In this document: positions 1 through 64,000 of the stretch, in pieces
Position numbering within the stretch: the stretch's first letter is position 1
How the letters are laid out: each line of letters starts with the position of its first letter
Assembly: GCA_933822405.4 (NCBI GenBank)
Contig: CAKOGP040000779.1
Coordinates: 200,291 to 264,290, forward strand
Direction: 5' to 3'
Length of the DNA: 64,000 bases
DNA from: Cylindrotheca closterium
Taxonomy: Eukaryota; Bacillariophyta; Bacillariophyceae; Bacillariales; Bacillariaceae
Program-made: the position numbers and the translations under genes
The notes under the pieces: generated by a model
Told to the model about the DNA's origin: nothing
The model's input: the letters and a program-made list of their open reading frames with translations, nothing else
Database searches by the model: none

Positions 1-1
1 A

Positions 2-2326
2 GAAATAAGGGCCCGAAAAAAGAAAAAGAAAAAGGAAGATGGCGACAAACCAGAATTGGGAGGTTTCTTTGACAATTCGGCGGGAGCACTCGAAGCTGTT
101 TCACAAGGCATACTTGCTGAAAGCGCTGCACAAATCACCCAGGACTCGGTTGCCAGCGGACTTCAACTCGACGACCTTTTCTCTCGACATGGAACCCCGA
201 TGTACGGAGGAGCCTCGCGCATTCCAATGCCACCACAACAGATTGCGGAATTGCGCAAGAAACGGGGTGAATGTGTCTCATGTGGGCAGAAGTGTGTTGA
301 TATTAAGGTCTTCAAAAAGATTCCTTTGGATATCCCGGGAAAGGTACATAATGGAAAGTGCTTGCAGTGTAAGCCATCCGAATTCCAAGAGCCAGCACGA
401 CAACATGCCACGACTATCAGGCAAGAGGATAATTACATGGATACTTCTACTGAATCTAGTACAGTCATTCCAGATGAAATTGCAATCATTCTGGAGGCCG
501 CAACTACAGAAGCAACCACCAAATCTAAGCTTCGCCCCGAAACGTTACAATTTTTGGATACGATCCATGGCTACCTGGTCTGTCGCGGCAAGATGGATGC
601 AAAGCATGCAGAGGTTGACGAATTCAATATCATCGCCAACCACCCACTTCAAGTTGATCCTGAGAAAATTCGAGTTTCTGCAAATGATCCATTTAGTTAC
701 AAAGCTCAATATCAACAGCAGTCTACACAGGGTCATTCTATCAAATCTCTCAAAGAACTGTACGACGCTGCAAATGCAACTGTCCCTATTTACCGTATGA
801 CAATCGACGATGTCATTAGTAAACTGCTTGCAAAACATGGAAAGGATCATGTCGATTTCACTCTGAAACTTTGTGACTTGAAGAGCAAAGTCCGGGCACA
901 GGAGAAAGCTAAAGATGACTATGCAAAGAGAAACCCCAAACCGGCCTTTTCTTGGCTCTACGATATTGTTCGAGGAAGCGTCGAGTTTGGATCGGCACTC
1001 CATGTCACGGAATTCTTGGATATCTTACAAGAGGAACGGTCTATCGAAATCGTCAAGGCCAAGAATCGTTTCAAGAAACCTAGTCTGACTGGTTACAGAG
1101 ATCTCAATATCCAGTTCCAGATTGACACAGGAAAGGGCTTCAAACATGTGTGCGAGGTGCAGATACACCACAAAGCAATCAAGAAACTCGACGAGGAGCT
1201 TCGAAGTCATGACTACTATCAATTTTTTCGATCATACTTTGCTGGGGCTACTAGTAGTCTTGAGGAGCGACTTGAATTGTTGAAGCGGATTAGCTCCAGG
1301 GGTGCGATCGATGACTTGTTCTTGAGAGATATGTTAACGACAAGCAAGGATGTTGAACGGCTAGAGAGACTCGGTGTTCTGTTCCGAGACCAGCTGTGTG
1401 AATATCAATGGGCGTTCTGTGTGTACGCAAGGCTGTTCGAGATCCACAAGGAAAAACATGGAACGAAGCATCCCTCCGTAGCCAGTACCTACAGTGGCAT
1501 GGCTTTGGTGTTGAAGGAAGCAGGGAAGCTTGATGAAGCGATGGTGCTTTACAAGGAGTCCCTGACCATTTTCAAGTCCGCCTTCCACGAACAGCACTCA
1601 ACTATCGCAAATACATTGTTCAATATGGCTTTGATCCTAAAAGAGCAAGGTGAGCTTTCTGAAGCCATGTCTTTATTTGAACAGTCATTGAAGATCGACA
1701 AGAAGAATCTTGGAGAGGACAACGCTGCTGTAGCAAACACATATAACGAATTGGCTACTGTATATCGAAAGCAATCGAAATTGGAGGATGCAATGTTGCT
1801 GTTCCAGAAGAGTCTCGACATTAAGAGAGACGTACTTGGGTCGGAAGACGGGTCGATTTCGGACACGCTACAGAACATCGCGGTTGTACTAAAGAATCAG
1901 GGAAAGCTGGATGAAAGTGTTGATCTGTTCCAGCAATCGATTGACATTGCCATTAAAAGCATGGGTGCGAATCACTCATCAGTTGCCGTCGGATATCGCA
2001 AGATGGCTTTGGTCTTGGAGAAACTAGGGAAAGCGGATTTAGCGCTGGAATTCTATGACCGATCACTAGCGATTTACGTGAAGAATGTTGGAGAGAAGCA
2101 TCTATCGGTTGCGAGGTTATATAGTGACATGGCTTATACTTTCAAGGCACAGGGTGATCGAGGGCAATCCAAGAGATACTTGTTGAAATCAGTAAATATC
2201 AAGAGGAGGGTATTTGCAGAGCGAAGCGTCGAAAGCGGTCTGCGAAAAAAGCTGGTCATGATGAAACGGATGCCCGAGCAGCGACACTTGAGCCCTTTAA
2301 ACATCGAAAAAAAACAGCTAAAATGA
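2..2326 (+). CDS. RelA/SpoT-like domain protein with TPR array (5' end beyond window)
   Basis: The frame is open from base 2 with no ATG before coding-like sequence, so the gene is cut by the left edge. Three parts are visible. First, a Cys pair module (CVSCGQKC, then GKCLQCKP about 20 residues later) that looks like a small zinc-binding element. Second, about 1 kb in, a RelA/SpoT nucleotidyltransferase-like stretch with DIVRGSV, KNRFKKP, GYRDLN and CEVQIHH; the D, GYR and E-x-Q positions characteristic of that fold are present. Third, about six 42-residue kinesin-light-chain-type TPRs, recognisable by repeats such as GKLDEAMVLYKESL. Whether it makes an alarmone is unknown; the fold could also be a repurposed, inactive relative. 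The TPRs suggest a protein-binding role. The next gene is convergent, 106 bp away. Confidence 0.7.
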   Translation, partial: EIRARKKKKKKEDGDKPELGGFFDNSAGALEAVSQGILAESAAQITQDSVASGLQLDDLFSRHGTPMYGGASRIPMPPQQIAELRKKRGECVSCGQKCVDIKVFKKIPLDIPGKVHNGKCLQCKPSEFQEPARQHATTIRQEDNYMDTSTESSTVIPDEIAIILEAATTEATTKSKLRPETLQFLDTIHGYLVCRGKMDAKHAEVDEFNIIANHPLQVDPEKIRVSANDPFSYKAQYQQQSTQGHSIKSLKELYDAANATVPIYRMTIDDVISKLLAKHGKDHVDFTLKLCDLKSKVRAQEKAKDDYAKRNPKPAFSWLYDIVRGSVEFGSALHVTEFLDILQEERSIEIVKAKNRFKKPSLTGYRDLNIQFQIDTGKGFKHVCEVQIHHKAIKKLDEELRSHDYYQFFRSYFAGATSSLEERLELLKRISSRGAIDDLFLRDMLTTSKDVERLERLGVLFRDQLCEYQWAFCVYARLFEIHKEKHGTKHPSVASTYSGMALVLKEAGKLDEAMVLYKESLTIFKSAFHEQHSTIANTLFNMALILKEQGELSEAMSLFEQSLKIDKKNLGEDNAAVANTYNELATVYRKQSKLEDAMLLFQKSLDIKRDVLGSEDGSISDTLQNIAVVLKNQGKLDESVDLFQQSIDIAIKSMGANHSSVAVGYRKMALVLEKLGKADLALEFYDRSLAIYVKNVGEKHLSVARLYSDMAYTFKAQGDRGQSKRYLLKSVNIKRRVFAERSVESGLRKKLVMMKRMPEQRHLSPLNIEKKQLK

Positions 2327-2432
2327 AGTCACAATATTTGCAGTTCTTGCAGTTTCTCAAGATTGAAGTATTTCGAGATAGCATGAACTAAAATTAATAA
2401 TAGTTTAATGTTATTAGCATTAGCACGTCTCA

Positions 2433-5400
2433 TCACATTTCATCGAATGGTACGGAACCTTCATCATCCATATCTGTGGGTCGAAAGACCATGACTCCTT
2501 GAAGGTGATCGACAGGATCCAACGCCAGCTCTGGTGCAGCATTATGGCCATCTTGTGGACCCGGCATTAGCATACTGGTCGGTTGAGTTGTGGTCGTGGC
2601 AGCCCGTTCAGTTCCACTAATGTAGCTCATGATCGATGACAGATCCCAATCATTGTCCAAGTCGCTATTTGAGACCATGGCTCCTTGAGGGTGGTCGATA
2701 GGATCCAGCCCTAACCCTGATGCAACACTGTGGTCATCTTGTGGACCGAGCACAAGCATACTTGTTGGTTGAATTGTTGTCGAGCCGGCCCTTTCAATCC
2801 CACTAGTTCCACTAATGTAGCTCATGATCGATGAAAGGTCCCAATTATCATTGGAATCTTCCTCTTTGTCTGAATACTTCTGAATGCTTGGAGGACAATT
2901 CTCCAGCGGCATTTGGATTTTACTGATTTGGTTTGAACTGGAAGAAATGTCCACATTTCCGCTGAGCAACTCGTCTCCTGGACCAAGCGCTTGAGTACTG
3001 ACTGGTTCCGCTGCCGTACTCCCGAGGCCGATGCCATGAGTAACTGCATGCGCGCGTCTTAGGGGTTCTACAGGTACCAGGGCTTGAACTGATTGAAGGT
3101 TTTCGTTTTCACTGTAGCTGTACAACATTGGTGGCAGGCCCCTGTTATTGTAGGCATAATCGGTTTGCTGGGCAACAATTGGCATACTTGGGGGATGGTT
3201 CTGCGGTGGGCCTTCGCGCGTATCGAAAAGGGTCGAATGTTCAGTTGAGACTTCAAATCCGCTTGGTTGCGCCCGAATTTGCGCGCTACTTCCTCCACTT
3301 TCGACCTTGTCTTGATGCTGACGAAACCCTTCGCCCACACCGGGTTCGTATAAGCTCGGTGCTATCCCGGCCCTTTCGATCGGATATTGCATCACATCAC
3401 TTGACATGCTGATTGGGTCATCGCGATGAATTGCAGCGTTGTCGCTAGATAGGTTTGAAGCTGAAGATGGGAATGTCGGAATGCTTCTTGTATTATCCCG
3501 CTCAGCATCTTTGATTTCGTCCACATTCGAAGACTTTTTCGAAAGCCTTCCTTCAAGGTTTACCTTCACAGTTGACAATATAGATGATGCACCACCTCGC
3601 AGCTTTTGAACAGGCGTCGTTCGTGACTCAGAGGCACTGGATTGCGTTGACTCCAGGTTTGCCTTCAGAGTTGACAACATAGATGATGCACTACTTTGAA
3701 GCTTTTGAAGAGGTGTTGTTCGCGACTCCGTGGCCGTGGATCCGGTCATACAACGCCGGGACAGCACGTGACATACCCAATAGATGTCCCAACGGTGAAG
3801 CTGCCGTCCCATTGTTTCACTTGCATCTTCACTCGGAAGCGGGCCCATCACCAACAACCATGCAAGCAAAAAACCCATACTGTACAGGAGAGCCATTGCT
3901 GTCACACAGCAGATAAGAATGCCAAGTTCCACCAAAGGAATTGCCCGACACCCAAAGAGAAAAACGCAGCCTCCAATTGTTGAAATGGCACTAGCACAAA
4001 TCGGCGAGCCAGTGATGAAAATAGCTTGCTTCACTTTGGTCTTGCGATTAGCACTTTTCGATCTATGATAGGCATGCACGACGTGTAGTGAATAGTTGGC
4101 ACTCAATCCAATGAAAATGGAAACACCCAATGCCTGGACAGGACCAAGAGCTCGATCAAGCACAAAAAACAACCACCCCGCAATGCACATGAACATTAGA
4201 ATGATTGTCCCGATAACCATTGCAGAAAGCAGCAGGTTCTGAGTGAAGAAAAGAATAATCGCGAAGCAAAGCAAGTTGGCAAGTAGCCAAGTATTGACAG
4301 TTGCATCAATAGTCTCTTGAGCTCTGGCACTGTTCCAGAAAAGATCACTCTGAGCGACCATCGGAGGAATATCGCTGGGAGCCTTCTCATTCATTGTGTC
4401 TGAAAATTCTGTCCATTTGCTGAATGACCCAAGAGATGACGATGCACGGGACTGGAATGTGACACTAGCGTATAGAGGCTGCCCAGCGAGGCCAGGAAGA
4501 GAAGTTCCAATCTCATCCTTCACAATTTCTTCGAAAGCCGGATCCTTGAACTTGAGGATTTCCACGTAACTCGTAAAGAGTTCCTTTTGTATCGGAAATC
4601 CGCCATCTTGTTTCCTGGCAAAGTCGGCCAGCATCTCTATCCATGTGGGCTCAGAAGATATGGCGTTGAGACTTTTGGTAGCTCTAGCAGCCAGCACCAC
4701 TTCCAAAAGCCACTGTTGATTGGCTGGTTTTGTTACATCAAAACCAGAAACGCCAGCTAGAAGGGACTTCTCGTCATCCTCAACCTTCTTCATGCTGCTC
4801 TTGACTCTCCACGGGCCAGTGGTATCGGTGCTCTGTGTATCGATCCCCCACAGCAGTTTAACTGATGTTTCTACCAAAGAACTGGTCTCGTTCCCTGTGT
4901 TTATGCCCGGTGTCTGACTGGGAGTCGGAGCAGTTGGTCTCATGGTCGGTGAAGCAACTGGTGTACCACCTCCAATGCCTCCTCCACCACCGACGCCATT
5001 GCCGTCATTTGGCGTTGGTGTCACTCCGCCAGTGCCTCCGCCGGATCCAGTCCCACCGCCATTCGAGCCTGCCCCACCGCCTCCGCCATTTGAGTTGGTG
5101 CCACCTCCAGTGCCTCCAGTACCCCCTGTTGTCCCACCACCACCTACAGATCCACCTCCCCCGGTGGAACCGCCATTTCCCCCAGTCCCAGGATTGCTAC
5201 CTGGGTTTCCACCTGAGTTCCCACCCGTTCCACCGCTGAAACCACCACTTCCACTTCCAGCATCACCACCGATACTTCCAACACTTCCGCCAGTACCCGA
5301 ACCTCCTACTGACCCGATTGATCCGCCCAATGAAAGTGATGCCGGGTCGACTTGACTGTAGTAGTTATTCTGAGAGAAAAATTAGAATAGATCACTGGCA

Positions 5401-8400
5401 GCTTGCACAGAAACAAGTTAGTGAACACATACCTTGATTGATGTTAACCGGCCTTGATTGTATTCATTCGAAAAAATAATAATCGAACCATCAGTGAATT
5501 CGAGATTTGCAAGTCCAAGACTGCCAATGATGATAGCAAACAGGATAGATAACGCAAGAATTGGTATCCGTCTTCGGACAAGAAAAGGAGCGTAGCCGTT
5601 GTAAAGTATCCTGTCCATCAAGCCCAAAGAAGACGGTGCAGCAATTTCGCCAAGGTTCTCATTTCCATTGCTGTGGCGTGGATTTCCCGTCGATTCATGC
5701 CTGTGCAAGCTTGCTTCCACATCGTAGCCGCTTTTTCTTCCTGGGGCTCCATTGTTTTCATAGGAACCATTTAGATCAGTACTGGCAATATCTTCATCTC
5801 CCTTCTTTCCCCCCGAGCAACAACAGCAGCAAAATGGTTTGAAGTATATCTCATTCACCAATATAGCACTCGGTAAAATAGTCATCACATGGAAAAAGTT
5901 GATCAAAACAACCATTCCCATGTAGATACCAAAGTCTTGGATCACCACCAGCACTCCAAAGGCATTGCTAAAGAAACAGACTGCAGCCGTCATACTCGAG
6001 ACAAGCATCATTCCTCCTGCGGTCGAGTAAGCCCATAGCATTTGCTTTCTTATCTTTTCGACGCGGCTTTCTTCTCTTCCATTTGCATCTGGGTCTGCCG
6101 AACTCTCGACAAACGATGAATTGGATTGGTTTTGGTTCTGGTTTGATCCATCTTCTTCGTCTTCTTCTGCGACCATACCGATTTTGGCGTGCTCATAAGA
6201 GTCAACCATCAAAAAGATGTCGTCTGCACCGATTCCCAACATCACAAACAAACCGGCGATATGAAGGAGAGTAATTTCAGGAATGCCAAAATGAGCCGTG
6301 CACCAGTAGTACGAAGTTGTAAAGGCAAGGATCAACCCGAGCATTCCGAAAAAAAAGACGAAAAAGTCTTGCACTTTCAAATAAATCATAATTCCAATAA
6401 CCACCAAACTTCCAACACTCCAAAGGGCATCGTGAAGCAAGGCTTCATTGGCTTCTTGCTGCAACAAGAATCCGTTCTCCCAGGTGAAAACCAAGTTCGG
6501 GTAATACCTTTCTTGGTCCCGTTTGATCAAAAAGTCCTCATAAAAGCCTTTCAAGAATGAATTCACAGCTTCGCTGCTTTCACCTTGAAAGTAGATGAAA
6601 CTCTTGGTCATATTACTCGCCAAGTTGTTGGGAATGTTAAAGTACTGATCGACTTTTTCGGGAGTTGCCTTTTCCGCCAAGGTCCCCTCAATGTCATCTA
6701 CAAACGTTCCATCAGCCTCTAGTAGCCAGGACAAGGGAGTTCCGAACCGGCAGGATCCGTCTGACAAACGCCGACAGAACTCTTCATAACGCGGATACTC
6801 TATCACATCTCGTTCAAACTGCTTCAGTTCCTCGAGCAATGTCGGTGTAAAGACGTTACCACCATTTCGTTTCTCGTAGATCACCTGCAATGTTGTTCGG
6901 TAAAGTGCTGGTCGTTGTGAAACTCCATCATCTCCGCCTTGCAAATGACGGCTGGTATTCGCATCACTTTCGCTTGATTGGCCTTCCAACCATGCAAGGC
7001 TTCTTCGGTCGTCCGGTTTGTAGATTCCCCAATCTCCAAGGGCATTGCAAATAAGATCCGCCTGTTTCGACGAAGTCTCCTGAAATGCAACGGCACCATC
7101 ATAGTTATCAGAAACAATAGTTACGCCACTGGAAATCGCAAGATAGGATTGAAAGTCTAGGTTGATGTTGACCGTGTATCCAGCCCGCGAAACGGCGAGC
7201 CAGCTCAAAAAGATTGGTATGCCAAGAGACACCAACAAGAAGCATCGTGGATAGTGCGTCAAGGCATACAACCAGATCTGGTAGGGGCCAATGGGTGGTG
7301 GGCTATTCTTCTTGGACCGATGATACCGCAGCGCAAAGTAGACCATGTACGCGAATACCACAATAGCAACACAAATCACAGCGACTGCCAGCCAACTGAG
7401 ACGTAAGGTAACCTCATCATCTGTACCAGTATCCTCACCATTGCCATTCAAGACTTCTTGAATTGACAAAGAATCACCATCGCTTGCATCTGATGATGCA
7501 AAAGAGGAACCACCAATTGCTGGAGCTTCCGCATAAGTCCAAGAGAGCTGCCGCACCACTCCTTCTAGAAACTTTCCAAACGACTCATCCTCGTTGTCCC
7601 GAGGAAAGGCGTATTTGGGACATTTCTCAAAAGCATTGGAACTGTAGTCACTCGATGGAGTAAATCGATGAAAGCGATCACCCCTGGCCTGTTCCATCTC
7701 CCGCAATAGTTGCTCTTCCAATGCCGCATTCATGCCGCCATCGGACGAGGATACCCACACATGGTGCACCGAGCTCGGCGCTCGTCCCACAAAGTATTTC
7801 AAATCATATGGCAGGTTTCCAAATGGTAGCTCCACAGCTTCCAAAACTGTCTGGAAGGTTTCGAATTGCGGCAACGCGGGATGAAAGAGACTGGCTCCCT
7901 CCACCACCACCAGAGCCGATTCCATGGTAGTGAAATAGGAGGCCGCCCGATTGGCAAAGATTGCCGACGCCACACTTGCGGATGCTTCTTGCGGATTGGA
8001 TAAATCGCAACCTCCAATACTCCCTCCTGCCACTGTCACGAGACCCTGCAAACCGGTCATAGCGGGCACGGCACCAAAATAAAAATCTTGCCAACTAACC
8101 TCTTCCCTTCCAAATTGCCGGACTACCCACGCCAAAACCGCGTCTCGGTTGGCCGCCCCACGGTGTTCCAAGCGTTCCGTGTCGCATCCCGTAACATGTC
8201 CCTGTTGGCCGTATCCCAAATGCCAATCCAAGGTGCAATGCGGAATCAAAATGTAACTCCAATCTTTCATATTATTGTTGTTGTTGCCGTTGTCAATCTT
8301 GTCCCACCAACCTGACTCTTGTCGTTCCATGAGTGGAACGTCAAAAGCAGTCGTATTGTCAAACAAGGAGGACGTCAGGGTGGAAACAAAATCTGGAACC

Positions 8401-8846
8401 ACTCCATGGCACGAACCCAATCGTGGCAAGGCCTGATCGTCCGTGTCATTGTAAGCTTGGGCATAGTCTTGCCAAGGAACCTGACGGTCTGAAGCATCAC
8501 ACGAACATTGGTTCCCCCAACAGGCGGGGCCACCTTCAAATTCCACAATCAATTTCCGGTAATGTTCCGGTGAGCCTTTGCGAAACAAAAAGGAAAAGTC
8601 GGACCGATCGCCGCACATGGGCGACAAAACTCCAGCAGGCAGGAGGGATTGCAAATCTCTCGGAAACTCAATGAAATAGGATCTATGAGATTGCATGCTC
8701 TCAAGAACATTCTGATCCGCGTGGGAAAATCCATTCAGCAGGGCGTTTGGTTTGTAGAACAACGCGTTAGTGCATTGTGCGCAGAAGAAAGAAATCAGAA
8801 GAAGAAAACTCGGCAAATGTGGTGTCATTTGTTGTTGTATTCTCAT
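2433..8846 (-). CDS. Notum/pectin-acetylesterase-like hydrolase fused to Patched/Dispatched-like RND protein (copy A)
   Basis: Two exons: complement(5433..8846) and complement(2433..5369). The 63-nt intron begins GTATGT, ends TTTCTCTCAG and is phase 0; the spliced protein is about 2116 aa. Residues 1-28 are a signal peptide. Residues about 40-430 resemble the pectinacetylesterase/Notum carboxylesterase family: EFEGGPACWG (102-111), IPHCTLDWHLG, HRGAANRDAVLAW and the nucleophile elbow GGSIGG with Ser276. A transmembrane segment (about 484-506) leads into an RND permease: a first extracellular domain, a sterol-sensing-type bundle (about 810-1000) with GIGADD at 871-876, a Gly-rich loop encoded at the start of exon 2, a second membrane bundle containing GLSANYSLHVVHAY, and a long disordered tail with two duplications. 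Expected in the plasma or an endomembrane with the esterase outside or in the lumen. Substrate unknown. A paralog lies at 30837-36065. Confidence 0.82.
2480..2860 (-). repeat. Two tandem ~185-bp coding repeats in RND copy A tail
   Basis: Two consecutive copies encode about 60 residues each. Both contain WDLSSIMSYISGT, then a T-rich QPTSML stretch, GPQD, LDP[IV]DH and QG[AV]MV. The copies differ by several substitutions and a short indel. The repeat lies in the predicted cytosolic C-terminal tail, and RND copy B has nothing like it. Confidence 0.85.
3540..3745 (-). repeat. Two tandem ~105-bp coding repeats in RND copy A
   Basis: Each unit encodes ESRTTP[LV]QKL followed by SSASSMLSTLKANLE or GGASSILSTVKVNLE. 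It sits just after the last membrane segment, at the start of the cytosolic tail. The short amphipathic pattern could form a helix; no function is recognised. Confidence 0.8.
5000..5330 (-). repeat. Gly-rich low-complexity segment in RND copy A
   Basis: Over 100 codons at the 5' end of exon 2 encode mainly Gly with Ser, Thr and Asn, then a Pro/Thr-rich stretch. It lies in the second large extracytosolic loop. The paralog has an equivalent Gly-rich run at the same place relative to the intron (about 32260-32480), but the sequence differs, so the linker seems to evolve freely. Confidence 0.85.
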
Positions 8847-9623
8847 TGTAGCTTGTGTGTATGTGTGTATGTGTGTGTGTGTGTGTTCTCGTTGTTATTG
8901 TTATTGATTCGCTTTATTCTTCTATAGCCATTTGGTTATTGATTTTATTCTTTTGACTGCATCCAACCAAACGATTCGAGTAATGAATGGAAAATGAATG
9001 GTGCAATTCCGCGGTGATGTCAGCTCTTATTTTTATCCTGTCTGAAAGAGTTGCCGATTTCATCATGTGGTTCGTCGATTTGGGACTCGAACTTGTCAAG
9101 CATTCACCCTTTCAGTAGGGAGTTGCACCAATCTATTTTTTCAAGACGAAAAATACGACATCACTAGCGCGAGGGGGTCGTTTCAAACAAAAATTCCGCG
9201 TGCCGATCTTGCGAAACTGGAAAACCGCAAAAGGAGTCGTCCGTCATCATTTTTAAAATTTATAAAAATAGTGGCATTACGCTCTACAGTAGCGTCTCTG
9301 CTTTGTTCTACTTTATTTACATTATAATATATGGGTTGGTATCATTATTATAAAATGAACCAGATGTCAGTATAGTGATGCAAAGGTTGGGATGCATTTC
9401 TAGCATAGTGTACTCATACACTAGTTCTGATAGTACTAGTAGCAATTTGCTCTTGTTTACGTCACTGATATTATAATATATATGTCATACTCAACCAGAT
9501 ACTTTTTAAAAAGGAATGCAAAAGTTTTGAATGTGTTTATAGTTCTACAGTCATACCGCTTCTATCCTCGCTTGCTTGCTTCTTGTGTAGTACACGTACT
9601 AGTAGTACTAGTAGCCTACAATA
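8847..9623. promoter_or_regulatory. Promoter side of RND copy A and 3' side of cytochrome b5 A
   Basis: This 777-bp stretch has no supportable gene. It contains a (TG)n-rich run at about 8857-8887 in the presumed 5' leader of RND copy A. There are two loosely similar AT-rich blocks about 150 bp apart (near 9321 and 9471, both with TTATAATATAT and later ACCAGAT) and a run of ACTAGTA palindromes near 9595-9612. No core promoter element can be called with confidence. Confidence 0.4.
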
Positions 9624-10640
9624 TTACAAGTTGGTCACTGCCACCAAATCTACTTCGTCACAGGCAACTCGTCCCGATTCTCTGGTCGTTCCCAATCGAC
9701 CAATGATCATGGAACTAAAGCCCTTTTTAATCAACAAACTCACATCATGCTTCTTTTCGGCCACAAATTGTACCGTGGCGTCCTTTCCACAATCTGCCAA
9801 GATGGTCCCTCGTCCACCCTTGTGATCATCAATGTAACCAGTCAAATCATAAATGACTCCATACAAGGCATACCAACAAGAATTTGCATCCGGGTGTTGG
9901 GCGACGTCCTGCACAGTATAAAATTCCATGGGGCAACCCCAAAGTTCCGTGGGCGGAGCCGTGGTCGGTCTTTGCGTCGGTGGAGCCGTGGTGGGTCGAC
10001 TGGTGGGAGATCGGGTGGCACCACGTTCGGTAGGAGCCATGGTAGGCCGCAGAGTGGGAGGAGATGGAGCTCTTGTAGGGGATCCGGGTGTCTTCGTGGG
10101 AGCCATCGTGGGAAAGTCGGTCGCTTCAATTTCTTGCAAACTTCCCAATAGATATTCGTCCACAATTGGCAACATGACAATGGAATGCTCAAAGTCATAG
10201 GCAGTCGTGGCGTCCGTTCCACAATGACGGGTAATCAACGTTGGCAATCCTGGATGAATGGGGGCATATTGTGTCATGTCATAGACATTGCCGTGAATCG
10301 TCATCCAACAATCGTCTGCCGAAGCGTGGGATTGAATGGTGGCCATACTTACCATGCCTTGAAAATTGTCATGCTGCGATTTGCCTCTTGTCAAATCAAT
10401 GTCGTCCTCTTGCAAAAAGAAATAGGCACCCAAGGCAGCTGCCACAAGGGTCAACATTCCCAAGACAAAGGAAACCAATCGCGAATAATTATTGGGTTGG
10501 CGTTGCAAATCTTGATAATCTTCTTGAAAGATGGGATCTTGTTTGAGACTATTCTTGAAAGTACTGCTGATAGGAAGAGGTGGTGGTGGAGGTGGAGGAG
10601 CCTCACTGCCATATGGAGAAAAGTTGCCTTGTGGTGCCAT
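9624..10640 (-). CDS. Membrane-anchored protein with two cytochrome b5-like domains (b5 A)
   Basis: Predicted 338 aa from the ATG at 10640, which has a good context (ACCATGG) and fits the paralogs; the frame stays open to another ATG at 10799. A basic/polar N-terminus precedes one transmembrane segment (LGMLTLVAAALGAYFFL). Two cytochrome b5-like domains follow, separated by a linker of repeated Pro-Thr motifs. Domain 1 has DDCWMTIHGNVYDMT, the heme-ligand region APIHPG and a second His in FEHS. Domain 2 has SCWYALYGVIYDLTGY, DDHKGG instead of HPGG, and EKKHD. Each domain has a Cys before W and another before G[TK]DAT, a possible disulfide. Positive charge before the membrane segment suggests the heme domains face away from the cytosol. 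It is divergent from the ferric reductase at 11203, which suggests electron transfer between them. Confidence 0.8.
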   Translation of the reverse strand: MAPQGNFSPYGSEAPPPPPPPLPISSTFKNSLKQDPIFQEDYQDLQRQPNNYSRLVSFVLGMLTLVAAALGAYFFLQEDDIDLTRGKSQHDNFQGMVSMATIQSHASADDCWMTIHGNVYDMTQYAPIHPGLPTLITRHCGTDATTAYDFEHSIVMLPIVDEYLLGSLQEIEATDFPTMAPTKTPGSPTRAPSPPTLRPTMAPTERGATRSPTSRPTTAPPTQRPTTAPPTELWGCPMEFYTVQDVAQHPDANSCWYALYGVIYDLTGYIDDHKGGRGTILADCGKDATVQFVAEKKHDVSLLIKKGFSSMIIGRLGTTRESGRVACDEVDLVAVTNL

Positions 10641-11202
10641 GGTGCTTACAGTAATCTTCTTTTGTGGTTGTGGTAGTGGATGGAGGAGAAAGATGTGAGT
10701 GGGAAATTGCCGCAATTTCATGACTGTTTGTTTCCCAACGGCAGCAAAACACGTCGGCTTGCGAACCACAAATGCCGACAAACTTCCGTTCAAAGACATT
10801 AGACAGTGCTCTCAGCTGTTCCGCGCTCCTTGAATACTCCAGTAATGATGCCATTCCTCAATTTTCACTTATTGTCACTGGGTCCCGGTCGTTGCACTTA
10901 TGGTTGAAACAGGATAGCGCTACTTATAATTAGGGTTAAAATAAGATGCAACTAGCTTCATTTTACCGTCAGAAACACAATTTGGCACGATTCTTTCTAG
11001 TAATTCGGAGAAAGTGACGTAAATACCAGGCAAAATGATACATTTATGATCACACGCTGAAAAGTTGTCCGTTGAAAAGCATTATTGGACCGCCAATGCT
11101 GGTATACGTCGGCAGCTACAGAAATAAGTCCTTTTCGTTATATCCGGCATCATCCTCACTATTTTTCTGACGATCAATCAAAACAGTAATAACACACCCA
11201 TC
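10641..11202. promoter_or_regulatory. Shared divergent promoter region, cytochrome b5 A / ferric reductase A
   Basis: 562 bp between two divergent start codons. It contains CACTGGGTCCCGGTC at 10876-10890, closely matching three motifs in the equivalent region between the paralogous pair (26954-27571). Such a motif, kept while the surrounding sequence has diverged, is a candidate cis-element for co-expression. The function is inferred. Confidence 0.5.
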
Positions 11203-13053
11203 ATGCCCAAACCTCATCGCATCAAGAAGAATGATGCTGCTTCAACCACCCAGCAGCACGTCATCCCTACAAGAACTTACAAGCCGCATCAAACCACCAG
11301 CTTGGAATCTCCGCTCTTGCATCTGATTCTTCAACCATGCCTGAGTTTCTTGCAGCCACTCTTGGCGAGTCTCTATCGACTTCGTGGCATTCTGGCACAT
11401 CCCACGAGAATCAACGTGGTTCCTGATTTCATGGCAGGCTTCTTGCCAGCTCACCTTGCCTCTACTGCAGTGGGAGACTTGATTTTGTTAGTTCCCATTC
11501 TGACCTTTATTTTGCGTGGCGCCCATTACACCTTTGTGTCGCCCTCGTTGGAATTGGGTGGCTACATGTCGGCCTACTGCATCTTTGTGGCGTATCTAAC
11601 AGCCAGCAAATCTAATTCCCTCTTTACCTGGTTGTTTGGAATCCCATACGAGCGTCTCATTGGATTGCACTGGTTCGCCTCTGTGTCAGGAGTCGTCCTG
11701 GGTGCCTTTCATTGTTATGTGTCCTATGCGTTTGGAGGAGATGATGATGGAGACTCGCGATTCTCCAAAGCCTTTGTGGGAGGGACTCCCAACTTGGGCC
11801 GATTTCTCTTTGACGGGGTAAACAATTCGTCGGGAACCATTTTGCTAACGTCCATGGGAGGCATGGTCCTGATGAGTTTCTTTCAATTCCTCCGCCGCTA
11901 TGCTTTCAATATTTGGTATTTGCTGCATGTGGTCTTTGGCATTTTGATTTTGATCATGTTGTTTGTTCACAGTGTTCCATCAGCTGCTTTTGTCACGGCC
12001 TGGTGGGCCTTGGACTTGGTTGTTCGATATGCTGTCATGGCCGGCCTCCAAAATGTGACTCGCGCCAAACTACGCATTCTTGGAAGCAAGAAGAAGGGGG
12101 CTCGTGTGGTGGAACTCATTGTCAAGAAACCGAAAGGATTTCAATACAATGCGGGACAATTTGTTCGCTTGGCGGTGCCAGCAATTTCGGCTGTGGAATT
12201 CCATCCCATTTCCATTGCTTCAGCTCCCGATGAACAGTATGTTGTATTGCAAATTCGAGAGTTGGGAGATTGGACAGAACGCTTGTGTCAATTGGCCGAA
12301 ACAACCGAGTTTACAGATGTTCTGCTCGAAGGTCCCTATGGGGCAATGTCGGTTGACTTGGAAGACGACAATAAATACACAATGGTGTTGTGTGTCTCGG
12401 GTGGCATCGGTGTGACACCCTGTCAATCCGTTGCGAAGCATCTCTTGTTGAAACATCGACAAGAAGGCCGTCACTTGAAAAAGCTAAACTTTGTTTGGGC
12501 AGTCCGTGACTTGCAAATGGTCCAAGATATGCCTCCCTTGTTCCTGGGATCGACACCAAACTCGATGGAGGACGAGGAGGCGAATATTACTAATCCAACT
12601 ATACCAAGAGAAAACTACTCCAAGTCCAGCCCCGAGTTTCAACGAATGATGGAACGATCGGATGACCTTTGCAGTGGTGCGATGGATACTAGAGATTCAT
12701 CACAATCCACAACTCACCCATTGGATATCGCAAAGCTGCCCCGTCGTCCTGCAGTGGTCCAAGCGGACATTTATCATACTAAGAGAAGCAGCAGCAGCAA
12801 CAGCAACATGACATCAAATGGGCAGCTTCCGTACAATTTGTACAGTGGACGACCCGATTTGGATCGAATCTTTGACGAAATGAAACGAAGTGCCATTGCC
12901 ATGGGAGCGAGCAATATTGCTGTCATTGGATGTGGTCCACTGGCACTGATAGAGTCTGTGCAAGAGGCTTGTCGCAAACACAGCTCCAGTGTTTTAAGCA
13001 CGGGGGGTGATGCAGTCTTTTTCGACTTTCACAAGGAACATTTTGAACTATAA
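11203..13053 (+). CDS. Ferric reductase / NADPH-oxidase-type transmembrane oxidoreductase (copy A)
   Basis: Single exon, 616 aa. The N-terminal half is a ferric-reductase-type heme membrane domain with the expected four His: 156 and 170 on one helix (GLHWFASVSGVVLGAFH), 242 and 256 on another (LLHVVFGILILIMLFVH). The C-terminal half is a flavin reductase module: FAD-binding HPISIASAP (334-342), EGPYG, and the nicotinamide-nucleotide loop GGIGVTP (400-406). A variable Ser-rich insert precedes the last strand, and the end SVLSTGGDAVFFDFHKEHFEL is typical of the family terminus. It should move electrons from cytosolic NAD(P)H across the membrane to ferric iron, cupric iron or oxygen; the sequence does not decide which. 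Paralog at 25082-26953. Confidence 0.9.
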   Translation: MPKPHRIKKNDAASTTQQHVIPTRTYKPHQTTSLESPLLHLILQPCLSFLQPLLASLYRLRGILAHPTRINVVPDFMAGFLPAHLASTAVGDLILLVPILTFILRGAHYTFVSPSLELGGYMSAYCIFVAYLTASKSNSLFTWLFGIPYERLIGLHWFASVSGVVLGAFHCYVSYAFGGDDDGDSRFSKAFVGGTPNLGRFLFDGVNNSSGTILLTSMGGMVLMSFFQFLRRYAFNIWYLLHVVFGILILIMLFVHSVPSAAFVTAWWALDLVVRYAVMAGLQNVTRAKLRILGSKKKGARVVELIVKKPKGFQYNAGQFVRLAVPAISAVEFHPISIASAPDEQYVVLQIRELGDWTERLCQLAETTEFTDVLLEGPYGAMSVDLEDDNKYTMVLCVSGGIGVTPCQSVAKHLLLKHRQEGRHLKKLNFVWAVRDLQMVQDMPPLFLGSTPNSMEDEEANITNPTIPRENYSKSSPEFQRMMERSDDLCSGAMDTRDSSQSTTHPLDIAKLPRRPAVVQADIYHTKRSSSSNSNMTSNGQLPYNLYSGRPDLDRIFDEMKRSAIAMGASNIAVIGCGPLALIESVQEACRKHSSSVLSTGGDAVFFDFHKEHFEL

Positions 13054-13564
13054 GCAATACGATGCTGAGTCATCTTTTTCTTTTCGACGATTGGACGAAA
13101 AGAAAAGCGGAGCTGATGTCCTGCTCTATTATTTTTGGCTCGAACTGGACCATTGAAGTGATGTTTGTAAAAAGAGGTTGACAACACAAACGATGAATAG
13201 ATGACACAAATAGAGCATGCAGAGAACACCCCCAACGTCAATGGTACCGAATGTGAAACCTGACACAATGGTCGTTGTCACTTGTACGGCGAAGTCCTAG
13301 CTATAATTGAAACCACTAGACACGAGATGTTCAGAGAACTGGTCGCTAGGGCATGTAAAGATTTATTTATTTCATTGTGGGGCGGAGCGGCGCCTCAAAT
13401 GTGTCCTGGCAGCACTATATCGTAGCCAATCTGTTTCTGTTTCATTTTGTCTTGCTGGTCTCCATACGCAAGCGGCAACAATTATTGAAAGAGCAACTGG
13501 AAAACGATCCTATCCTAAGGCACCAAACTCTGTTTCAATTATTCGAAGTTGCTGATACTGTGTA

Positions 13565-13900
13565 GTGACGTTCTTGCGAACGATGATCAGAAATCAGAAT
13601 TTGCAGAACAAGATCAACTCTTTCAAGCGTCAACTTATCTACTACGGTTTTGATAATCTTGGCAATGGTATTTTCGCTCATCCTTGCTTCTTGAAGGACA
13701 AGCGGCACCAATGTGGCCAGATCAACCACACAATTCCCACCAAGAGCCAACGTGAGGGGAAAGCATTGATCTCATCGAGACGAATTCGTGGAAAGGGAGC
13801 CAAACATGCCCTTCGTGAAAGATTGGAGATACCTGGTGCTGCTTCTAGTTATCCGGATACTAAGACCACCAAGAAAGAAGCCCCAATCGATCGCAAGTGA
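13565..13900 (+). pseudogene. Fragment of a heat-shock-factor DNA-binding domain
   Basis: About 50 codons match the C-terminal half of an HSF DNA-binding domain: NSFKRQLIYYGFDNL, then NGIFAHPCFLKDKR. The recognition helix signature SFxRQLxxYGF is intact. The frame has no ATG at its start and has an in-frame stop at 13553-13555. The N-terminal half of the domain is absent upstream. A short stretch in another frame (LFQLFEVADTV) could be its remnant, which would imply deletion plus frame change. HSF families are large in diatoms, so a dead copy is plausible. It could instead be an exon of a spliced gene whose other exons I cannot see. The rest of 13054-14050 shows no gene. Confidence 0.5.
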
Positions 13901-14050
13901 AGATTCCTATCGTCGTGTTACGATATTGAATATGCGACAGATCCCACATGTTCAACACTCAAAGTATACATGATAAACTAATGCGTGAAGGTAATCGGGG
14001 CTTCTATATAGATCTAATCGACACATAAAGCATCTCACATTTTAAAATAA

Positions 14051-17000
14051 TCAGCCACCAGCAGTTTCTATTTTGATAACATTCCCAGTGGCATCGGTTC
14101 GAGATGCGGCTGCTTTGCGATTCAAATTGACGGACGAAACCCAGATGTTTCCCTGAAGCCAGTCGGCAATGGTACTAGAACTGCGCCTCGAGAGCTTGGC
14201 ATTGGCAATAACTTTGCCTTCAGAGCATAGCTCCATCATGGTACCATCTTTCAGAGCTATCCATTTGACAGAAGTAAAAGTTGAACCAGCAACCGATGAG
14301 TCATTGACGGCAGCACCATTGGGATAGTGTGTAATACTGCCATTTTTGTAGACCACAACATATCGTTGGTTCCAAAGAAGGGGAGTTCGGCGGCTTCGGA
14401 TACATAACCAGCCTTTGTGAACCACATTGGTGGATCCCTGTGGTATCCCTTGTAACTTGTGCTGGATAGTAAAGTCAATATGCTCCACCTTTTGGTTCAA
14501 TCCTTCCAACTTTGTTAACTTCGAACTCATGTTTTCCAAGTGTGCTATTACTGCACTATCAGCGCTTGTAGACATGAGTGAATTCGTCCATACTTCTTTT
14601 TGCTGTTCAGAGATCTCTTTTTTAGGACTACCGGCCAGTGGTGCTAAGGAAACGGCAATCTCAGGTTCCATTTCGACGTCTTCAGAAACGGCAATCTCGG
14701 GTTCTATTTCAACATCTCCATTGGTCGAGACTCTCTTTTCAGCAGCTCCGTTTTCTTCTCGAGCTCTAGCAGCCAATTTGGCTTTTGCCTTGTCCATTTC
14801 TTCTATTGACATTTCAAAGCATTTCGATCCAAACTCTTCAAATAGTGGCGCCACGTCTGGGTGCACATATTCCGTTCCATCCTTACTGAATGCCTGGACA
14901 AGACCACAATCCTTGAATCCTTCGTCGTCAATGAGCGAACCAATGCCATCATACGAATCTTGAAGCCTTGCTCTCTGGCTGTCTGTCATGTCACCAGAAG
15001 GGCCTTCAGCCGAAGCGTCGCTGTCTACTCGGTCAGTGAAATTCTCCAGCAAGATATCAGCAAGGCCATCCTCCTCTTCATCGCCTCCCATTTCGTCAAC
15101 AAGCAGACCTTGCATCTCTGCAAAGAGATCCGAAGTCTCCAGCAATTCTTCCTCCGCCCCACTTAATGATGGCAGGGGGAGGCCGAATCCACGACCAATG
15201 GCCAGTCCCACCTGGACAATCTTCAGGCCGATGAGAATAGCAGGTCCATATTTCTTGATCCAATCCCTAGGCATATCAATATCATACCCAATCGCTTCAC
15301 CATCAGTTCCCAGAACTGGCTCCAACGATATTGGGCAGATGAAACATAGCCTTGCCTTTGTTTTGAGCAAGTTGCTTGGATTTGTGGCTTTCTTCATCTT
15401 TGACAGAAACCCGGAGAAACGTTTTTCTTGATGGACTTCTTCGGCCACTGGAAGAATCACAAAATACTTTGGTGATTTCCCTCCTTCAATTATCTCTTTT
15501 AACAGACTATTCGCTGCCTCTTGATAGCTTGTGACTCGCCTTAATGATTCGTGGATCTTGGAAAATCCATTTTGCATGATTTGCCGATTCTCAAGGATAA
15601 GACTTTGCGTCTTGCGTATCTCTTCTCTCAGCTCTTCTGATAATCCAACATTCTTGCCCGGGTGGAAGAAGTCATCCTTGAGAATATTCTCCATCGACGG
15701 TCGCTTCTCTGGGTCGCGTTGAAGAATTCTCTTCAACAATGCTTTTGCGGCATTATCTTGAATATTCCTTTCAAGAACAGTCTCAACATCATATTCTCCC
15801 CAATGATGCAACTGCCGCATCGAATTACCATCAGTGATATCGTCATCATTGTTCACCCTGAACAAAGGCTCCTTGCTGCACATCGTATACAAGAGAACCC
15901 CAAAAGACCAGACATCGAATGAACTATCCGCAAGAACGAGGTCATACATCGAGAACTTCTCGGTTTGAGCCACACTTTTCCTTTGACTGACCATCTTTCC
16001 AGTCTCTGGATGCACAAATGTTTCCTCGATCTCCTCCTCCAAGAACGATCTAACAGCGTATCCTCGAATCGTAGGGCTTGTACTGAACTTTGGAGCACGC
16101 TTTCGCTGCTCTTCTTCGTTCTCATCCTTAAAGTATGAAATGTATTTCTCCTTCTCCTCAAAGTCGACCAGCGGGTAGATCATTTCAGGAGGAAGGACAC
16201 CTGACGAGTATTTTGCACCAGCGAAATCCTCACCCATCTGAGCAGAAGCATCCAAGTCGATCAATGCCAAGTGTCCATTGATGCGGACGACGTTCAACAT
16301 TTTCAAATCCCCGTGTAACAATCCGTGCTTGTGTAGGTATGCAACCGCCTCTCCAATTTCCTTTGCCAGTGTTCGGACTGTGGTCGTATCTGGCCGCTCA
16401 CTTCGAAAGATGGTATCCAAGTTTCGATCCCCGAACGGCATAACAATCACGTGCTTGTATTCCTCCGGAACGTCTGACTCGGATAGATGCGATCGTAGAA
16501 AGCCGCCCAACGCGGATACAAGTCCACTGCTGTTGTTCTCGTCATGATTTCCAATGACTCCAACAACAAATCTCTTGTCCAACTCCTTCTCGTCCCGCCC
16601 CCTTATTTCTCGCAAATACTGGTCTTGCCTTCGCATAAACTTTAGAACTATAGTTTTCCCAAACTCTTCCAAGCAGAAGTGAACAAATTCTGGCCTAGAG
16701 ATCGATCCATCATTATCTACATCCACCCTTGTGACATAATCTTGGATGATTTCAGAATCGTTCGAAACTACCAGCAGATCCTTCAGCGCTTCTTGAAATT
16801 GCTCTCGGCTCAACTCGTCTGGATTATCATCATCGCCCCCGCTATACTTGTCAAATTCGGCCCCGTAATATTGACTCATTTTGGTGTCCTCCGCTTTAAC
16901 TACTATACAAGTTGCAGACTTGTGAATTGGTGGACCCGAAGCAAGATCGTACCGTCCAAGAAAGAGGAGCCTCTCTTCAAAGACAGAACGGATGTGAGAC

Positions 17001-18763
17001 TTGGCAAATTTCATTGCCAAACGGCCATCCAAATCCTTTGCATTTGCTAAGACTCGGACTATGGTCAAATCGGTTGCCTTGATGAACGAAATGAGTTTCT
17101 CGCTTTCTTTAGCATCGTTTCCGACATGATTGGCAAGGAATTGAACCCATCCATGCTGCTTACGAACTGGCGCAGGTCGGCTGGATGATTTCTCAATGAT
17201 CGAGTCGACGTAAGCTTCTTTGACAGCTTGGAGTCTTTTTGATTCAGCACTTTCATTGGTCAGCAGCTCGGAATCTTTGATGGGACTCAACGAATACATT
17301 TGCTCCATCTTTTCTTCCAAGCCAAATGCTTCGACTGGATAGAGTGTTACTAGTCGAATTGCAAGCGCTAGGTTGTCTCCTGCGATATCAATGGATATCA
17401 GCATGGAACATTCCTGGAAAACATCAGTTCCAAAGTTTGTGACAGTCCGTGGTATCTCGATGGTCAAAAGAGAAGCGCATTTGGCGAAGGCTGTATTCAT
17501 GATTGTTTTGAGCACTGCTGTCTTTGGAAAATGGATGTCCGCTAATAACTTGCAGCCTGAGAATGTGTCTTCGGATATCACTTCTAGATTGGGCGGCATG
17601 TGCACAGATGTCAGACTTTTGCAATCGTAGCAAAGGGAATCAGGGAGTGTTTGGAGCATCAGCGCCTCGCTCATATTCATAGTCTTCATTTTATTTCCAC
17701 TAAAAGCACCGTAGCCGACCTTGTCCAGTTTTGGTGGAAATTTAACATCGCCAATTTGACAGGAATCAAAGCAATATTCTCCAAGAAACTTGAGTTCTTT
17801 GGCTCCGTAGAGATCCAAGTCATCAAGTGACTCGCAGTATCCAAAGGCATTCTTGGCGATAATCTTTACGCCTGGTGGTAGTTTGGCTTTTTTTAGCATC
17901 TTGCATTCGTAAAAGCAGTCCGTTGGGATCCGAGTCAGAGAAATAGATTGGCTCAAGTCAACATTCAAAAGCTGACCACAGGTGCTGAATGCCTCGTTAC
18001 CCAACTTGGTCAAACTCTGCGGGGCGATCAACTCTTTCAAGGCATTACAATGCATAAAGGCTTTTGTGCCAATCTCTTCCAATAGGATGGCTTCACTGAA
18101 ATCGACTTCTCTCAAGTGTTGACACTCTTCGAACGCACCGTCGTCAATTTTGACAACCGATAAATCAACTTTCACAGAGAGGACATATTGTGGGATCTTT
18201 TGTCCTTCACCAGTGTATACAAAGTTCTCAATTCCAACCGGTCCAGAAGTGGTGGTCGGTAGTGTTGTTTCCTTCATCATGGAACAACGGGCGAAGACTG
18301 ATTCTTCCATTCGTTCCATAGAACCAACCTTTGAGAAATCCGCTTGCTTCAGTTTTTCACAGCCTTCAAAGGCCTTTTTCTCAATCACCGTCAAGGTAGA
18401 AGGGAAAATGGCTTCTGTAAGTTCCATGCACTCGACAAAGGCAGACTCTCCAATGAATTCCAAAGAATCGCCAAATGTCATGGTTGTCACTGCATAGCAG
18501 TTCTCAAAGGCCTTCTTTCCGATTGTTTTCACGTTTGGTGACAGGTGCATTTCTTTCAGACTATCGCAATTTGCGAAAGCCGAGTTTCCAATGGATTCCA
18601 GCGCCATGGCCTCGCTGAAATCCACCTCGACGAGTTCGTCATAAGAATCAAACAATCCATGGGGTATCGCTTTCAAAGAGGCGTCAATTTTGATACGCTC
18701 CACGTCTTTGGGAGGCTTGGAGGTGCCATCGTACACAAAGACATCATCTTGGTCGTCTCCCAT
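14051..18763 (-). CDS. BspA-type LRR / EF-hand / protein kinase / PH protein
   Basis: Single exon, 1570 aa, ATG at 18763. Residues about 25-460 are LRR_5 (BspA-like) repeats, e.g. SLKEMHLSPNVKTIGKKAFENC. Residues about 560-605 look like a degenerate ankyrin segment leading into a kinase N-lobe (FLGRYDLASG). A complete EF-hand loop (DVDNDGSISRPE, 681-692) lies inside the N-lobe, between the early strands and the VAIK-equivalent Lys in VLKFM (708); the helix-C Glu is in YLREI. The catalytic loop reads HGDLKMLN (817-824), so it keeps Asp, Lys and Asn but not the Arg of HRD. The metal motif is DLD in place of DFG, followed by LPPEM. A Cys/Pro-containing module (CFICPISLEP) follows, and a PH domain occupies about 1447-1542. 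Probably a Ca-responsive signalling kinase; substrates unknown. Confidence 0.8.
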   Translation of the reverse strand: MGDDQDDVFVYDGTSKPPKDVERIKIDASLKAIPHGLFDSYDELVEVDFSEAMALESIGNSAFANCDSLKEMHLSPNVKTIGKKAFENCYAVTTMTFGDSLEFIGESAFVECMELTEAIFPSTLTVIEKKAFEGCEKLKQADFSKVGSMERMEESVFARCSMMKETTLPTTTSGPVGIENFVYTGEGQKIPQYVLSVKVDLSVVKIDDGAFEECQHLREVDFSEAILLEEIGTKAFMHCNALKELIAPQSLTKLGNEAFSTCGQLLNVDLSQSISLTRIPTDCFYECKMLKKAKLPPGVKIIAKNAFGYCESLDDLDLYGAKELKFLGEYCFDSCQIGDVKFPPKLDKVGYGAFSGNKMKTMNMSEALMLQTLPDSLCYDCKSLTSVHMPPNLEVISEDTFSGCKLLADIHFPKTAVLKTIMNTAFAKCASLLTIEIPRTVTNFGTDVFQECSMLISIDIAGDNLALAIRLVTLYPVEAFGLEEKMEQMYSLSPIKDSELLTNESAESKRLQAVKEAYVDSIIEKSSSRPAPVRKQHGWVQFLANHVGNDAKESEKLISFIKATDLTIVRVLANAKDLDGRLAMKFAKSHIRSVFEERLLFLGRYDLASGPPIHKSATCIVVKAEDTKMSQYYGAEFDKYSGGDDDNPDELSREQFQEALKDLLVVSNDSEIIQDYVTRVDVDNDGSISRPEFVHFCLEEFGKTIVLKFMRRQDQYLREIRGRDEKELDKRFVVGVIGNHDENNSSGLVSALGGFLRSHLSESDVPEEYKHVIVMPFGDRNLDTIFRSERPDTTTVRTLAKEIGEAVAYLHKHGLLHGDLKMLNVVRINGHLALIDLDASAQMGEDFAGAKYSSGVLPPEMIYPLVDFEEKEKYISYFKDENEEEQRKRAPKFSTSPTIRGYAVRSFLEEEIEETFVHPETGKMVSQRKSVAQTEKFSMYDLVLADSSFDVWSFGVLLYTMCSKEPLFRVNNDDDITDGNSMRQLHHWGEYDVETVLERNIQDNAAKALLKRILQRDPEKRPSMENILKDDFFHPGKNVGLSEELREEIRKTQSLILENRQIMQNGFSKIHESLRRVTSYQEAANSLLKEIIEGGKSPKYFVILPVAEEVHQEKRFSGFLSKMKKATNPSNLLKTKARLCFICPISLEPVLGTDGEAIGYDIDMPRDWIKKYGPAILIGLKIVQVGLAIGRGFGLPLPSLSGAEEELLETSDLFAEMQGLLVDEMGGDEEEDGLADILLENFTDRVDSDASAEGPSGDMTDSQRARLQDSYDGIGSLIDDEGFKDCGLVQAFSKDGTEYVHPDVAPLFEEFGSKCFEMSIEEMDKAKAKLAARAREENGAAEKRVSTNGDVEIEPEIAVSEDVEMEPEIAVSLAPLAGSPKKEISEQQKEVWTNSLMSTSADSAVIAHLENMSSKLTKLEGLNQKVEHIDFTIQHKLQGIPQGSTNVVHKGWLCIRSRRTPLLWNQRYVVVYKNGSITHYPNGAAVNDSSVAGSTFTSVKWIALKDGTMMELCSEGKVIANAKLSRRSSSTIADWLQGNIWVSSVNLNRKAAASRTDATGNVIKIETAGG

Positions 18764-19261
18764 TTTTGGCCTATTATTATGGAGCTTGTAGATGTGGTGC
18801 TTTCGCAGTGAGGTGCCTGCTTATGGTCATCCGGAACGTTCCCAGATCACGTACGCTGGATGTGGTCACCTCCACAAAGATATTTTCATTTCCGAATGCG
18901 GGGATCGAGACCGCACACGCCGATCCAAAACAGAAACGTGACTGCTGGCGAAGATTCCTATTTCGTGAATCCGCCGACTTCTTTGATCATAGCTACAAAG
19001 TACCTTAAAAAAATATGTATAGTACCTCGGACAAGTAAAAGCAATCAGTACAAGATGGTATAAAAATATGTTCTATAAGTAAGCGTAGATGTAAGACGTA
19101 TGGGTGCCGCTTCCGGTGTGTACCACTCAAGCTAATGGTGGAACATCCTTCAATAGTTGACTGCCAGCATGCATTGGTGTATTTTTTCTTTTTGTTTTCT
19201 ATAATGAATCGTATATGCAAGTTTTCGCTTCCATCAGCAAAGGCCCTAAATGTGGAAAGAA
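18764..19261. other. Intergenic, no gene seen
   Basis: 498 bp lying 5' of the large kinase gene (which reads leftward) and 3' of the small leftward gene at 19262. It probably carries the kinase promoter. No recognisable element or coding signal. Confidence 0.4.
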
Positions 19262-19699
19262 TCAATGTTGGGTGATGTTGCTGGAATTTGAAGGGTTTGT
19301 TTGTAGTATTCTTGTTGGTGCATTGTTTGTGCGATCACCCAGCACTTTTCGACGTTTGCCAGTTGTAGATGGTGCTTGTTGCGTAGTTGTACTACTATGC
19401 TGCCTGTTATGGTGGTGCACAGAGGACGTGGCCATTGTAAATGTCGAAGCGAGAAGATCCCTGGATGGCCAACTAAAAGTTGTTCCATTCATGTTGGGGG
19501 ATATCGTGTAGTTGCTTTGGACACTGGCATTTTCATCAAAGTCTGTCGTTGTTGTATCAAAGGACAAAGTGCCAGAAGTTATCAAGGTTGGAATTTCCCA
19601 CATGTCATCGCCATCGCTTGACGATGATGAGATGGGTTGCCAGGACACTTGTCCATCACTTGTTGGGCGGGTGACGAATTGTTCTTCAAAGATTTGCAT
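19262..19699 (-). CDS. Small Ser/Thr-rich protein of unknown function
   Basis: 145 aa from an ATG at 19699 in a favourable context (AACCATGCA). The protein is rich in Ser, Thr, Asn and Gln, with no membrane segment or signal peptide; it has one basic cluster (GKRRKVL) that could be a nuclear localisation signal. No homology is recognised. Composition and start context favour a real gene over a chance frame. An overlapping frame on the same strand is shorter and less coding-like. Confidence 0.45.
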   Translation of the reverse strand: MQIFEEQFVTRPTSDGQVSWQPISSSSSDGDDMWEIPTLITSGTLSFDTTTTDFDENASVQSNYTISPNMNGTTFSWPSRDLLASTFTMATSSVHHHNRQHSSTTTQQAPSTTGKRRKVLGDRTNNAPTRILQTNPSNSSNITQH

Positions 19700-20780
19700 G
19701 GTTGTTCTTGTTGCTGTTGTCGTTGGAAAAGAAGGTGGGACTTGTTGGTTTGTGTAGCGTTGAGCAAAATAAACTTTGTGATTAGCAGTTGTTGGATTTT
19801 TGTTTCTTGACCGTTATCAGTTTTGTGGCGCCACGGGTTGGTTGTTGTGTGTGTATGATACGATTACTTTGTGGATTCGGTTCTGGATAATTTTTTAGTG
19901 GGATTCGGGCATTACATATGCAATTGCTTACTCACACAATGGCCCAAGATTGGGTGCACATTACTACATTTGGCGATCGCCACTTCATCAACGGCGAAAA
20001 CGAACCGGCGAATCGGTCAACTCGCGCGACATGGGAATGCAAAACTGCCGATAGGAAAAACCAATAATGGGACCGAAATCTTTCATGTGTGATACTCGTC
20101 TTTTATGCCATTCTCATCTCAATCGTGGTGACAACGAAAGAAATCGCTCATATCCAGCCAGGTTCGAGGTGAGGTGACTGACGAGCCTGGGAAAAGCCAT
20201 GTTCTGAATTTATGCCCAGAAGACTCAGTACACAGTATTGCTAGAGGCCAAGTTTACTTTGCAAACCAAGCCTATGATGCCTCTCAAAGTTCTCAGTTGG
20301 AAGGATATGAAAGATTTGTCTTCAATCTCACTGGCAAATAGCCGAATTCTCGCTGGAATTGGACGAATTTCTCAGATTCTCGATTGTCATTAGCCTTGAG
20401 CGAGAACCCTTGGATGCTCTAAAGACTGTTCCGCATACTAATACTGCTTGGATCCGATCTACCGCACGCTACGTCTTCTCGTTTCTCCTCACTGATCACC
20501 CATCGAGAAGTACCGGTAGGCACAATATGAATATGCAAATTCTCGCTCCAATGTGACGTCATCAGTATTTTGGCGACGTCACAGACTACCGGTATGTACC
20601 AATGTTGTCGTAACAGTGGAAGAACCAGTGGGACTGCACAAATCTTCTCACTTTTTTGATACGAAGTCATACTAATATTTGTTTCTATCCAGCATCACAC
20701 TCAGTGGTCACAATTTCAGTTCACTGGTAGTTGTAATACTTGCACCACCATAAAATTGCTTCTTACAGCTTTCTTGCACA
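19700..20780. other. Intergenic region between divergent small genes
   Basis: 1081 bp without a supportable gene. It contains two of the nine TACCGGTA palindromes, at 20511-20518 and 20587-20594, both within 300 bp upstream of the small gene at 20781. Nothing else is recognisable. Confidence 0.4.
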
Positions 20781-21158
20781 ATGGCCCTACAACTGTTCAT
20801 GAACGACTTGATGGAAGAATCAGGAGCACAGTCCATCGTTGTTGTCGCAGACGATGTGACCAACCACACTATTGAGAAGCGGGTATCACTTTTCAGATCG
20901 CTGCAACTGGAGCGGCAAGACAATAACAGCAACGGCAGAATATCACAAGATCATGGGCCGGCGTGTTCCTCCTCGCCGTGTCAAGTTCGAAGAGACGAAG
21001 GAAGCACTGGATCGCTTCAAGATATGAGAGTGAAAAGGGAGCTGCTTGAGGATATGAAGCGCCTTTCATGGGGAGAGCAGCGTTTGCTGTCTCATCGATC
21101 AAGCCCAAGAACTCTGAAGCGAATGTCATGCTTTTACGAACCAAGAAATGATGCATAG
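20781..21158 (+). CDS. Small protein with N-terminal LxxF-motif, new family member 1
   Basis: 125 aa, ATG at 20781 in good context (ACAATGG). The function is not recognised. The first 26 residues (MALQLFMNDLMEESG, then VVVADD) align without gaps to the N-termini of the proteins at 21574-21957 and 61729-62268; the shared pattern is described in the findings. The rest is hydrophilic, with SPCQVRRD and a Lys/Arg-rich C-terminal helix-like region. There is no membrane segment or signal peptide. The neighbouring family member is convergent, 415 bp downstream. Confidence 0.6.
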   Translation: MALQLFMNDLMEESGAQSIVVVADDVTNHTIEKRVSLFRSLQLERQDNNSNGRISQDHGPACSSSPCQVRRDEGSTGSLQDMRVKRELLEDMKRLSWGEQRLLSHRSSPRTLKRMSCFYEPRNDA

Positions 21159-21573
21159 AATACGTCAATAGAAGAAGATAAGAATTAGAGGATTAGAGTA
21201 TTAGATTTTGCTGTATTTTTCCAAAACTACAATCCATATCCTGCTCTTGAGACGGGCTAATGGAGCAGTCTACAACCAAGGTGCGTTCTCAGAGTTGAAC
21301 CACAAATGGCATAGTAGCATCCATCCCAAACACAGCAGGTCTAAAACGCAAAAAATACCCAACGGAGCAAGTCCTTTAAACACGAGAATTCTAAACTGCA
21401 AAGTGCTGAAGCAGTCAAGTTCATATCAAATTGCCCGCAGGCATCAAAACTATAATTATTGTGGTGATTAATTGATCGCTTCTTCTTGTTCTAAAGAGTG
21501 CTGTATAATTGTCGTTGCTAAGCAGCCAATTCTTTCAAACTCGCTGTTTGAATGGTCTCTATTCGTTGGTTCT
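21159..21573. other. Convergent intergenic spacer
   Basis: 415 bp between the 3' ends of two related small genes. AT-rich, with no gene or repeat noted. Confidence 0.4.
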
Positions 21574-21957
21574 TTACTTTGATATCCGGCGGCTTCTTGG
21601 TGCAACCTCTGAGTAAAAGAGTTCCAGACTGCTCCTGTTGGAATCATCATGCTGCTGATCGAGTGTACTATTAGTAGCAGCAGTAGTACTATTGGTGGTA
21701 CATCTTGCTATTGAGACAAGATCATCGTTGCTGCCTTTCCGTGATGGTCGGCTGGGCAGTGAGCTTGACGGCGTTGCCATGCAGCAGCCACCAGGAGCGG
21801 TGGTGGGACGAAACGTGGGGTGTCTCCTCGTACGACTGCGTCTCTTCGGCATGGTCAGTTTTGGGTTTTGAGTGATTCGTGCATCATCTCGAACCAACTG
21901 AGCGTGCTCCATGCCTTTGGTGGCCATGAGTTCCGAGAAGTAGATATGTAGTGCCAT
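21574..21957 (-). CDS. Small protein with N-terminal LxxYF-motif, new family member 2
   Basis: 127 aa from the ATG at 21957. The frame continues upstream to another possible start at 22065, but homology with the two relatives begins exactly at the inner ATG (MALHIYFSELMATKG, then LVRDDA). The remainder is basic and Ser/Thr-rich (PKRRSRTRRHP, a Cys-Cys pair, many Asn/Ser) and probably disordered. No function is recognised. The basic cluster would suit nuclear localisation, but that is inference. Confidence 0.6.
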   Translation of the reverse strand: MALHIYFSELMATKGMEHAQLVRDDARITQNPKLTMPKRRSRTRRHPTFRPTTAPGGCCMATPSSSLPSRPSRKGSNDDLVSIARCTTNSTTAATNSTLDQQHDDSNRSSLELFYSEVAPRSRRISK

Positions 21958-23497
21958 GTTTATTTTCTGGAAAAGACTTTTGTTTCTTGTGAGAAAGGTC
22001 TGTACCGGTATTGTTAGGAAAAAACTTTGATCAACTGTTTTGTGGGAGGAAAAAACTTTGATCAATGCTTGCTTCTGTGGGAATGGAGAAATAAAAGCGG
22101 AACAGATGGAATGCGGGCTTTTTGTTGCTCAGAATTCCGATGGTCTCGTGGCTGTGCATAAACATGAATCTTCCAGTCGTTATGTAAAAGTGGCCATTCT
22201 AGAGCCACGTCACGGAAGGCTACCTTACATCAAACGACTTTTGACTAATATGTCACTTCACACGCCAGCACCTCTATAAATGACTATTTTTGTCCTGATC
22301 TTATCGTAGCTTACGTGGTACCGAAACGACGTTTTGCACTCTCGATCTCACTGGAAGAGCCACTGACAAGCCCTTGGTAGGTACACACGGCTACCGAACA
22401 AGGAACAATGGATCTGAGCTCAACTTTTGTGGTACCTGTCAATATGTAGATCTACGACTGCTATTGTCTGATCAACTTCTTTGCCTTTTAAAAACTTTAT
22501 AGTATTATGCAATTATAGTTGAAGTTTCTCTACGCCTTTACTAGCTAGAGAGGTGCCTGCTGCTTGCGGTCATGTTGATCAGAACAACCTTGTTCCACAC
22601 GACCGCACGAAGATGAAGTAGTTGGTGAGCAGATACCGGTAGCGCTCCAAGCATTGCAATCAATTACCTTGTGTTGAGGACGAACCAATTAGAATATAAG
22701 ACTGTGTCTTGGACTCCACTTCTGTGGAACTAATATACTGCTATTTCAACTTCTTTTGACATAAACTTTTGAGTTAGTTGAAGTTATTCTATTACAGAAA
22801 CTACATCTGACGCTAGTGTTCGTGTTGATCAGAAACAACCTTGTTCCAGCCTTACGACCGACCGAAGGGAGATGTTGGTCAAGGATTATGACTATCAGGA
22901 CAAGGTGCAGGGCTCACACCACTACAGTATGTTGACAAAAACAAGCAGCTGCTCAATTGGGGGCAAAAGTATCCTCTTTTGTTCACGTCATCGATGACGG
23001 GAAGGCGGTGCATCCTTTGTCAAAGGCAGCTGCTTGGATTTGGTAATGTCCGGCCTACGTCATCTGTGCAAACCACCGTTGTGATTTTTAAAAAAATTAA
23101 TCTCTATGCGGTAGCCTCGACGTCATTGGGGAGAGGTCTAATAAGTAATATTTTCCCAGAACTGATTGGACAATGATTATCGCTTCGACGTCATCAATCG
23201 CCCTTTGCATCTAAGAAAGTACTTATCGCACGTGGCAAACTACCAGCTTCTCAACCGACGGAAAAGTACCCCAAAAAACCTCCGTTGTGATGTCACAGTT
23301 GCTGCTGTCGTCAGCATGCTGACGCAATTTTAGAATTGCGTGTTTGGCTGTCGTGGTGCGGTCTACTGAGAACTGCGATCTTTCTGGCCCTTCTCGTTCG
23401 GATGTTTCCCTCACGATTTGGCAAACTTTGCGTTATCATCATCAGTCACATAATTCAAATTTGACAAGCTTTCGACAACGAAAACAAACAACAAATC
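21958..23497. other. Long intergenic region with a diverged non-coding duplication
   Basis: 1540 bp without a supportable gene. It holds two TACCGGTA sites (22003-22010, 22634-22641) and two diverged copies of a block of about 150-200 bp (see the repeat entry). The last few hundred bases should include the promoter of the plastid-type gene at 23498. Confidence 0.45.
22454..22890. repeat. Diverged non-coding direct repeat
   Basis: Copy 1 spans about 22454-22620 and copy 2 about 22735-22885, some 280 bp apart. Shared landmarks in the same order are ACTGCTATT, TCAACTTCTTT, GTTGAAGTT, then TTGATCAGAACAACCTTGTT (copy 2 carries one extra A), then ACGACCG. No open frame or terminal inverted repeat accompanies them. 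An old segmental duplication or remnant of an unknown non-coding element is possible. Confidence 0.65.
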
Positions 23498-24463
23498 ATG
23501 TTCAAGCGCTCTGTTCTTTCCTTCCTCCTCCTCACTGCACCATCGGTCTCTGCCTTTTCCCAGCAACGCACACCAGCCTTTTCTGTCCAAAGCCAGAATG
23601 GTTTGTCGTATGCTCGCACGGCGGCCGTGACTTCGTCGACCGACCTTTTCAACAAGAGAACTTCCTTCACCCAGCTTGCAAGCTCCAAGGCTTCTGATGC
23701 CGTCGATAAGGTTGCTGACCAGGCTGATAAGGTTGCCGACAAAGCTGATAGCGTTGCTGACTCTGCCCAAGAGTTTGCATCGACTTTGAAGAAGCCAATC
23801 TCAATTTCGACCAAGAATGCAGTCGTGATGGGTACCGCCCTTGCATTGACCTCTGGCTTTATCAACGGAGCTTGCGTCACTGGCTTTTTCTCTGCTAGCC
23901 AAGCAACTGCCGCTGTCACCGGAACATGGACCAACGCAGCCATTGCCCTTTCCAAGGGCCAAAACATGAAATTCTTCACTTTGGCCAGATACCTCTTTGC
24001 ATTCATGAGTGGTTCTACCATTGCTGGACTATTGGTTCCCAATGCCGCCCCCTTTGAATTGGCCAACCCTAAAGGTGCCGCAGCCAGTTTTGGAATTGGT
24101 GCTCTTTGTCTGACAGTTGCCGGCCTCATGGCAAAGTCAGGAGGACTCTCCAGCGAACTCATCTTGTGCCTATGCTTTATCGCCAACGGAATCCAAAACA
24201 GTTTGACCTCGGCGTTCACTGCCAATCTTTGCCGTACGACACACTTCTCTGGAATCACTTCTGATATTGGAACATTCCTTGGACAAGCGATTCGTGGAAA
24301 CCGTAACAACATGCTCAAGCTCAAGGTCTTTCCTCTTCTCGCCTTGGCCTTTTGGTCTGGAAGTTTCATTGCTTACCCAATGACCAAGATCTTTGGATCA
24401 AGTACTCTTTTGGCAGCTGCCACCGTTTACGGTGGATTTGGACTTCTCTCTTTGAAGAAGTAA
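23498..24463 (+). CDS. DUF1275 (YoaK-type) membrane protein, predicted plastid targeted
   Basis: 321 aa, single exon. The N-terminus is a hydrophobic signal peptide ending SVSAFSQQ, a good match to the diatom A/F cleavage motif for complex-plastid import, followed by a Ser/Thr/Arg-containing transit-like segment. A charged heptad-like stretch (VDKVADQADKVADKADSVAD) precedes about six membrane helices of the DUF1275 family: FINGACVTGFFSASQATAAV, an alternating Gly/Ala-rich core, GIQNSLTSAFTANLCRTTH, and SDIGTFLGQAIRG. The LCRTTHFSGITSDIG block is the family signature (usual form near RTTHLTG...TDIG). The family's transported substrate is unknown. Location in a plastid envelope is inferred from the presequence. 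Confidence 0.82.
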   Translation: MFKRSVLSFLLLTAPSVSAFSQQRTPAFSVQSQNGLSYARTAAVTSSTDLFNKRTSFTQLASSKASDAVDKVADQADKVADKADSVADSAQEFASTLKKPISISTKNAVVMGTALALTSGFINGACVTGFFSASQATAAVTGTWTNAAIALSKGQNMKFFTLARYLFAFMSGSTIAGLLVPNAAPFELANPKGAAASFGIGALCLTVAGLMAKSGGLSSELILCLCFIANGIQNSLTSAFTANLCRTTHFSGITSDIGTFLGQAIRGNRNNMLKLKVFPLLALAFWSGSFIAYPMTKIFGSSTLLAAATVYGGFGLLSLKK

Positions 24464-25081
24464 ATTCATTCGTTTCCGTCGTGACTTTCGACAACCTTTT
24501 GAATTATTTTGTCATGTCATCAATGACAAGTCATGCATGATCAACCAATATGATCATGAGATCCATCTCAGCGCCAACAACTTGGGCTACCTGTACGCTA
24601 CTACAGAAAAATAATGATAGTCAATAGATTTTGTACAGTATAAATCACAGCTACTGCTGCTTTCATGTTTCACAAAGTGCTGCACGCAACACTTTTTTAA
24701 ACATAAAAAATGAGAACTGAATCCTCCACTGTGATAAACCCCACAAAAGCTACAAACCTCTTGTACGGTACAGTATCTATTCGCTTTTTGGGACAACATC
24801 TGATGCCAGCATCAACATGGGTGCGCTGTGGAAGTCTTTGGCTATGCTGTAGTAGTAAAGATGGTAAAAGGTGCGGTAGACTTCAAGAAAACGAACATTT
24901 TCAGCGTTGGATCTTTTTTCGTTACGTCAGCCACATTTTTTTATTCACTGCAGAAAAGTTCACGCCATTCTCACTTTCATTTTCGTTTTGTTTCCGTCAT
25001 GACAGAACACGGGACAGTTCCGTACCTCCCTGCATCATATCTTATAAAAATATATTGTCATATTACATTTGTTCTATTTGT
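24464..25081. other. Convergent intergenic spacer
   Basis: 618 bp between the 3' ends of the DUF1275 gene and ferric reductase B. Short open frames are present but have neither homology nor coding-like composition. Nothing supportable. Confidence 0.4.
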
Positions 25082-26953
25082 TTACAATTCAAAGTGCTCC
25101 TTGTGAAAGTCAAAGAATACTGAATCATCTCCGCAAGCACCCAACAAAACACTTGAACTGTGCTTGCGACAAGCCTCTTGTACGGCATCTATTAGCTTTG
25201 CTGGACCACATCCAATCACAGCAACGTTCGTTTCTCCCATGGCAATTGCACTTTCCTTCATTTCTTCAAAGATTTTGTCCAGGTCGGGACGTCCACTGCA
25301 AAGATTGTATGGCAATGAAATCGTGGCATTGGCTCTCTCAATGTCATTGGCCAGTTTTTGCTGCGTGCAATAAATGTCGGCTTGTACCACTGCGGGACGA
25401 CGAAGCAACTCGAACCCACTGGCATGAGGTGTCCTCAAATCCTCATCAAATTTAGAACTGCGAAAGTAATCAGATCGTTCCATCATTCGCTGATATTCTG
25501 GGCTGGACTTGGAGTAGTCTTCTTCTATTTGAGCAGCTTCGCTATTGTCCTTTGTGGTTGGTGTCGCTCCCAAGAACAATGGAGGAATATCTTCGACCAT
25601 TTGCAAGTCTCTGACCGCCCAAACAAAGTTCAGCTTTTTCAATCGTCGGCCCTCTTGCCGATGTTTCAACAAGAGATGCTTGCCAACGGATTGGCACGGT
25701 GTCACACCGATTCCACCCGAGACACATAACACCATGGTGTACTTGTTATCGTCTTCCAAGTCTATCGACATGGCCCCATAGGGACCTTCCAGTAGAACGT
25801 CTGTGAAGTCGGTCGTTTCGGCCAACTGGCATAACCGTTCTGTCCAATCTCCAAGCTTTCTTACTTGAAGTATAATATATTCTTCATCTGGAGCAGAGGC
25901 AATGGAGATGGCATGGAATTCCACAGTGGATATGGCTGGAACTGCCAAGCGAACAAATTGCCCGGCATTGTATTGGAATCCTGCTGGTTTCTCCACAATA
26001 AGTTCCACCAAACGAGCCGTCTTGCCTCGATGTTGGGTTCCAATGACGCGAAGTCTGGCACGAGTCACATTCTTGAGGCCGGCCATGACGGCATATCGAA
26101 CAAGTAAGTCCAAGGCCCACCAGGCGGTGACAAAGGCAGCCGATGGAACACTGTGGAGGAATAGCATGACCAGAATCAAAATGCCAAAGACCATGTGAAG
26201 GAAATACCAAATATTGAAGGCATAGCGGCGAAGGAATTGAAAGAAACTCATCAGGACCATGGCTCCCATGGCATCGAGCAAGATGGTTCCAGACCAGTTG
26301 TTTACCCCGTCGAAAAGAAACTTGCCAAAGTCTGGGGTGCTTCCCACAGCTTTAGAGAATCTCGAATCTCCATTGTCATCTCCTCCAAATACGAAGGACA
26401 CATAGCAGTGAAAGGTGCCAAGGACAACTCCAGCCACAGAGGAGAACCAGTGCAACCCAATGAGACGCTCATAGGGAATCCCGAACAACCACGTAAACAG
26501 GGAATTGGATTTGTTGGCTGTCAAGTATGCCACAAATATGCAATAGGCTGACATGTAGCCACCCAATTCCAGAGATGGCGCAATAAAGGTGTAATGAGCT
26601 CCTCGTAGAATAAATACCAGGATCGGAACCAGCAAGATCAAATCTCCCACTGCAGTAGAGGCGAGGTGGGCTGGCAACAAACATGCGATAAAGTTTGGAA
26701 CGATATTGATCCTCATTGGATGTGCGACCATGCCACGAAGTCTGTACAGACTAGCCAACACAGGTCGCAAGCAGCTGAGACATAATGGTTGTAGAATGAG
26801 ATGCCATAGCGGAGTTTCCAAGCTTGTTGTTTGATACGGCTTGTAGGTTCTTGGGGGGATGATGTGGGTTGGAATATGCTTCTTGGTTGCTTTTGAGCTT
26901 TGGGACGAGGCACTGCTCTTCTCAATCTTTTTGGAGTGATGATGCTTGGCCAT
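25082..26953 (-). CDS. Ferric reductase / NADPH-oxidase-type transmembrane oxidoreductase (copy B)
   Basis: 623 aa from the ATG at 26953 (ACAATGG context), chosen because MAKHHHSKK aligns with MPKPHRIKK of copy A; the open frame extends 53 codons further upstream. It is very similar to copy A throughout. The heme-ligand His are at 168/182 and 253/267. The flavin motif is HAISIASAP (347-355): the Pro normally next to His in HPxS/T is Ala here. GGIGVTP is intact. The Ser-rich insert before the last strand differs from copy A in sequence and length. The role is as for copy A: transmembrane electron transfer from NAD(P)H to an extracytosolic acceptor. Divergent from cytochrome b5 B. Confidence 0.9.
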   Translation of the reverse strand: MAKHHHSKKIEKSSASSQSSKATKKHIPTHIIPPRTYKPYQTTSLETPLWHLILQPLCLSCLRPVLASLYRLRGMVAHPMRINIVPNFIACLLPAHLASTAVGDLILLVPILVFILRGAHYTFIAPSLELGGYMSAYCIFVAYLTANKSNSLFTWLFGIPYERLIGLHWFSSVAGVVLGTFHCYVSFVFGGDDNGDSRFSKAVGSTPDFGKFLFDGVNNWSGTILLDAMGAMVLMSFFQFLRRYAFNIWYFLHMVFGILILVMLFLHSVPSAAFVTAWWALDLLVRYAVMAGLKNVTRARLRVIGTQHRGKTARLVELIVEKPAGFQYNAGQFVRLAVPAISTVEFHAISIASAPDEEYIILQVRKLGDWTERLCQLAETTDFTDVLLEGPYGAMSIDLEDDNKYTMVLCVSGGIGVTPCQSVGKHLLLKHRQEGRRLKKLNFVWAVRDLQMVEDIPPLFLGATPTTKDNSEAAQIEEDYSKSSPEYQRMMERSDYFRSSKFDEDLRTPHASGFELLRRPAVVQADIYCTQQKLANDIERANATISLPYNLCSGRPDLDKIFEEMKESAIAMGETNVAVIGCGPAKLIDAVQEACRKHSSSVLLGACGDDSVFFDFHKEHFEL

Positions 26954-27571
26954 TGTAACTTTCCTGGTGCGTTGAGATGTAGAGTGACGATTTCGTCTTT
27001 TTTGATTTTGTGGGTTGGTTGTGGCACGAGAATCGTTCATTCTTACGTATATATAATGGATATGGATGCTGTGTCGTGATTGTGATGGTAACTGATGAGT
27101 GAAATTAAGCACGATCGATGATATTGTTTGGGCCTGGTTTTGATCATCACTGGGTCCCAGGTGGATTTAGTCCATAATTTAAAAAGGTCACAAGTCCCGG
27201 GTCACGACGGATACAGAAAAAGTGGCGCTCCTTTCTTTAAGTAAACATGTCCACAGGTCCCGGGTTATACCGGATACGGAGAAAAGTTTTCCTTCCTCCG
27301 AAATCCAAACCGAAGTAATTGTGCGAAACTTCACTCACCATGCCATCACTTATTAGGTAGGCTGCAGCAATAGTTTAATACCATCTTGCCACTTTTATCT
27401 CAATTCAAATCTGCTCACAACTTTTGGCGAACGCAATGTAAGACCCATTGTTCTTCCTCCGCTAGTGATCAACGGCACTAGTGATTTCCCTGACCTTTTT
27501 TTTGCCGACAGCCAGCAGAACTGTTATTCGTCTTCTGGTGTATTATCCCAAAGCAGAACTCCTATAAAACA
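26954..27571. promoter_or_regulatory. Shared divergent promoter region, ferric reductase B / cytochrome b5 B
   Basis: 618 bp between divergent starts. It contains three related motifs: CACTGGGTCCCAGG (27149-27162), CACAAGTCCCGGGTCAC (27189-27205) and CCACAGGTCCCGGGTTA (27251-27267). The last two lie in a 63-bp imperfect tandem duplication that also repeats CGGATAC. The equivalent promoter of the copy A pair has one such motif. A candidate shared regulatory element; the regulator is unknown. Confidence 0.55.
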
Positions 27572-28705
27572 ATGAAAGCATCGAAAGGCCGTCGTCATCG
27601 CGACGAAGAAATGGCATCCTCTCGTAAAAGTTCTCACAGGCATGTCCCAAGGAGCGTGCGTCGTCCACTTTTCGAAGAAGATATGCAAGACTTTCAACGC
27701 CGCAAACGTCCTGTATATGCTCGATTGATTGCCTTGATGCTGGGCATGGTGACCCTAGTTGCTGCTGGATTTGGTGCCTATTTTTTTCTCGAAAAGGATG
27801 AAATTGTTTTACAAAAGGGCAAGTCACAACATGATAATTTCCAAGGTGTCGTTGCAATGGAAACTATCGTGGAACATACGCAGCCCGAAGACTGTTGGAT
27901 GTCAATTCATGGCAAAGTCTATGACATGACCGAATATGCTCCTGTACACCCGGGACCACCCAGTTTGATTACAAACCATTGTGGAACGGATGCAACGAAT
28001 GCGTATGACATCTTTCATTCGATTAGCCTTCTACCGATTGTGAATGAATATCTGTTGGGAACCCTGGAGGAAATAACTACGTCACCTCCAACCAGTTCCC
28101 CGTCATCCGTTCCTTCCATGGTCCCGACTACTTCTCCTCCATCGAGGTCTCCCACAGCTAGTCCGAGCACTTCTCCTCCGACACGGTCCCCTACCATATC
28201 ACCATCGGCTGCTCCCAGTATGCGCCCAACTACGCCGCGCCCTACGGAACCGGAAGCTACCCCCTTTCCTACAAGCAGTCCAAGTACTTCTCCCCCCACA
28301 AAAACGCCAACACCTCCGCCTACAATGCGCCCAACGCCATCGCCCACTAGGCCTCCTACGCCCAGCCCTACCAATCGTCCGACGCCGCGTCCGACAGACC
28401 AGGGATGTACTATGGAGTTCTATACAATGTCGGATGTTGCCCAGCATCCAAATTCGGGCTCCTGTTGGTATGCTTTGTACGGAGTTGTTTTTGACTTCAC
28501 AAATTACATCGATCGGCACCCTGGTGGACGACGAACTGCATTGGCGGGATGTGGGATAGATTCTAAGAGCGCCTATGAATCAGAATCGGGCCACAACAGG
28601 AACCTATTGCGCAGGTATAGTTCATATATCATTGGCCGAGTGGGAACAACGCGGACAACAGGGACAGTACCCTGCAATGAAGTGGACCTTGTAGCAGTGA
28701 ATTGA
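27572..28705 (+). CDS. Membrane-anchored protein with two cytochrome b5-like domains (b5 B)
   Basis: 377 aa, single exon. The N-terminus is strongly basic (KGRRHRDEE and later RRKRP), then a membrane segment (LMLGMVTLVAAGFGAYFFL). Domain 1 has EDCWMSIHGKVYDMTEY, APVHPG and IFHS. A linker of about 110 residues is almost entirely Pro/Thr/Ser in P-T-x units. Domain 2 has SCWYALYGVVFDFTNY, a canonical DRHPGG, and SESGHN. The order of parts matches b5 A, with higher similarity in the b5 domains than in the linker. The basic flank suggests the N-terminus is cytosolic and both heme domains are outside or lumenal. Likely the electron-transfer partner of ferric reductase B, its divergent neighbour. 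Confidence 0.82.
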   Translation: MKASKGRRHRDEEMASSRKSSHRHVPRSVRRPLFEEDMQDFQRRKRPVYARLIALMLGMVTLVAAGFGAYFFLEKDEIVLQKGKSQHDNFQGVVAMETIVEHTQPEDCWMSIHGKVYDMTEYAPVHPGPPSLITNHCGTDATNAYDIFHSISLLPIVNEYLLGTLEEITTSPPTSSPSSVPSMVPTTSPPSRSPTASPSTSPPTRSPTISPSAAPSMRPTTPRPTEPEATPFPTSSPSTSPPTKTPTPPPTMRPTPSPTRPPTPSPTNRPTPRPTDQGCTMEFYTMSDVAQHPNSGSCWYALYGVVFDFTNYIDRHPGGRRTALAGCGIDSKSAYESESGHNRNLLRRYSSYIIGRVGTTRTTGTVPCNEVDLVAVN

Positions 28706-28879
28706 AAATAGAAATACAGTACTAAACCGTAGAGTATATAATGCTATTCATTTTTCGTTGTTCTCGAATGAATCGATTTAGTCATAGTATGTTCGTACGT
28801 GAGTGCGAGATGCGTGCGATACTCGCAAAATGCAGAGCTGCTCGCATCATAATATACCGCTCTAGCAATAGCTAATGCC

Positions 28880-29419
28880 ATGCGAGCCTTCACAGGAAGA
28901 TTGAGAATAGCATTCCTGGCTTTCTTCATATCGCACATTCCCATTACAATATCCATCGATGCACAGGCCGCATTGCCCCTGTATCCGCAAGCACTCCGAG
29001 ACTTGGTTGCTTGGTATTGTTCGGTCTCGGGGGATGTTTTGATGATGGAACCTCACAACAAAGTATGGTTCTCTTCCATTGTATTGGGTGAGGTCATGTT
29101 GCAGCTCCCTTTCTTTTTCGTGGCCGTCCATATGATGTACAAACATGGCGATGTTGCAAAGTCAGCAAGATATCCTCGATGGTTTCAGAAGGCATGTTTG
29201 GTGTATGGTTCCCACGTTGCTACAACTCTGATTCCAATAAATGGCACCCTTTTGGTCAGTTCTGAAATGAGCCCTATTCAGAAGATGGTGACCATTACGA
29301 TTTATTCGCCGTATTGGATATTTCCTTTGCTTTTGGTCTGGTATGCTTGGGAAGATGATGCTGGTGGTGCAAATGACAAGACTCCCAATAATCAGGACAC
29401 AAGGTTGAAGAAAGAGTGA
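28880..29419 (+). CDS. TMEM97 / sigma-2-receptor-like EXPERA protein
   Basis: 179 aa, single exon, ATG at 28880. It matches the TMEM97 (MAC30) family in length and motifs: ISHIPITISIDAQAALP, YPQALRDLVAWY, an Asp in SGDVLM, LGEVMLQLPFF, YGSHVATTLIPINGTLL, and YSPYWIFPLLLVWYAW. The two acidic residues important for ligand binding in animal TMEM97 (in the first helix after HIPIT and in the following loop) are present. Four membrane helices are expected in the endoplasmic reticulum. EXPERA proteins handle sterols or related lipids, and animal TMEM97 binds NPC1, a sterol-sensing-domain RND protein. It lies between two cytochrome b5 genes and near RND copy B, so a sterol-related role is attractive but inferred. 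Confidence 0.85.
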   Translation: MRAFTGRLRIAFLAFFISHIPITISIDAQAALPLYPQALRDLVAWYCSVSGDVLMMEPHNKVWFSSIVLGEVMLQLPFFFVAVHMMYKHGDVAKSARYPRWFQKACLVYGSHVATTLIPINGTLLVSSEMSPIQKMVTITIYSPYWIFPLLLVWYAWEDDAGGANDKTPNNQDTRLKKE

Positions 29420-29520
29420 AGAATGTATGCCCTGCAAATCACTGCATGAAAAAGGAATATCTCCAATAGGATGGGGACTAGAAGCAAGATAATGTCCGTG
29501 AAACCGAGTTGTTTAAGTTT

Positions 29521-30384
29521 TTAATCTTCGCTCGAATCGGATGGAGGGTTGTTGGTGGCAGGTGGAAAGGCTGATGTGTCGGTTCCTTCCAAGGCTCCCA
29601 ACCGATATCTGGCTACAGTCGTCAACAGGGATCTGCTGTGCGCGGAGGCATAGGCATTTGTTGCATCCGTTCCACAATGATTGGTAATGAGACTCGATGA
29701 TGCCGGATGATTGGGGGCATATTGTGTCATGTCATAGACAATGCCATAGTAGGCCAACCAACAATCTCCGGCTGTTCCGTGCATTTGCATAGTTGCCAGT
29801 GCAATCTGAGACCCTTCTGCTGTTGAACCGCCAGAAGAAGGACTCTCATTGGAGCTGTTGGGTGGAGTAGCTGACCCGTCGTCGGCTCCTTGCAAGGCTC
29901 CCAATAGATATTCACTCACAGTAGGCAACAAGGCTTGGCTGTGCATGGAAGTATAGGCGGCTGTTGCATCCGTTCCACAATGATCGGTAATCAGCGAATC
30001 CGGTCCAGGATGAAGAGGAGCATAGTCTGTCATGTCATAGACATTGCTATGAATGGCCAGCCAGCAGTCCCCGGTCGTTGCATGCATTTCGATGGCTGAC
30101 ATTGCGACACTTCCTTGAAAATTTTTGTGCTGGTAGTTTCCCTTTTGCAAATCAATGCCATCCTTTATAAGGAAGTAGTAGGCGGCAAATGCAACTGCAG
30201 CCAGTGTTACCACGCCCAGTATACAGGCACTCAATCGAGAACGTGTTTGGCGTTTTCGGCGTTGAGAATCGCCTACATCATCTTCAAATTCTCGATTGCG
30301 AAACATCTTTCGAGGCGCGCCGTGCTCGTTAGTAGAGGGTGCTTCCAAATCGTTAGGATGTCCGGTATGGGGTGCAATTGCCAT
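29521..30384 (-). CDS. Membrane-anchored protein with two cytochrome b5-like domains (b5 C)
   Basis: 287 aa from the ATG at 30384 (the open frame begins eight codons earlier with a non-ATG codon). A basic segment (RRKRQTRSR) precedes one membrane helix (ILGVVTLAAVAFAAYYFL). Two b5-like domains resemble each other strongly: GDCWLAIHSNVYDMTDYAPL with HPG, and GDCWLAYYGIVYDMTQYAPN with HPA; each also has HCGTDAT and a second His in MHS or AHS. Here domain 2 is like domain 1 of b5 A and B, unlike their domain 2, so this gene probably arose by internal duplication or domain replacement. The linker is short and lacks the Pro-Thr repeats. Same strand as RND copy B, whose 3' end lies 0.45 kb upstream. 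Confidence 0.8.
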   Translation of the reverse strand: MAIAPHTGHPNDLEAPSTNEHGAPRKMFRNREFEDDVGDSQRRKRQTRSRLSACILGVVTLAAVAFAAYYFLIKDGIDLQKGNYQHKNFQGSVAMSAIEMHATTGDCWLAIHSNVYDMTDYAPLHPGPDSLITDHCGTDATAAYTSMHSQALLPTVSEYLLGALQGADDGSATPPNSSNESPSSGGSTAEGSQIALATMQMHGTAGDCWLAYYGIVYDMTQYAPNHPASSSLITNHCGTDATNAYASAHSRSLLTTVARYRLGALEGTDTSAFPPATNNPPSDSSED

Positions 30385-30836
30385 TGTAGCAGTTTCAGTT
30401 ATTTGCACAGATTTGGAGAAAAAAGGTTATATTGAATTTTAATGTTAGAAAAAATCTCGTCTTCAAAACATTGTGAGCGAAAAGGAGGAGGGAGAAAAGA
30501 CGATAGCGCTACTTTTTTATAATATTTCTTTGGTTGTGAATTTGGCTTCGCTTGTAATATTTTGCACGATCAAAGTGCAATCCAATATGTAATCCTCTCG
30601 GATGGGACATTTGGACGACACCTCAACATGTAACGAAACGGGAATCGAAACACAAAACAATAACCAGTGAAAATTCATCCGTGTCAAGAGAGACAACAAA
30701 AAAGAGTAACAAAAATTCATGACCATCCTGAGAGTCAAAAGGGAATCCGGATATTTTATGCCTCATCTTAGTAAGCACATACCGAAGCTACGCTGTGTAC
30801 ACATTATTCCAAAGTCAATTGAATAGTAGCCTAGTA
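30385..30836. other. Intergenic: 5' side of b5 C, 3' side of RND copy B
   Basis: 452 bp with no gene. It lacks the GGTCCCGG-type motif seen in the two divergent reductase/b5 promoters, so b5 C may be regulated differently. Confidence 0.35.
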
Positions 30837-33800
30837 TTATAACTCAAACAGTTCTGAATCTGATTCGATAGATCCTGACAAGCCATCTTCCTTTAGTGCT
30901 TGGTTTGATGATGATGTTTTCGCATCCTCTATTCGTGGCTTGGTGGGTTGCCCCCAATCGTTGCCTGTCTTCGGTTCCGATTTCTCTGCCTTGTTTAAGA
31001 TGTGCTTCTTCCCCATTACACAAATATCCCAGCGGTGCTGTTGATAGCCATTGATTTCCGCTCCAACTGGTAGTGGCCCGATCGTTAATAGCCAGGCTAG
31101 CAAGAAACCCATACTGTAAACCAATGCCATTGCTGCTACACAGCAGATTAAGATTCCCAGCTCCACCAGTGCCAGTGTCCTGCAACCAAGAAGAAATGCG
31201 CAACCTCCAATCGTCGAAAGAGCGCTAGCAAAAATTGGAGATCCTGTAATGAATACCGCTTCCTTCACTTTCGTTTCTCGTTCATTGCTCTTGGATCGGT
31301 GATACGCATGGACAACATGAAGGGAATAGTTGGCACTCAAGCCAATAAATATTGATACCCCCAAGGCTTGAACTGGACCCAACGGAAGTTGGAAGATAGC
31401 AAAGAGCCACCCTGTAATGCAGAAGAACATCAAAAGAATGGTAGCCATGACCATCAAACATAGAAGGATGTTTTGGGTAAATAGTAATATGATTGCAAAG
31501 CAGAACAAATTTGCAATTAGCCAAGTCATTACAGTCGCATCGACTGTTTCAGTTGCTCGGGCTTCGTTCCAAAAAAGATCACTTTGCGCAACCATTTGCA
31601 CGTTTGGGTTGGGTGCTGCAGCATTCAAAGTCCGAGCAAATTGATCCCACTTTTCGAATGTTGTAAGCGTTGCTGAATCGTACGATCGAAACGTGATGCT
31701 CGCATACATTGAGCTGCCAGCCAATCCAGGCAAAGCAGTTCCGATCTCCCCTTCGACAAGCCTCGCAAATCGTGGATTTGTTGATTCCAGTACTTCAATG
31801 TAGCTCGTGAACAGCTCCGTCGGGGCCGGGAAACCATCTATTTGGTTTGAAGCAAATTCCGCAAATAGCTCGATCCATGTAACTTCATCTTCGATAATAT
31901 CCAGAGACTTATCCAGTCTTGCAGCCTCGACCACGTCCAGTAGCCATTGCTGCGATTCTGGCGTTGAAACATCAAATCCTGGTACCAAACCGTCCAACAA
32001 CTTGACATCTCCCCCTGGTGTCGTCGTCGCTTCAGACAGCACTTCCACCGTCCAGGGTCCACTTGATTGTCCGTCACTGACGCCAACTCCAAAAATAAGC
32101 TTAACCTCGATGATAGCACCTGGGCTTCCTATGTTGTCAGTCGCATTTGTGCTGCTGTCAGCAACGGACGGCTGAAATGAAGGTGATAGTGTTGGGGCAA
32201 TTGTTGGTGGAGTTGGTGCGGCTGGTGCAATGATTATTGGAGCAGAAGTGAAGTTTCCCGCATTCCCGCCTCCACCGCCATTGCCTCCGCCACCTCCTCC
32301 GTTCCCACCACCTCCATTGCCACCTCCCCCATTTCCACCACCGCTTCCATTTCCTCCTCCATCTGAGCCTCCTCCGCCATCGCCGCCACCTTCGCCACAG
32401 TCTACACCGGTGCAACCCGATCCACTGCTTCCATCGCCAGATCCGTCAGATGAACCAGAGCCTCGACTTTCGCTGGACGATATTGAATAATACTTGTTCT
32501 GAATTCAAAAGATCAACTGTGAGTAGGACTGTTGTCCACAAAACAATTAGCAAAGAGCATCGTCTTCACTCACCTGAATTGAAGTCAACCGGCCCTGATT
32601 GTATTCACTGGAAAAGATGACAATGGATCCGTCAGTGAATCCAAGATTCAAGAACCCGAAAAGTCCGAGGAGAAATGCAAAAAGAAGAGATACAGCAAGA
32701 ATCAATTTTCTTCGACGTTTCAAGAACGGTGTATAACGATCCAGTAACATGCGGTCAATGCGATTCAGTCTCGAGGCACTAGGTGCAATTGGTGCTACTG
32801 GTGCAGACTCCTGTACCTTATCATCCTGCTTTGGTGATTCTCCCATAGTGATTTCTACACAGTCATCTGCGGCCAAGATTCGATTAGGGCCAGAGGGCAT
32901 GCCAGATGCCCGAGCAGAGCCCATTGTTTCGTCCACTTTTGTCCTTTGCCCCTTCGCTTCCCTGTTGGTGTTATCGTGTCTTTCGCCAAGACACCACTCG
33001 GGTAGCACTTTTCTTTTCCAAGGCTTGAGATACATTTCATTGACCAAGATGGCACTTGGCAGTATCGTCATGACGTGAAAGTAATTGATCATTACAACCA
33101 CTCCCATATAAATACCAAACTCTTGAATGACAAGAAGTACACCAAAGCCATTGCTGAAAAAGCATACAGCTGCTGTCATACTTGACACCAGCATCATACT
33201 GCCGGCAGTGGAATATGCCCATTGCATTTTGCTACGAATGGCTTCAAGTTCTTGTTCTGCAGGTGTTTCAGTTCCAGGCGAAGCAACTTCGTCATCAACA
33301 TCGGCATGTGTGTAGGAATCTGTCATCAAAAAGATGTCGTCGGCACCAATTCCTAGCATTACAAACAATCCTGCTACATGAAGCAATGTCACATCTGGTA
33401 TTCCAAAGTGCGTGGTGCACCAATAGTACGATGTCGTGAACGCCAGAAGCAATCCAGTCATTCCAAAGAAGAAGATAAAAAAGTCTTGAACTTTCAGGAG
33501 AATCATAAGACCGATAACGACCAAGCTGCCGAGACTCCAGCGAGAGTCATGATACAGCGCGTCATTGGCTTCGAGGCGCAAAAGATACCCATTTTCCCAT
33601 GTGAATAACAAATCTTCGTAGTACTTCTCCTGGTCTCGCTTCCAGAGAAAATTGTTGTACAAGTCGTCCAGAAAGCGATCCATTTCACTCTGTTGACCCT
33701 GAAAGTACATGACGCTCTTTGTAATGTTGCTCTGCAAATTATCTGCCCCAAAGTATTGGTCGACTTGCGAACTTTTTGCTTTGGCAGCCAGAGTTCCTTC

Positions 33801-36065
33801 GATATCTTCCACTATAGTCCCGTTTTGGTATAAATACGTCAGCGGTGTATCAAATGGGGAGCAATCCTCCTTATCGCGACGGCAGAAGATCTCAAAGTCT
33901 GGTAGGGATCGCACATATTCTTCAAAGTCATAGATCGAAGATATGACCTCGGCGTCAAAGACATTTCCACCATTTCGATTTTGATAAATGATGTAAATAG
34001 TAATGTATGCTATCCGTTCGCTGGTAGTTGTTGCGCCATTGTTGTCTTGCAATCTCCTATGGCTCGTATCCCAAGCGTACGACTCCTTCTCCCCCTCCAT
34101 GTCGTCCCATAGCTGAAGTCGACGGCGACTGTCAACGTCCCCACCCATGGTCCGGCATTGGCTCCTTGCCTCCGAGACTGAATCCTCCTGGAATTGTTGC
34201 GCGGCGGCATAGTTGTTTGCCACGATATCCAATTCACTCGAAATGTCCAAATAGGATTCAAAATCCAAATTGACATCAATGCTGTAGCCGGATCGCGCAA
34301 AGCCTACCAGACTCAACGCAAGGGGAAATGCAATCGAAACTAGTAAAAAGCAAGCTGGATAATAGGTCAGTGCCTTCATCCAAAGCTCATTGGGTGAAAG
34401 TGGTGGCGGCAAGCCTTGCTGTTGCCGCCGACGCTTGAGGCAAAAGTACATGATCCATGCCAATGCCAATATTCCGAGGAACAAAATGACAATCGATAGA
34501 TAGCCTAATCGCTTCACCGTCGTGTCTCCTGACTGATCATCATTGGCCTGTAAAGCGGTGATATTGTCAACATCATTGGCACTGCTGCTGTCGGCAGTAT
34601 CCAAACTGGATTGCCAACTCTTTGTCTTGACCACTTGTTTGAAAAAGGCAACTGCTTCCTCGCTGGATAAATCCGAAAAGGCAAATCTTGGACAAGACGA
34701 CGAGTCTGTATCGTCGGCCAAAGGTGGTGGTGTGTACACATGAAAACGATCTGGTTTCGCTTCTTGCAAGTTGGTCAATGCCCGTGCTTCCATAGTATTG
34801 TTGGAAGAGGATGCCATCCAGGCAACATCCATCACTTCTGGTGCTTCGACAATCATTTGTCCCACATCAGAAGCAAGGTTGGAAAACTCCGACAAAACCT
34901 TGTTGATATTCCAAGGCTCGTTCAAAACCTGATTGGAAGGTAAATTGGGACTAAAGAGACTCGATCCTTCCAAAATGGCCAAGACGGAAGACGGTTCGTT
35001 CCATTGAAAGGCCTCCGCTGCTTCCTTGGCAAAGACCATTGGCGCAATGGTGGAAGTATATTCCGGATCATTGGTGCTACATCCCCCAATTTTGCCTCCG
35101 GAAACCGTAATCATGGCATCCAAGGAGGAACCAAACTGTGTGGTTAGCCAATCCAATACCGCTTCCAAATTGGCATTGCCTCGATGCCAAATCCGTTCGC
35201 GTCCTTGATAGACGGGGGCATCCCACCAAGGGCCATCAAAGGGTGGATCGGGTCCGTCCAGTTCACAGCCACTCCAACGTCCTTGGGCTTGATATCCCAA
35301 GAACCAATCCATACTACAATGAGGAATTAGTAGATAGCTCCATTCGTCAATATCATTGCTCAAGGTTTGCCACCAAAAAGTGGAATCGTCATTTGTAGAA
35401 TTGGTCTTGTTGCTGTTGCTTTGACGTATGCCCAAGGGTACATCACCACCAGCATCATCATCGTTGTCGTCTGCTGCTGCTGCTGCTGTTGTGGAATTCC
35501 CATAAAACAAGCGTGGACTCAATACCTCCAGAAACTTGGGGACAATTCCGCTGCAAGTGCCTAAATTTGGCAAAGCTTTCGTTGTGGTTGGTGTAGCATC
35601 ACTGTAGTATTGATCTAAATAGTCCTTCCAGGGTGTTTGTCGCGAGTGGGCACCATTGCAACCACAATCCAAACCAAAACAAGCCGGTCCTCCTTCGAAT
35701 TCCACCAAAATCTTGCGAAAGTGAGCATTGGTGCCTCTCTTGAACAAAAAGGAAAAGGGTGATCGATTGGAACAAAGAGGTGCCAATTTGGGTGCCGCAA
35801 AGGAGGCATCTTCGAGTGGAAATTCAAAAAAGTAAGATCGTTGGGGCAGCATGGCGGTTTCCACACTGTTGGGTGCCGATCGATAAGCATTCAAGAGTTG
35901 TTTGTTGTTTTCAGCAGCAGCAGCAGCAGCAGCAGCAGCATTAGCAGTGTCAAGTTGGAGAGTAAGAATCAGAAGGACACATAATAGGAGAGAAGAGCTG
36001 CTGAGAAAGGCTACCATGGAAGAAAAGCTTTCTTGACGGGCTATCGTTCGTTGGAAATAAAACAT
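30837..36065 (-). CDS. Notum/pectin-acetylesterase-like domain fused to Patched/Dispatched-like RND protein (copy B)
   Basis: Two exons: complement(32574..36065) and complement(30837..32498). The 75-nt intron (GTGAGT...CAG) is at the same place and phase as in copy A; about 1717 aa. The N-terminal signal region includes a polyalanine run. The hydrolase-like domain keeps EFEGGPACFG, IPHCSMDW and HRGNANLEAVLDW. The nucleophile motif, however, reads GGKIGG: Lys325 replaces Ser, and the DWHLG His is Phe. The domain is thus probably not an active esterase. The RND part is well conserved: membrane segment, GIGADDIFLM, a Gly-rich loop after the intron, a second bundle with GLSANYSLHVVHAY and a tail much shorter than in copy A. 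Role unknown; a lipid- or sterol-binding or transport function is inferred from the fold. Confidence 0.82.
35910..35945 (-). repeat. CAG/CTG trinucleotide run (polyalanine)
   Basis: A run of GCA/GCT-type trinucleotides encodes about ten consecutive Ala after the signal-peptide core of RND copy B. Likely length-variable. Copy A has no such run. Confidence 0.9.
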
Positions 36066-36611
36066 TGTTGGAAAATTTTCAAAACGATGATGGTTTTCTT
36101 ATTGATTGATATTCATACAGTACAGTGTACTCAATACGTTGACATCCATTCAGCAATATGTTTCAACAATCAATCTTTTCGAATTGGATTGATACTATAA
36201 GCTTCAGGTTGGCGACTTTTTTGGCTTGTTGAGTAATGGTTGTTTATGGCACTTGTGTTTGCCCATATATAATACGTGTAGAGAGAGACTGTATCTATCG
36301 TTGAACCCGTCTCAAAGAATACAGCTCCATCTCCATGAATTTTTGGTTTCTCGGCGTTTATTTTGAATGTGACACACACGACCGGACTCAAACAGAAGGC
36401 GGAGTGGGTCGGTCCGTCAACCCGCCTTTGGATTGGTATCGACACGTGGAAGCATAAAAGAGTAGGAATTCGGAATGAAAAAATGAGAAAATCCAAATGA
36501 ATATGCACGAATGCCAATAATACGCGGATGGATTTTGCTTCTCCTCTGCCTCATCCATACTGTACCAGGTACTCGTACCCTCCACAACCTTATATATATA
36601 TATTAGCAATC
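36066..36611. promoter_or_regulatory. Divergent intergenic region, RND copy B / FKBP 1
   Basis: 546 bp between divergent starts. There is a TATA-rich run (36590-36603) directly upstream of the FKBP ATG, and a GTAC-type palindromic cluster near 36115-36130. No gene seen. Confidence 0.4.
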
Positions 36612-37544
36612 ATGAAGACTACTGCAACTCTCTTGTGCCTATCCGCTCTTTCGAGCATGGCCACCGCCGCCACGGAATTCTCCATCAACGTGTACGAAGG
36701 TCCCACGGAGTGCGATGACGAGAACAAAGTCAAGGTCGGCGATAGTTTGAGCATGCATTACACCGGAACCATTGACGAATCCTCGGAAACTGGTGAAAAG
36801 GGAATGCAATTTGATTCTTCTCGGGATCGTGGCAACACGTTTGACTTCAAGATTGGACAAGGAATGGTCATTAAAGGTTCGTTCGTTCATCCGTTCGTTC
36901 GTTCGTTCGTTCGTCATTGCTAGTTTGGTGTGGGCGTGGATTGGATTCATCCCAACACAAAGAAAGTGGCTCACAGCGTTTGCCTTTATCATATATCTTG
37001 GCATCATGATTCATAGGTTGGGACGAAGGTTTGATTGGTGTCTGCAAGGGTGCCAAGGTGAGTAAAGCTAGTGGGAAACAAGAATGGAACGCGCTTTTGC
37101 TAGGTGCTCCCTTTTATATGCAGCATTTAGACTCGTTTTGGTTCTGCTGAAACTCCTCGTCGTGAAACCAAAAAACTCATCTCGTTGCATTCCTTTATAA
37201 TAAACTTTTTTCATTAGGCTACTTTGGTCATTCCCCCCGACATGGGGTACGGTGCCCAAGGAGCTGGTGATGCCATTCCTGGAGGCGCCACCTTGAATTT
37301 CGACGTCGAAGTCGTGGAGATTAGCGACAAGGACCCCGAACAACCCAATTTGTTTGAAATGTTGGACGAAGATGGAGATGGAAAGCTATCCAAACCAGAA
37401 ATTGAAGCCTTTTTTGTGAACCAAGGTGGAACAATGCCAGATGGATTGTGGGAGGATGAAGATAAGGATAAGGATGGCTTTGTCAGTTGGGAGGAGTTTA
37501 CTGGTCCCAAGGGAGCCTCGCCACCAGCTCACGATGAACTATAG
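36612..37544 (+). CDS. ER-lumenal FKBP-type prolyl isomerase with EF hands (FKBP14-like), copy 1
   Basis: Three exons: 36612..36876, 37017..37057, 37218..37544; 210 aa. The signal peptide ends about TAAT. The FKBP domain has [13 protein letters not shown], the continuous [17 protein letters not shown] rebuilt across two introns, and PPDMGYG. The aromatic and acidic pocket residues of active FKBPs are present. Two EF-hand loops follow ([24 protein letters not shown]). The protein ends HDEL, a clear ER-retrieval signal. It should catalyse proline isomerisation during folding of secreted proteins in a Ca-rich lumen. The first intron starts inside a (GTTC)n tract. It is a tandem paralog of the next gene. 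Confidence 0.9.
36877..36920 (+). repeat. (GTTC)n microsatellite at an intron 5' splice site
   Basis: About nine GTTC units with one interruption start exactly at the donor dinucleotide of intron 1 of FKBP copy 1. Unit-number changes would leave the first GT intact. Confidence 0.85.
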
Positions 37545-37773
37545 ATTGATTGAGACTACTAGAGGAGTATGGTAGCTGGATTGGGATGGATTCTTTTTTA
37601 ATGTAGAAGTTTTATTCATGCAGCACTATCTATTATTCTATTGCTTTGTTGAATTTGGCTATACCTACCTCTAATGGTGGCGTGAGATTTGATTCACTCC
37701 CGCGGGACTTGATGGAACACATCTTTTATTCAGTCATATATAATACCATTCAACACTATTATAACGATTAGCA

Positions 37774-38599
37774 ATGCCAGGTCCACAACGACAACACCGC
37801 CTTCTATTTGGACTCTTCTGCTTCTTGGCAGCAGTTTCGGTCACAAATGCAGCAATCTCGCTATCCACGACGGTAACTGACGGACCTGAGGAATGTGACA
37901 ACGTCGACAAGATTCAAAAGGGCAATTACGTGCAGATGCATTACACGGGAAGCATTGACGAATCGTCCGAGACTGGAACTGCGGGTGAAGTCTTTGATTC
38001 TTCGGACAAGCGTGGCAAAACTTTTGATTTTACCGTCGGAAAGGGACAAGTCATCAAGGTATTATATGTGATCGATTGTTCCAGCATTTTGAATTATATT
38101 TGCGTATTTTATGATGGTTTTCCTTATCCTACATGCACGGCCTCGTTCTGATTTTTATTTTGTTTCCCTTGTTGCTTCCATAATATTTTCATTATAATAT
38201 ATTCAGGGATGGGACCATGGGTTGTTGGGATTGTGTAAGGGTGCCAAGGCGACGCTAATTGTTCCACCCCTGTTGGGATATGGAAGTCGTGGGGCGGGAG
38301 GAGGTCTCATTCCCGGTGGAGCCACTCTTCGGTTTGATGTAGAAGTGGTGGACGTTGCGGACGACGAAGGCTTGCCGGAAGATGAACACGAACCGGATTT
38401 GTTTGGATTTTTGGATGAAGATGGAGATGGCAAGTTGTCGCCTGTGGAACTTGCAGATTACTTTCAGATGCAGGGATCTGCCATGCCCGATGACTTGATG
38501 GAACGAGAAGACAAGGATGGAGATGGATTCATTTCGTGGGAAGAGTTCAGTGGACCAAAGGGAGCGACACCTCCAGGATCCGTGGGTGATGAATTGTAA
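37774..38599 (+). CDS. ER-lumenal FKBP-type prolyl isomerase with EF hands (FKBP14-like), copy 2
   Basis: Two exons: 37774..38058 and 38207..38599; 225 aa. The signal peptide ends around VTNA. The FKBP core has MHYTGSID, VFDSS, VIKGWDHGLLGLCKGAK and LLGYG; the EF hands are [12 protein letters not shown] and DKDGDGFISWEE. The C-terminus is GDEL, a variant of the ER-retrieval tetrapeptide. The only intron is at nearly the same codon as intron 1 of copy 1 but in phase 0, not phase 1; the second intron of copy 1 is absent. A tandem duplicate, 229 bp downstream of copy 1. Confidence 0.9.
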
Positions 38600-38781
38600 A
38601 AAGTTTAAAAACATATAATTGTAATGGATTGCTTTAGAAATAAATCTATCCATATTGGTTGGTTGGTTGAAACACTTCTTGGTGATAATGCGTCATCAAT
38701 CAAAACACATCATCAAGTAGCCTCAGGCTTGATGATAGAGTATAATTGAGAATTGATATTATATTTTGATATACGGTATGT

Positions 38782-41700
38782 CTAAAGAAAGTTGAAAGGC
38801 CGATCAAAGAATCGAGTCTTCTTGTCCAGTTGGCACCACTTTTGATCCTCGGTCCACTTGGATTCCCAATCGATACACTCACAAAAGACCTTTCGGTGAA
38901 TGTTGCTATAGTCTTGCAAGGGGCGGTTCAAATCCACAGCATTGCCATTGCTGCCAGGGCGTTCCCGACCTGCAGTGTCCCGCTGGCATTCGTTCGGTCC
39001 TGAACCCTTCGGGGCAATTCGCCAGGCCAACAAGCGTTCCAATTCCACCAATTGGATGGGATGGATGCGAATTGGATCCTTCATAACACGATAGTGGACA
39101 GTTTCGAAACACGGCGGGACCATTTGGGCGCCTTCGTATCTACGATACCGCGAAGGTGAGCGAACCAACCCAAAGCAACATCCATGACAACCGTTCCAAA
39201 CTTACCGAAAGTAATACTCCGTTCGAACTTCTCTCATCCATTCATACGGACTGTAGGGCACATTAATGTAATTGTCACCGCTCGCTTGGCTACTCTGGAG
39301 TCTTCGCAAGGAACCCTCTTGCTTTTCTTCATTCTCTGCGTCTCTTTTCTCTCGATACGCTTCGATGCTGCCCAAGTGTTGCTCCTCAATGTCATCTGCA
39401 ATTTCGAAATTGGATGCATCCATTTGGAGGTCCTGGGTCCAGAGACCATGTGGCAGCAAGATATCCTTCTCTTGAATCTCGTCAACACTGTTTGCATGAG
39501 CAATTTTCGTGCGTGTGCCGCCATCAGATTCCAATCGACGAAAGCCCGTCGGTCCCACCTCCTTTGGAAGAGAACAGCAATACCAACAAATGCTTCCAAT
39601 GGCATCACCATAGGTCTCGTAGACGTCTTGGCAATACAGAGTCGTCGATCGTTCTTCATTGCAACACGACGTGGGTTTGCAAATCCGAAAAGGATTACTC
39701 ACTAGGGTACAATCAATGGGTGGATAGACCTTGTGGACTGGTGGCGGCGGAGCTAGTTCCTTTTGGCAGCAATCAGAGCAGAAATCTTTCATTGCATCAC
39801 CAAAGAACTTGTAAACATGGTGACAGTGATCGGTAGAAGAACGAATCGGGTCGCAGCATCCCCCATCCTTGCAAATTCTCCGCATATCAATGCCATTGGT
39901 TCCATCAAATTCCGAGCACAGCCACGGCGTGTGGAGTGTGGGTTCGTGACTAGGAGTTAGAGTGGTAGTAGTGGGGGAAGAGGTTTGGGGATTGAAAATA
40001 GAAGACTGACTTGGGGCATTGCTTTTGTGTGGGTATACAGTGGGCGTGGACACCCGTGTGGAAGTTGACGTGGGTTCATGGCTTGGTGCTCCAGTTGGCA
40101 GTCCGGTGGGACCCTCCATTGGCCTTGGTTCAACAGTTGGAGGCAAGACCCATGGATCGACTTCCTTTGGCTCGGAGCAGCAATACCAGCAAATACTTCC
40201 CATGACCTCGCCAAAGTCAATGTAGGTCTGGGTACAGTATTGAGAATCAGATCGGACGGGACCGCAACACGAATTTGGTTTGCACATGCGATATGGATTC
40301 GGTACCAAAGAACAATCAATTTCGGGATAGGTTGGATGCGGAGGAGGTGGTGGGCCAATGTGTTTCGGAGGATCACAGCATGCCAAACAAACTTTCGCCA
40401 TCTGGTCTCCAAATAGGGAATAGACATAGTGGCAGTGGTCCGTTGCCGACCGGGCTGGGTCGCAGCAACTGTCATCCTTGCAAATTCGTCGCATATCAAT
40501 TCCTGGAAGGCCATCATACTGCTCACAGTCAATCAACGGATCATCAGGTAGCACAGATGGAACCGAAGATGGAACTAATGAAGGTTCCAATGATGGGAAC
40601 TGGGAAGGGGAAATGGTCATTTCCACTTCGCTTGTTGGTACTTCAGAAAAGGATGGACTGTGGGTGCTTGGGGCAGAAGTTGTAGGAGCAATTGCAGCAG
40701 TTGGGCTTGACGTAGTCGGGCCGGTAGTTGACGGAGTGGCAGAAGTCGGACTAGTAGTAGTTGGACCACTGGAAATGGGAAATAAAGACGGAGGTGGGTC
40801 TTCACGATCCAACAGCTTGTTGGGACAACACCACCAGCAGATTGACCCGACCATGTCATCTCCGTACCTCCCATAAATATCGTTCACGCAATACTCCGTG
40901 CTCGATCGTTCCGCTTCGCAGCAGGAAGTTGGTTTGCAGATTCGTTGATGATTTTCAATGGTATCGCAATTGATAAAGGGATATGGATCGTTGACTGGAG
41001 GAATGACTTCGTCCTCCTGGCGGGCAGGATTACGGCAACCTGGATATGGAGGAGCACTTTCCAAACCACATTCTTGACGAGTCTGTTCCTCCACTTCACG
41101 CCATTGGCAAATGAGCTTGTCCAAGAATCCCCATCGTCGACGGTGTTCTGCACCGTCCTCCACATCCAGCAAGATGGCCACCTTTCCAACCTGGCGAGTG
41201 TCATGTTCCACAGAATAAAAATGGGACAAGTGGACTTCGGCCGCAAAGCGTTTTCCCGACTGCGTGTGTTCACTTGGCACGGTAATGTCAGTATGAGAAA
41301 GGTACCACCAGTCAGGAAATCCTTTGGGATAGTCCAAACGGGGAAATTGGCGTCCGGTAGATCCTTCGCACTGGAGCTCTCCAGTGTTTTCATCAACGGG
41401 AGTCACAATCTGAAGTCCATGACGATTGATTCGAAAACTTTGACTTGGAGTGGTGTATCCGTTCTTGACCATGTGATTCCACTTGCAGGCTCCGTCTTCG
41501 TAGGCCTGCATATGTGTAAAGCGATTAGCACCAAATTCATATCTAACACAACTAGATTTCTTAAGAACAAGCACACTACTTACAATCCAGTGATAGTCGT
41601 AACATTCAGTATCATGCCCCGTTTCTGCTGCAGTTCGCAAGAGGTCAATGGGAGACTGATGGTGCACTCCACAGGTATGATTTCCATCAGCTGGGCACCA

Positions 41701-41952
41701 TCTGCAGTTATTCTTGTCGCCGAGTTCCCAGCCAACACCCAGTTCGTATCCATCGGGCCACCCTTGGCAGCTTTCCATATTCAAACAAGTGACCTTGTCC
41801 CAATCTTTGGGACCGTAGTTGTTTCCGACGGTTTCACGATAGTTGAAACGATCTGTGTCGTCAGCAGATACATTCTGCGAACAAACCATTGCCGTGAGAA
41901 CAATGTAGGGGAAGGATAGAAGGCGACCGGTGGCTTTCATGATGAATTTCAT
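38782..41952 (-). CDS. Secreted alpha-carbonic-anhydrase-like protein split by Cys-rich repeats
   Basis: Three exons: complement(41584..41952), complement(39206..41505), complement(38782..39139); about 1008 aa. Both introns have GTAAGT donors. After a signal peptide, the N-terminal part of an alpha-CA domain appears: GVHHQSPIDL, YLSHTDITVPSEHT and RFAAEVHLSHF. The end of the CA domain comes only about 580 residues later, at YEGAQMVPPCFETVHYRVM and DLNRPLQDYSN. The insertion holds five Cys-rich modules in the order A-B-A-B-A, joined by Ser/Thr/Pro linkers; type A ends SICW[WY]CC, type B has GIDMRRICKD. Only two of three zinc-ligand His are evident: the first His of the usual HxH is Leu. The protein may thus be a CA-related binding protein and not an efficient enzyme. 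Extracellular or cell-wall location is inferred. Confidence 0.8.
39700..41010 (-). repeat. Five alternating Cys-rich modules (A-B-A-B-A)
   Basis: Each module spans about 45-50 residues with eight or so Cys, including two CC pairs. Type A (three copies): CKP[TN]SCC...YC...G[DE].[MI]GSICW[WY]CC. Type B (two copies): GIDMRRICKD..CCDP.RS.TDHCH.VY..FGD.M...C..CC. I cannot assign a named domain. Confidence 0.8.
41506..41583 (-). other. 78-nt in-frame intron without stop codon
   Basis: Consensus donor GTAAGT and acceptor TATGCAG in the carbonic-anhydrase-like gene. The length is divisible by three and no stop is present, so retention would add 26 residues between DYHWI and AYEDGACKW. The 26 residues are not CA-like, which supports splicing as the main form. 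Confidence 0.7.
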
Positions 41953-42512
41953 TCCAATGGGATTATGATCCAAGCTACTAGGGTGAGCCAAAACTTCAGT
42001 TATATTTTTGGCACATATTTATTGACAATGTATGGACTGCATTGGTGCATATCATAGAAACAACGTTGAGCTTGAGAGGCTCAACTTCAACAGGAATCGG
42101 CGTCCTCGAGTACACTCCAGCAAAATTTCATCCTCGTTGAGTAATACAAAGGTACGCACTCACCAAAAGGTTCATTTTGATTTGCAACACAAACTGATGA
42201 GTGACGTGGGAATAGACATGCGTTGTGGAACGATGATATGTTGTGCTCGGTTCCAACACGAACCGTTTGAAGCGTTGTGTATTCAAATTTTGTTCCTCTC
42301 CTCTCTCATGATACAAATTCATGCATCACTTGAAACGGAGAAGCAAGCGATGGCACATGATAGGGACCGAAAAATCGAAGGGGTAGTGCCCAACATCGTC
42401 ATCGTTACACGACATACAGTAGTATATCGTTTCTTTTCAGCAAGCATACTGTATTCTCACTTTCCATTTCCGCATCTGTCGGTTTGTATATTACATAACC
42501 CAGCGGAGTGAC
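41953..42512. other. Intergenic region upstream of the 5S gene
   Basis: 560 bp between the start of the carbonic-anhydrase-like gene and the 5S rRNA. It should include the former's promoter. A 159-codon open frame on the + strand is not coding-like and runs into the 5S gene, so it is not annotated. Confidence 0.4.
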
Positions 42513-42630
42513 GGATACGACCATACCAACATGACAGCACCGCTTCCCGTCCGCTCAGCGAAGTTAAGCATGTTCGGGCCTGGTTAGTACTACGGTGGGG
42601 GACCACGTTGGAATCCCAGGTGTTGTATTC
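42513..42630 (+). rRNA. 5S ribosomal RNA
   Basis: Recognised from the conserved eukaryotic 5S sequence: GGATACGACCATACC at the start; the internal promoter/loop region GCGAAGTTAAGCATGTTCGG; GGTTAGTACTACGGTGGGGG; and GGAATCCCAGGTGTTGTATTC at the end, which can pair with the 5' end. Length 118 nt, normal for 5S. A run of six T follows immediately (42631-42636), the expected RNA polymerase III terminator. It is a solitary copy not linked to other rRNA genes here. Arms and internal control region look intact, so it is likely functional. Confidence 0.93.
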
Positions 42631-43269
42631 TTTTTTATTTTTCGCAACCTTTTGTCGTATTCTTTTGCCAATTTTTCACGACCTTGTGATGATATTTTTT
42701 GGCCAATTTTACACAAACTTCCATATCGTTGCAATCATTTCACCACCTACTGTACCTTGCATCCCACAGCAATCATTCCGGGTACAGTAGTGCCTTTCCA
42801 TTTCTTCGCCCAGGAGCCACGTCAATGCAATGTACTGCTCAATGCGGCCTCCAGCAGTAACCAGCCGTACCATTGAGTTCCGCCGCTCTCTAGTCCTCGT
42901 CTTGCGGTCAACCCACCACGCGTACCTGGTACAATGATCACGAATGAGACTGACGCGGATTGCCTGATTAAGTTTACATATATATTCGAATATACCGGTA
43001 TAAAATATATAAGAACTGTGAATGCTATTTCTCCGTTTGCTGCCGGTAATTCGACTAGATATTGTTCGAACATCCTCGAATCTAAGAGATGTCCATTTGC
43101 GCTAAACGTATCATAAGTGCTGTTCCTAACCGGATATTAAACAACGTCATTGTGCGTGAGTTCAAACTGCGATTGCCATTTGAATGGAGGGCGGGAACTG
43201 GTTTTCATATTCTAACTTCTTCGACACAACCTTCTCACAAATTCAGTTGCTATCCAATTCAACACAATC
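42631..43269. other. Intergenic: 5S terminator and promoter of globin-like 1
   Basis: 639 bp. It begins with the T-rich pol III terminator, has a TACCGGTA site at 42993-43000, and ends with a promoter segment (about 43195-43245) resembling those of the two downstream globin-like genes. No gene. Confidence 0.45.
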
Positions 43270-43806
43270 ATGGCGAAAAAACGAAGCATCTTCCGAACCT
43301 CCAGCGCATTGATCGACTTTGAAGAATGCAAGTTCAAGAATAACATTGTGCAAAAGCTTGGCGGTGAAGACCAGTTTCAATTCTTGGTCATCTCCTTTTG
43401 CGAACGCATCCGAAACGATCGCTTGCTGAAGAAGTGCTACAAGAACCTCGATGACAAATCTCTCATTGATCTTCAAAAGGATATGATCCTGACATCCTTC
43501 GTGGATGTCTCACCAGCCGAATACGAAATTCTTCGATCCAAACTCATTTTGAGGCATCATCTCACCTTCCAAGAAGGCCGCCTTCCCCAGAAACAGTATG
43601 AAGCCTTGGAAAAGAATTTTGAAGATGCTATGAGAGATGTGTGGGTGGAAGAAGAAGTCTTGGAGCTATGTAGAGGCTACTTTGGAGCCATTGAATCGGT
43701 TCTCAAAGACTCCAGCTCAATGACTAGACGAAGTAAGATCGAAGATGACGCCTACGTCAACAGACTATCTTTTGGCATGACAGGCAAGCTTGCCTTTGTC
43801 CACTAG
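43270..43806 (+). CDS. Truncated-globin-like protein 1
   Basis: 178 aa, single exon, first of three tandem paralogs. The core resembles group 1/2 truncated hemoglobins: KLGGEDQFQFLVISFCERI (helix A/B region, usual form LGG...FY.R), a D-x-x-L turn, LQKDMILTSF, and LRHHLTF where the proximal His would lie, then a helical C-terminus. The usual B10 Tyr of FYxR is Cys in all three copies. There is no signal peptide, so a cytosolic location is likely. If heme-binding, roles in NO, oxygen or redox chemistry are possible. The match is by pattern and needs a profile search; an unrelated helical protein is the alternative. Confidence 0.6.
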   Translation: MAKKRSIFRTSSALIDFEECKFKNNIVQKLGGEDQFQFLVISFCERIRNDRLLKKCYKNLDDKSLIDLQKDMILTSFVDVSPAEYEILRSKLILRHHLTFQEGRLPQKQYEALEKNFEDAMRDVWVEEEVLELCRGYFGAIESVLKDSSSMTRRSKIEDDAYVNRLSFGMTGKLAFVH

Positions 43807-44547
43807 TGACACAACATGATGACACACTCGGTGTCACATTTGCCTGCCTGTGCAGTTTTCCATTCGTGGGAAGACTCACCAATTTAGATTTACCAATTCC
43901 TGTTGTAACAATTACAAATACTAGAGTACATACATTTTCTCCACACACATCATCTTCTACCGGTAGGCGGCCTACTTGTAGATACACCAACCGAACGCAA
44001 TATTGAAATCAATGCTCATCTTATATCTCTTTCTATATCTTTTTAAAATAAAAAAATATGATATTTGTTGAGGCGAAATAGGACTCAAGCATCCATATTC
44101 TGCAAACTGTATGAATGAAGGCATTCTTCAGCTCTGTATCAGCACCTCCCACTTCCCGCTCACAGCCCCTCCGGCCCCCCGTCTCAACCTTTTCAAAATG
44201 ACTGCAAATTTGAAAATCAAAATGACTGCAAATACTAACTTTATTCGCCTGAGTGAGTAAATGTGTTTCTCCGAAATAGAAAGAAACACCTTCGATATGA
44301 AAACCATCCAATTAATGCTGCGTCCGACTCAAGATTCCCAAAGTGACACACTTCGATTTTGATTAGTCGGAGCTCTGAGTGTTGCCGGAAAATTTAATCC
44401 AGTACATGTATCACTGTTACTCCTTTTTGCCAAAGTGAACGAGCTGGAAATATATCCCCCTGAGCTGGTTTTCACATTCCAAACTCTCTTCTCACAAATT
44501 TTAAAAATTTCACCCATAAATTTCCAAGCTATTATTTCATGACAATC
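43807..44547. other. Intergenic with duplicated promoter of globin-like 2
   Basis: 741 bp; TACCGGTA at 43958-43965. The second half (about 44130-44547) is a diverged copy of the region before globin-like 3: shared elements in order are CTCACAGCCC, TTTATTCGCC, GTGTTTCTCCG, AAAGAAACACC, TGCCGGAAAAT, ATCACTGTTACTCCTTTT-like, and GAGCTGGTTTTCACATTCCA. Confidence 0.6.
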
Positions 44548-45084
44548 ATGACGAGAAAACAAAGCATCTTCCGCAGCCCAAACGCGCTCGTCAACTTTGA
44601 CAAATCCAAGTTCAAAGACGATGTTGTGCAAAAGCTTGGAGGTGAAGATCAATTTCAATTCTTGGTCATCTCCTTTTGCGAACGCATCCGAGAGGATCGT
44701 TTGCTGAAGAAGTGCTACAAGAAGCTCGATGACAAGTCCCTCCTTGATCTGCAAAAGGACATGATCCTGACATCCTTCGTCGATGTCTTACCAGCCGAAT
44801 ACCAAACCCTTCGAGCCAAACTCATTTTGAGGCACCATCTCATCTTCAAAGAAGGCGGCTTTCCCAAACATCAATACGAAGCTTTGGAGAAGAACTTTGA
44901 GGATGCTATGAGAGAAGTTTGGGTGGGACAAGAAGTCTTGGAGCTATGCAAGGTTTACTTTGGAGCCGTTGAATCCATTCTCAAGGATTCCAGCTCCATG
45001 ACTCGAGAAAACAAGATCGAAGATGACGCCTACGTCAACAGATTGACTTACGGCATGACGGGAAAGCTTCTCTTTGTCCACTAG
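44548..45084 (+). CDS. Truncated-globin-like protein 2
   Basis: 178 aa from the ATG at 44548, which aligns with the starts of copies 1 and 3. Another in-frame ATG three codons upstream (44539) exists where copy 3 has ATC, so it looks like a later gain and could be used instead. The sequence is close to copy 3 (both begin with K-Q-SIFRSPNALVNF). Core motifs KLGGEDQFQFLVISFCERI and LRHHLIF are intact, with the same Cys at the B10 position. Small differences include VGQEVLELCKVYF. Function as for copy 1. Confidence 0.6.
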   Translation: MTRKQSIFRSPNALVNFDKSKFKDDVVQKLGGEDQFQFLVISFCERIREDRLLKKCYKKLDDKSLLDLQKDMILTSFVDVLPAEYQTLRAKLILRHHLIFKEGGFPKHQYEALEKNFEDAMREVWVGQEVLELCKVYFGAVESILKDSSSMTRENKIEDDAYVNRLTYGMTGKLLFVH

Positions 45085-45928
45085 CAGGCGACCCGTCGGA
45101 AGACCCACAACTAATTTTACCATCTCCTATTGCAACAATAGCAAACATTAGAAAATAAATATAATTATGCACCAGCCAAACTCATTTTCTAGTAGCTACA
45201 ATAAAACAGGCCACATTATTGTAAATTGCTACTAACAGTGGCCACCCTACTCATTTTATATATGTTGCCACTTTATTCATTACGGTATATCTGTTGAGGG
45301 CAAACATGACCCCCATCAACATTAACCTACAATATAATTCAGAACCTATATTCCAGCTCTCTGCTTGTACCTACGTATGAGGTATGAGTATCTCCCGTTT
45401 CCTTCTCACAGCCCGTCCGCTCTTCCGTCTCCCTTCTAAATGGTTATCGAATGATGACTTCAAAATGACTTGGTTGGGAAACAAAGCCGTTTACTTTATT
45501 CGCCCGGGTGGTTTCGTACATATTCAATATGTCATTTTGTGGGAAGTGTTTCTCCGTGCGCTCAAGCCAAAAGAAACACCTACTGTACGGCACAGAAACA
45601 ATCCATGTTTAACACTACTGCGGTCTTAAAATAGGAACTGGGTACACGTACCTATGGTACTGCCGGAAAATGCACTCCAGTGTGACATTTACTCCTTTTG
45701 GGACCCTTGGAGATGCGAAAATGGAAACTACGAATAATGCGAAAAATGCCCATAGGTACGGTAGGGATGTTCCTCGCCGGAAACATTACCCAACAAAAGT
45801 GACTTCTCAAGCGAATGCACGAACCGAGAGAATGTCTCCTGAGCTGGTTTTCACATTCCAAACTCTCTTCTCACAAATTCAAATTCAATTTCATTCATAA
45901 ATTTTCAAACTATCATTTCATCACAATC
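45085..45928. other. Intergenic with duplicated promoter of globin-like 3
   Basis: 844 bp. From about 45380 to the next start it repeats, in diverged form, the region upstream of globin-like 2, ending in GAGCTGGTTTTCACATTCCA at 45841-45860. The duplication unit therefore included gene plus about 0.4-0.5 kb of promoter. No other gene. Confidence 0.6.
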
Positions 45929-46465
45929 ATGTCGCAAAAGCAAAGCATCTTTCGCAGCCCCAACGCGCTCGTCAACTTTGAAAAATCCAAGTTCAAAGAC
46001 GACATTGTGCACAAGCTTGGAGGTGAAGATCAATTTCAATTCTTGGTCATCTCCTTTTGCGAACGCATCCGAGAGGATCGTTTGCTGAGGAAGTGTTACA
46101 AGGGTCTCGCTGAGAAGGACCTCCTTGATCTTCAAAAGGATATGATCCTGACATCCTTCGTCGATGTTTCACCAGCTGAATACCAAACCCTTCGGTCCAA
46201 ACTGATTTTGAGGCACCATCTCATCTTCAAAGAAGGCCGCTTTCCCAAACATCAATACGAAGCTTTGGAGAAGAACTTTGAGGACGCCATGAGAGAAGTC
46301 TGGGTGGAAGAAGAAGTCTTGGAGCTATGCAAAGGCTACTTTGGAGCCGTTGAATCCATTCTCAAGGATTCCAGCTCCATGACTCGACAAAACAAGATCG
46401 AAGACGACGCGTATGTCAACAGAGTTACTTACCGCATGACAGGCAAGCTTGCCTTTATCCATTAA
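45929..46465 (+). CDS. Truncated-globin-like protein 3
   Basis: 178 aa from the ATG at 45929, homologous to the starts of copies 1 and 2; the frame stays open upstream but without conserved sequence. Motifs are as in the other copies (KLGGEDQFQFLVISFCERI; LRHHLIF), with an AEKDLLDLQKDM segment unique to this copy. All three genes keep an open frame of the same length, so all seem to be under selection. The cluster sits downstream of the 5S gene on the same strand. Confidence 0.6.
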   Translation: MSQKQSIFRSPNALVNFEKSKFKDDIVHKLGGEDQFQFLVISFCERIREDRLLRKCYKGLAEKDLLDLQKDMILTSFVDVSPAEYQTLRSKLILRHHLIFKEGRFPKHQYEALEKNFEDAMREVWVEEEVLELCKGYFGAVESILKDSSSMTRQNKIEDDAYVNRVTYRMTGKLAFIH

Positions 46466-46917
46466 CGGGCGCGGGCGGTACAACCGTTCTGGCTGTCTTG
46501 TGCAGTTTTCCATCCGTTGTGGCTGGTGAAGAGGCGGAGAGCCAGCAGAACCAATTTTACCATGTCTCTTGTATAATAACAACAATATATCAAATAATAG
46601 AAAATAAACATGGATTTTCCACCAAACTCATCTTTCAGTGACTGCTGCAACCGATCACATCACAAGTTGCTACCGGTACACATTCAGGCCGTTCCTATGC
46701 GTTGTAACTCTTTTGCGGCACAACTAATGATAAACTATAAATGAAACAATTGACCAAATGATTGATTCGACGCAATGGACTCAATGAACTGGCCTGTCTG
46801 TCACTCGTTCTTTCTGAATCAATGTCGTCATCATAGTCGACTGTAAAGATCCACCTCCATACAGAATATAGTACTACCTCTCCTCTTCTTTGCCATTGAC
46901 ACTACAAGAAATCCACG
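46466..46917. other. Intergenic, promoter side of the lumen protein gene
   Basis: 452 bp; TACCGGTA at 46671-46678. No gene seen. Confidence 0.4.
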
Positions 46918-47829
46918 ATGCTCTCTCAACTGCGGTTTGGCATCCCTCTCTTCCTACTACTCGTTTGTGATGGAGAAGCTTATTCTGTCACACCCAACAA
47001 GCATCAACAAAAGATGCTTCCACCGACTCAAGGCAACTTGAACCAAAACAGAAGACATCTCTTGACCAATTTGGTTGGAATGACGTCTTCCATATTGATT
47101 GCATCATCATCATCATCATCTCCTTCCTTTGCGTTCGATGGATCTGGCAGCTCGGCTTATGCTGGTCGATCCCCTGCCACGAAGGCTGAATTGAAACGTC
47201 AGTACAAGGAACGGATTGTGGCCGATGTCCGAGACTTTAACACGCTCGGAAAGGCCATCAACAAGGGTGAAACGGAAGGGAGTGCCTGGGTCAACTTTTT
47301 CATTCAGTTCCAACGTAGAGAACCTGATGCAGTGGGTCGAACCTATGGAGCGTTGGTCGATCTGAGAGGAATTCGGTGAGTTTCTGCTTTCTTCTGTCGT
47401 TGAAGGACCAGCTATTTTTGTGGCAACCGTCAATTATGTTTTGCAGAAGCATGTATTCACTGACTCTTGTTATTTGATCTTTTTCCTTGAATAATCCAAA
47501 ACGATCATCGCTTATCGCAATCTGATTCTCCCACTCTTCATTTTAATTTAAAAAAATACCATCGTAGCATAAAAAAGGAAGAATTTGAAGGTGGCGACGG
47601 AATGCTCCTGGCCAATACCTTTACCAAGGCTGGCAAGCCACCGGACAATACACCTGCTGTCAAAAGTTTCAAGAAACTTTCGACTAGCTTTGATGCTATT
47701 GAAGAGGCTGGCAAACAGGGAGACGCCAAAAAGGCCGCGGCCGCATGGAGTAAAACCAAGTCGTTGTTGGAGGCTTTCTTGGCCGATGTGGAAATGCCGA
47801 GTTCCTTGGCGGATCCAATCTACAATTAG
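46918..47829 (+). CDS. Predicted thylakoid-lumen helical protein (PsbQ/Psb31-like?)
   Basis: Two exons: 46918..47375 and 47568..47829; 239 aa; intron of 192 nt (GTGAGT...GTAG). The presequence has three steps: a hydrophobic signal peptide (RFGIPLFLLLVCDGEAYS), a transit-like region, then a twin-arginine-type second signal (NRRHLLTNLVGMTSSILIAS) ending near SFAF. This pattern indicates passage through the plastid envelopes and then Tat import to the thylakoid lumen. The mature part is mainly helical: KRQYKERIVADVRDF, EGSAWVNFFIQFQRREPDAV, AVKSFKKLSTSFDAI, KKAAAAWSKTKSLLEAFL. Size and helix pattern resemble PsbQ-type extrinsic photosystem II proteins or diatom Psb31, but I cannot make that identification certain. 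Confidence 0.6.
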
Positions 47830-48426
47830 GTTATTATTGAACATATATGTTTACAAGACTGGGAGGGAATGCTCCCTGAGCGCAACAAGTCGACAGAGTC
47901 ACAGACGCGCGTATCCTCACCATGAGGAGGAAAGTCATCGGAAACAGAATGGATTCAGTACAGAATCAAAAATCATGTGATACAGCCAAGGATAAAGAAT
48001 AGGTACAATAAACTGAATTATTTTACTTGCGAGGTTATGTTGTGATGGAGAAAGGTAGGAAGTCTAAATATAAGTAAGGTTCCCAAAATGAAATGTTCCC
48101 GATCAAAATTTATTTTATGGCGCGCAATTGGTTCGACTCAACGGACTGTCACAGCCCCATAACCGCAGCAACAAAAATTGAAAATCAACCTGAATGTTTT
48201 CTTTCATTGTCTTTGCTCTTTGTCTTGTCCATCATTCCGTAGGTAGACAGTGAGAGATTCGTTCCTTCTATCATTTAAGCAACAGAAAGACAAGGGACAC
48301 TAACAAGCAATAAGCGCTGAGGACGAAAAAGGAAACTGCCTTAAAAAAATATAGCGCGACTGATTGTTCGAGAATCAAAGTTTTCATGTTCCAGGACTTC
48401 AGCGGAAATCTAGATCAATAGAAAGC
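47830..48426. other. Intergenic, promoter side of the SUMO protease gene
   Basis: 597 bp. No gene or distinctive element. The open frame upstream of the ATG at 48427 has no earlier in-frame ATG. Confidence 0.4.
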
Positions 48427-51400
48427 ATGGATCGTGCCAACATGCCGCGTCCCAAGTCAAGTCGAGGTCGTCATGATCGAGGCAATCAAAATGGCTCTCG
48501 CAGTAACAACAGACGCCGCACGCAAGATGACAGCATGGACTTTGAAGATGATCGACAGCCCACGCATCAGTCAAGTAGACACGAAAGGAAGAAATCACCG
48601 CTCAATGGTATGAATCCACTCCAGTTCACAAAGTCAGAGTACGCGCACGAAGCATTGGTAGCACCCGCAGTGAAATCGATATATGAAAGAAATGGAAGAA
48701 AGAAAGGCCAAAAAGTTGCTAGTCCTTTGGAAAGAGCGCAAATACTTCAAGGAGGGCCAAGCAGCAGTATGAGTGACAAAATTCCAAGAAAGGTCAGGTA
48801 TCGTGAGAAAGAACCGCCGAGTAATCCATCACTGGGGCAAACTCTTATTCAAGGGTTCAAGACGATATTTACTGGTAGGAAGCGATCTTCGGATGATTCC
48901 TCAACTTCCAACACTTCCAACAACAGCAAAAGACATAGGCGAAATGTCAAAACCGACAGTCTCGCAAACGTCCCACAAACAAGAAACAAGCTTAAGCAAC
49001 AAAATGGGGCACATAAGAAAGCCACCGAGGTCATTGATTTGGCAGATTCTGATTCCAATACAGAAGACGAAAGCACGGCCCAAAATCAACTGAAACGCAA
49101 TAGGTCAAAGCGAAAGTCAGATTTGTTTGCTGAAGTAGGTTCGAAGAAGCAAGCTGCCAAACCAGTGACCGAAAAGCCAACCACTGGTATCTATGGACTC
49201 CTTGGTCACGTGACACAAGAGGTAAAAGAAGCAGTTCCGGACACCCCATCGGATGACGATGGCGTCAAGGCCCAAAGTCCTACCAAGCATGCTCTTCACA
49301 GTGATGTTGATTCTTCGTCTTCTTCAGACGATGATAAGACAAAATCACCAGACGAACCAGATACAGTTCGGCGAAAATCATTACAAGAGCAGCAGCTAGA
49401 GAGAGAACGCCAAGGGCTCAAGGACGTCATTCGGAACAATCTTTACCAGACTTCCGATGTGGACGAGGCTGGTGGCAATCAAACAGAAGGGGATAGCGAC
49501 AGTGAAGAAAACTTCTCGTTTCTTCCCAAGGGTAGTGTACGAAAGAGCAAACCTGCCGCAAGACTCCAAGTGGCTCAGCACGCTGCCAAGACTCGAAAGA
49601 ATACGGATATGGAAGACATCAATAACTTTCACCAAAAGAAGAAGAAGGCTTCTCGAAAAGATGCTGCAGGAACCCAACCAATCGTATTGGATGTCGACGA
49701 CGATGAGAATGATGGTACCAACGCAAACACAAAAAGCAAATATTTCGAAAACAACGAACCGAGTGGCCATCCAAAAGTATTGCCCCACCCGGGCATGAAT
49801 TACCCCGACATACAGCATCCCGATATGCAGTACCACGACATGCAGTTGTACAACGCGAACGAACCAGGTCCGAAAACACCTTCCGATACAGCTCTACCTG
49901 CTGACTTGGCGGTAGGTAAAGATACCAGCACGGATGCCATTATGGCAGACTTTGATCAGAAGGTTGGGCAATGGAAAAATGGAGCAACGCCAAAATCGTC
50001 TTCGAGCCAGGCCGACGGCGAAGACGAAGACAAATTCTGGGGCGACATTGCCGCAAAACGGCAAAGTAAGAGCACGAACGAGGAATCATATAGTCCAGAA
50101 GATGCCAAGGCGTCTAGAAGGGCCCGAAAGATAGCACAGGTTGATGACGTCGCTATCGACACGGATTTCGAAATTACTCCAACGCGCAAGATGTCCAAAG
50201 ATCGGATACTCCAAAACGCATTGCGAAAAGTAGGTATGGATCCGTCAAGTCTTACGCTTCAAATTACCAAGGTAAATGGTGCCAAACCGAATGCGCGTAA
50301 GTACCGATGGCTCCTACCCGTGTTGATCTATTGTACGGTACCCTTAATCTCACTTTCTGATTGAATGCTACAGGAAAGGGAAAGCGCGTGATCCCAGGTG
50401 CCTCTACAGCAACGGAGGCACGTAGTCAAGAAACGACATCGTCTCAAGAATCCCGAGAGTTTTGTGCTAGGACTAGTGGTAGAAACAGTGGTAGGATATC
50501 GACACGCTATGGCACCAGATCGCATAGTAGTCAGGAGCGTGAGGATTACATCTTGGCGCAACAGATGCAGCAACAAGATGACATGCTGGAAGCAAGCAGA
50601 AGAAGAAACCAAGGGAGAACGTTGAAGAAGAAAAAGAAGCCAGCAACAAATGAGGACGAGCCGATCGTGCTTAGCAGCGACAGCGAGGAAGAGGACCATG
50701 AGGAACTCCATGACATGGAAGTGAGTGCAGTTGCGGTTTCATTTTCTTGCTTTTTAAACATTCTCATCATTGTTTGCTGCAGTACGATTTGTGTCGAATT
50801 GCTTTAGGAAAGAAGGTCTCTGGCAACGGCTGCCGGTTGACCTTTTCGCGTCGCAATAACCAGCTGATCCTATTTTTTAAGAGGCCAGGGCGTCGAGGAC
50901 GAAACTCAAACTACGGGGTAGAAGAGATTTCCTTCCAGCTGAATCGAGAAACTGTGAAAGAATTCAAATGCTACGAAAAGAAGGAAAGAGATGACGACGA
51001 ACCCTCTGCCCATTCCGTTGATTTCAACTTTGTAGCGATTCGAGCCATTCCGTGCGAAGGATCGAAAAATCTTGACAAACACCTGAATAAATACAAACCC
51101 GAAAGTGAAGATGCGCCAAAGAAGGAACGGTTTATCATACTTGAGTTTCCAGTAGATGCTGACTTTGATCATTTTCGCACCAAGATGGAAGACCATCTTG
51201 CTGAAATTTGCCATCTGGACAGGATCGATAAAGAAGAAGCGTTGTCATTTGCCGAGGCACTAGTCGACGACTCGCAGAGAATGGCAACATCTAGAATTGC
51301 AATTGAAACCCAGTCCTCATTTCTACAGGGACGTGGACCTGAAAATGTGCTTCTGGTGTATCCTTTTACCGGCGATCCAACAGAAATCGAAGCCGCTGCG

Positions 51401-52891
51401 GATGGCTTGCACGAGCCAAGCGGAAAGCTGAAGATCAACCGTGGTTACAGTTCGGACGAGTCGGACAACGAGTCGGATCAAGAAGAAGCCAGCAAAATGC
51501 ATATTTCGAATACTCCATCTGGAGACTTGGTCGATATGAAGGAAGACACAGTTTCAAAAGTGAAAGTGCGGCAGCACTATGTGACCTTGCGTGTCAAAGA
51601 TTACGAAAGACTCCAACCCGAAGAGTGGCTCAATGATTCTCTAGTTGACTTTTGGATGCAATGGTACGTATTACGCAGAAAGCGGATGTCGTTGGCTTCT
51701 CCATCATCCACATGGCTAATACGTCTTTGGAACTTCAAGGATTGCAAGAAGCGAGGACAAGAGCAACACCAATCTACATTTCTTCACGTCGCACTTCTAT
51801 TCGTCCCTTGCCGGGGGTGGGCCAGAAGCGGTGACATCTTGGACTGCCAAGAAGAATATCAACATATTTGAGAAAAAGTTCATTTTCATTCCGATCAACA
51901 AAGATCTTCACTGGTCGCTGTGCGCCGTTGTGAACCCTGGTTGCATCAGCAACTCATACGAGGCAGACCTTGACAAAAAGGCAAAGCTTGATGTTCCTTG
52001 CCTGATTTTCATGGATTCGTTGAGGATGCACAGAAAAGTTGCCATTCGGAAGAAGATTGAAAATTGGCTCAACTCGGAATGGGAACGGATAAACCCAGAT
52101 GCTGATAATACCAAGCCTTTCACCAAGGATAAGTTTCAATTGTTTACTCCAGCAGGTAAGGATGCGGATTGGGAAGCGACTAGCGTCCAGATATGCTAAA
52201 GATCTCACACACTGTCTCTTGTTGCGATGCAGTTCCAATGCAGAACAATACATGGGACTGTGGTGTCTTTGTTTGTCGATACGCATTAGCCATTTTCAAA
52301 TTGCGAAATCGCTCTTTCACGTTTCGAGATGTGCATGGTGATTCTCCTTTCTCCAGGCTTGTCGCTGGTGGTGCAGAATTCGACTTCAACATGAAGGATA
52401 TTGTCCGCTTTCGCGGAGAGTTCCAAACGCTGATCGAGAATCTTTCTGGGGTCTACTCCAGGTGGAAGCGTGAAGGAGAGAAACCAAACCCCAAAAGTGA
52501 CGATGCCGAGAAGAGCGGTGGACAAGAAGTGGAAACACACGAAGACAAAAGTAGTGATCAAGAAATGACTGACGCAACAAAGAATGCCGATCAAGTGACT
52601 GATTTGGTCCCATCGGAACAAAAAGCGACGTCGAGTCCTCCAAGCGGTAGCCCTGAGGATGAGTCGATGGACTTGGTCAACGAAAATGAAAGCACGTCAG
52701 TAGCGATCGAGGCGAATTCACCTCCTGACAGCGAGGACGTGGTAATCGAAAATGAAAGTGGTTCGGTTATAATTGAGGCGACTTTACCTCATGATAGCGA
52801 GGGCTTGGTCAACGAAAATGAGAGCGATTTCATAGCAACAGAGCATTATGCACCTCCTGATAGCCATAATGAAGTATTTGCCGACATATGA
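48427..52891 (+). CDS. SUMO-specific protease (Ulp/SENP, C48 family; SENP6/7-like)
   Basis: Five exons deduced: 48427..50296, 50374..50720, 50783..51663, 51740..52155, 52233..52891; 1390 aa. Exon 4 was placed by frame, giving DFWMQWIARSEDK followed by HFFTSHFYSSL, as expected for the family. The catalytic set is complete: His in KDLHWS (51909), Asp in IFMDSLR (52014), Gln in PMQNNTW, and nucleophile Cys in WDCGVFVC (52259). The long N-terminal half is charged, basic and probably disordered. It has three SUMO-interaction-like motifs (VIDLADSDS, PIVLDVDDD, PIVLSSDSEEED). It should remove or edit SUMO chains, probably in the nucleus. The C-terminal tail contains three 22-residue acidic repeats. 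Confidence 0.88.
52674..52875 (+). repeat. Three 66-bp coding repeats in the SUMO protease tail
   Basis: Units begin LVNENES or VVIENES and end with [PL]P.DSE/H; roughly LVNENESTSVAIEANSPPDS in the first. Acidic and variable. Confidence 0.75.
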
Positions 52892-53072
52892 TTGCTCGAA
52901 GAATCCACTCGGTCCAGTGTACGACAAAAATGCGACCGCTGCGACAGCCGTCTATAAATGAAATATTCAACACAGCATGCGTATGCAAGCAAACCAGCAC
53001 CACTAACACGAATTCTGGCAACGGAGTAATGGTTGTCTATCATTTATTATTGTACCTATCAGTATTATAACT

Positions 53073-55040
53073 TCAATCAGAGTACTGTTCCACAAACTTT
53101 GCGTGATGTTTAGCAAACAAGTCGATAGCCTTCAATGTGTCTGGATGCAAAAATGTTGTTCGAAAGCCTACTCGGCCCTTCTTTTGTCCAAATCCGGATG
53201 CTGGAACTACGCAAATTCCAGTCTCTTCCAGTAGACTGAGTGCGTACAGGTTGTCTGGCGTAGTTCCCTGTTCCTTGGCAGCTTCAATGGCTTTTTGTGG
53301 GATTTCCACACTTGGAAATGCATACATGGCACCCTCGGCTGGGACGCATGTGATTCCTGGAATCGTATTCAGCCCCTCCACAAGCTTCTTGGATCTTTCC
53401 TTGAGGCCATTGTAAATGCCCGTCATTTCCTTGTCAAACAATGCGTAGGATTCGTCACTTGGCTCAGGAGGTCGTAGCATGAGACTAGTCATGACTTGAC
53501 CAACGACACCGGAACACAAGTCTGCACTTGCGAGTTTGTAAAGTTGACTCTGCACGTAAGGATCGATGTGATGAAGTTCCATGTATCCGCCCCTTCTACC
53601 GCATTCCCCGATTAACCCCTTGCTCGTCGAATGAAAGCTGACAAGCTGCAAGTCACGTAGTTGGCAATCCAATGCCACCTTTTTGGCGCTGACAAATTGG
53701 GCAGTTTCGGCATAGACATTGGTCTGGTAGACTTCGTCGGCAAGAACGACAATTCCATTTTCATCGCAAAACTCTAGAATGACCTGAATATCCTCGTGAG
53801 TCATGACATTACCCGAAGGATTACCAGGGTTGATCATTGCCAATGCCTTTACATCCAAGTCTTCTTTCTTGGCCTTTGCCAATCGCTTATCGAGCTCTTC
53901 TCTCGTGACGGCCCAATTCAAAGATTCGTCGAGTTCGTAGCCAACCTGTCGTCCTCCAAGTTTGGAAATCAATGCCGAGTAGATTGGATATTGTGGAATG
54001 GGAATCATAATGGCGTCCTTGTTACTAGCCAACAGTCCTTGCAATACCATGGAGATGGCAGTCGATGCGCCATTGGTCAAGAAAATGTTACCCGGATATG
54101 ATTTATAGCCATCACGGTTTTGAATAAACTCGGCCACATGTTTCCTCAGCCCAAGTATGCCTTGCGAGTGAGTGTAGGCCCCAGTTCCGCTCGGTCCAAT
54201 GATTTCGCGGTATTCCCTTGCTCGTTTGACTACATCACGGGGAAACAAGTCGTTGACGTTAGGATGGTCCACACCGTATTCGGCAGGAAGGTCACAGAGT
54301 GCCAACGTTTGACGGAAATAAGTAATAGGTGCTTGTCCCACTTGGTGGGGATTTCCAATATTCGTGTAGAGAATGTCTCTTCCCTGTGCTGCTAGCTGAT
54401 CTGCTTTCATTACCACCTCTCCGCGCACGGCATATTGCATACGTCGGAGCGATTGACTCATGGTTTCCTCATTCCATGTGTAATTTTCCTCCTCTTCGGC
54501 ATCGGAAATATACTGCTCGCCCTGCTGTGGATGTTGTGCCAAGTATGCCATGATTCGACTGTTTTTGGTATCCGCACTCATTTTGGTGGCTGCAATCAAC
54601 CATTTCTTGAATGCCTTCATATCGTATTGCTGTCCCGCCGCCTCCTGTTGTTCCAGTCGATTCCAAGCATAGGGCATAATTTCCGTTGGATCAATCTCGA
54701 CGCCATCCGGATCCTTCAAGACTTCAATCATAAATGCTTTCAGTTCCACTGGTTCAACGAATCCGTTTTCGTCCAGATCGATTGCTTCAAAGAGAGCATT
54801 GGCACCCCGACCTGTGGAGAAGTAGAACTCCCACAGTTGTTTCCGAACGTTTGCCAATGGTTTCGACTTGGCAACCTGACTGGCAAGACTGGAGGCAAAG
54901 GGCCGACGAATCGTTGTATGCCGATCTTGTGATTGTCCTACCCATTGGTTCAATGGATGCTGGATTGTAGAAGAAGACTGATTGAGCCGTCTCGAACTTC
55001 TCAGAAGTTTGAACATTGCAGGAGCCTTAGATGACAACAT
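53073..55040 (-). CDS. Alanine aminotransferase with N-terminal EF-hand, probably mitochondrial
   Basis: 655 aa from the ATG at 55040 (the frame opens earlier, without ATG). The first about 50 residues are rich in Arg, Ser and Leu (FKLLRSSRRLNQ), fitting a mitochondrial presequence. A complete EF-hand loop, DLDENGFVEPVE, lies in a helical N-terminal domain. The remainder is a fold-type-I aminotransferase of the alanine aminotransferase group: ILYTNIGNPHQVGQ, FLTNGASTAI, INPGNPSGNV, LADEVYQ, the PLP-binding Lys in SFHSTSKGLIGECGRRGG, and RVGFRTTFL with the substrate-carboxylate Arg. It would interconvert alanine/2-oxoglutarate and pyruvate/glutamate. A Ca-binding domain on this enzyme is not standard and suggests Ca control (inference). 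Confidence 0.9.
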   Translation of the reverse strand: MLSSKAPAMFKLLRSSRRLNQSSSTIQHPLNQWVGQSQDRHTTIRRPFASSLASQVAKSKPLANVRKQLWEFYFSTGRGANALFEAIDLDENGFVEPVELKAFMIEVLKDPDGVEIDPTEIMPYAWNRLEQQEAAGQQYDMKAFKKWLIAATKMSADTKNSRIMAYLAQHPQQGEQYISDAEEEENYTWNEETMSQSLRRMQYAVRGEVVMKADQLAAQGRDILYTNIGNPHQVGQAPITYFRQTLALCDLPAEYGVDHPNVNDLFPRDVVKRAREYREIIGPSGTGAYTHSQGILGLRKHVAEFIQNRDGYKSYPGNIFLTNGASTAISMVLQGLLASNKDAIMIPIPQYPIYSALISKLGGRQVGYELDESLNWAVTREELDKRLAKAKKEDLDVKALAMINPGNPSGNVMTHEDIQVILEFCDENGIVVLADEVYQTNVYAETAQFVSAKKVALDCQLRDLQLVSFHSTSKGLIGECGRRGGYMELHHIDPYVQSQLYKLASADLCSGVVGQVMTSLMLRPPEPSDESYALFDKEMTGIYNGLKERSKKLVEGLNTIPGITCVPAEGAMYAFPSVEIPQKAIEAAKEQGTTPDNLYALSLLEETGICVVPASGFGQKKGRVGFRTTFLHPDTLKAIDLFAKHHAKFVEQYSD

Positions 55041-55468
55041 AATGCTACAGTATTCAATTTCACCTGTCGTTTCTTCAAGTACGATGAACAGAATTAAATT
55101 GTCTCTGAGGCTCAGATCTGGCAAATTGAGAAGGAAAACTAAGAATCAATGAAGCTGGTAAATTGATGCTTGCTTCTGAACAAACGAGATGTCAACAGCT
55201 GTCTAAAAGGATCTTATCTTTTTTAAATTCTGCGGTTCAAGGTGGACCTTCAATTTCAAAAATTGCTGTCGTCACGAGGAAACCAACCAATCAAATCGCT
55301 CCTTCTGACACTCATTTTCTATCACTAATAGGCACGTGTACTGCATGAAACCTTGCTGAGAAAAACACATCATCGTGATGACTGACTCTGAACTATTTGC
55401 AACATTCTCTCCCATAGTTGTGTGTGCACATTCTGCTTCGTCTTGTTGTCCACAGCTCATCATCCAGA
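55041..55468. promoter_or_regulatory. Divergent intergenic region, aminotransferase / THEP1 fusion
   Basis: 428 bp between divergent ATGs. No distinctive motif found. It must contain both promoters. Confidence 0.45.
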
Positions 55469-56869
55469 ATGGCAACATTCAAATTCCCACACATTTTCTT
55501 GACGGGTCATCCTTCGGTCGGGAAAACCACCATCATCAAAGGTGTGCAATCATCGATCCAACAAAAGTGTAATGGTACAGATGGTAATGTGACCATCAGT
55601 GGGTTCTATACGGAAGAATGTCGAAATAAGAGTGGCAATCGAATAGGATTTGACATTGTTTACTGGCCTACTCCTGCAACAAGAACCCAAAAACAACCAT
55701 CAGAACCACAACGCGTTGCCTTGTCCCGCATGGTGGATCGAATACAAAAAGGAAAACCATTTGTGGGAAAGTACTTGGTTGATATTGACAATGTGGCAAA
55801 GTATGCGGTTGGATCCATTTCCGCTGTTGAAACTGTTACAACGAGCAAAAACCAAAGGTCACCGTCGTTGGTGATTTTGGATGAAATTGGCAAAATGGAA
55901 ATGTTATGTCCGCAATTCATTCCAGCAGTCAACAAACTATTAGACGACTCGTCCAATCCGACTACTCGCCGGGTCGTCTTTGGAACGCTTCCTACCCCTC
56001 GGTATGGTCGAGTCATTCCGGACGTGGAATCGGTCCGAGCACGGGACAATGTGTTAGTTTTGCATGTGACCAAGGACAATCGCGATGAATTGCAAAAGTT
56101 GTTATCCGAGATACTTTCAAAAGTCCTACTCTTCGATATATCAAATGATGACAGTAGTGGTTTAATAAAGGCATTGGAACCATATCGATACATTCGTCCA
56201 ATTGGAGCTTCGTCGTTGAGTGGAGACAAAAAGAAGGAGGGTACTAATGTACACAAGAAGAATCAAAAGGCAGACAAACGAGGAACCAATCTGTCCACTG
56301 GCGAGAGTACTGCTACCAGTGTCAAGCCAAGTGGCCCATTATTATCACCGTCCATTCCACCCAAGGTCTTGATCGTTGGAGAGACTGCATCTCCATTGCC
56401 ATCGAATCCGGAATATGCTTACTGCGAACGATCCATGTGGATTGTGTTGAGCAAAATGTTTGATCTGCCGACGTACAAGCCCATTTTGGATCCTTCCTCG
56501 GCGAGTGAAACAGCCATGGCGAGCTACAAAGTGGTCAAGAATTTGGCTCTAGCAAAAGGAATCTGTATTTGGGATGTGCTGGCGAATGTCCATCAAAAGT
56601 CCAAGGGTAGAAAGAAGCAAAAGCCTGTCGATACGCCAAATGATATCCAAGGCCTACTGAAAAAGTATCCATCCATCGAAATGATTGGATTCATTGGTCA
56701 GAAAGCCCATGCCAAATACAAATCATTGTTACACGATGATCCGGCACACGATGATGGAAGAGACGTGCAGCTCGTCACGCTGCCTAGTTCCAGCCCGTCG
56801 AATACACGACTCTCCGTCGTGCAAAAGGTGGATGCCTGGAAATCTGCCTTTGAAAAGGAAATGGCATAG
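55469..56869 (+). CDS. Fusion of THEP1-type NTPase and uracil-DNA-glycosylase-superfamily domain
   Basis: 466 aa, single exon, ATG at 55469. Residues 1 to about 220 are a THEP1/NTPCR nucleoside-triphosphatase: Walker A GHPSVGKTT, ISGFYTEE, GFDIVYW, and the B motif VILDEIGKMEM. After a charged linker, the C-terminal about 180 residues resemble UDG-superfamily deoxyinosine/mismatch glycosylases: KVLIVGETASP, a YxxxxRSMW block, LAKGICIWDVL, TPNDIQGLLKKYP and IEMIGFIGQKAH. In the third block the usual Asn of RNxFW is Ser. A protein joining nucleotide hydrolysis and base excision would suit nucleotide-pool and DNA cleaning, but that is inference. Both domains are well formed; no frame break lies between them. 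Confidence 0.78.
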   Translation: MATFKFPHIFLTGHPSVGKTTIIKGVQSSIQQKCNGTDGNVTISGFYTEECRNKSGNRIGFDIVYWPTPATRTQKQPSEPQRVALSRMVDRIQKGKPFVGKYLVDIDNVAKYAVGSISAVETVTTSKNQRSPSLVILDEIGKMEMLCPQFIPAVNKLLDDSSNPTTRRVVFGTLPTPRYGRVIPDVESVRARDNVLVLHVTKDNRDELQKLLSEILSKVLLFDISNDDSSGLIKALEPYRYIRPIGASSLSGDKKKEGTNVHKKNQKADKRGTNLSTGESTATSVKPSGPLLSPSIPPKVLIVGETASPLPSNPEYAYCERSMWIVLSKMFDLPTYKPILDPSSASETAMASYKVVKNLALAKGICIWDVLANVHQKSKGRKKQKPVDTPNDIQGLLKKYPSIEMIGFIGQKAHAKYKSLLHDDPAHDDGRDVQLVTLPSSSPSNTRLSVVQKVDAWKSAFEKEMA

Positions 56870-56894
56870 GAGTGGTCGCATGGGAAGTATAATG

Positions 56895-56920
56895 ATAATA
56901 ATAATAATAATAATAATGTC
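56895..56920. repeat. (ATA)n microsatellite
   Basis: Eight ATA/AAT units in the short spacer between two convergent genes, shortly after the stop of the THEP1 fusion. Confidence 0.9.
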
Positions 56921-56970
56921 TTAAGCATAAAATGTACAGCTTTTTTTAATTTGATTCAGAGTCTCCATGG

Positions 56971-59235
56971 TCATCGGCTTGTCTCTGATTTGTTGGTTTT
57001 TTGAAGTGTAGTCGTGTAGTTCCCCGTCGTTGTAGCATTCAATTCTGGAATTGTCGTACTATTGACTGTTCCTTCGATAACTCCAGTCTTGTTACCAGGC
57101 AGAAGATTGGTTGTATTTGTTGTTTCTGTAGAATTCACCACGTCGTCGTCAAGTGCTGTGTTACTGCCATCCACCAAAGTCATGTTGGTACTATTGGTGG
57201 TGATTTCTGTCATCATTCTTTCATCTGTTGTGTTTGTAAAGTTCGACAACACACCAGTCACGTTGCTTCCATTTTCCATATCGCCCTCTTCATCAGTGTT
57301 GTTGCCGAAGGTTGCGTTGGAAAGTACCTCCATTCCTTCCTCGGTACTGTTGGTAAAGTTGCTGCCTATGACGTCGGTGGAGTTACCTTCCATGTCTCCA
57401 TCAACGAATGTCTCATTGCCAAAAGTAGTGTTTGTGGAATTACCAAATTCAGTGATATCGGTTTCATTTCCTTCCACCCCAGTAATATTTAGACCATCTT
57501 CGACAATATCAGTCGAGTTGCCAGATTCAGTGATGTTTGTAAAGTTACTCATGACAGTGTCCGTAGAGTTACCTTCCAAGTCTCCATCGACAAATGTCTC
57601 ATTGCCAAACGTAGTGTTCGTAGAGTTGCCAAATTCAGTGATATCTGTTTCGTTTGCTTCCACTCCAGTAGCATTTAGACCATCTTCGATTGCATCCGTC
57701 GAGTTGCCATACTCAGTGATATTTGTAAAGTTGCTGCTGATGGCGTCGGTAGAGTTACCTTCCTTGTCTCCGTCAACAAATGTCTCATTGCCAAAAGTTG
57801 CGTTTGTAAAGTTGCCAAATTCAGTGGTATCTGTTTCCTTTCTGTCCACTCCAGTCACGTTCAATCCATCCTCAATCATATCAGTCGAGTTTCCAGATTC
57901 AATGATATTTGTTTCGTTTCCATCCAACCCCGTGACGTTCAATCCCTCTTCGACAATGTCAGTCGACTTGCCCGCTTCAGTGATACCTGTTTCATTTCCT
58001 TCTGCTCCAGTACTGTTCCATCCATCGTCGGAGGCATCAGTAGCATTGCCCTCCAAGGAGCCAGTTTTGTTGAACGATGTTACGTTTCCGAGCTCAGCAT
58101 CAGTAATGTTCAAGCCATCTTCCACTGTAACATTGGTATGGTTGGATGGTGATTCCAAATCAGTGTTATTTCCTTCGACACCTGCGGTCTCATTCCAGCT
58201 GGTCTCATTGCTCGCAATGGTGACTTTGGCCGCAGAATCAGCATTGCTGTCTTCGTCTTCGTTCATTCTTTCAGAGCCATCAGAATTGGCGTCTTCTTCT
58301 TCGTCCTTTCTTTTGGAATCATCGCCATCGCCATCGCTGTCTTCGTCTTCGCCCTTTCCTTTAGAATCATCGGCGTCGCTGTCTTCATCTTCGTCCTTTC
58401 CTTTAGATCCGTCAGCGTTGTTGCCTTCATCTTCCTCCTTCGCTTTAGATTCATCAGCATTGCTATCTTCATCTTCGTCTTTTCCTTCAGGACCATCGGG
58501 ATTGCTATCTTCGTCCTTATCTTTGTCATCTTCGTCCTTGTCATCTTTATCCTTGTCTTTGTCATCTTCGTCCTTATCTTTATCATCTTCATCCTTGTCC
58601 TTGTACTTGTCATCTTCATCCTTGTCTTTATCATCTTCATCCTTATCTTTGTCATCTTCGTCCTTATCTTTGTCATCTTCATCTTCATCCTTGTCCTTGT
58701 CATCTTCATCCTTGTCTTTATCGTCTTCATCCTTGTCTTTATCATCTTCATCTTTATCGTCTTCATCCTTATCTTTGTCGTCTTCGTCCTTATCTTTGCC
58801 ATCTTCATCACTATCCTTGCCCCCAAAGGTACCACTGTCTTCGAGGTCATTGGGTTCGTCATTACTACTCTTGGGGTTGCCATCCTGAGGCGGTGCCGTG
58901 ATGCTGGAAAGATTTGGACGCGAAGTAGCACCAGCACCACCAGCATTGCTAGTACTACCAGTGGCAACAGTAGGTTTATCCATGTCAAAGTAACTACTGT
59001 CTTGGGAAATGGAAATAAAGACTACCGCCATGATGGCCAAAACAACATATCGGCATTTTCCACCACCACCACCACCACCTCCGCCGCCACCACTACCCTG
59101 TGGTGGATGCTGCGCATGTGCACCATGCTGACGGTGATGATGAGGCAGACTAGCATTGTTGTTTGGACTTCTTGATCCAAAGAAACCTTGACTCTTGGGT
59201 TTCGGAGGGTTTCGGTAGGGATTGGCTCGAGGCAT
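56971..59235 (-). CDS. Single-pass membrane protein with acidic D/K/E repeats and Asn-sequon repeats
   Basis: 754 aa, single exon, ATG at 59235. Order of parts: a basic, His/Gly-rich N-terminus; a signal-anchor (YVVLAIMAVVFISI, about 62-75); a Thr/Ser region; about 200 residues made almost wholly of KDEDDKD-type units, strongly acidic; then about 400 residues dominated by N-x-S/T sequons. The sequon part has three copies of a 62-residue unit with FGNSTNTTFGNETFVDGD at its head, plus partial units. A type II topology is expected, placing acidic and glycosylatable parts outside or in a secretory lumen. Acidic runs of this kind can bind Ca or cationic wall components. A cell-wall, adhesive or mineral-related role is inferred; no homolog is recognised. 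Confidence 0.75.
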   Translation of the reverse strand: MPRANPYRNPPKPKSQGFFGSRSPNNNASLPHHHRQHGAHAQHPPQGSGGGGGGGGGGGKCRYVVLAIMAVVFISISQDSSYFDMDKPTVATGSTSNAGGAGATSRPNLSSITAPPQDGNPKSSNDEPNDLEDSGTFGGKDSDEDGKDKDEDDKDKDEDDKDEDDKDKDEDDKDKDEDDKDKDEDEDDKDKDEDDKDKDEDDKDKDEDDKYKDKDEDDKDKDEDDKDKDKDDKDEDDKDKDEDSNPDGPEGKDEDEDSNADESKAKEEDEGNNADGSKGKDEDEDSDADDSKGKGEDEDSDGDGDDSKRKDEEEDANSDGSERMNEDEDSNADSAAKVTIASNETSWNETAGVEGNNTDLESPSNHTNVTVEDGLNITDAELGNVTSFNKTGSLEGNATDASDDGWNSTGAEGNETGITEAGKSTDIVEEGLNVTGLDGNETNIIESGNSTDMIEDGLNVTGVDRKETDTTEFGNFTNATFGNETFVDGDKEGNSTDAISSNFTNITEYGNSTDAIEDGLNATGVEANETDITEFGNSTNTTFGNETFVDGDLEGNSTDTVMSNFTNITESGNSTDIVEDGLNITGVEGNETDITEFGNSTNTTFGNETFVDGDMEGNSTDVIGSNFTNSTEEGMEVLSNATFGNNTDEEGDMENGSNVTGVLSNFTNTTDERMMTEITTNSTNMTLVDGSNTALDDDVVNSTETTNTTNLLPGNKTGVIEGTVNSTTIPELNATTTGNYTTTLQKTNKSETSR
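57290..57960 (-). repeat. 186-bp tandem coding repeats rich in N-glycosylation sequons
   Basis: Three full units of about 62 codons and two partial ones. Landmarks per unit: FGN[SF]TN, FGNETFVDGD, EGNSTD, SNFTN, GNSTD, EDGLN.TGV, NETDITE. The units differ by a few substitutions each. Confidence 0.85.
58495..58815 (-). repeat. Short tandem acidic coding repeats
   Basis: Units of 15-24 bp encode KDKDEDD, DKDED and similar. Nearly pure Lys/Asp/Glu over about 100 codons. Probably unstable in length. Confidence 0.9.
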
Positions 59236-59764
59236 ACTTTAAAATGGTGTAAGAAGGAAACCTGAAAATGACAATGACTGACTCTTTTTTGTGTTGTTTT
59301 GGTGGTTTGACTTTTCTTAGAGTCGAATATATTCAGAAACCTTCAGCAATTGTTGGTGAAGGGATTAACTGAAACAGTGAATGATGAGGAAGAGTATCCT
59401 TGTTCCACTGGCACACGGTTTGTCTGAAATGAGAATGCTTTTACCGGTATTGTCTCGCCGTTTTTGGCAGTTTGCAGTCGTCATTTTTCTCACGTTTTCG
59501 ATTTTGGTGCGTTCAAAGGACAGACTGCAAGTTGAAGATGTTCGAACTAGTCCATCGCATTGCCCAGTTTCAGTTCACGTTGACGTTATTTAGCAGTCAA
59601 GGGATTCGAGTCCTGGATCGAACACGATTGGAATCAAAATGGGTCTCAATAAAAATCAAATCAAAATTCTGATCGATCGATGACACAAAAAATCCAACTG
59701 TTGACTCTTGCTCACAAAACAAAACAGAGAAAAACCAATCAATATCGATCAACAAAATTTAAAG
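59236..59764. promoter_or_regulatory. Divergent intergenic region between two membrane-protein genes
   Basis: 529 bp between divergent ATGs, with one TACCGGTA at 59442-59449. A tRNA-like B-box match near 59580 (GGATTCGAGTCC) has no cloverleaf around it. Confidence 0.45.
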
Positions 59765-60352
59765 ATGCGCAACATTCTAGACAAAGTGTACAGAGAACTG
59801 TCTGTGACAAAGACTTTAATGGCAGAGAGAGAAGAACTTCGTAGAGATCAAGAAGATTTCGAATCTCGAGCCTCCGCGATTCAGCATGAATACAGCCTGC
59901 GTGGACACGATTCATCACATGTCGACAACGACAACAACAACAACAACAAGATTAACAATCAAGAACATCTACGCGGAAGTGAACAGCGACAGCATCACCG
60001 GAAAATGCTGGCAGATGATGATGGTCCTCCGGAAGGTCCCATTTCTTTCAATCGTGAAAGTGCCATGTTTGAAGCGGTTTCCGATATGGACCAAGCATTT
60101 CCAATCTTGGATAATGCAACAATTTCTACCGACAATACAACAGCCACCACTTCCGTTGGCAATGGTATGTCGAGTCAGCTAGATGTCGGTGCTTGGTTGC
60201 TCATGGTCTTGGTCGTGGGATTCGCCGTCTTTGGGGTTGTCACCTATCGGAGTAGCCCACGAGGACGCAGGCGAAGAGGATCGAATGACTTCCACTACAG
60301 AAGCGTTACACTGCCAGTAGTGGCGGAGGACGATGACTGGGGTTCCGCTTGA
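59765..60352 (+). CDS. Single-pass membrane protein of unknown function
   Basis: 195 aa from the ATG at 59765 (first ATG of the frame). The N-terminal 45 residues form a charged coiled-coil-like helix (LDKVYRELSVTKTLMAEREE). An Asn-rich stretch (DNDNNNNNKINN) follows, then a Ser/Thr region with three sequons, one membrane helix near the C-terminus (VGAWLLMVLVVGFAVFGVVT) and a basic tail (SPRGRRRRG). Basic residues after the helix suggest a cytosolic C-terminus and an external N-terminus, although no signal peptide precedes it. The divergent pairing with the sequon-rich protein may reflect co-expression. Confidence 0.6.
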   Translation: MRNILDKVYRELSVTKTLMAEREELRRDQEDFESRASAIQHEYSLRGHDSSHVDNDNNNNNKINNQEHLRGSEQRQHHRKMLADDDGPPEGPISFNRESAMFEAVSDMDQAFPILDNATISTDNTTATTSVGNGMSSQLDVGAWLLMVLVVGFAVFGVVTYRSSPRGRRRRGSNDFHYRSVTLPVVAEDDDWGSA

Positions 60353-61728
60353 AAGTAGTGTATAGTAGTAGCTCGAGGACCAACAATGAACTAGGAGTAA
60401 AGTCGACTATCGCAGTACCTTTTTCCAACCTCCAAAGATGCCAATAAGATCGGTGTCAACTAATAATATACTTTCATACCTACGAAAGAAGCAGGATGCG
60501 TCATGATCAGATTATCTACAGTATCTATTTCATACACTTGACGATCCCGCTATCAGCATATTTTATAATATGATAATGTAAATAAAGAAATATTATCGAC
60601 ATGAGGATGATGATAATGTTGTGAATGTCATCATGATATTTCCTCATCCGGTGAGCGCATACCTTTTTTTAAAAAATTTGGTTTGATCTGAAGAATCAAT
60701 CGACAGAATAACCATCTGCCAGCCAGGCAGGATACGACTATTCCATTTGAAAGGATCGCATCTTAGTAGGCCACTGGTGCCTTTAAAAAAAAAAGGAAAA
60801 TGCAAGATATCATGCTCCAGTACCGTACAGCAGGAGGTATCGGTAGTGGGTAGAACCGGTACGAACATGTAAAATGTGGGGACAAGGAGAACCCATAGCA
60901 CACTTCCTGCCTATGAAATAGAAGAGTTTTCAACGCTTTGGCCTTTCTTCGGGAACTTTATTTGCTTTGTCCAATGGTGGTTTCTCGACACCACCAGCTG
61001 CTGCCGTGTTGGAAATTTCTCAAACGAATGGGAGTACCGGCACGAAAATGTAACATGTGGGAAGACGAAGGAAACAAAGACACTTTTGCCTTTGAAATAG
61101 ACGAGTTTCAACGCTATTCTTGCGAAACCTTAGAATTGGAGTAACGCCACGAAGAAGCCCAAGACACTCCTTCCTTTGAAATTGAAGAGTTTTCAATGCA
61201 ATTCTCTCGATACCTCAGAATGGGAGTACCGATAGTCCAGCCTGTTCTGCATACGCTAACACAGTAACTTATGACAAATATATGGAAAAGGTGTCGGTTT
61301 GATTCTGTCATGGTCTCATTCCAGAATTGCAAGAATATTCGACATCCGATTGCGACATGCCTCCAGGTCATGAAAGACTCAACTTCGGCATGTCGAAGGA
61401 TTCCATATTCGCTTTCGGGATTGTACGTAAAACGCGGCTATCAAAGTGGTCTCGTAGCAATATATTCCGAAAGGCTCAAGAAAGCTTGGGTATCATCGAT
61501 TTATGAACCATGCCGACATGACTGTTCCGAAGTGAATTTGAATAAAAGAAAATCAGCGAAGGGGTTCTTGTGACTGGAGCAGAGGATTTGTTATTAAGTG
61601 GAAAATACCGGTACTGCGAAAACACCTGATGCAACATTCACTGGCGAATCGGGAAATCTGAAAGTTCTCTCTTGTCTGATCGAAGCGAGAGGCAGCATCA
61701 TAAACTTGGATCATTCAAACCTCGAAAG
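60353..61728. other. Long intergenic region with degenerate repeats
   Basis: 1376 bp. It holds a three-copy degenerate repeat (separate entry), one TACCGGTA (61606-61613) and a short + strand open frame of 100 codons at 61271-61573 that starts with ATG but has no recognisable homology and is not called. Nothing else. Confidence 0.45.
60850..61235. repeat. Three degenerate non-coding repeats
   Basis: Copies at about 60850-60936, 61031-61114 and 61137-61200, with the start of a fourth near 61221. Order in each: GxxxTACCGGxACGAA-like, ATGT(A)AAATGTGG, CACTT/CCTxCCT, TTTGAAAT-like, GAnGAGTTTTCAACGC-like. Reading frames are not conserved among them. Confidence 0.6.
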
Positions 61729-62268
61729 ATGACATCGTTGACAGTATATTTCAATGAATTGCTCCAAAGTCGAGGAGTCAAGGACACCATCCTCATTAAT
61801 GACGACGCTACCGTTCTCAAGTCTCGGTCATACCCTTATCTCTTCCCAAAGGACAAAATAACGCCAAAAGAAGAACCATGCAAATTTTCACATTCTATCG
61901 CAGTGTCAAGTTCTCAAGCCCCATGTTGCCCACGAAGGAAAATAAGCGTGGACGACTTTTCTGAATATTCTTACAGGTCTTCAGAGACAAAATTCCGAAT
62001 GACCATAGATGATGATTCATCCGAAGAAGCCGGAGGAGGCATCGACAAGATGTTGGCGGACATGATGAAACGGCGAAGCGAACAGCGGAAAGCACAAAGA
62101 ATCAGCGAGAGTGTTCCAGAAAAGAAAACAGAAATATTCAGACTTCAGTCAGCTGATGCTGATACGGTGCGTGAAGTTGTCTCGGCCGTCTCAAGTCCTC
62201 TTCAACACAAGGATGATAAAAACCTGCTGAGGACACTCCGACAGAAGACTTCGAGTGGACAGGGATAG
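61729..62268 (+). CDS. Small protein with N-terminal LxxYF-motif, new family member 3
   Basis: 179 aa from the ATG at 61729; the frame continues upstream only to a non-ATG codon. The N-terminus MTSLTVYFNELLQSRG then ILINDDA aligns without gaps to the two family members near 21 kb. The middle has a Cys-Cys pair beside PRRK and an acidic stretch (DDDSSEEAGGG). A Lys/Arg/Met-rich helix (MLADMMKRRSEQRKAQR) follows. No signal peptide or membrane segment. Function unknown. Confidence 0.65.
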   Translation: MTSLTVYFNELLQSRGVKDTILINDDATVLKSRSYPYLFPKDKITPKEEPCKFSHSIAVSSSQAPCCPRRKISVDDFSEYSYRSSETKFRMTIDDDSSEEAGGGIDKMLADMMKRRSEQRKAQRISESVPEKKTEIFRLQSADADTVREVVSAVSSPLQHKDDKNLLRTLRQKTSSGQG

Positions 62269-62616
62269 CATGCGGTTTCGTTGCAACCCATCCCAGACGG
62301 CATTGTACATCTTAACAACACTTTAGTAGAACATAATTCATAGACTCCGTTACACGAGATAGTGCAGCAAATTGTCATGTAAGTTGCCCGATTTTTCCAA
62401 AAGATGCAACTGGGATTACCATAGAGGGCAAAAGCCTGATGGAACTTATCAATCTGCAGGGTGAATGGACTAGGAGATTGCTTATTGAATACCTCCCCCC
62501 TTGAGAGCCTTTTAGCAGCCGCTTTGTAGTCACAGCCGAAAGGAACAAAAAACCTATGTCAGAGTGACGGAAGCTTTGGTTGCTAGATTGGCTTTCAATG
62601 TATTTGCTACGTCCTC
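62269..62616. other. Convergent intergenic spacer
   Basis: 348 bp between 3' ends. No gene or repeat noted. Confidence 0.4.
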
Positions 62617-64000
62617 CTAGCTCTTAGCTTCGTCATCTACGACATTCTTTTCACCAGAGTCATCAATTTGTTGCTGGTTGATGTTAAGGGATCTTTCAGA
62701 AGTACCAAGAAAAGATTTGATGTACCCTGCGTTCTTCTTTTTTCCAATGGAGTTCGATGACTGGGATCTCTGCATCAGCATTCGCCGAGATTCCCTCAGT
62801 TCATCACTTACCTTGTTGCTTCGTCTTTTTGGATCCTTGGATCGACTCAGTCTCCTTCGCACTGCACCCGGAGACCGTGGTGCCGAGCTGATGCTGCTGG
62901 ACCGTGATCGTGCAGATGTTGACAATGATGATTGCTTTGCAAGTGATTCAATTTCGTTGGATGACCGAGACCGAAATGAATCACCTTGATTTTCACTGTC
63001 TGCCTGTGATTGATCAGTTCCATTATCATTCAATGGTGCTGTTGTTGCTGAAAGCGTGTTGATGCTCCGGCGACTCTGCTTCCTTCGCACCGCCGCCGGA
63101 GAGCGTGGTGCTGAGCTAATGCTACTGGAACGCCGTCTTGAGGATGTCGATGCTTCCTTTGATTCAGTATCGTTGGTTGACCCCCGAGATTGCAAAGAAT
63201 CATCTTTGATTGATGGATTGCTCAGCTTCCTTCGCACAACGGCGGGAGAACGTGATGCTGACCTGTTACTGAAGCTGGAACGTTGTGATATGGATGCTTC
63301 CTTTGTGAGTGATTCCGTATCGTTGGATGGCTGAGACTGCAAAGGATCATTCTTGATGGATCGGTTACTCAGCTTTCTTCGTGGTACTACGGCCGGAGAG
63401 CGTGATGATGAGCTGTTACCCATGCTGGACCGCCGTGATGTGGATGCTTCCTTTGATTCAGTATCGTTGGATGACTGAGACCGAAAAGAATCTTCCTTGA
63501 TGGATCGATTATTTAGCTTCCTTCGCACTACGGCCGGAGAACGTGATGCTGAACCGTTACCGATGCTGGAGCGTCGTGATGTGGATACTTGGTCTTCGAC
63601 TAATTCAGTATCATTGGTTGGCTGAGGCCGAGCAGAGGTGCTGGATCGAGTACTCATTTTCCTTCGGACCACTGCCGGAGAGCGTGGTGCAGAGCTGATG
63701 CTGCCTGAACGTGATCGTGTTGCGTTGGATGTTTCCTTTGCAAGTGATTCCGCGTCGTCAGATGCCCGTGATCGCAACGAATCTTCTTGAGCTCCATTTT
63801 CATGTTGTTGATCATTTGCAGTAGCATCAGCAATCATTGGTATGGTTGGAAGCTTGGTGCTCCGACGACTAGTAGTGCTAGTTCGACCGCCTCCCTGAAG
63901 TCTTTTATTTGCAATCTCCACCAATCGGGTACCGCCGCGTCTTGCAGTCTTTGGCGAAAGGAGACCAAGCTGGTCGTCATCTTCCGAACCCTTTGTGGGC
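62617..64000 (-). CDS. Ser/Arg-rich repeat protein, 5' end beyond window
   Basis: The frame is open from the stop at 62617 to the right edge, and the sequence near the edge (SPKTARRGGTRLVEIANKR) still looks coding, so the start lies outside; at least 461 aa. The protein is highly charged and disordered, with six or so diverged repeats of about 45 residues built around SRSPAVVRRKL: RRSS[IM]GN, S[AS]SRSPAVVRRKL, NRSIK, SNDTESKEAS. The R-S-P and R-R-x-S contexts are good kinase targets. No catalytic domain, zinc finger or membrane segment is visible in the part present. RNA-associated, cytoskeletal or scaffold roles are all possible; none is shown. Confidence 0.65.
   Translation of the reverse strand, partial: PTKGSEDDDQLGLLSPKTARRGGTRLVEIANKRLQGGGRTSTTSRRSTKLPTIPMIADATANDQQHENGAQEDSLRSRASDDAESLAKETSNATRSRSGSISSAPRSPAVVRRKMSTRSSTSARPQPTNDTELVEDQVSTSRRSSIGNGSASRSPAVVRRKLNNRSIKEDSFRSQSSNDTESKEASTSRRSSMGNSSSSRSPAVVPRRKLSNRSIKNDPLQSQPSNDTESLTKEASISQRSSFSNRSASRSPAVVRRKLSNPSIKDDSLQSRGSTNDTESKEASTSSRRRSSSISSAPRSPAAVRRKQSRRSINTLSATTAPLNDNGTDQSQADSENQGDSFRSRSSNEIESLAKQSSLSTSARSRSSSISSAPRSPGAVRRRLSRSKDPKRRSNKVSDELRESRRMLMQRSQSSNSIGKKKNAGYIKSFLGTSERSLNINQQQIDDSGEKNVVDDEAKS

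Follow-up and report, generated by a model that had tools for sequence, protein, structure and literature searches.

The window, which is the whole stretch of DNA analysed, is 64 kb long and comes from a contig of 584 kb in an assembly of 47.6 Mb. It carries two copies of a gene cluster, A and B, which are separated by 12 kb on one contig. From left to right, copy A consists of RND (minus), double cytochrome b5 (minus) and reductase (plus) genes, and copy B of reductase (minus), double b5 (plus), TMEM97-like (plus), double b5 (minus) and RND (minus) genes. The TMEM97-like gene and the second b5 are confined to copy B. Families, coordinates and strands all agreed with the original prediction, with a Pfam match for each family. 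The prediction also held that the reductase-b5 pair was inverted between the copies, which is the case, and that the RND gene had changed its relative orientation, but both RND genes lie on one strand. The features are as follows.

2433..8846, minus strand: RND transporter, copy A; exons 8846-5433 and 5369-2433, intron 5370-5432; 2116 aa; Pfam SSD/Patched
9624..10640, minus strand: double cytochrome b5, copy A; Pfam Cyt-b5 in 2 stretches; one N-terminal TM
10641..11202, no strand: divergent intergenic region between ferric reductase (FRE) and b5, copy A
11203..13053, plus strand: ferric reductase / NOX-like, copy A; 616 aa; Pfam PF01794, PF08022, PF08030
25082..26953, minus strand: ferric reductase / NOX-like, copy B; 623 aa; Pfam match; 79% identical to copy A
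26954..27571, no strand: divergent FRE-b5 intergenic region, copy B
27572..28705, plus strand: double cytochrome b5, copy B1; Pfam match
28880..29419, plus strand: TMEM97 (sigma-2 receptor)-like EXPERA protein; Pfam EBP 3.1e-14
29521..30384, minus strand: double cytochrome b5, copy B2; Pfam match; domain 2 resembles domain 1
30837..36065, minus strand: RND transporter, copy B; exons 36065-32574 and 32498-30837, intron 32499-32573; 1717 aa

Both RND genes were interrupted by one GT-AG intron at an identical position, 63 bases long in copy A and 75 bases in copy B. The Cylindrotheca transcriptome protein P0001 was continuous across the junction, and the first RND exon was about 77-81% identical to a Cylindrotheca closterium (taxid 2856) protein (77% by BLASTP, 81% in the alignment).

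Several other genes were noted in the window. A single long ORF between the two copies (14051-18820) encodes BspA-type leucine-rich repeats and protein kinase domains, with an EF-hand below the cut-off. A DUF1275 membrane protein (23465-24460) lies just outside copy B. Two tandem genes, each with FKBP isomerase and EF-hand domains, occupy 36501-38596, and three tandem paralogous ORFs at 43216-46462 are 75-86% identical and without a Pfam match.

Proteins encoded by the cluster

In the RND proteins, an N-terminal stretch of about 500 residues that starts hydrophobic, followed by a TM and a short linker, precedes the Dispatched-like RND part; the N-terminal ectodomain is Notum-like. NPC1 has the same layout. 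Searched against PDB, the family profile matched Dispatched best (1.9e-31), followed by the NPC1-related 8v0g (7.9e-10), Patched (1.6e-6) and NPC1 (6.8e-6), and Dispatched was the top match for both RND halves. The Asp pair of TM4 was retained as GIGADD. TM10 of copy B reads GLSANYS, with Asn at the site of the Asp in 7fif (Dispatched), and Asn was found in all six proteins with that half (copies A and B, P0002, P0007, P0008 and P0009). According to PMC8630017, the corresponding residues of human Dispatched are D572 and D573 in TM4 and D1051 in TM10; a triple mutant with Asn at these positions served for structure work and reportedly binds its ligand more strongly. Because the TM10 Asp is replaced, the window RND was ruled out as Dispatched proper and is named Dispatched-like. 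The same replacement in 6/6 proteins suggests that the pump may be atypical or inactive. The window RND, both halves of which match DISP1 best in PDB, shares with it the SSD and the TM4 GIGADD, and differs from it in the N-terminal Notum-like ectodomain, an extra TM, a Gly-rich insert in the second ectodomain and the TM10 Asn; no Hedgehog is implied. Trees of the RND family comprised all 12 matches listed plus our two in the first case, and 8 of the 12 plus our two in the second.

The ectodomain has a Notum / pectin acetylesterase fold, and PF03283 scored above its cut-off in the family member P0007. The position of the Notum nucleophile (S232) held Lys in 10 of 14 family members, Arg in two and Ser in two, the column being matched by motif with local pLDDT below 50; the candidate triad His column held His in 12/14 and Tyr in 2/14. 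Copy A has Ser and copy B has Lys. The SGBAC orthologue of copy A, P0004, has Lys too, so Ser is no constant feature of the A type. The hydrolase domain of the originally predicted hydrolase-RND fusion is Notum-like, and 12 of the 14 proteins are without the catalytic Ser. The window domain shares the fold with Notum and pectin acetylesterases (PF03283) and differs from them in its fusion to a transporter and its mostly Lys nucleophile position. This ectodomain, which is not an N-terminal sterol-binding domain, also ruled out an identity with NPC1. In titles and abstract openings, with subscription journals mostly outside the coverage, we found no description of such a fusion or cluster and no report joining pectinacetylesterase with a sterol-sensing domain.

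In both reductases, the Ferric_reduct, FAD and NAD domains were all present (Pfam), and the class activity predicted for them is the reduction of ferric chelates or oxygen. Two H-x13-H haem motifs were present in the window copies and in 31/33 of the proteins examined (31 of the 33 matches listed and our two), and the two exceptions, of 416 and 425 aa, had one H-x13-H pair.

The b5 proteins have one N-terminal TM with the more positive charge on its N-terminal side. Both axial haem His of each domain were invariant in 13/13 aligned proteins (10 of the 28 matches listed and our three), as was one Cys pair in each domain; a further Cys pair was present in 12/13. A b5 tree included 11 of the 28 matches listed and our three. 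The charge rule predicts that the domains lie on the oxidising, extracytosolic side, which would suit the invariant Cys pairs and the Pro/Thr/Ser-rich linker. The Pfam family and both haem His ligands are common to these proteins and cytochrome b5; the window proteins differ in having two domains on such a linker, invariant Cys pairs and the predicted extracytosolic position. In b5B2 (29521-30384) the usual second domain is absent, and the one in its place is similar to domain 1. PGRMC1, which is cytosolic and has no His pair, is also b5-like.

The TMEM97-like protein matched the PDB sigma-2 receptor at 3.1e-19. It has an EXPERA domain and Asp at both aligned positions of 7m93, which are presumably Asp29 and Asp56. 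Roles of Asp29 and Asp56 in TMEM97 are described in PMC7409002. The same source reports that animal TMEM97 interacts with NPC1, and TMEM97, PGRMC1 and LDLR serve LDL uptake in animals (PMC7409002, PMC6238005). In common with animal NPC1 and TMEM97, the locus has a soluble ectodomain, a TM and an SSD-type RND, with a TMEM97-like gene adjoining; it differs in the Notum-like ectodomain, and stronger SSD matches exist elsewhere in this genome. The parallel of a locus with RND, b5 and TMEM97 to the animal TMEM97 system is suggestive only.

Copy number, duplication history and linkage in relatives

A six-frame search of the genome gave five RND matches. Two were the window genes, 47% identical to each other, and the other three were 27-29% identical and covered the SSD only. 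The window RND proteins are not the sole SSD proteins of the genome, since there were 11 SSD matches, five of which scored well above the window copies. Two SSD matches with equal scores lie about 6 kb apart (G000:C68:193276-199693) and are probably a recent tandem duplication. Reductases gave nine six-frame matches, namely the two window copies, one at 36% and six weaker ones. The window reductases are each other's closest genomic relatives (79% identical, 76-77% with other aligners). At least 31 b5 matches were obtained with 103 of 588 candidates scored; the best five, all at least 84 bits, belonged to the three window genes, and the next best was a single domain at 51 bits. The C435 ORF (839 aa) also has two b5 domains, but is a different type of protein. 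The window gene was the single EXPERA match.

The sequences point to unequal apparent ages of the gene pairs. At fourfold-degenerate sites the reductases of A and B matched at 128 of 220 (chance 0.255, p 1e-24). The b5 genes matched at 33 of 99 (p 0.03; 12/26 in one block of 100 residues), and the RND genes at 51/209 in exon 1 (p 0.59) and 46/157 in exon 2 (p 0.18). The reductase value differed from those of b5 (Fisher p 6e-5) and RND (p 4e-14). The A-B protein distance divided by the A-SGBAC distance came to 0.90 (0.75-1.07) in the reductase; in RND this ratio was 2.97 (2.58-3.41). The single duplicated locus of the original prediction stands insofar as three families occur twice, but not as pairs of one apparent age. 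Two histories would explain this: an old duplication after which gene conversion homogenised the reductases, or a later duplication of the reductases than of the other pairs. We favour gene conversion because b5, which belongs to the same pair, is close to saturation. The position of both RND genes on the same strand fits an old tandem duplication in which the reductase-b5 unit was inverted.

The nearest named relatives, among the matches listed, are pennate diatoms, namely Cylindrotheca closterium and 'Bacillariaceae sp.' MAGs. In one Bacillariaceae MAG, the reductase SGILL_004569 and the b5 SGILL_004570 have consecutive tags and contigs of length 5943. Reductase P0043 and b5 P0014, from a metagenome source, are both on contigs of 19431. 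In another Bacillariaceae MAG, the tags SGBAC_006586 (RND, 70% identical to copy A) and SGBAC_006588 (reductase) differ by two, and both proteins come from contigs of 21209; SGBAC_006587, between them, was not among the 28 b5 matches listed. A location on the same contig was deduced in these cases from equal lengths and adjacent tags. The families had been predicted to stay together, and the absence of linkage in related diatoms had been named as evidence to the contrary; among the matches listed, linkage recurs in three other assemblies, FRE with b5 in two and RND with FRE in one. No RND or TMEM97 was found beside b5 outside this genome among the matches listed. The protein searches scored about 8000 candidates each and gave at least 12 RND, 33 FRE and 28 b5 matches, a depth from which absence of a family in other diatoms is not inferable. 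Species as close as these may share the FRE-b5 adjacency through ordinary synteny.

A second SGBAC RND, SGBAC_007368, was 75% identical to copy B. Since SGBAC holds RND proteins close to A (70%) and to B (75%), the A/B split predates the separation of these species. In the FRE tree, the A/B group had support of 100/100 and the SGILL reductase fell outside it (25 of the 33 matches listed plus our two; P0041 and P0044, which are the window proteins themselves, were omitted, as were P0068-P0073).

Possible functions of the cluster

The cluster is real, with recurring linkage, a striking fusion protein and a coherent predicted topology. The assignment of FRE and b5 to redox and of RND and TMEM97-like proteins to lipids or sterols, as originally predicted, holds. 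A shared job of the genes and a part in sterol oxidation are possible. A role in lipid or sterol handling outside the cell membrane is likewise possible for the Notum-Dispatched-like transporter. Tentatively, as a possible rather than a probable reading, the locus encodes an extracytosolic lipid- or sterol-handling module with its own electron supply, present in two diverged copies. FRE would use its two TM haems to move electrons from NADPH through the membrane, to the pair of haems in the type-II b5 on the far face. There, the Notum-like domain of RND would bind an acylated or sterol-bearing substrate, perhaps hydrolyse it in copy A and only hold it in copy B, and hand it on to the Dispatched-like pump. 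Electrons delivered by b5 would reduce the substrate, its carrier or a disulfide. The TMEM97-like protein, perhaps a sterol binder, may control how much RND is present or where it is located, as animal TMEM97 does for NPC1. The copies would possibly be specialised, by Ser versus Lys and by the extra b5 and TMEM97 in B.

A more specific form of this reading, which is quite unlikely, is a self-contained machine at the diatom surface: an acyl-binding domain with the Notum fold would supply the Dispatched-like pump, and a dedicated NADPH-to-b5 relay would couple it to reductive chemistry on the exported cargo, be it a lipid, a sterol or a lipidated protein. If true, it would be a lipid-cargo release system outside animals, in which folds that serve Wnt and Hedgehog separately in animals are united.

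The occurrence of a Notum-Dispatched-like fusion in a single-celled alga is relevant to the origin of the animal lipid-morphogen machinery, and its Ser, Lys and Arg variants form a natural series of what may be enzymes and pseudoenzymes. In culturable pennate diatoms, the cluster also makes an apparently extracytosolic b5 relay accessible to genetics.

The genes may instead have no shared job and represent a local duplication of neighbours held by ordinary synteny, an explanation we consider somewhat unlikely. The short distance between the copies on one contig, RND genes in the same direction as after tandem duplication, TMEM97 and b5B2 in copy B only, and the unequal apparent ages of the RND and FRE pairs would all agree with it. 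It accounts less well for three families kept twice, as no further gene common to the A and B sides was found among ORFs of at least 70 aa (E 1e-4, antisense frames aside; shorter exons would escape), and for linkage repeated in other assemblies. Moreover, a complete FRE elsewhere (C223, 36%, all three domains) had no b5 or RND among its seven neighbouring ORFs scanned, which comprised one SET-like, two MIR, two polyubiquitin and two matchless ORFs.

Reductive acquisition of iron (or copper), in which FRE and the surface double b5 form an extracellular metal reductase and RND and TMEM97 are neighbours or trafficking helpers, is unlikely. It draws on the full FRE domain set and on the divergent FRE2/FBP1 pair of Phaeodactylum, described in PMC6876252 as iron-responsive and needed for siderophore use, which likewise pairs a reductase divergently with a surface-protein gene. 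The partner here is a double b5, however, not a siderophore-binding protein, and the same source treats FRE sequence as a poor predictor of substrate. No permease or siderophore-binding family was matched among 35 window ORFs scanned with Pfam, many of which matched nothing. The motif ACACGTGC, linked to diatom low-iron genes in PMC3491386, was absent from the cluster; it occurred once in the whole window, at 55332, against 1.39 occurrences expected by chance. No evidence was found for the tie to iron supply that had been suggested originally. Both FRE-b5 intergenic regions contain the 11-base word CACTGGGTCCC (10876-10886 and 27148-27158), which is within the shuffle range. Two CCCGGGT repeats in that of copy B were not beyond shuffles.

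That the reductase makes superoxide for signalling in the manner of NOX, while b5 and RND act elsewhere, is very unlikely: the best PDB matches of the copy B reductase were DUOX1 and NOX2, but the divergently paired b5 gene suggests that electrons are relayed and not passed directly to oxygen.

Another FRE-like gene was observed at G000:C267:55815-66887 (L049, L050). The same region of about 11 kb encodes a Flavodoxin_1 protein, which ends in a hydrophobic C-terminal tail, and contains two divergent b5 genes that are of a different type.
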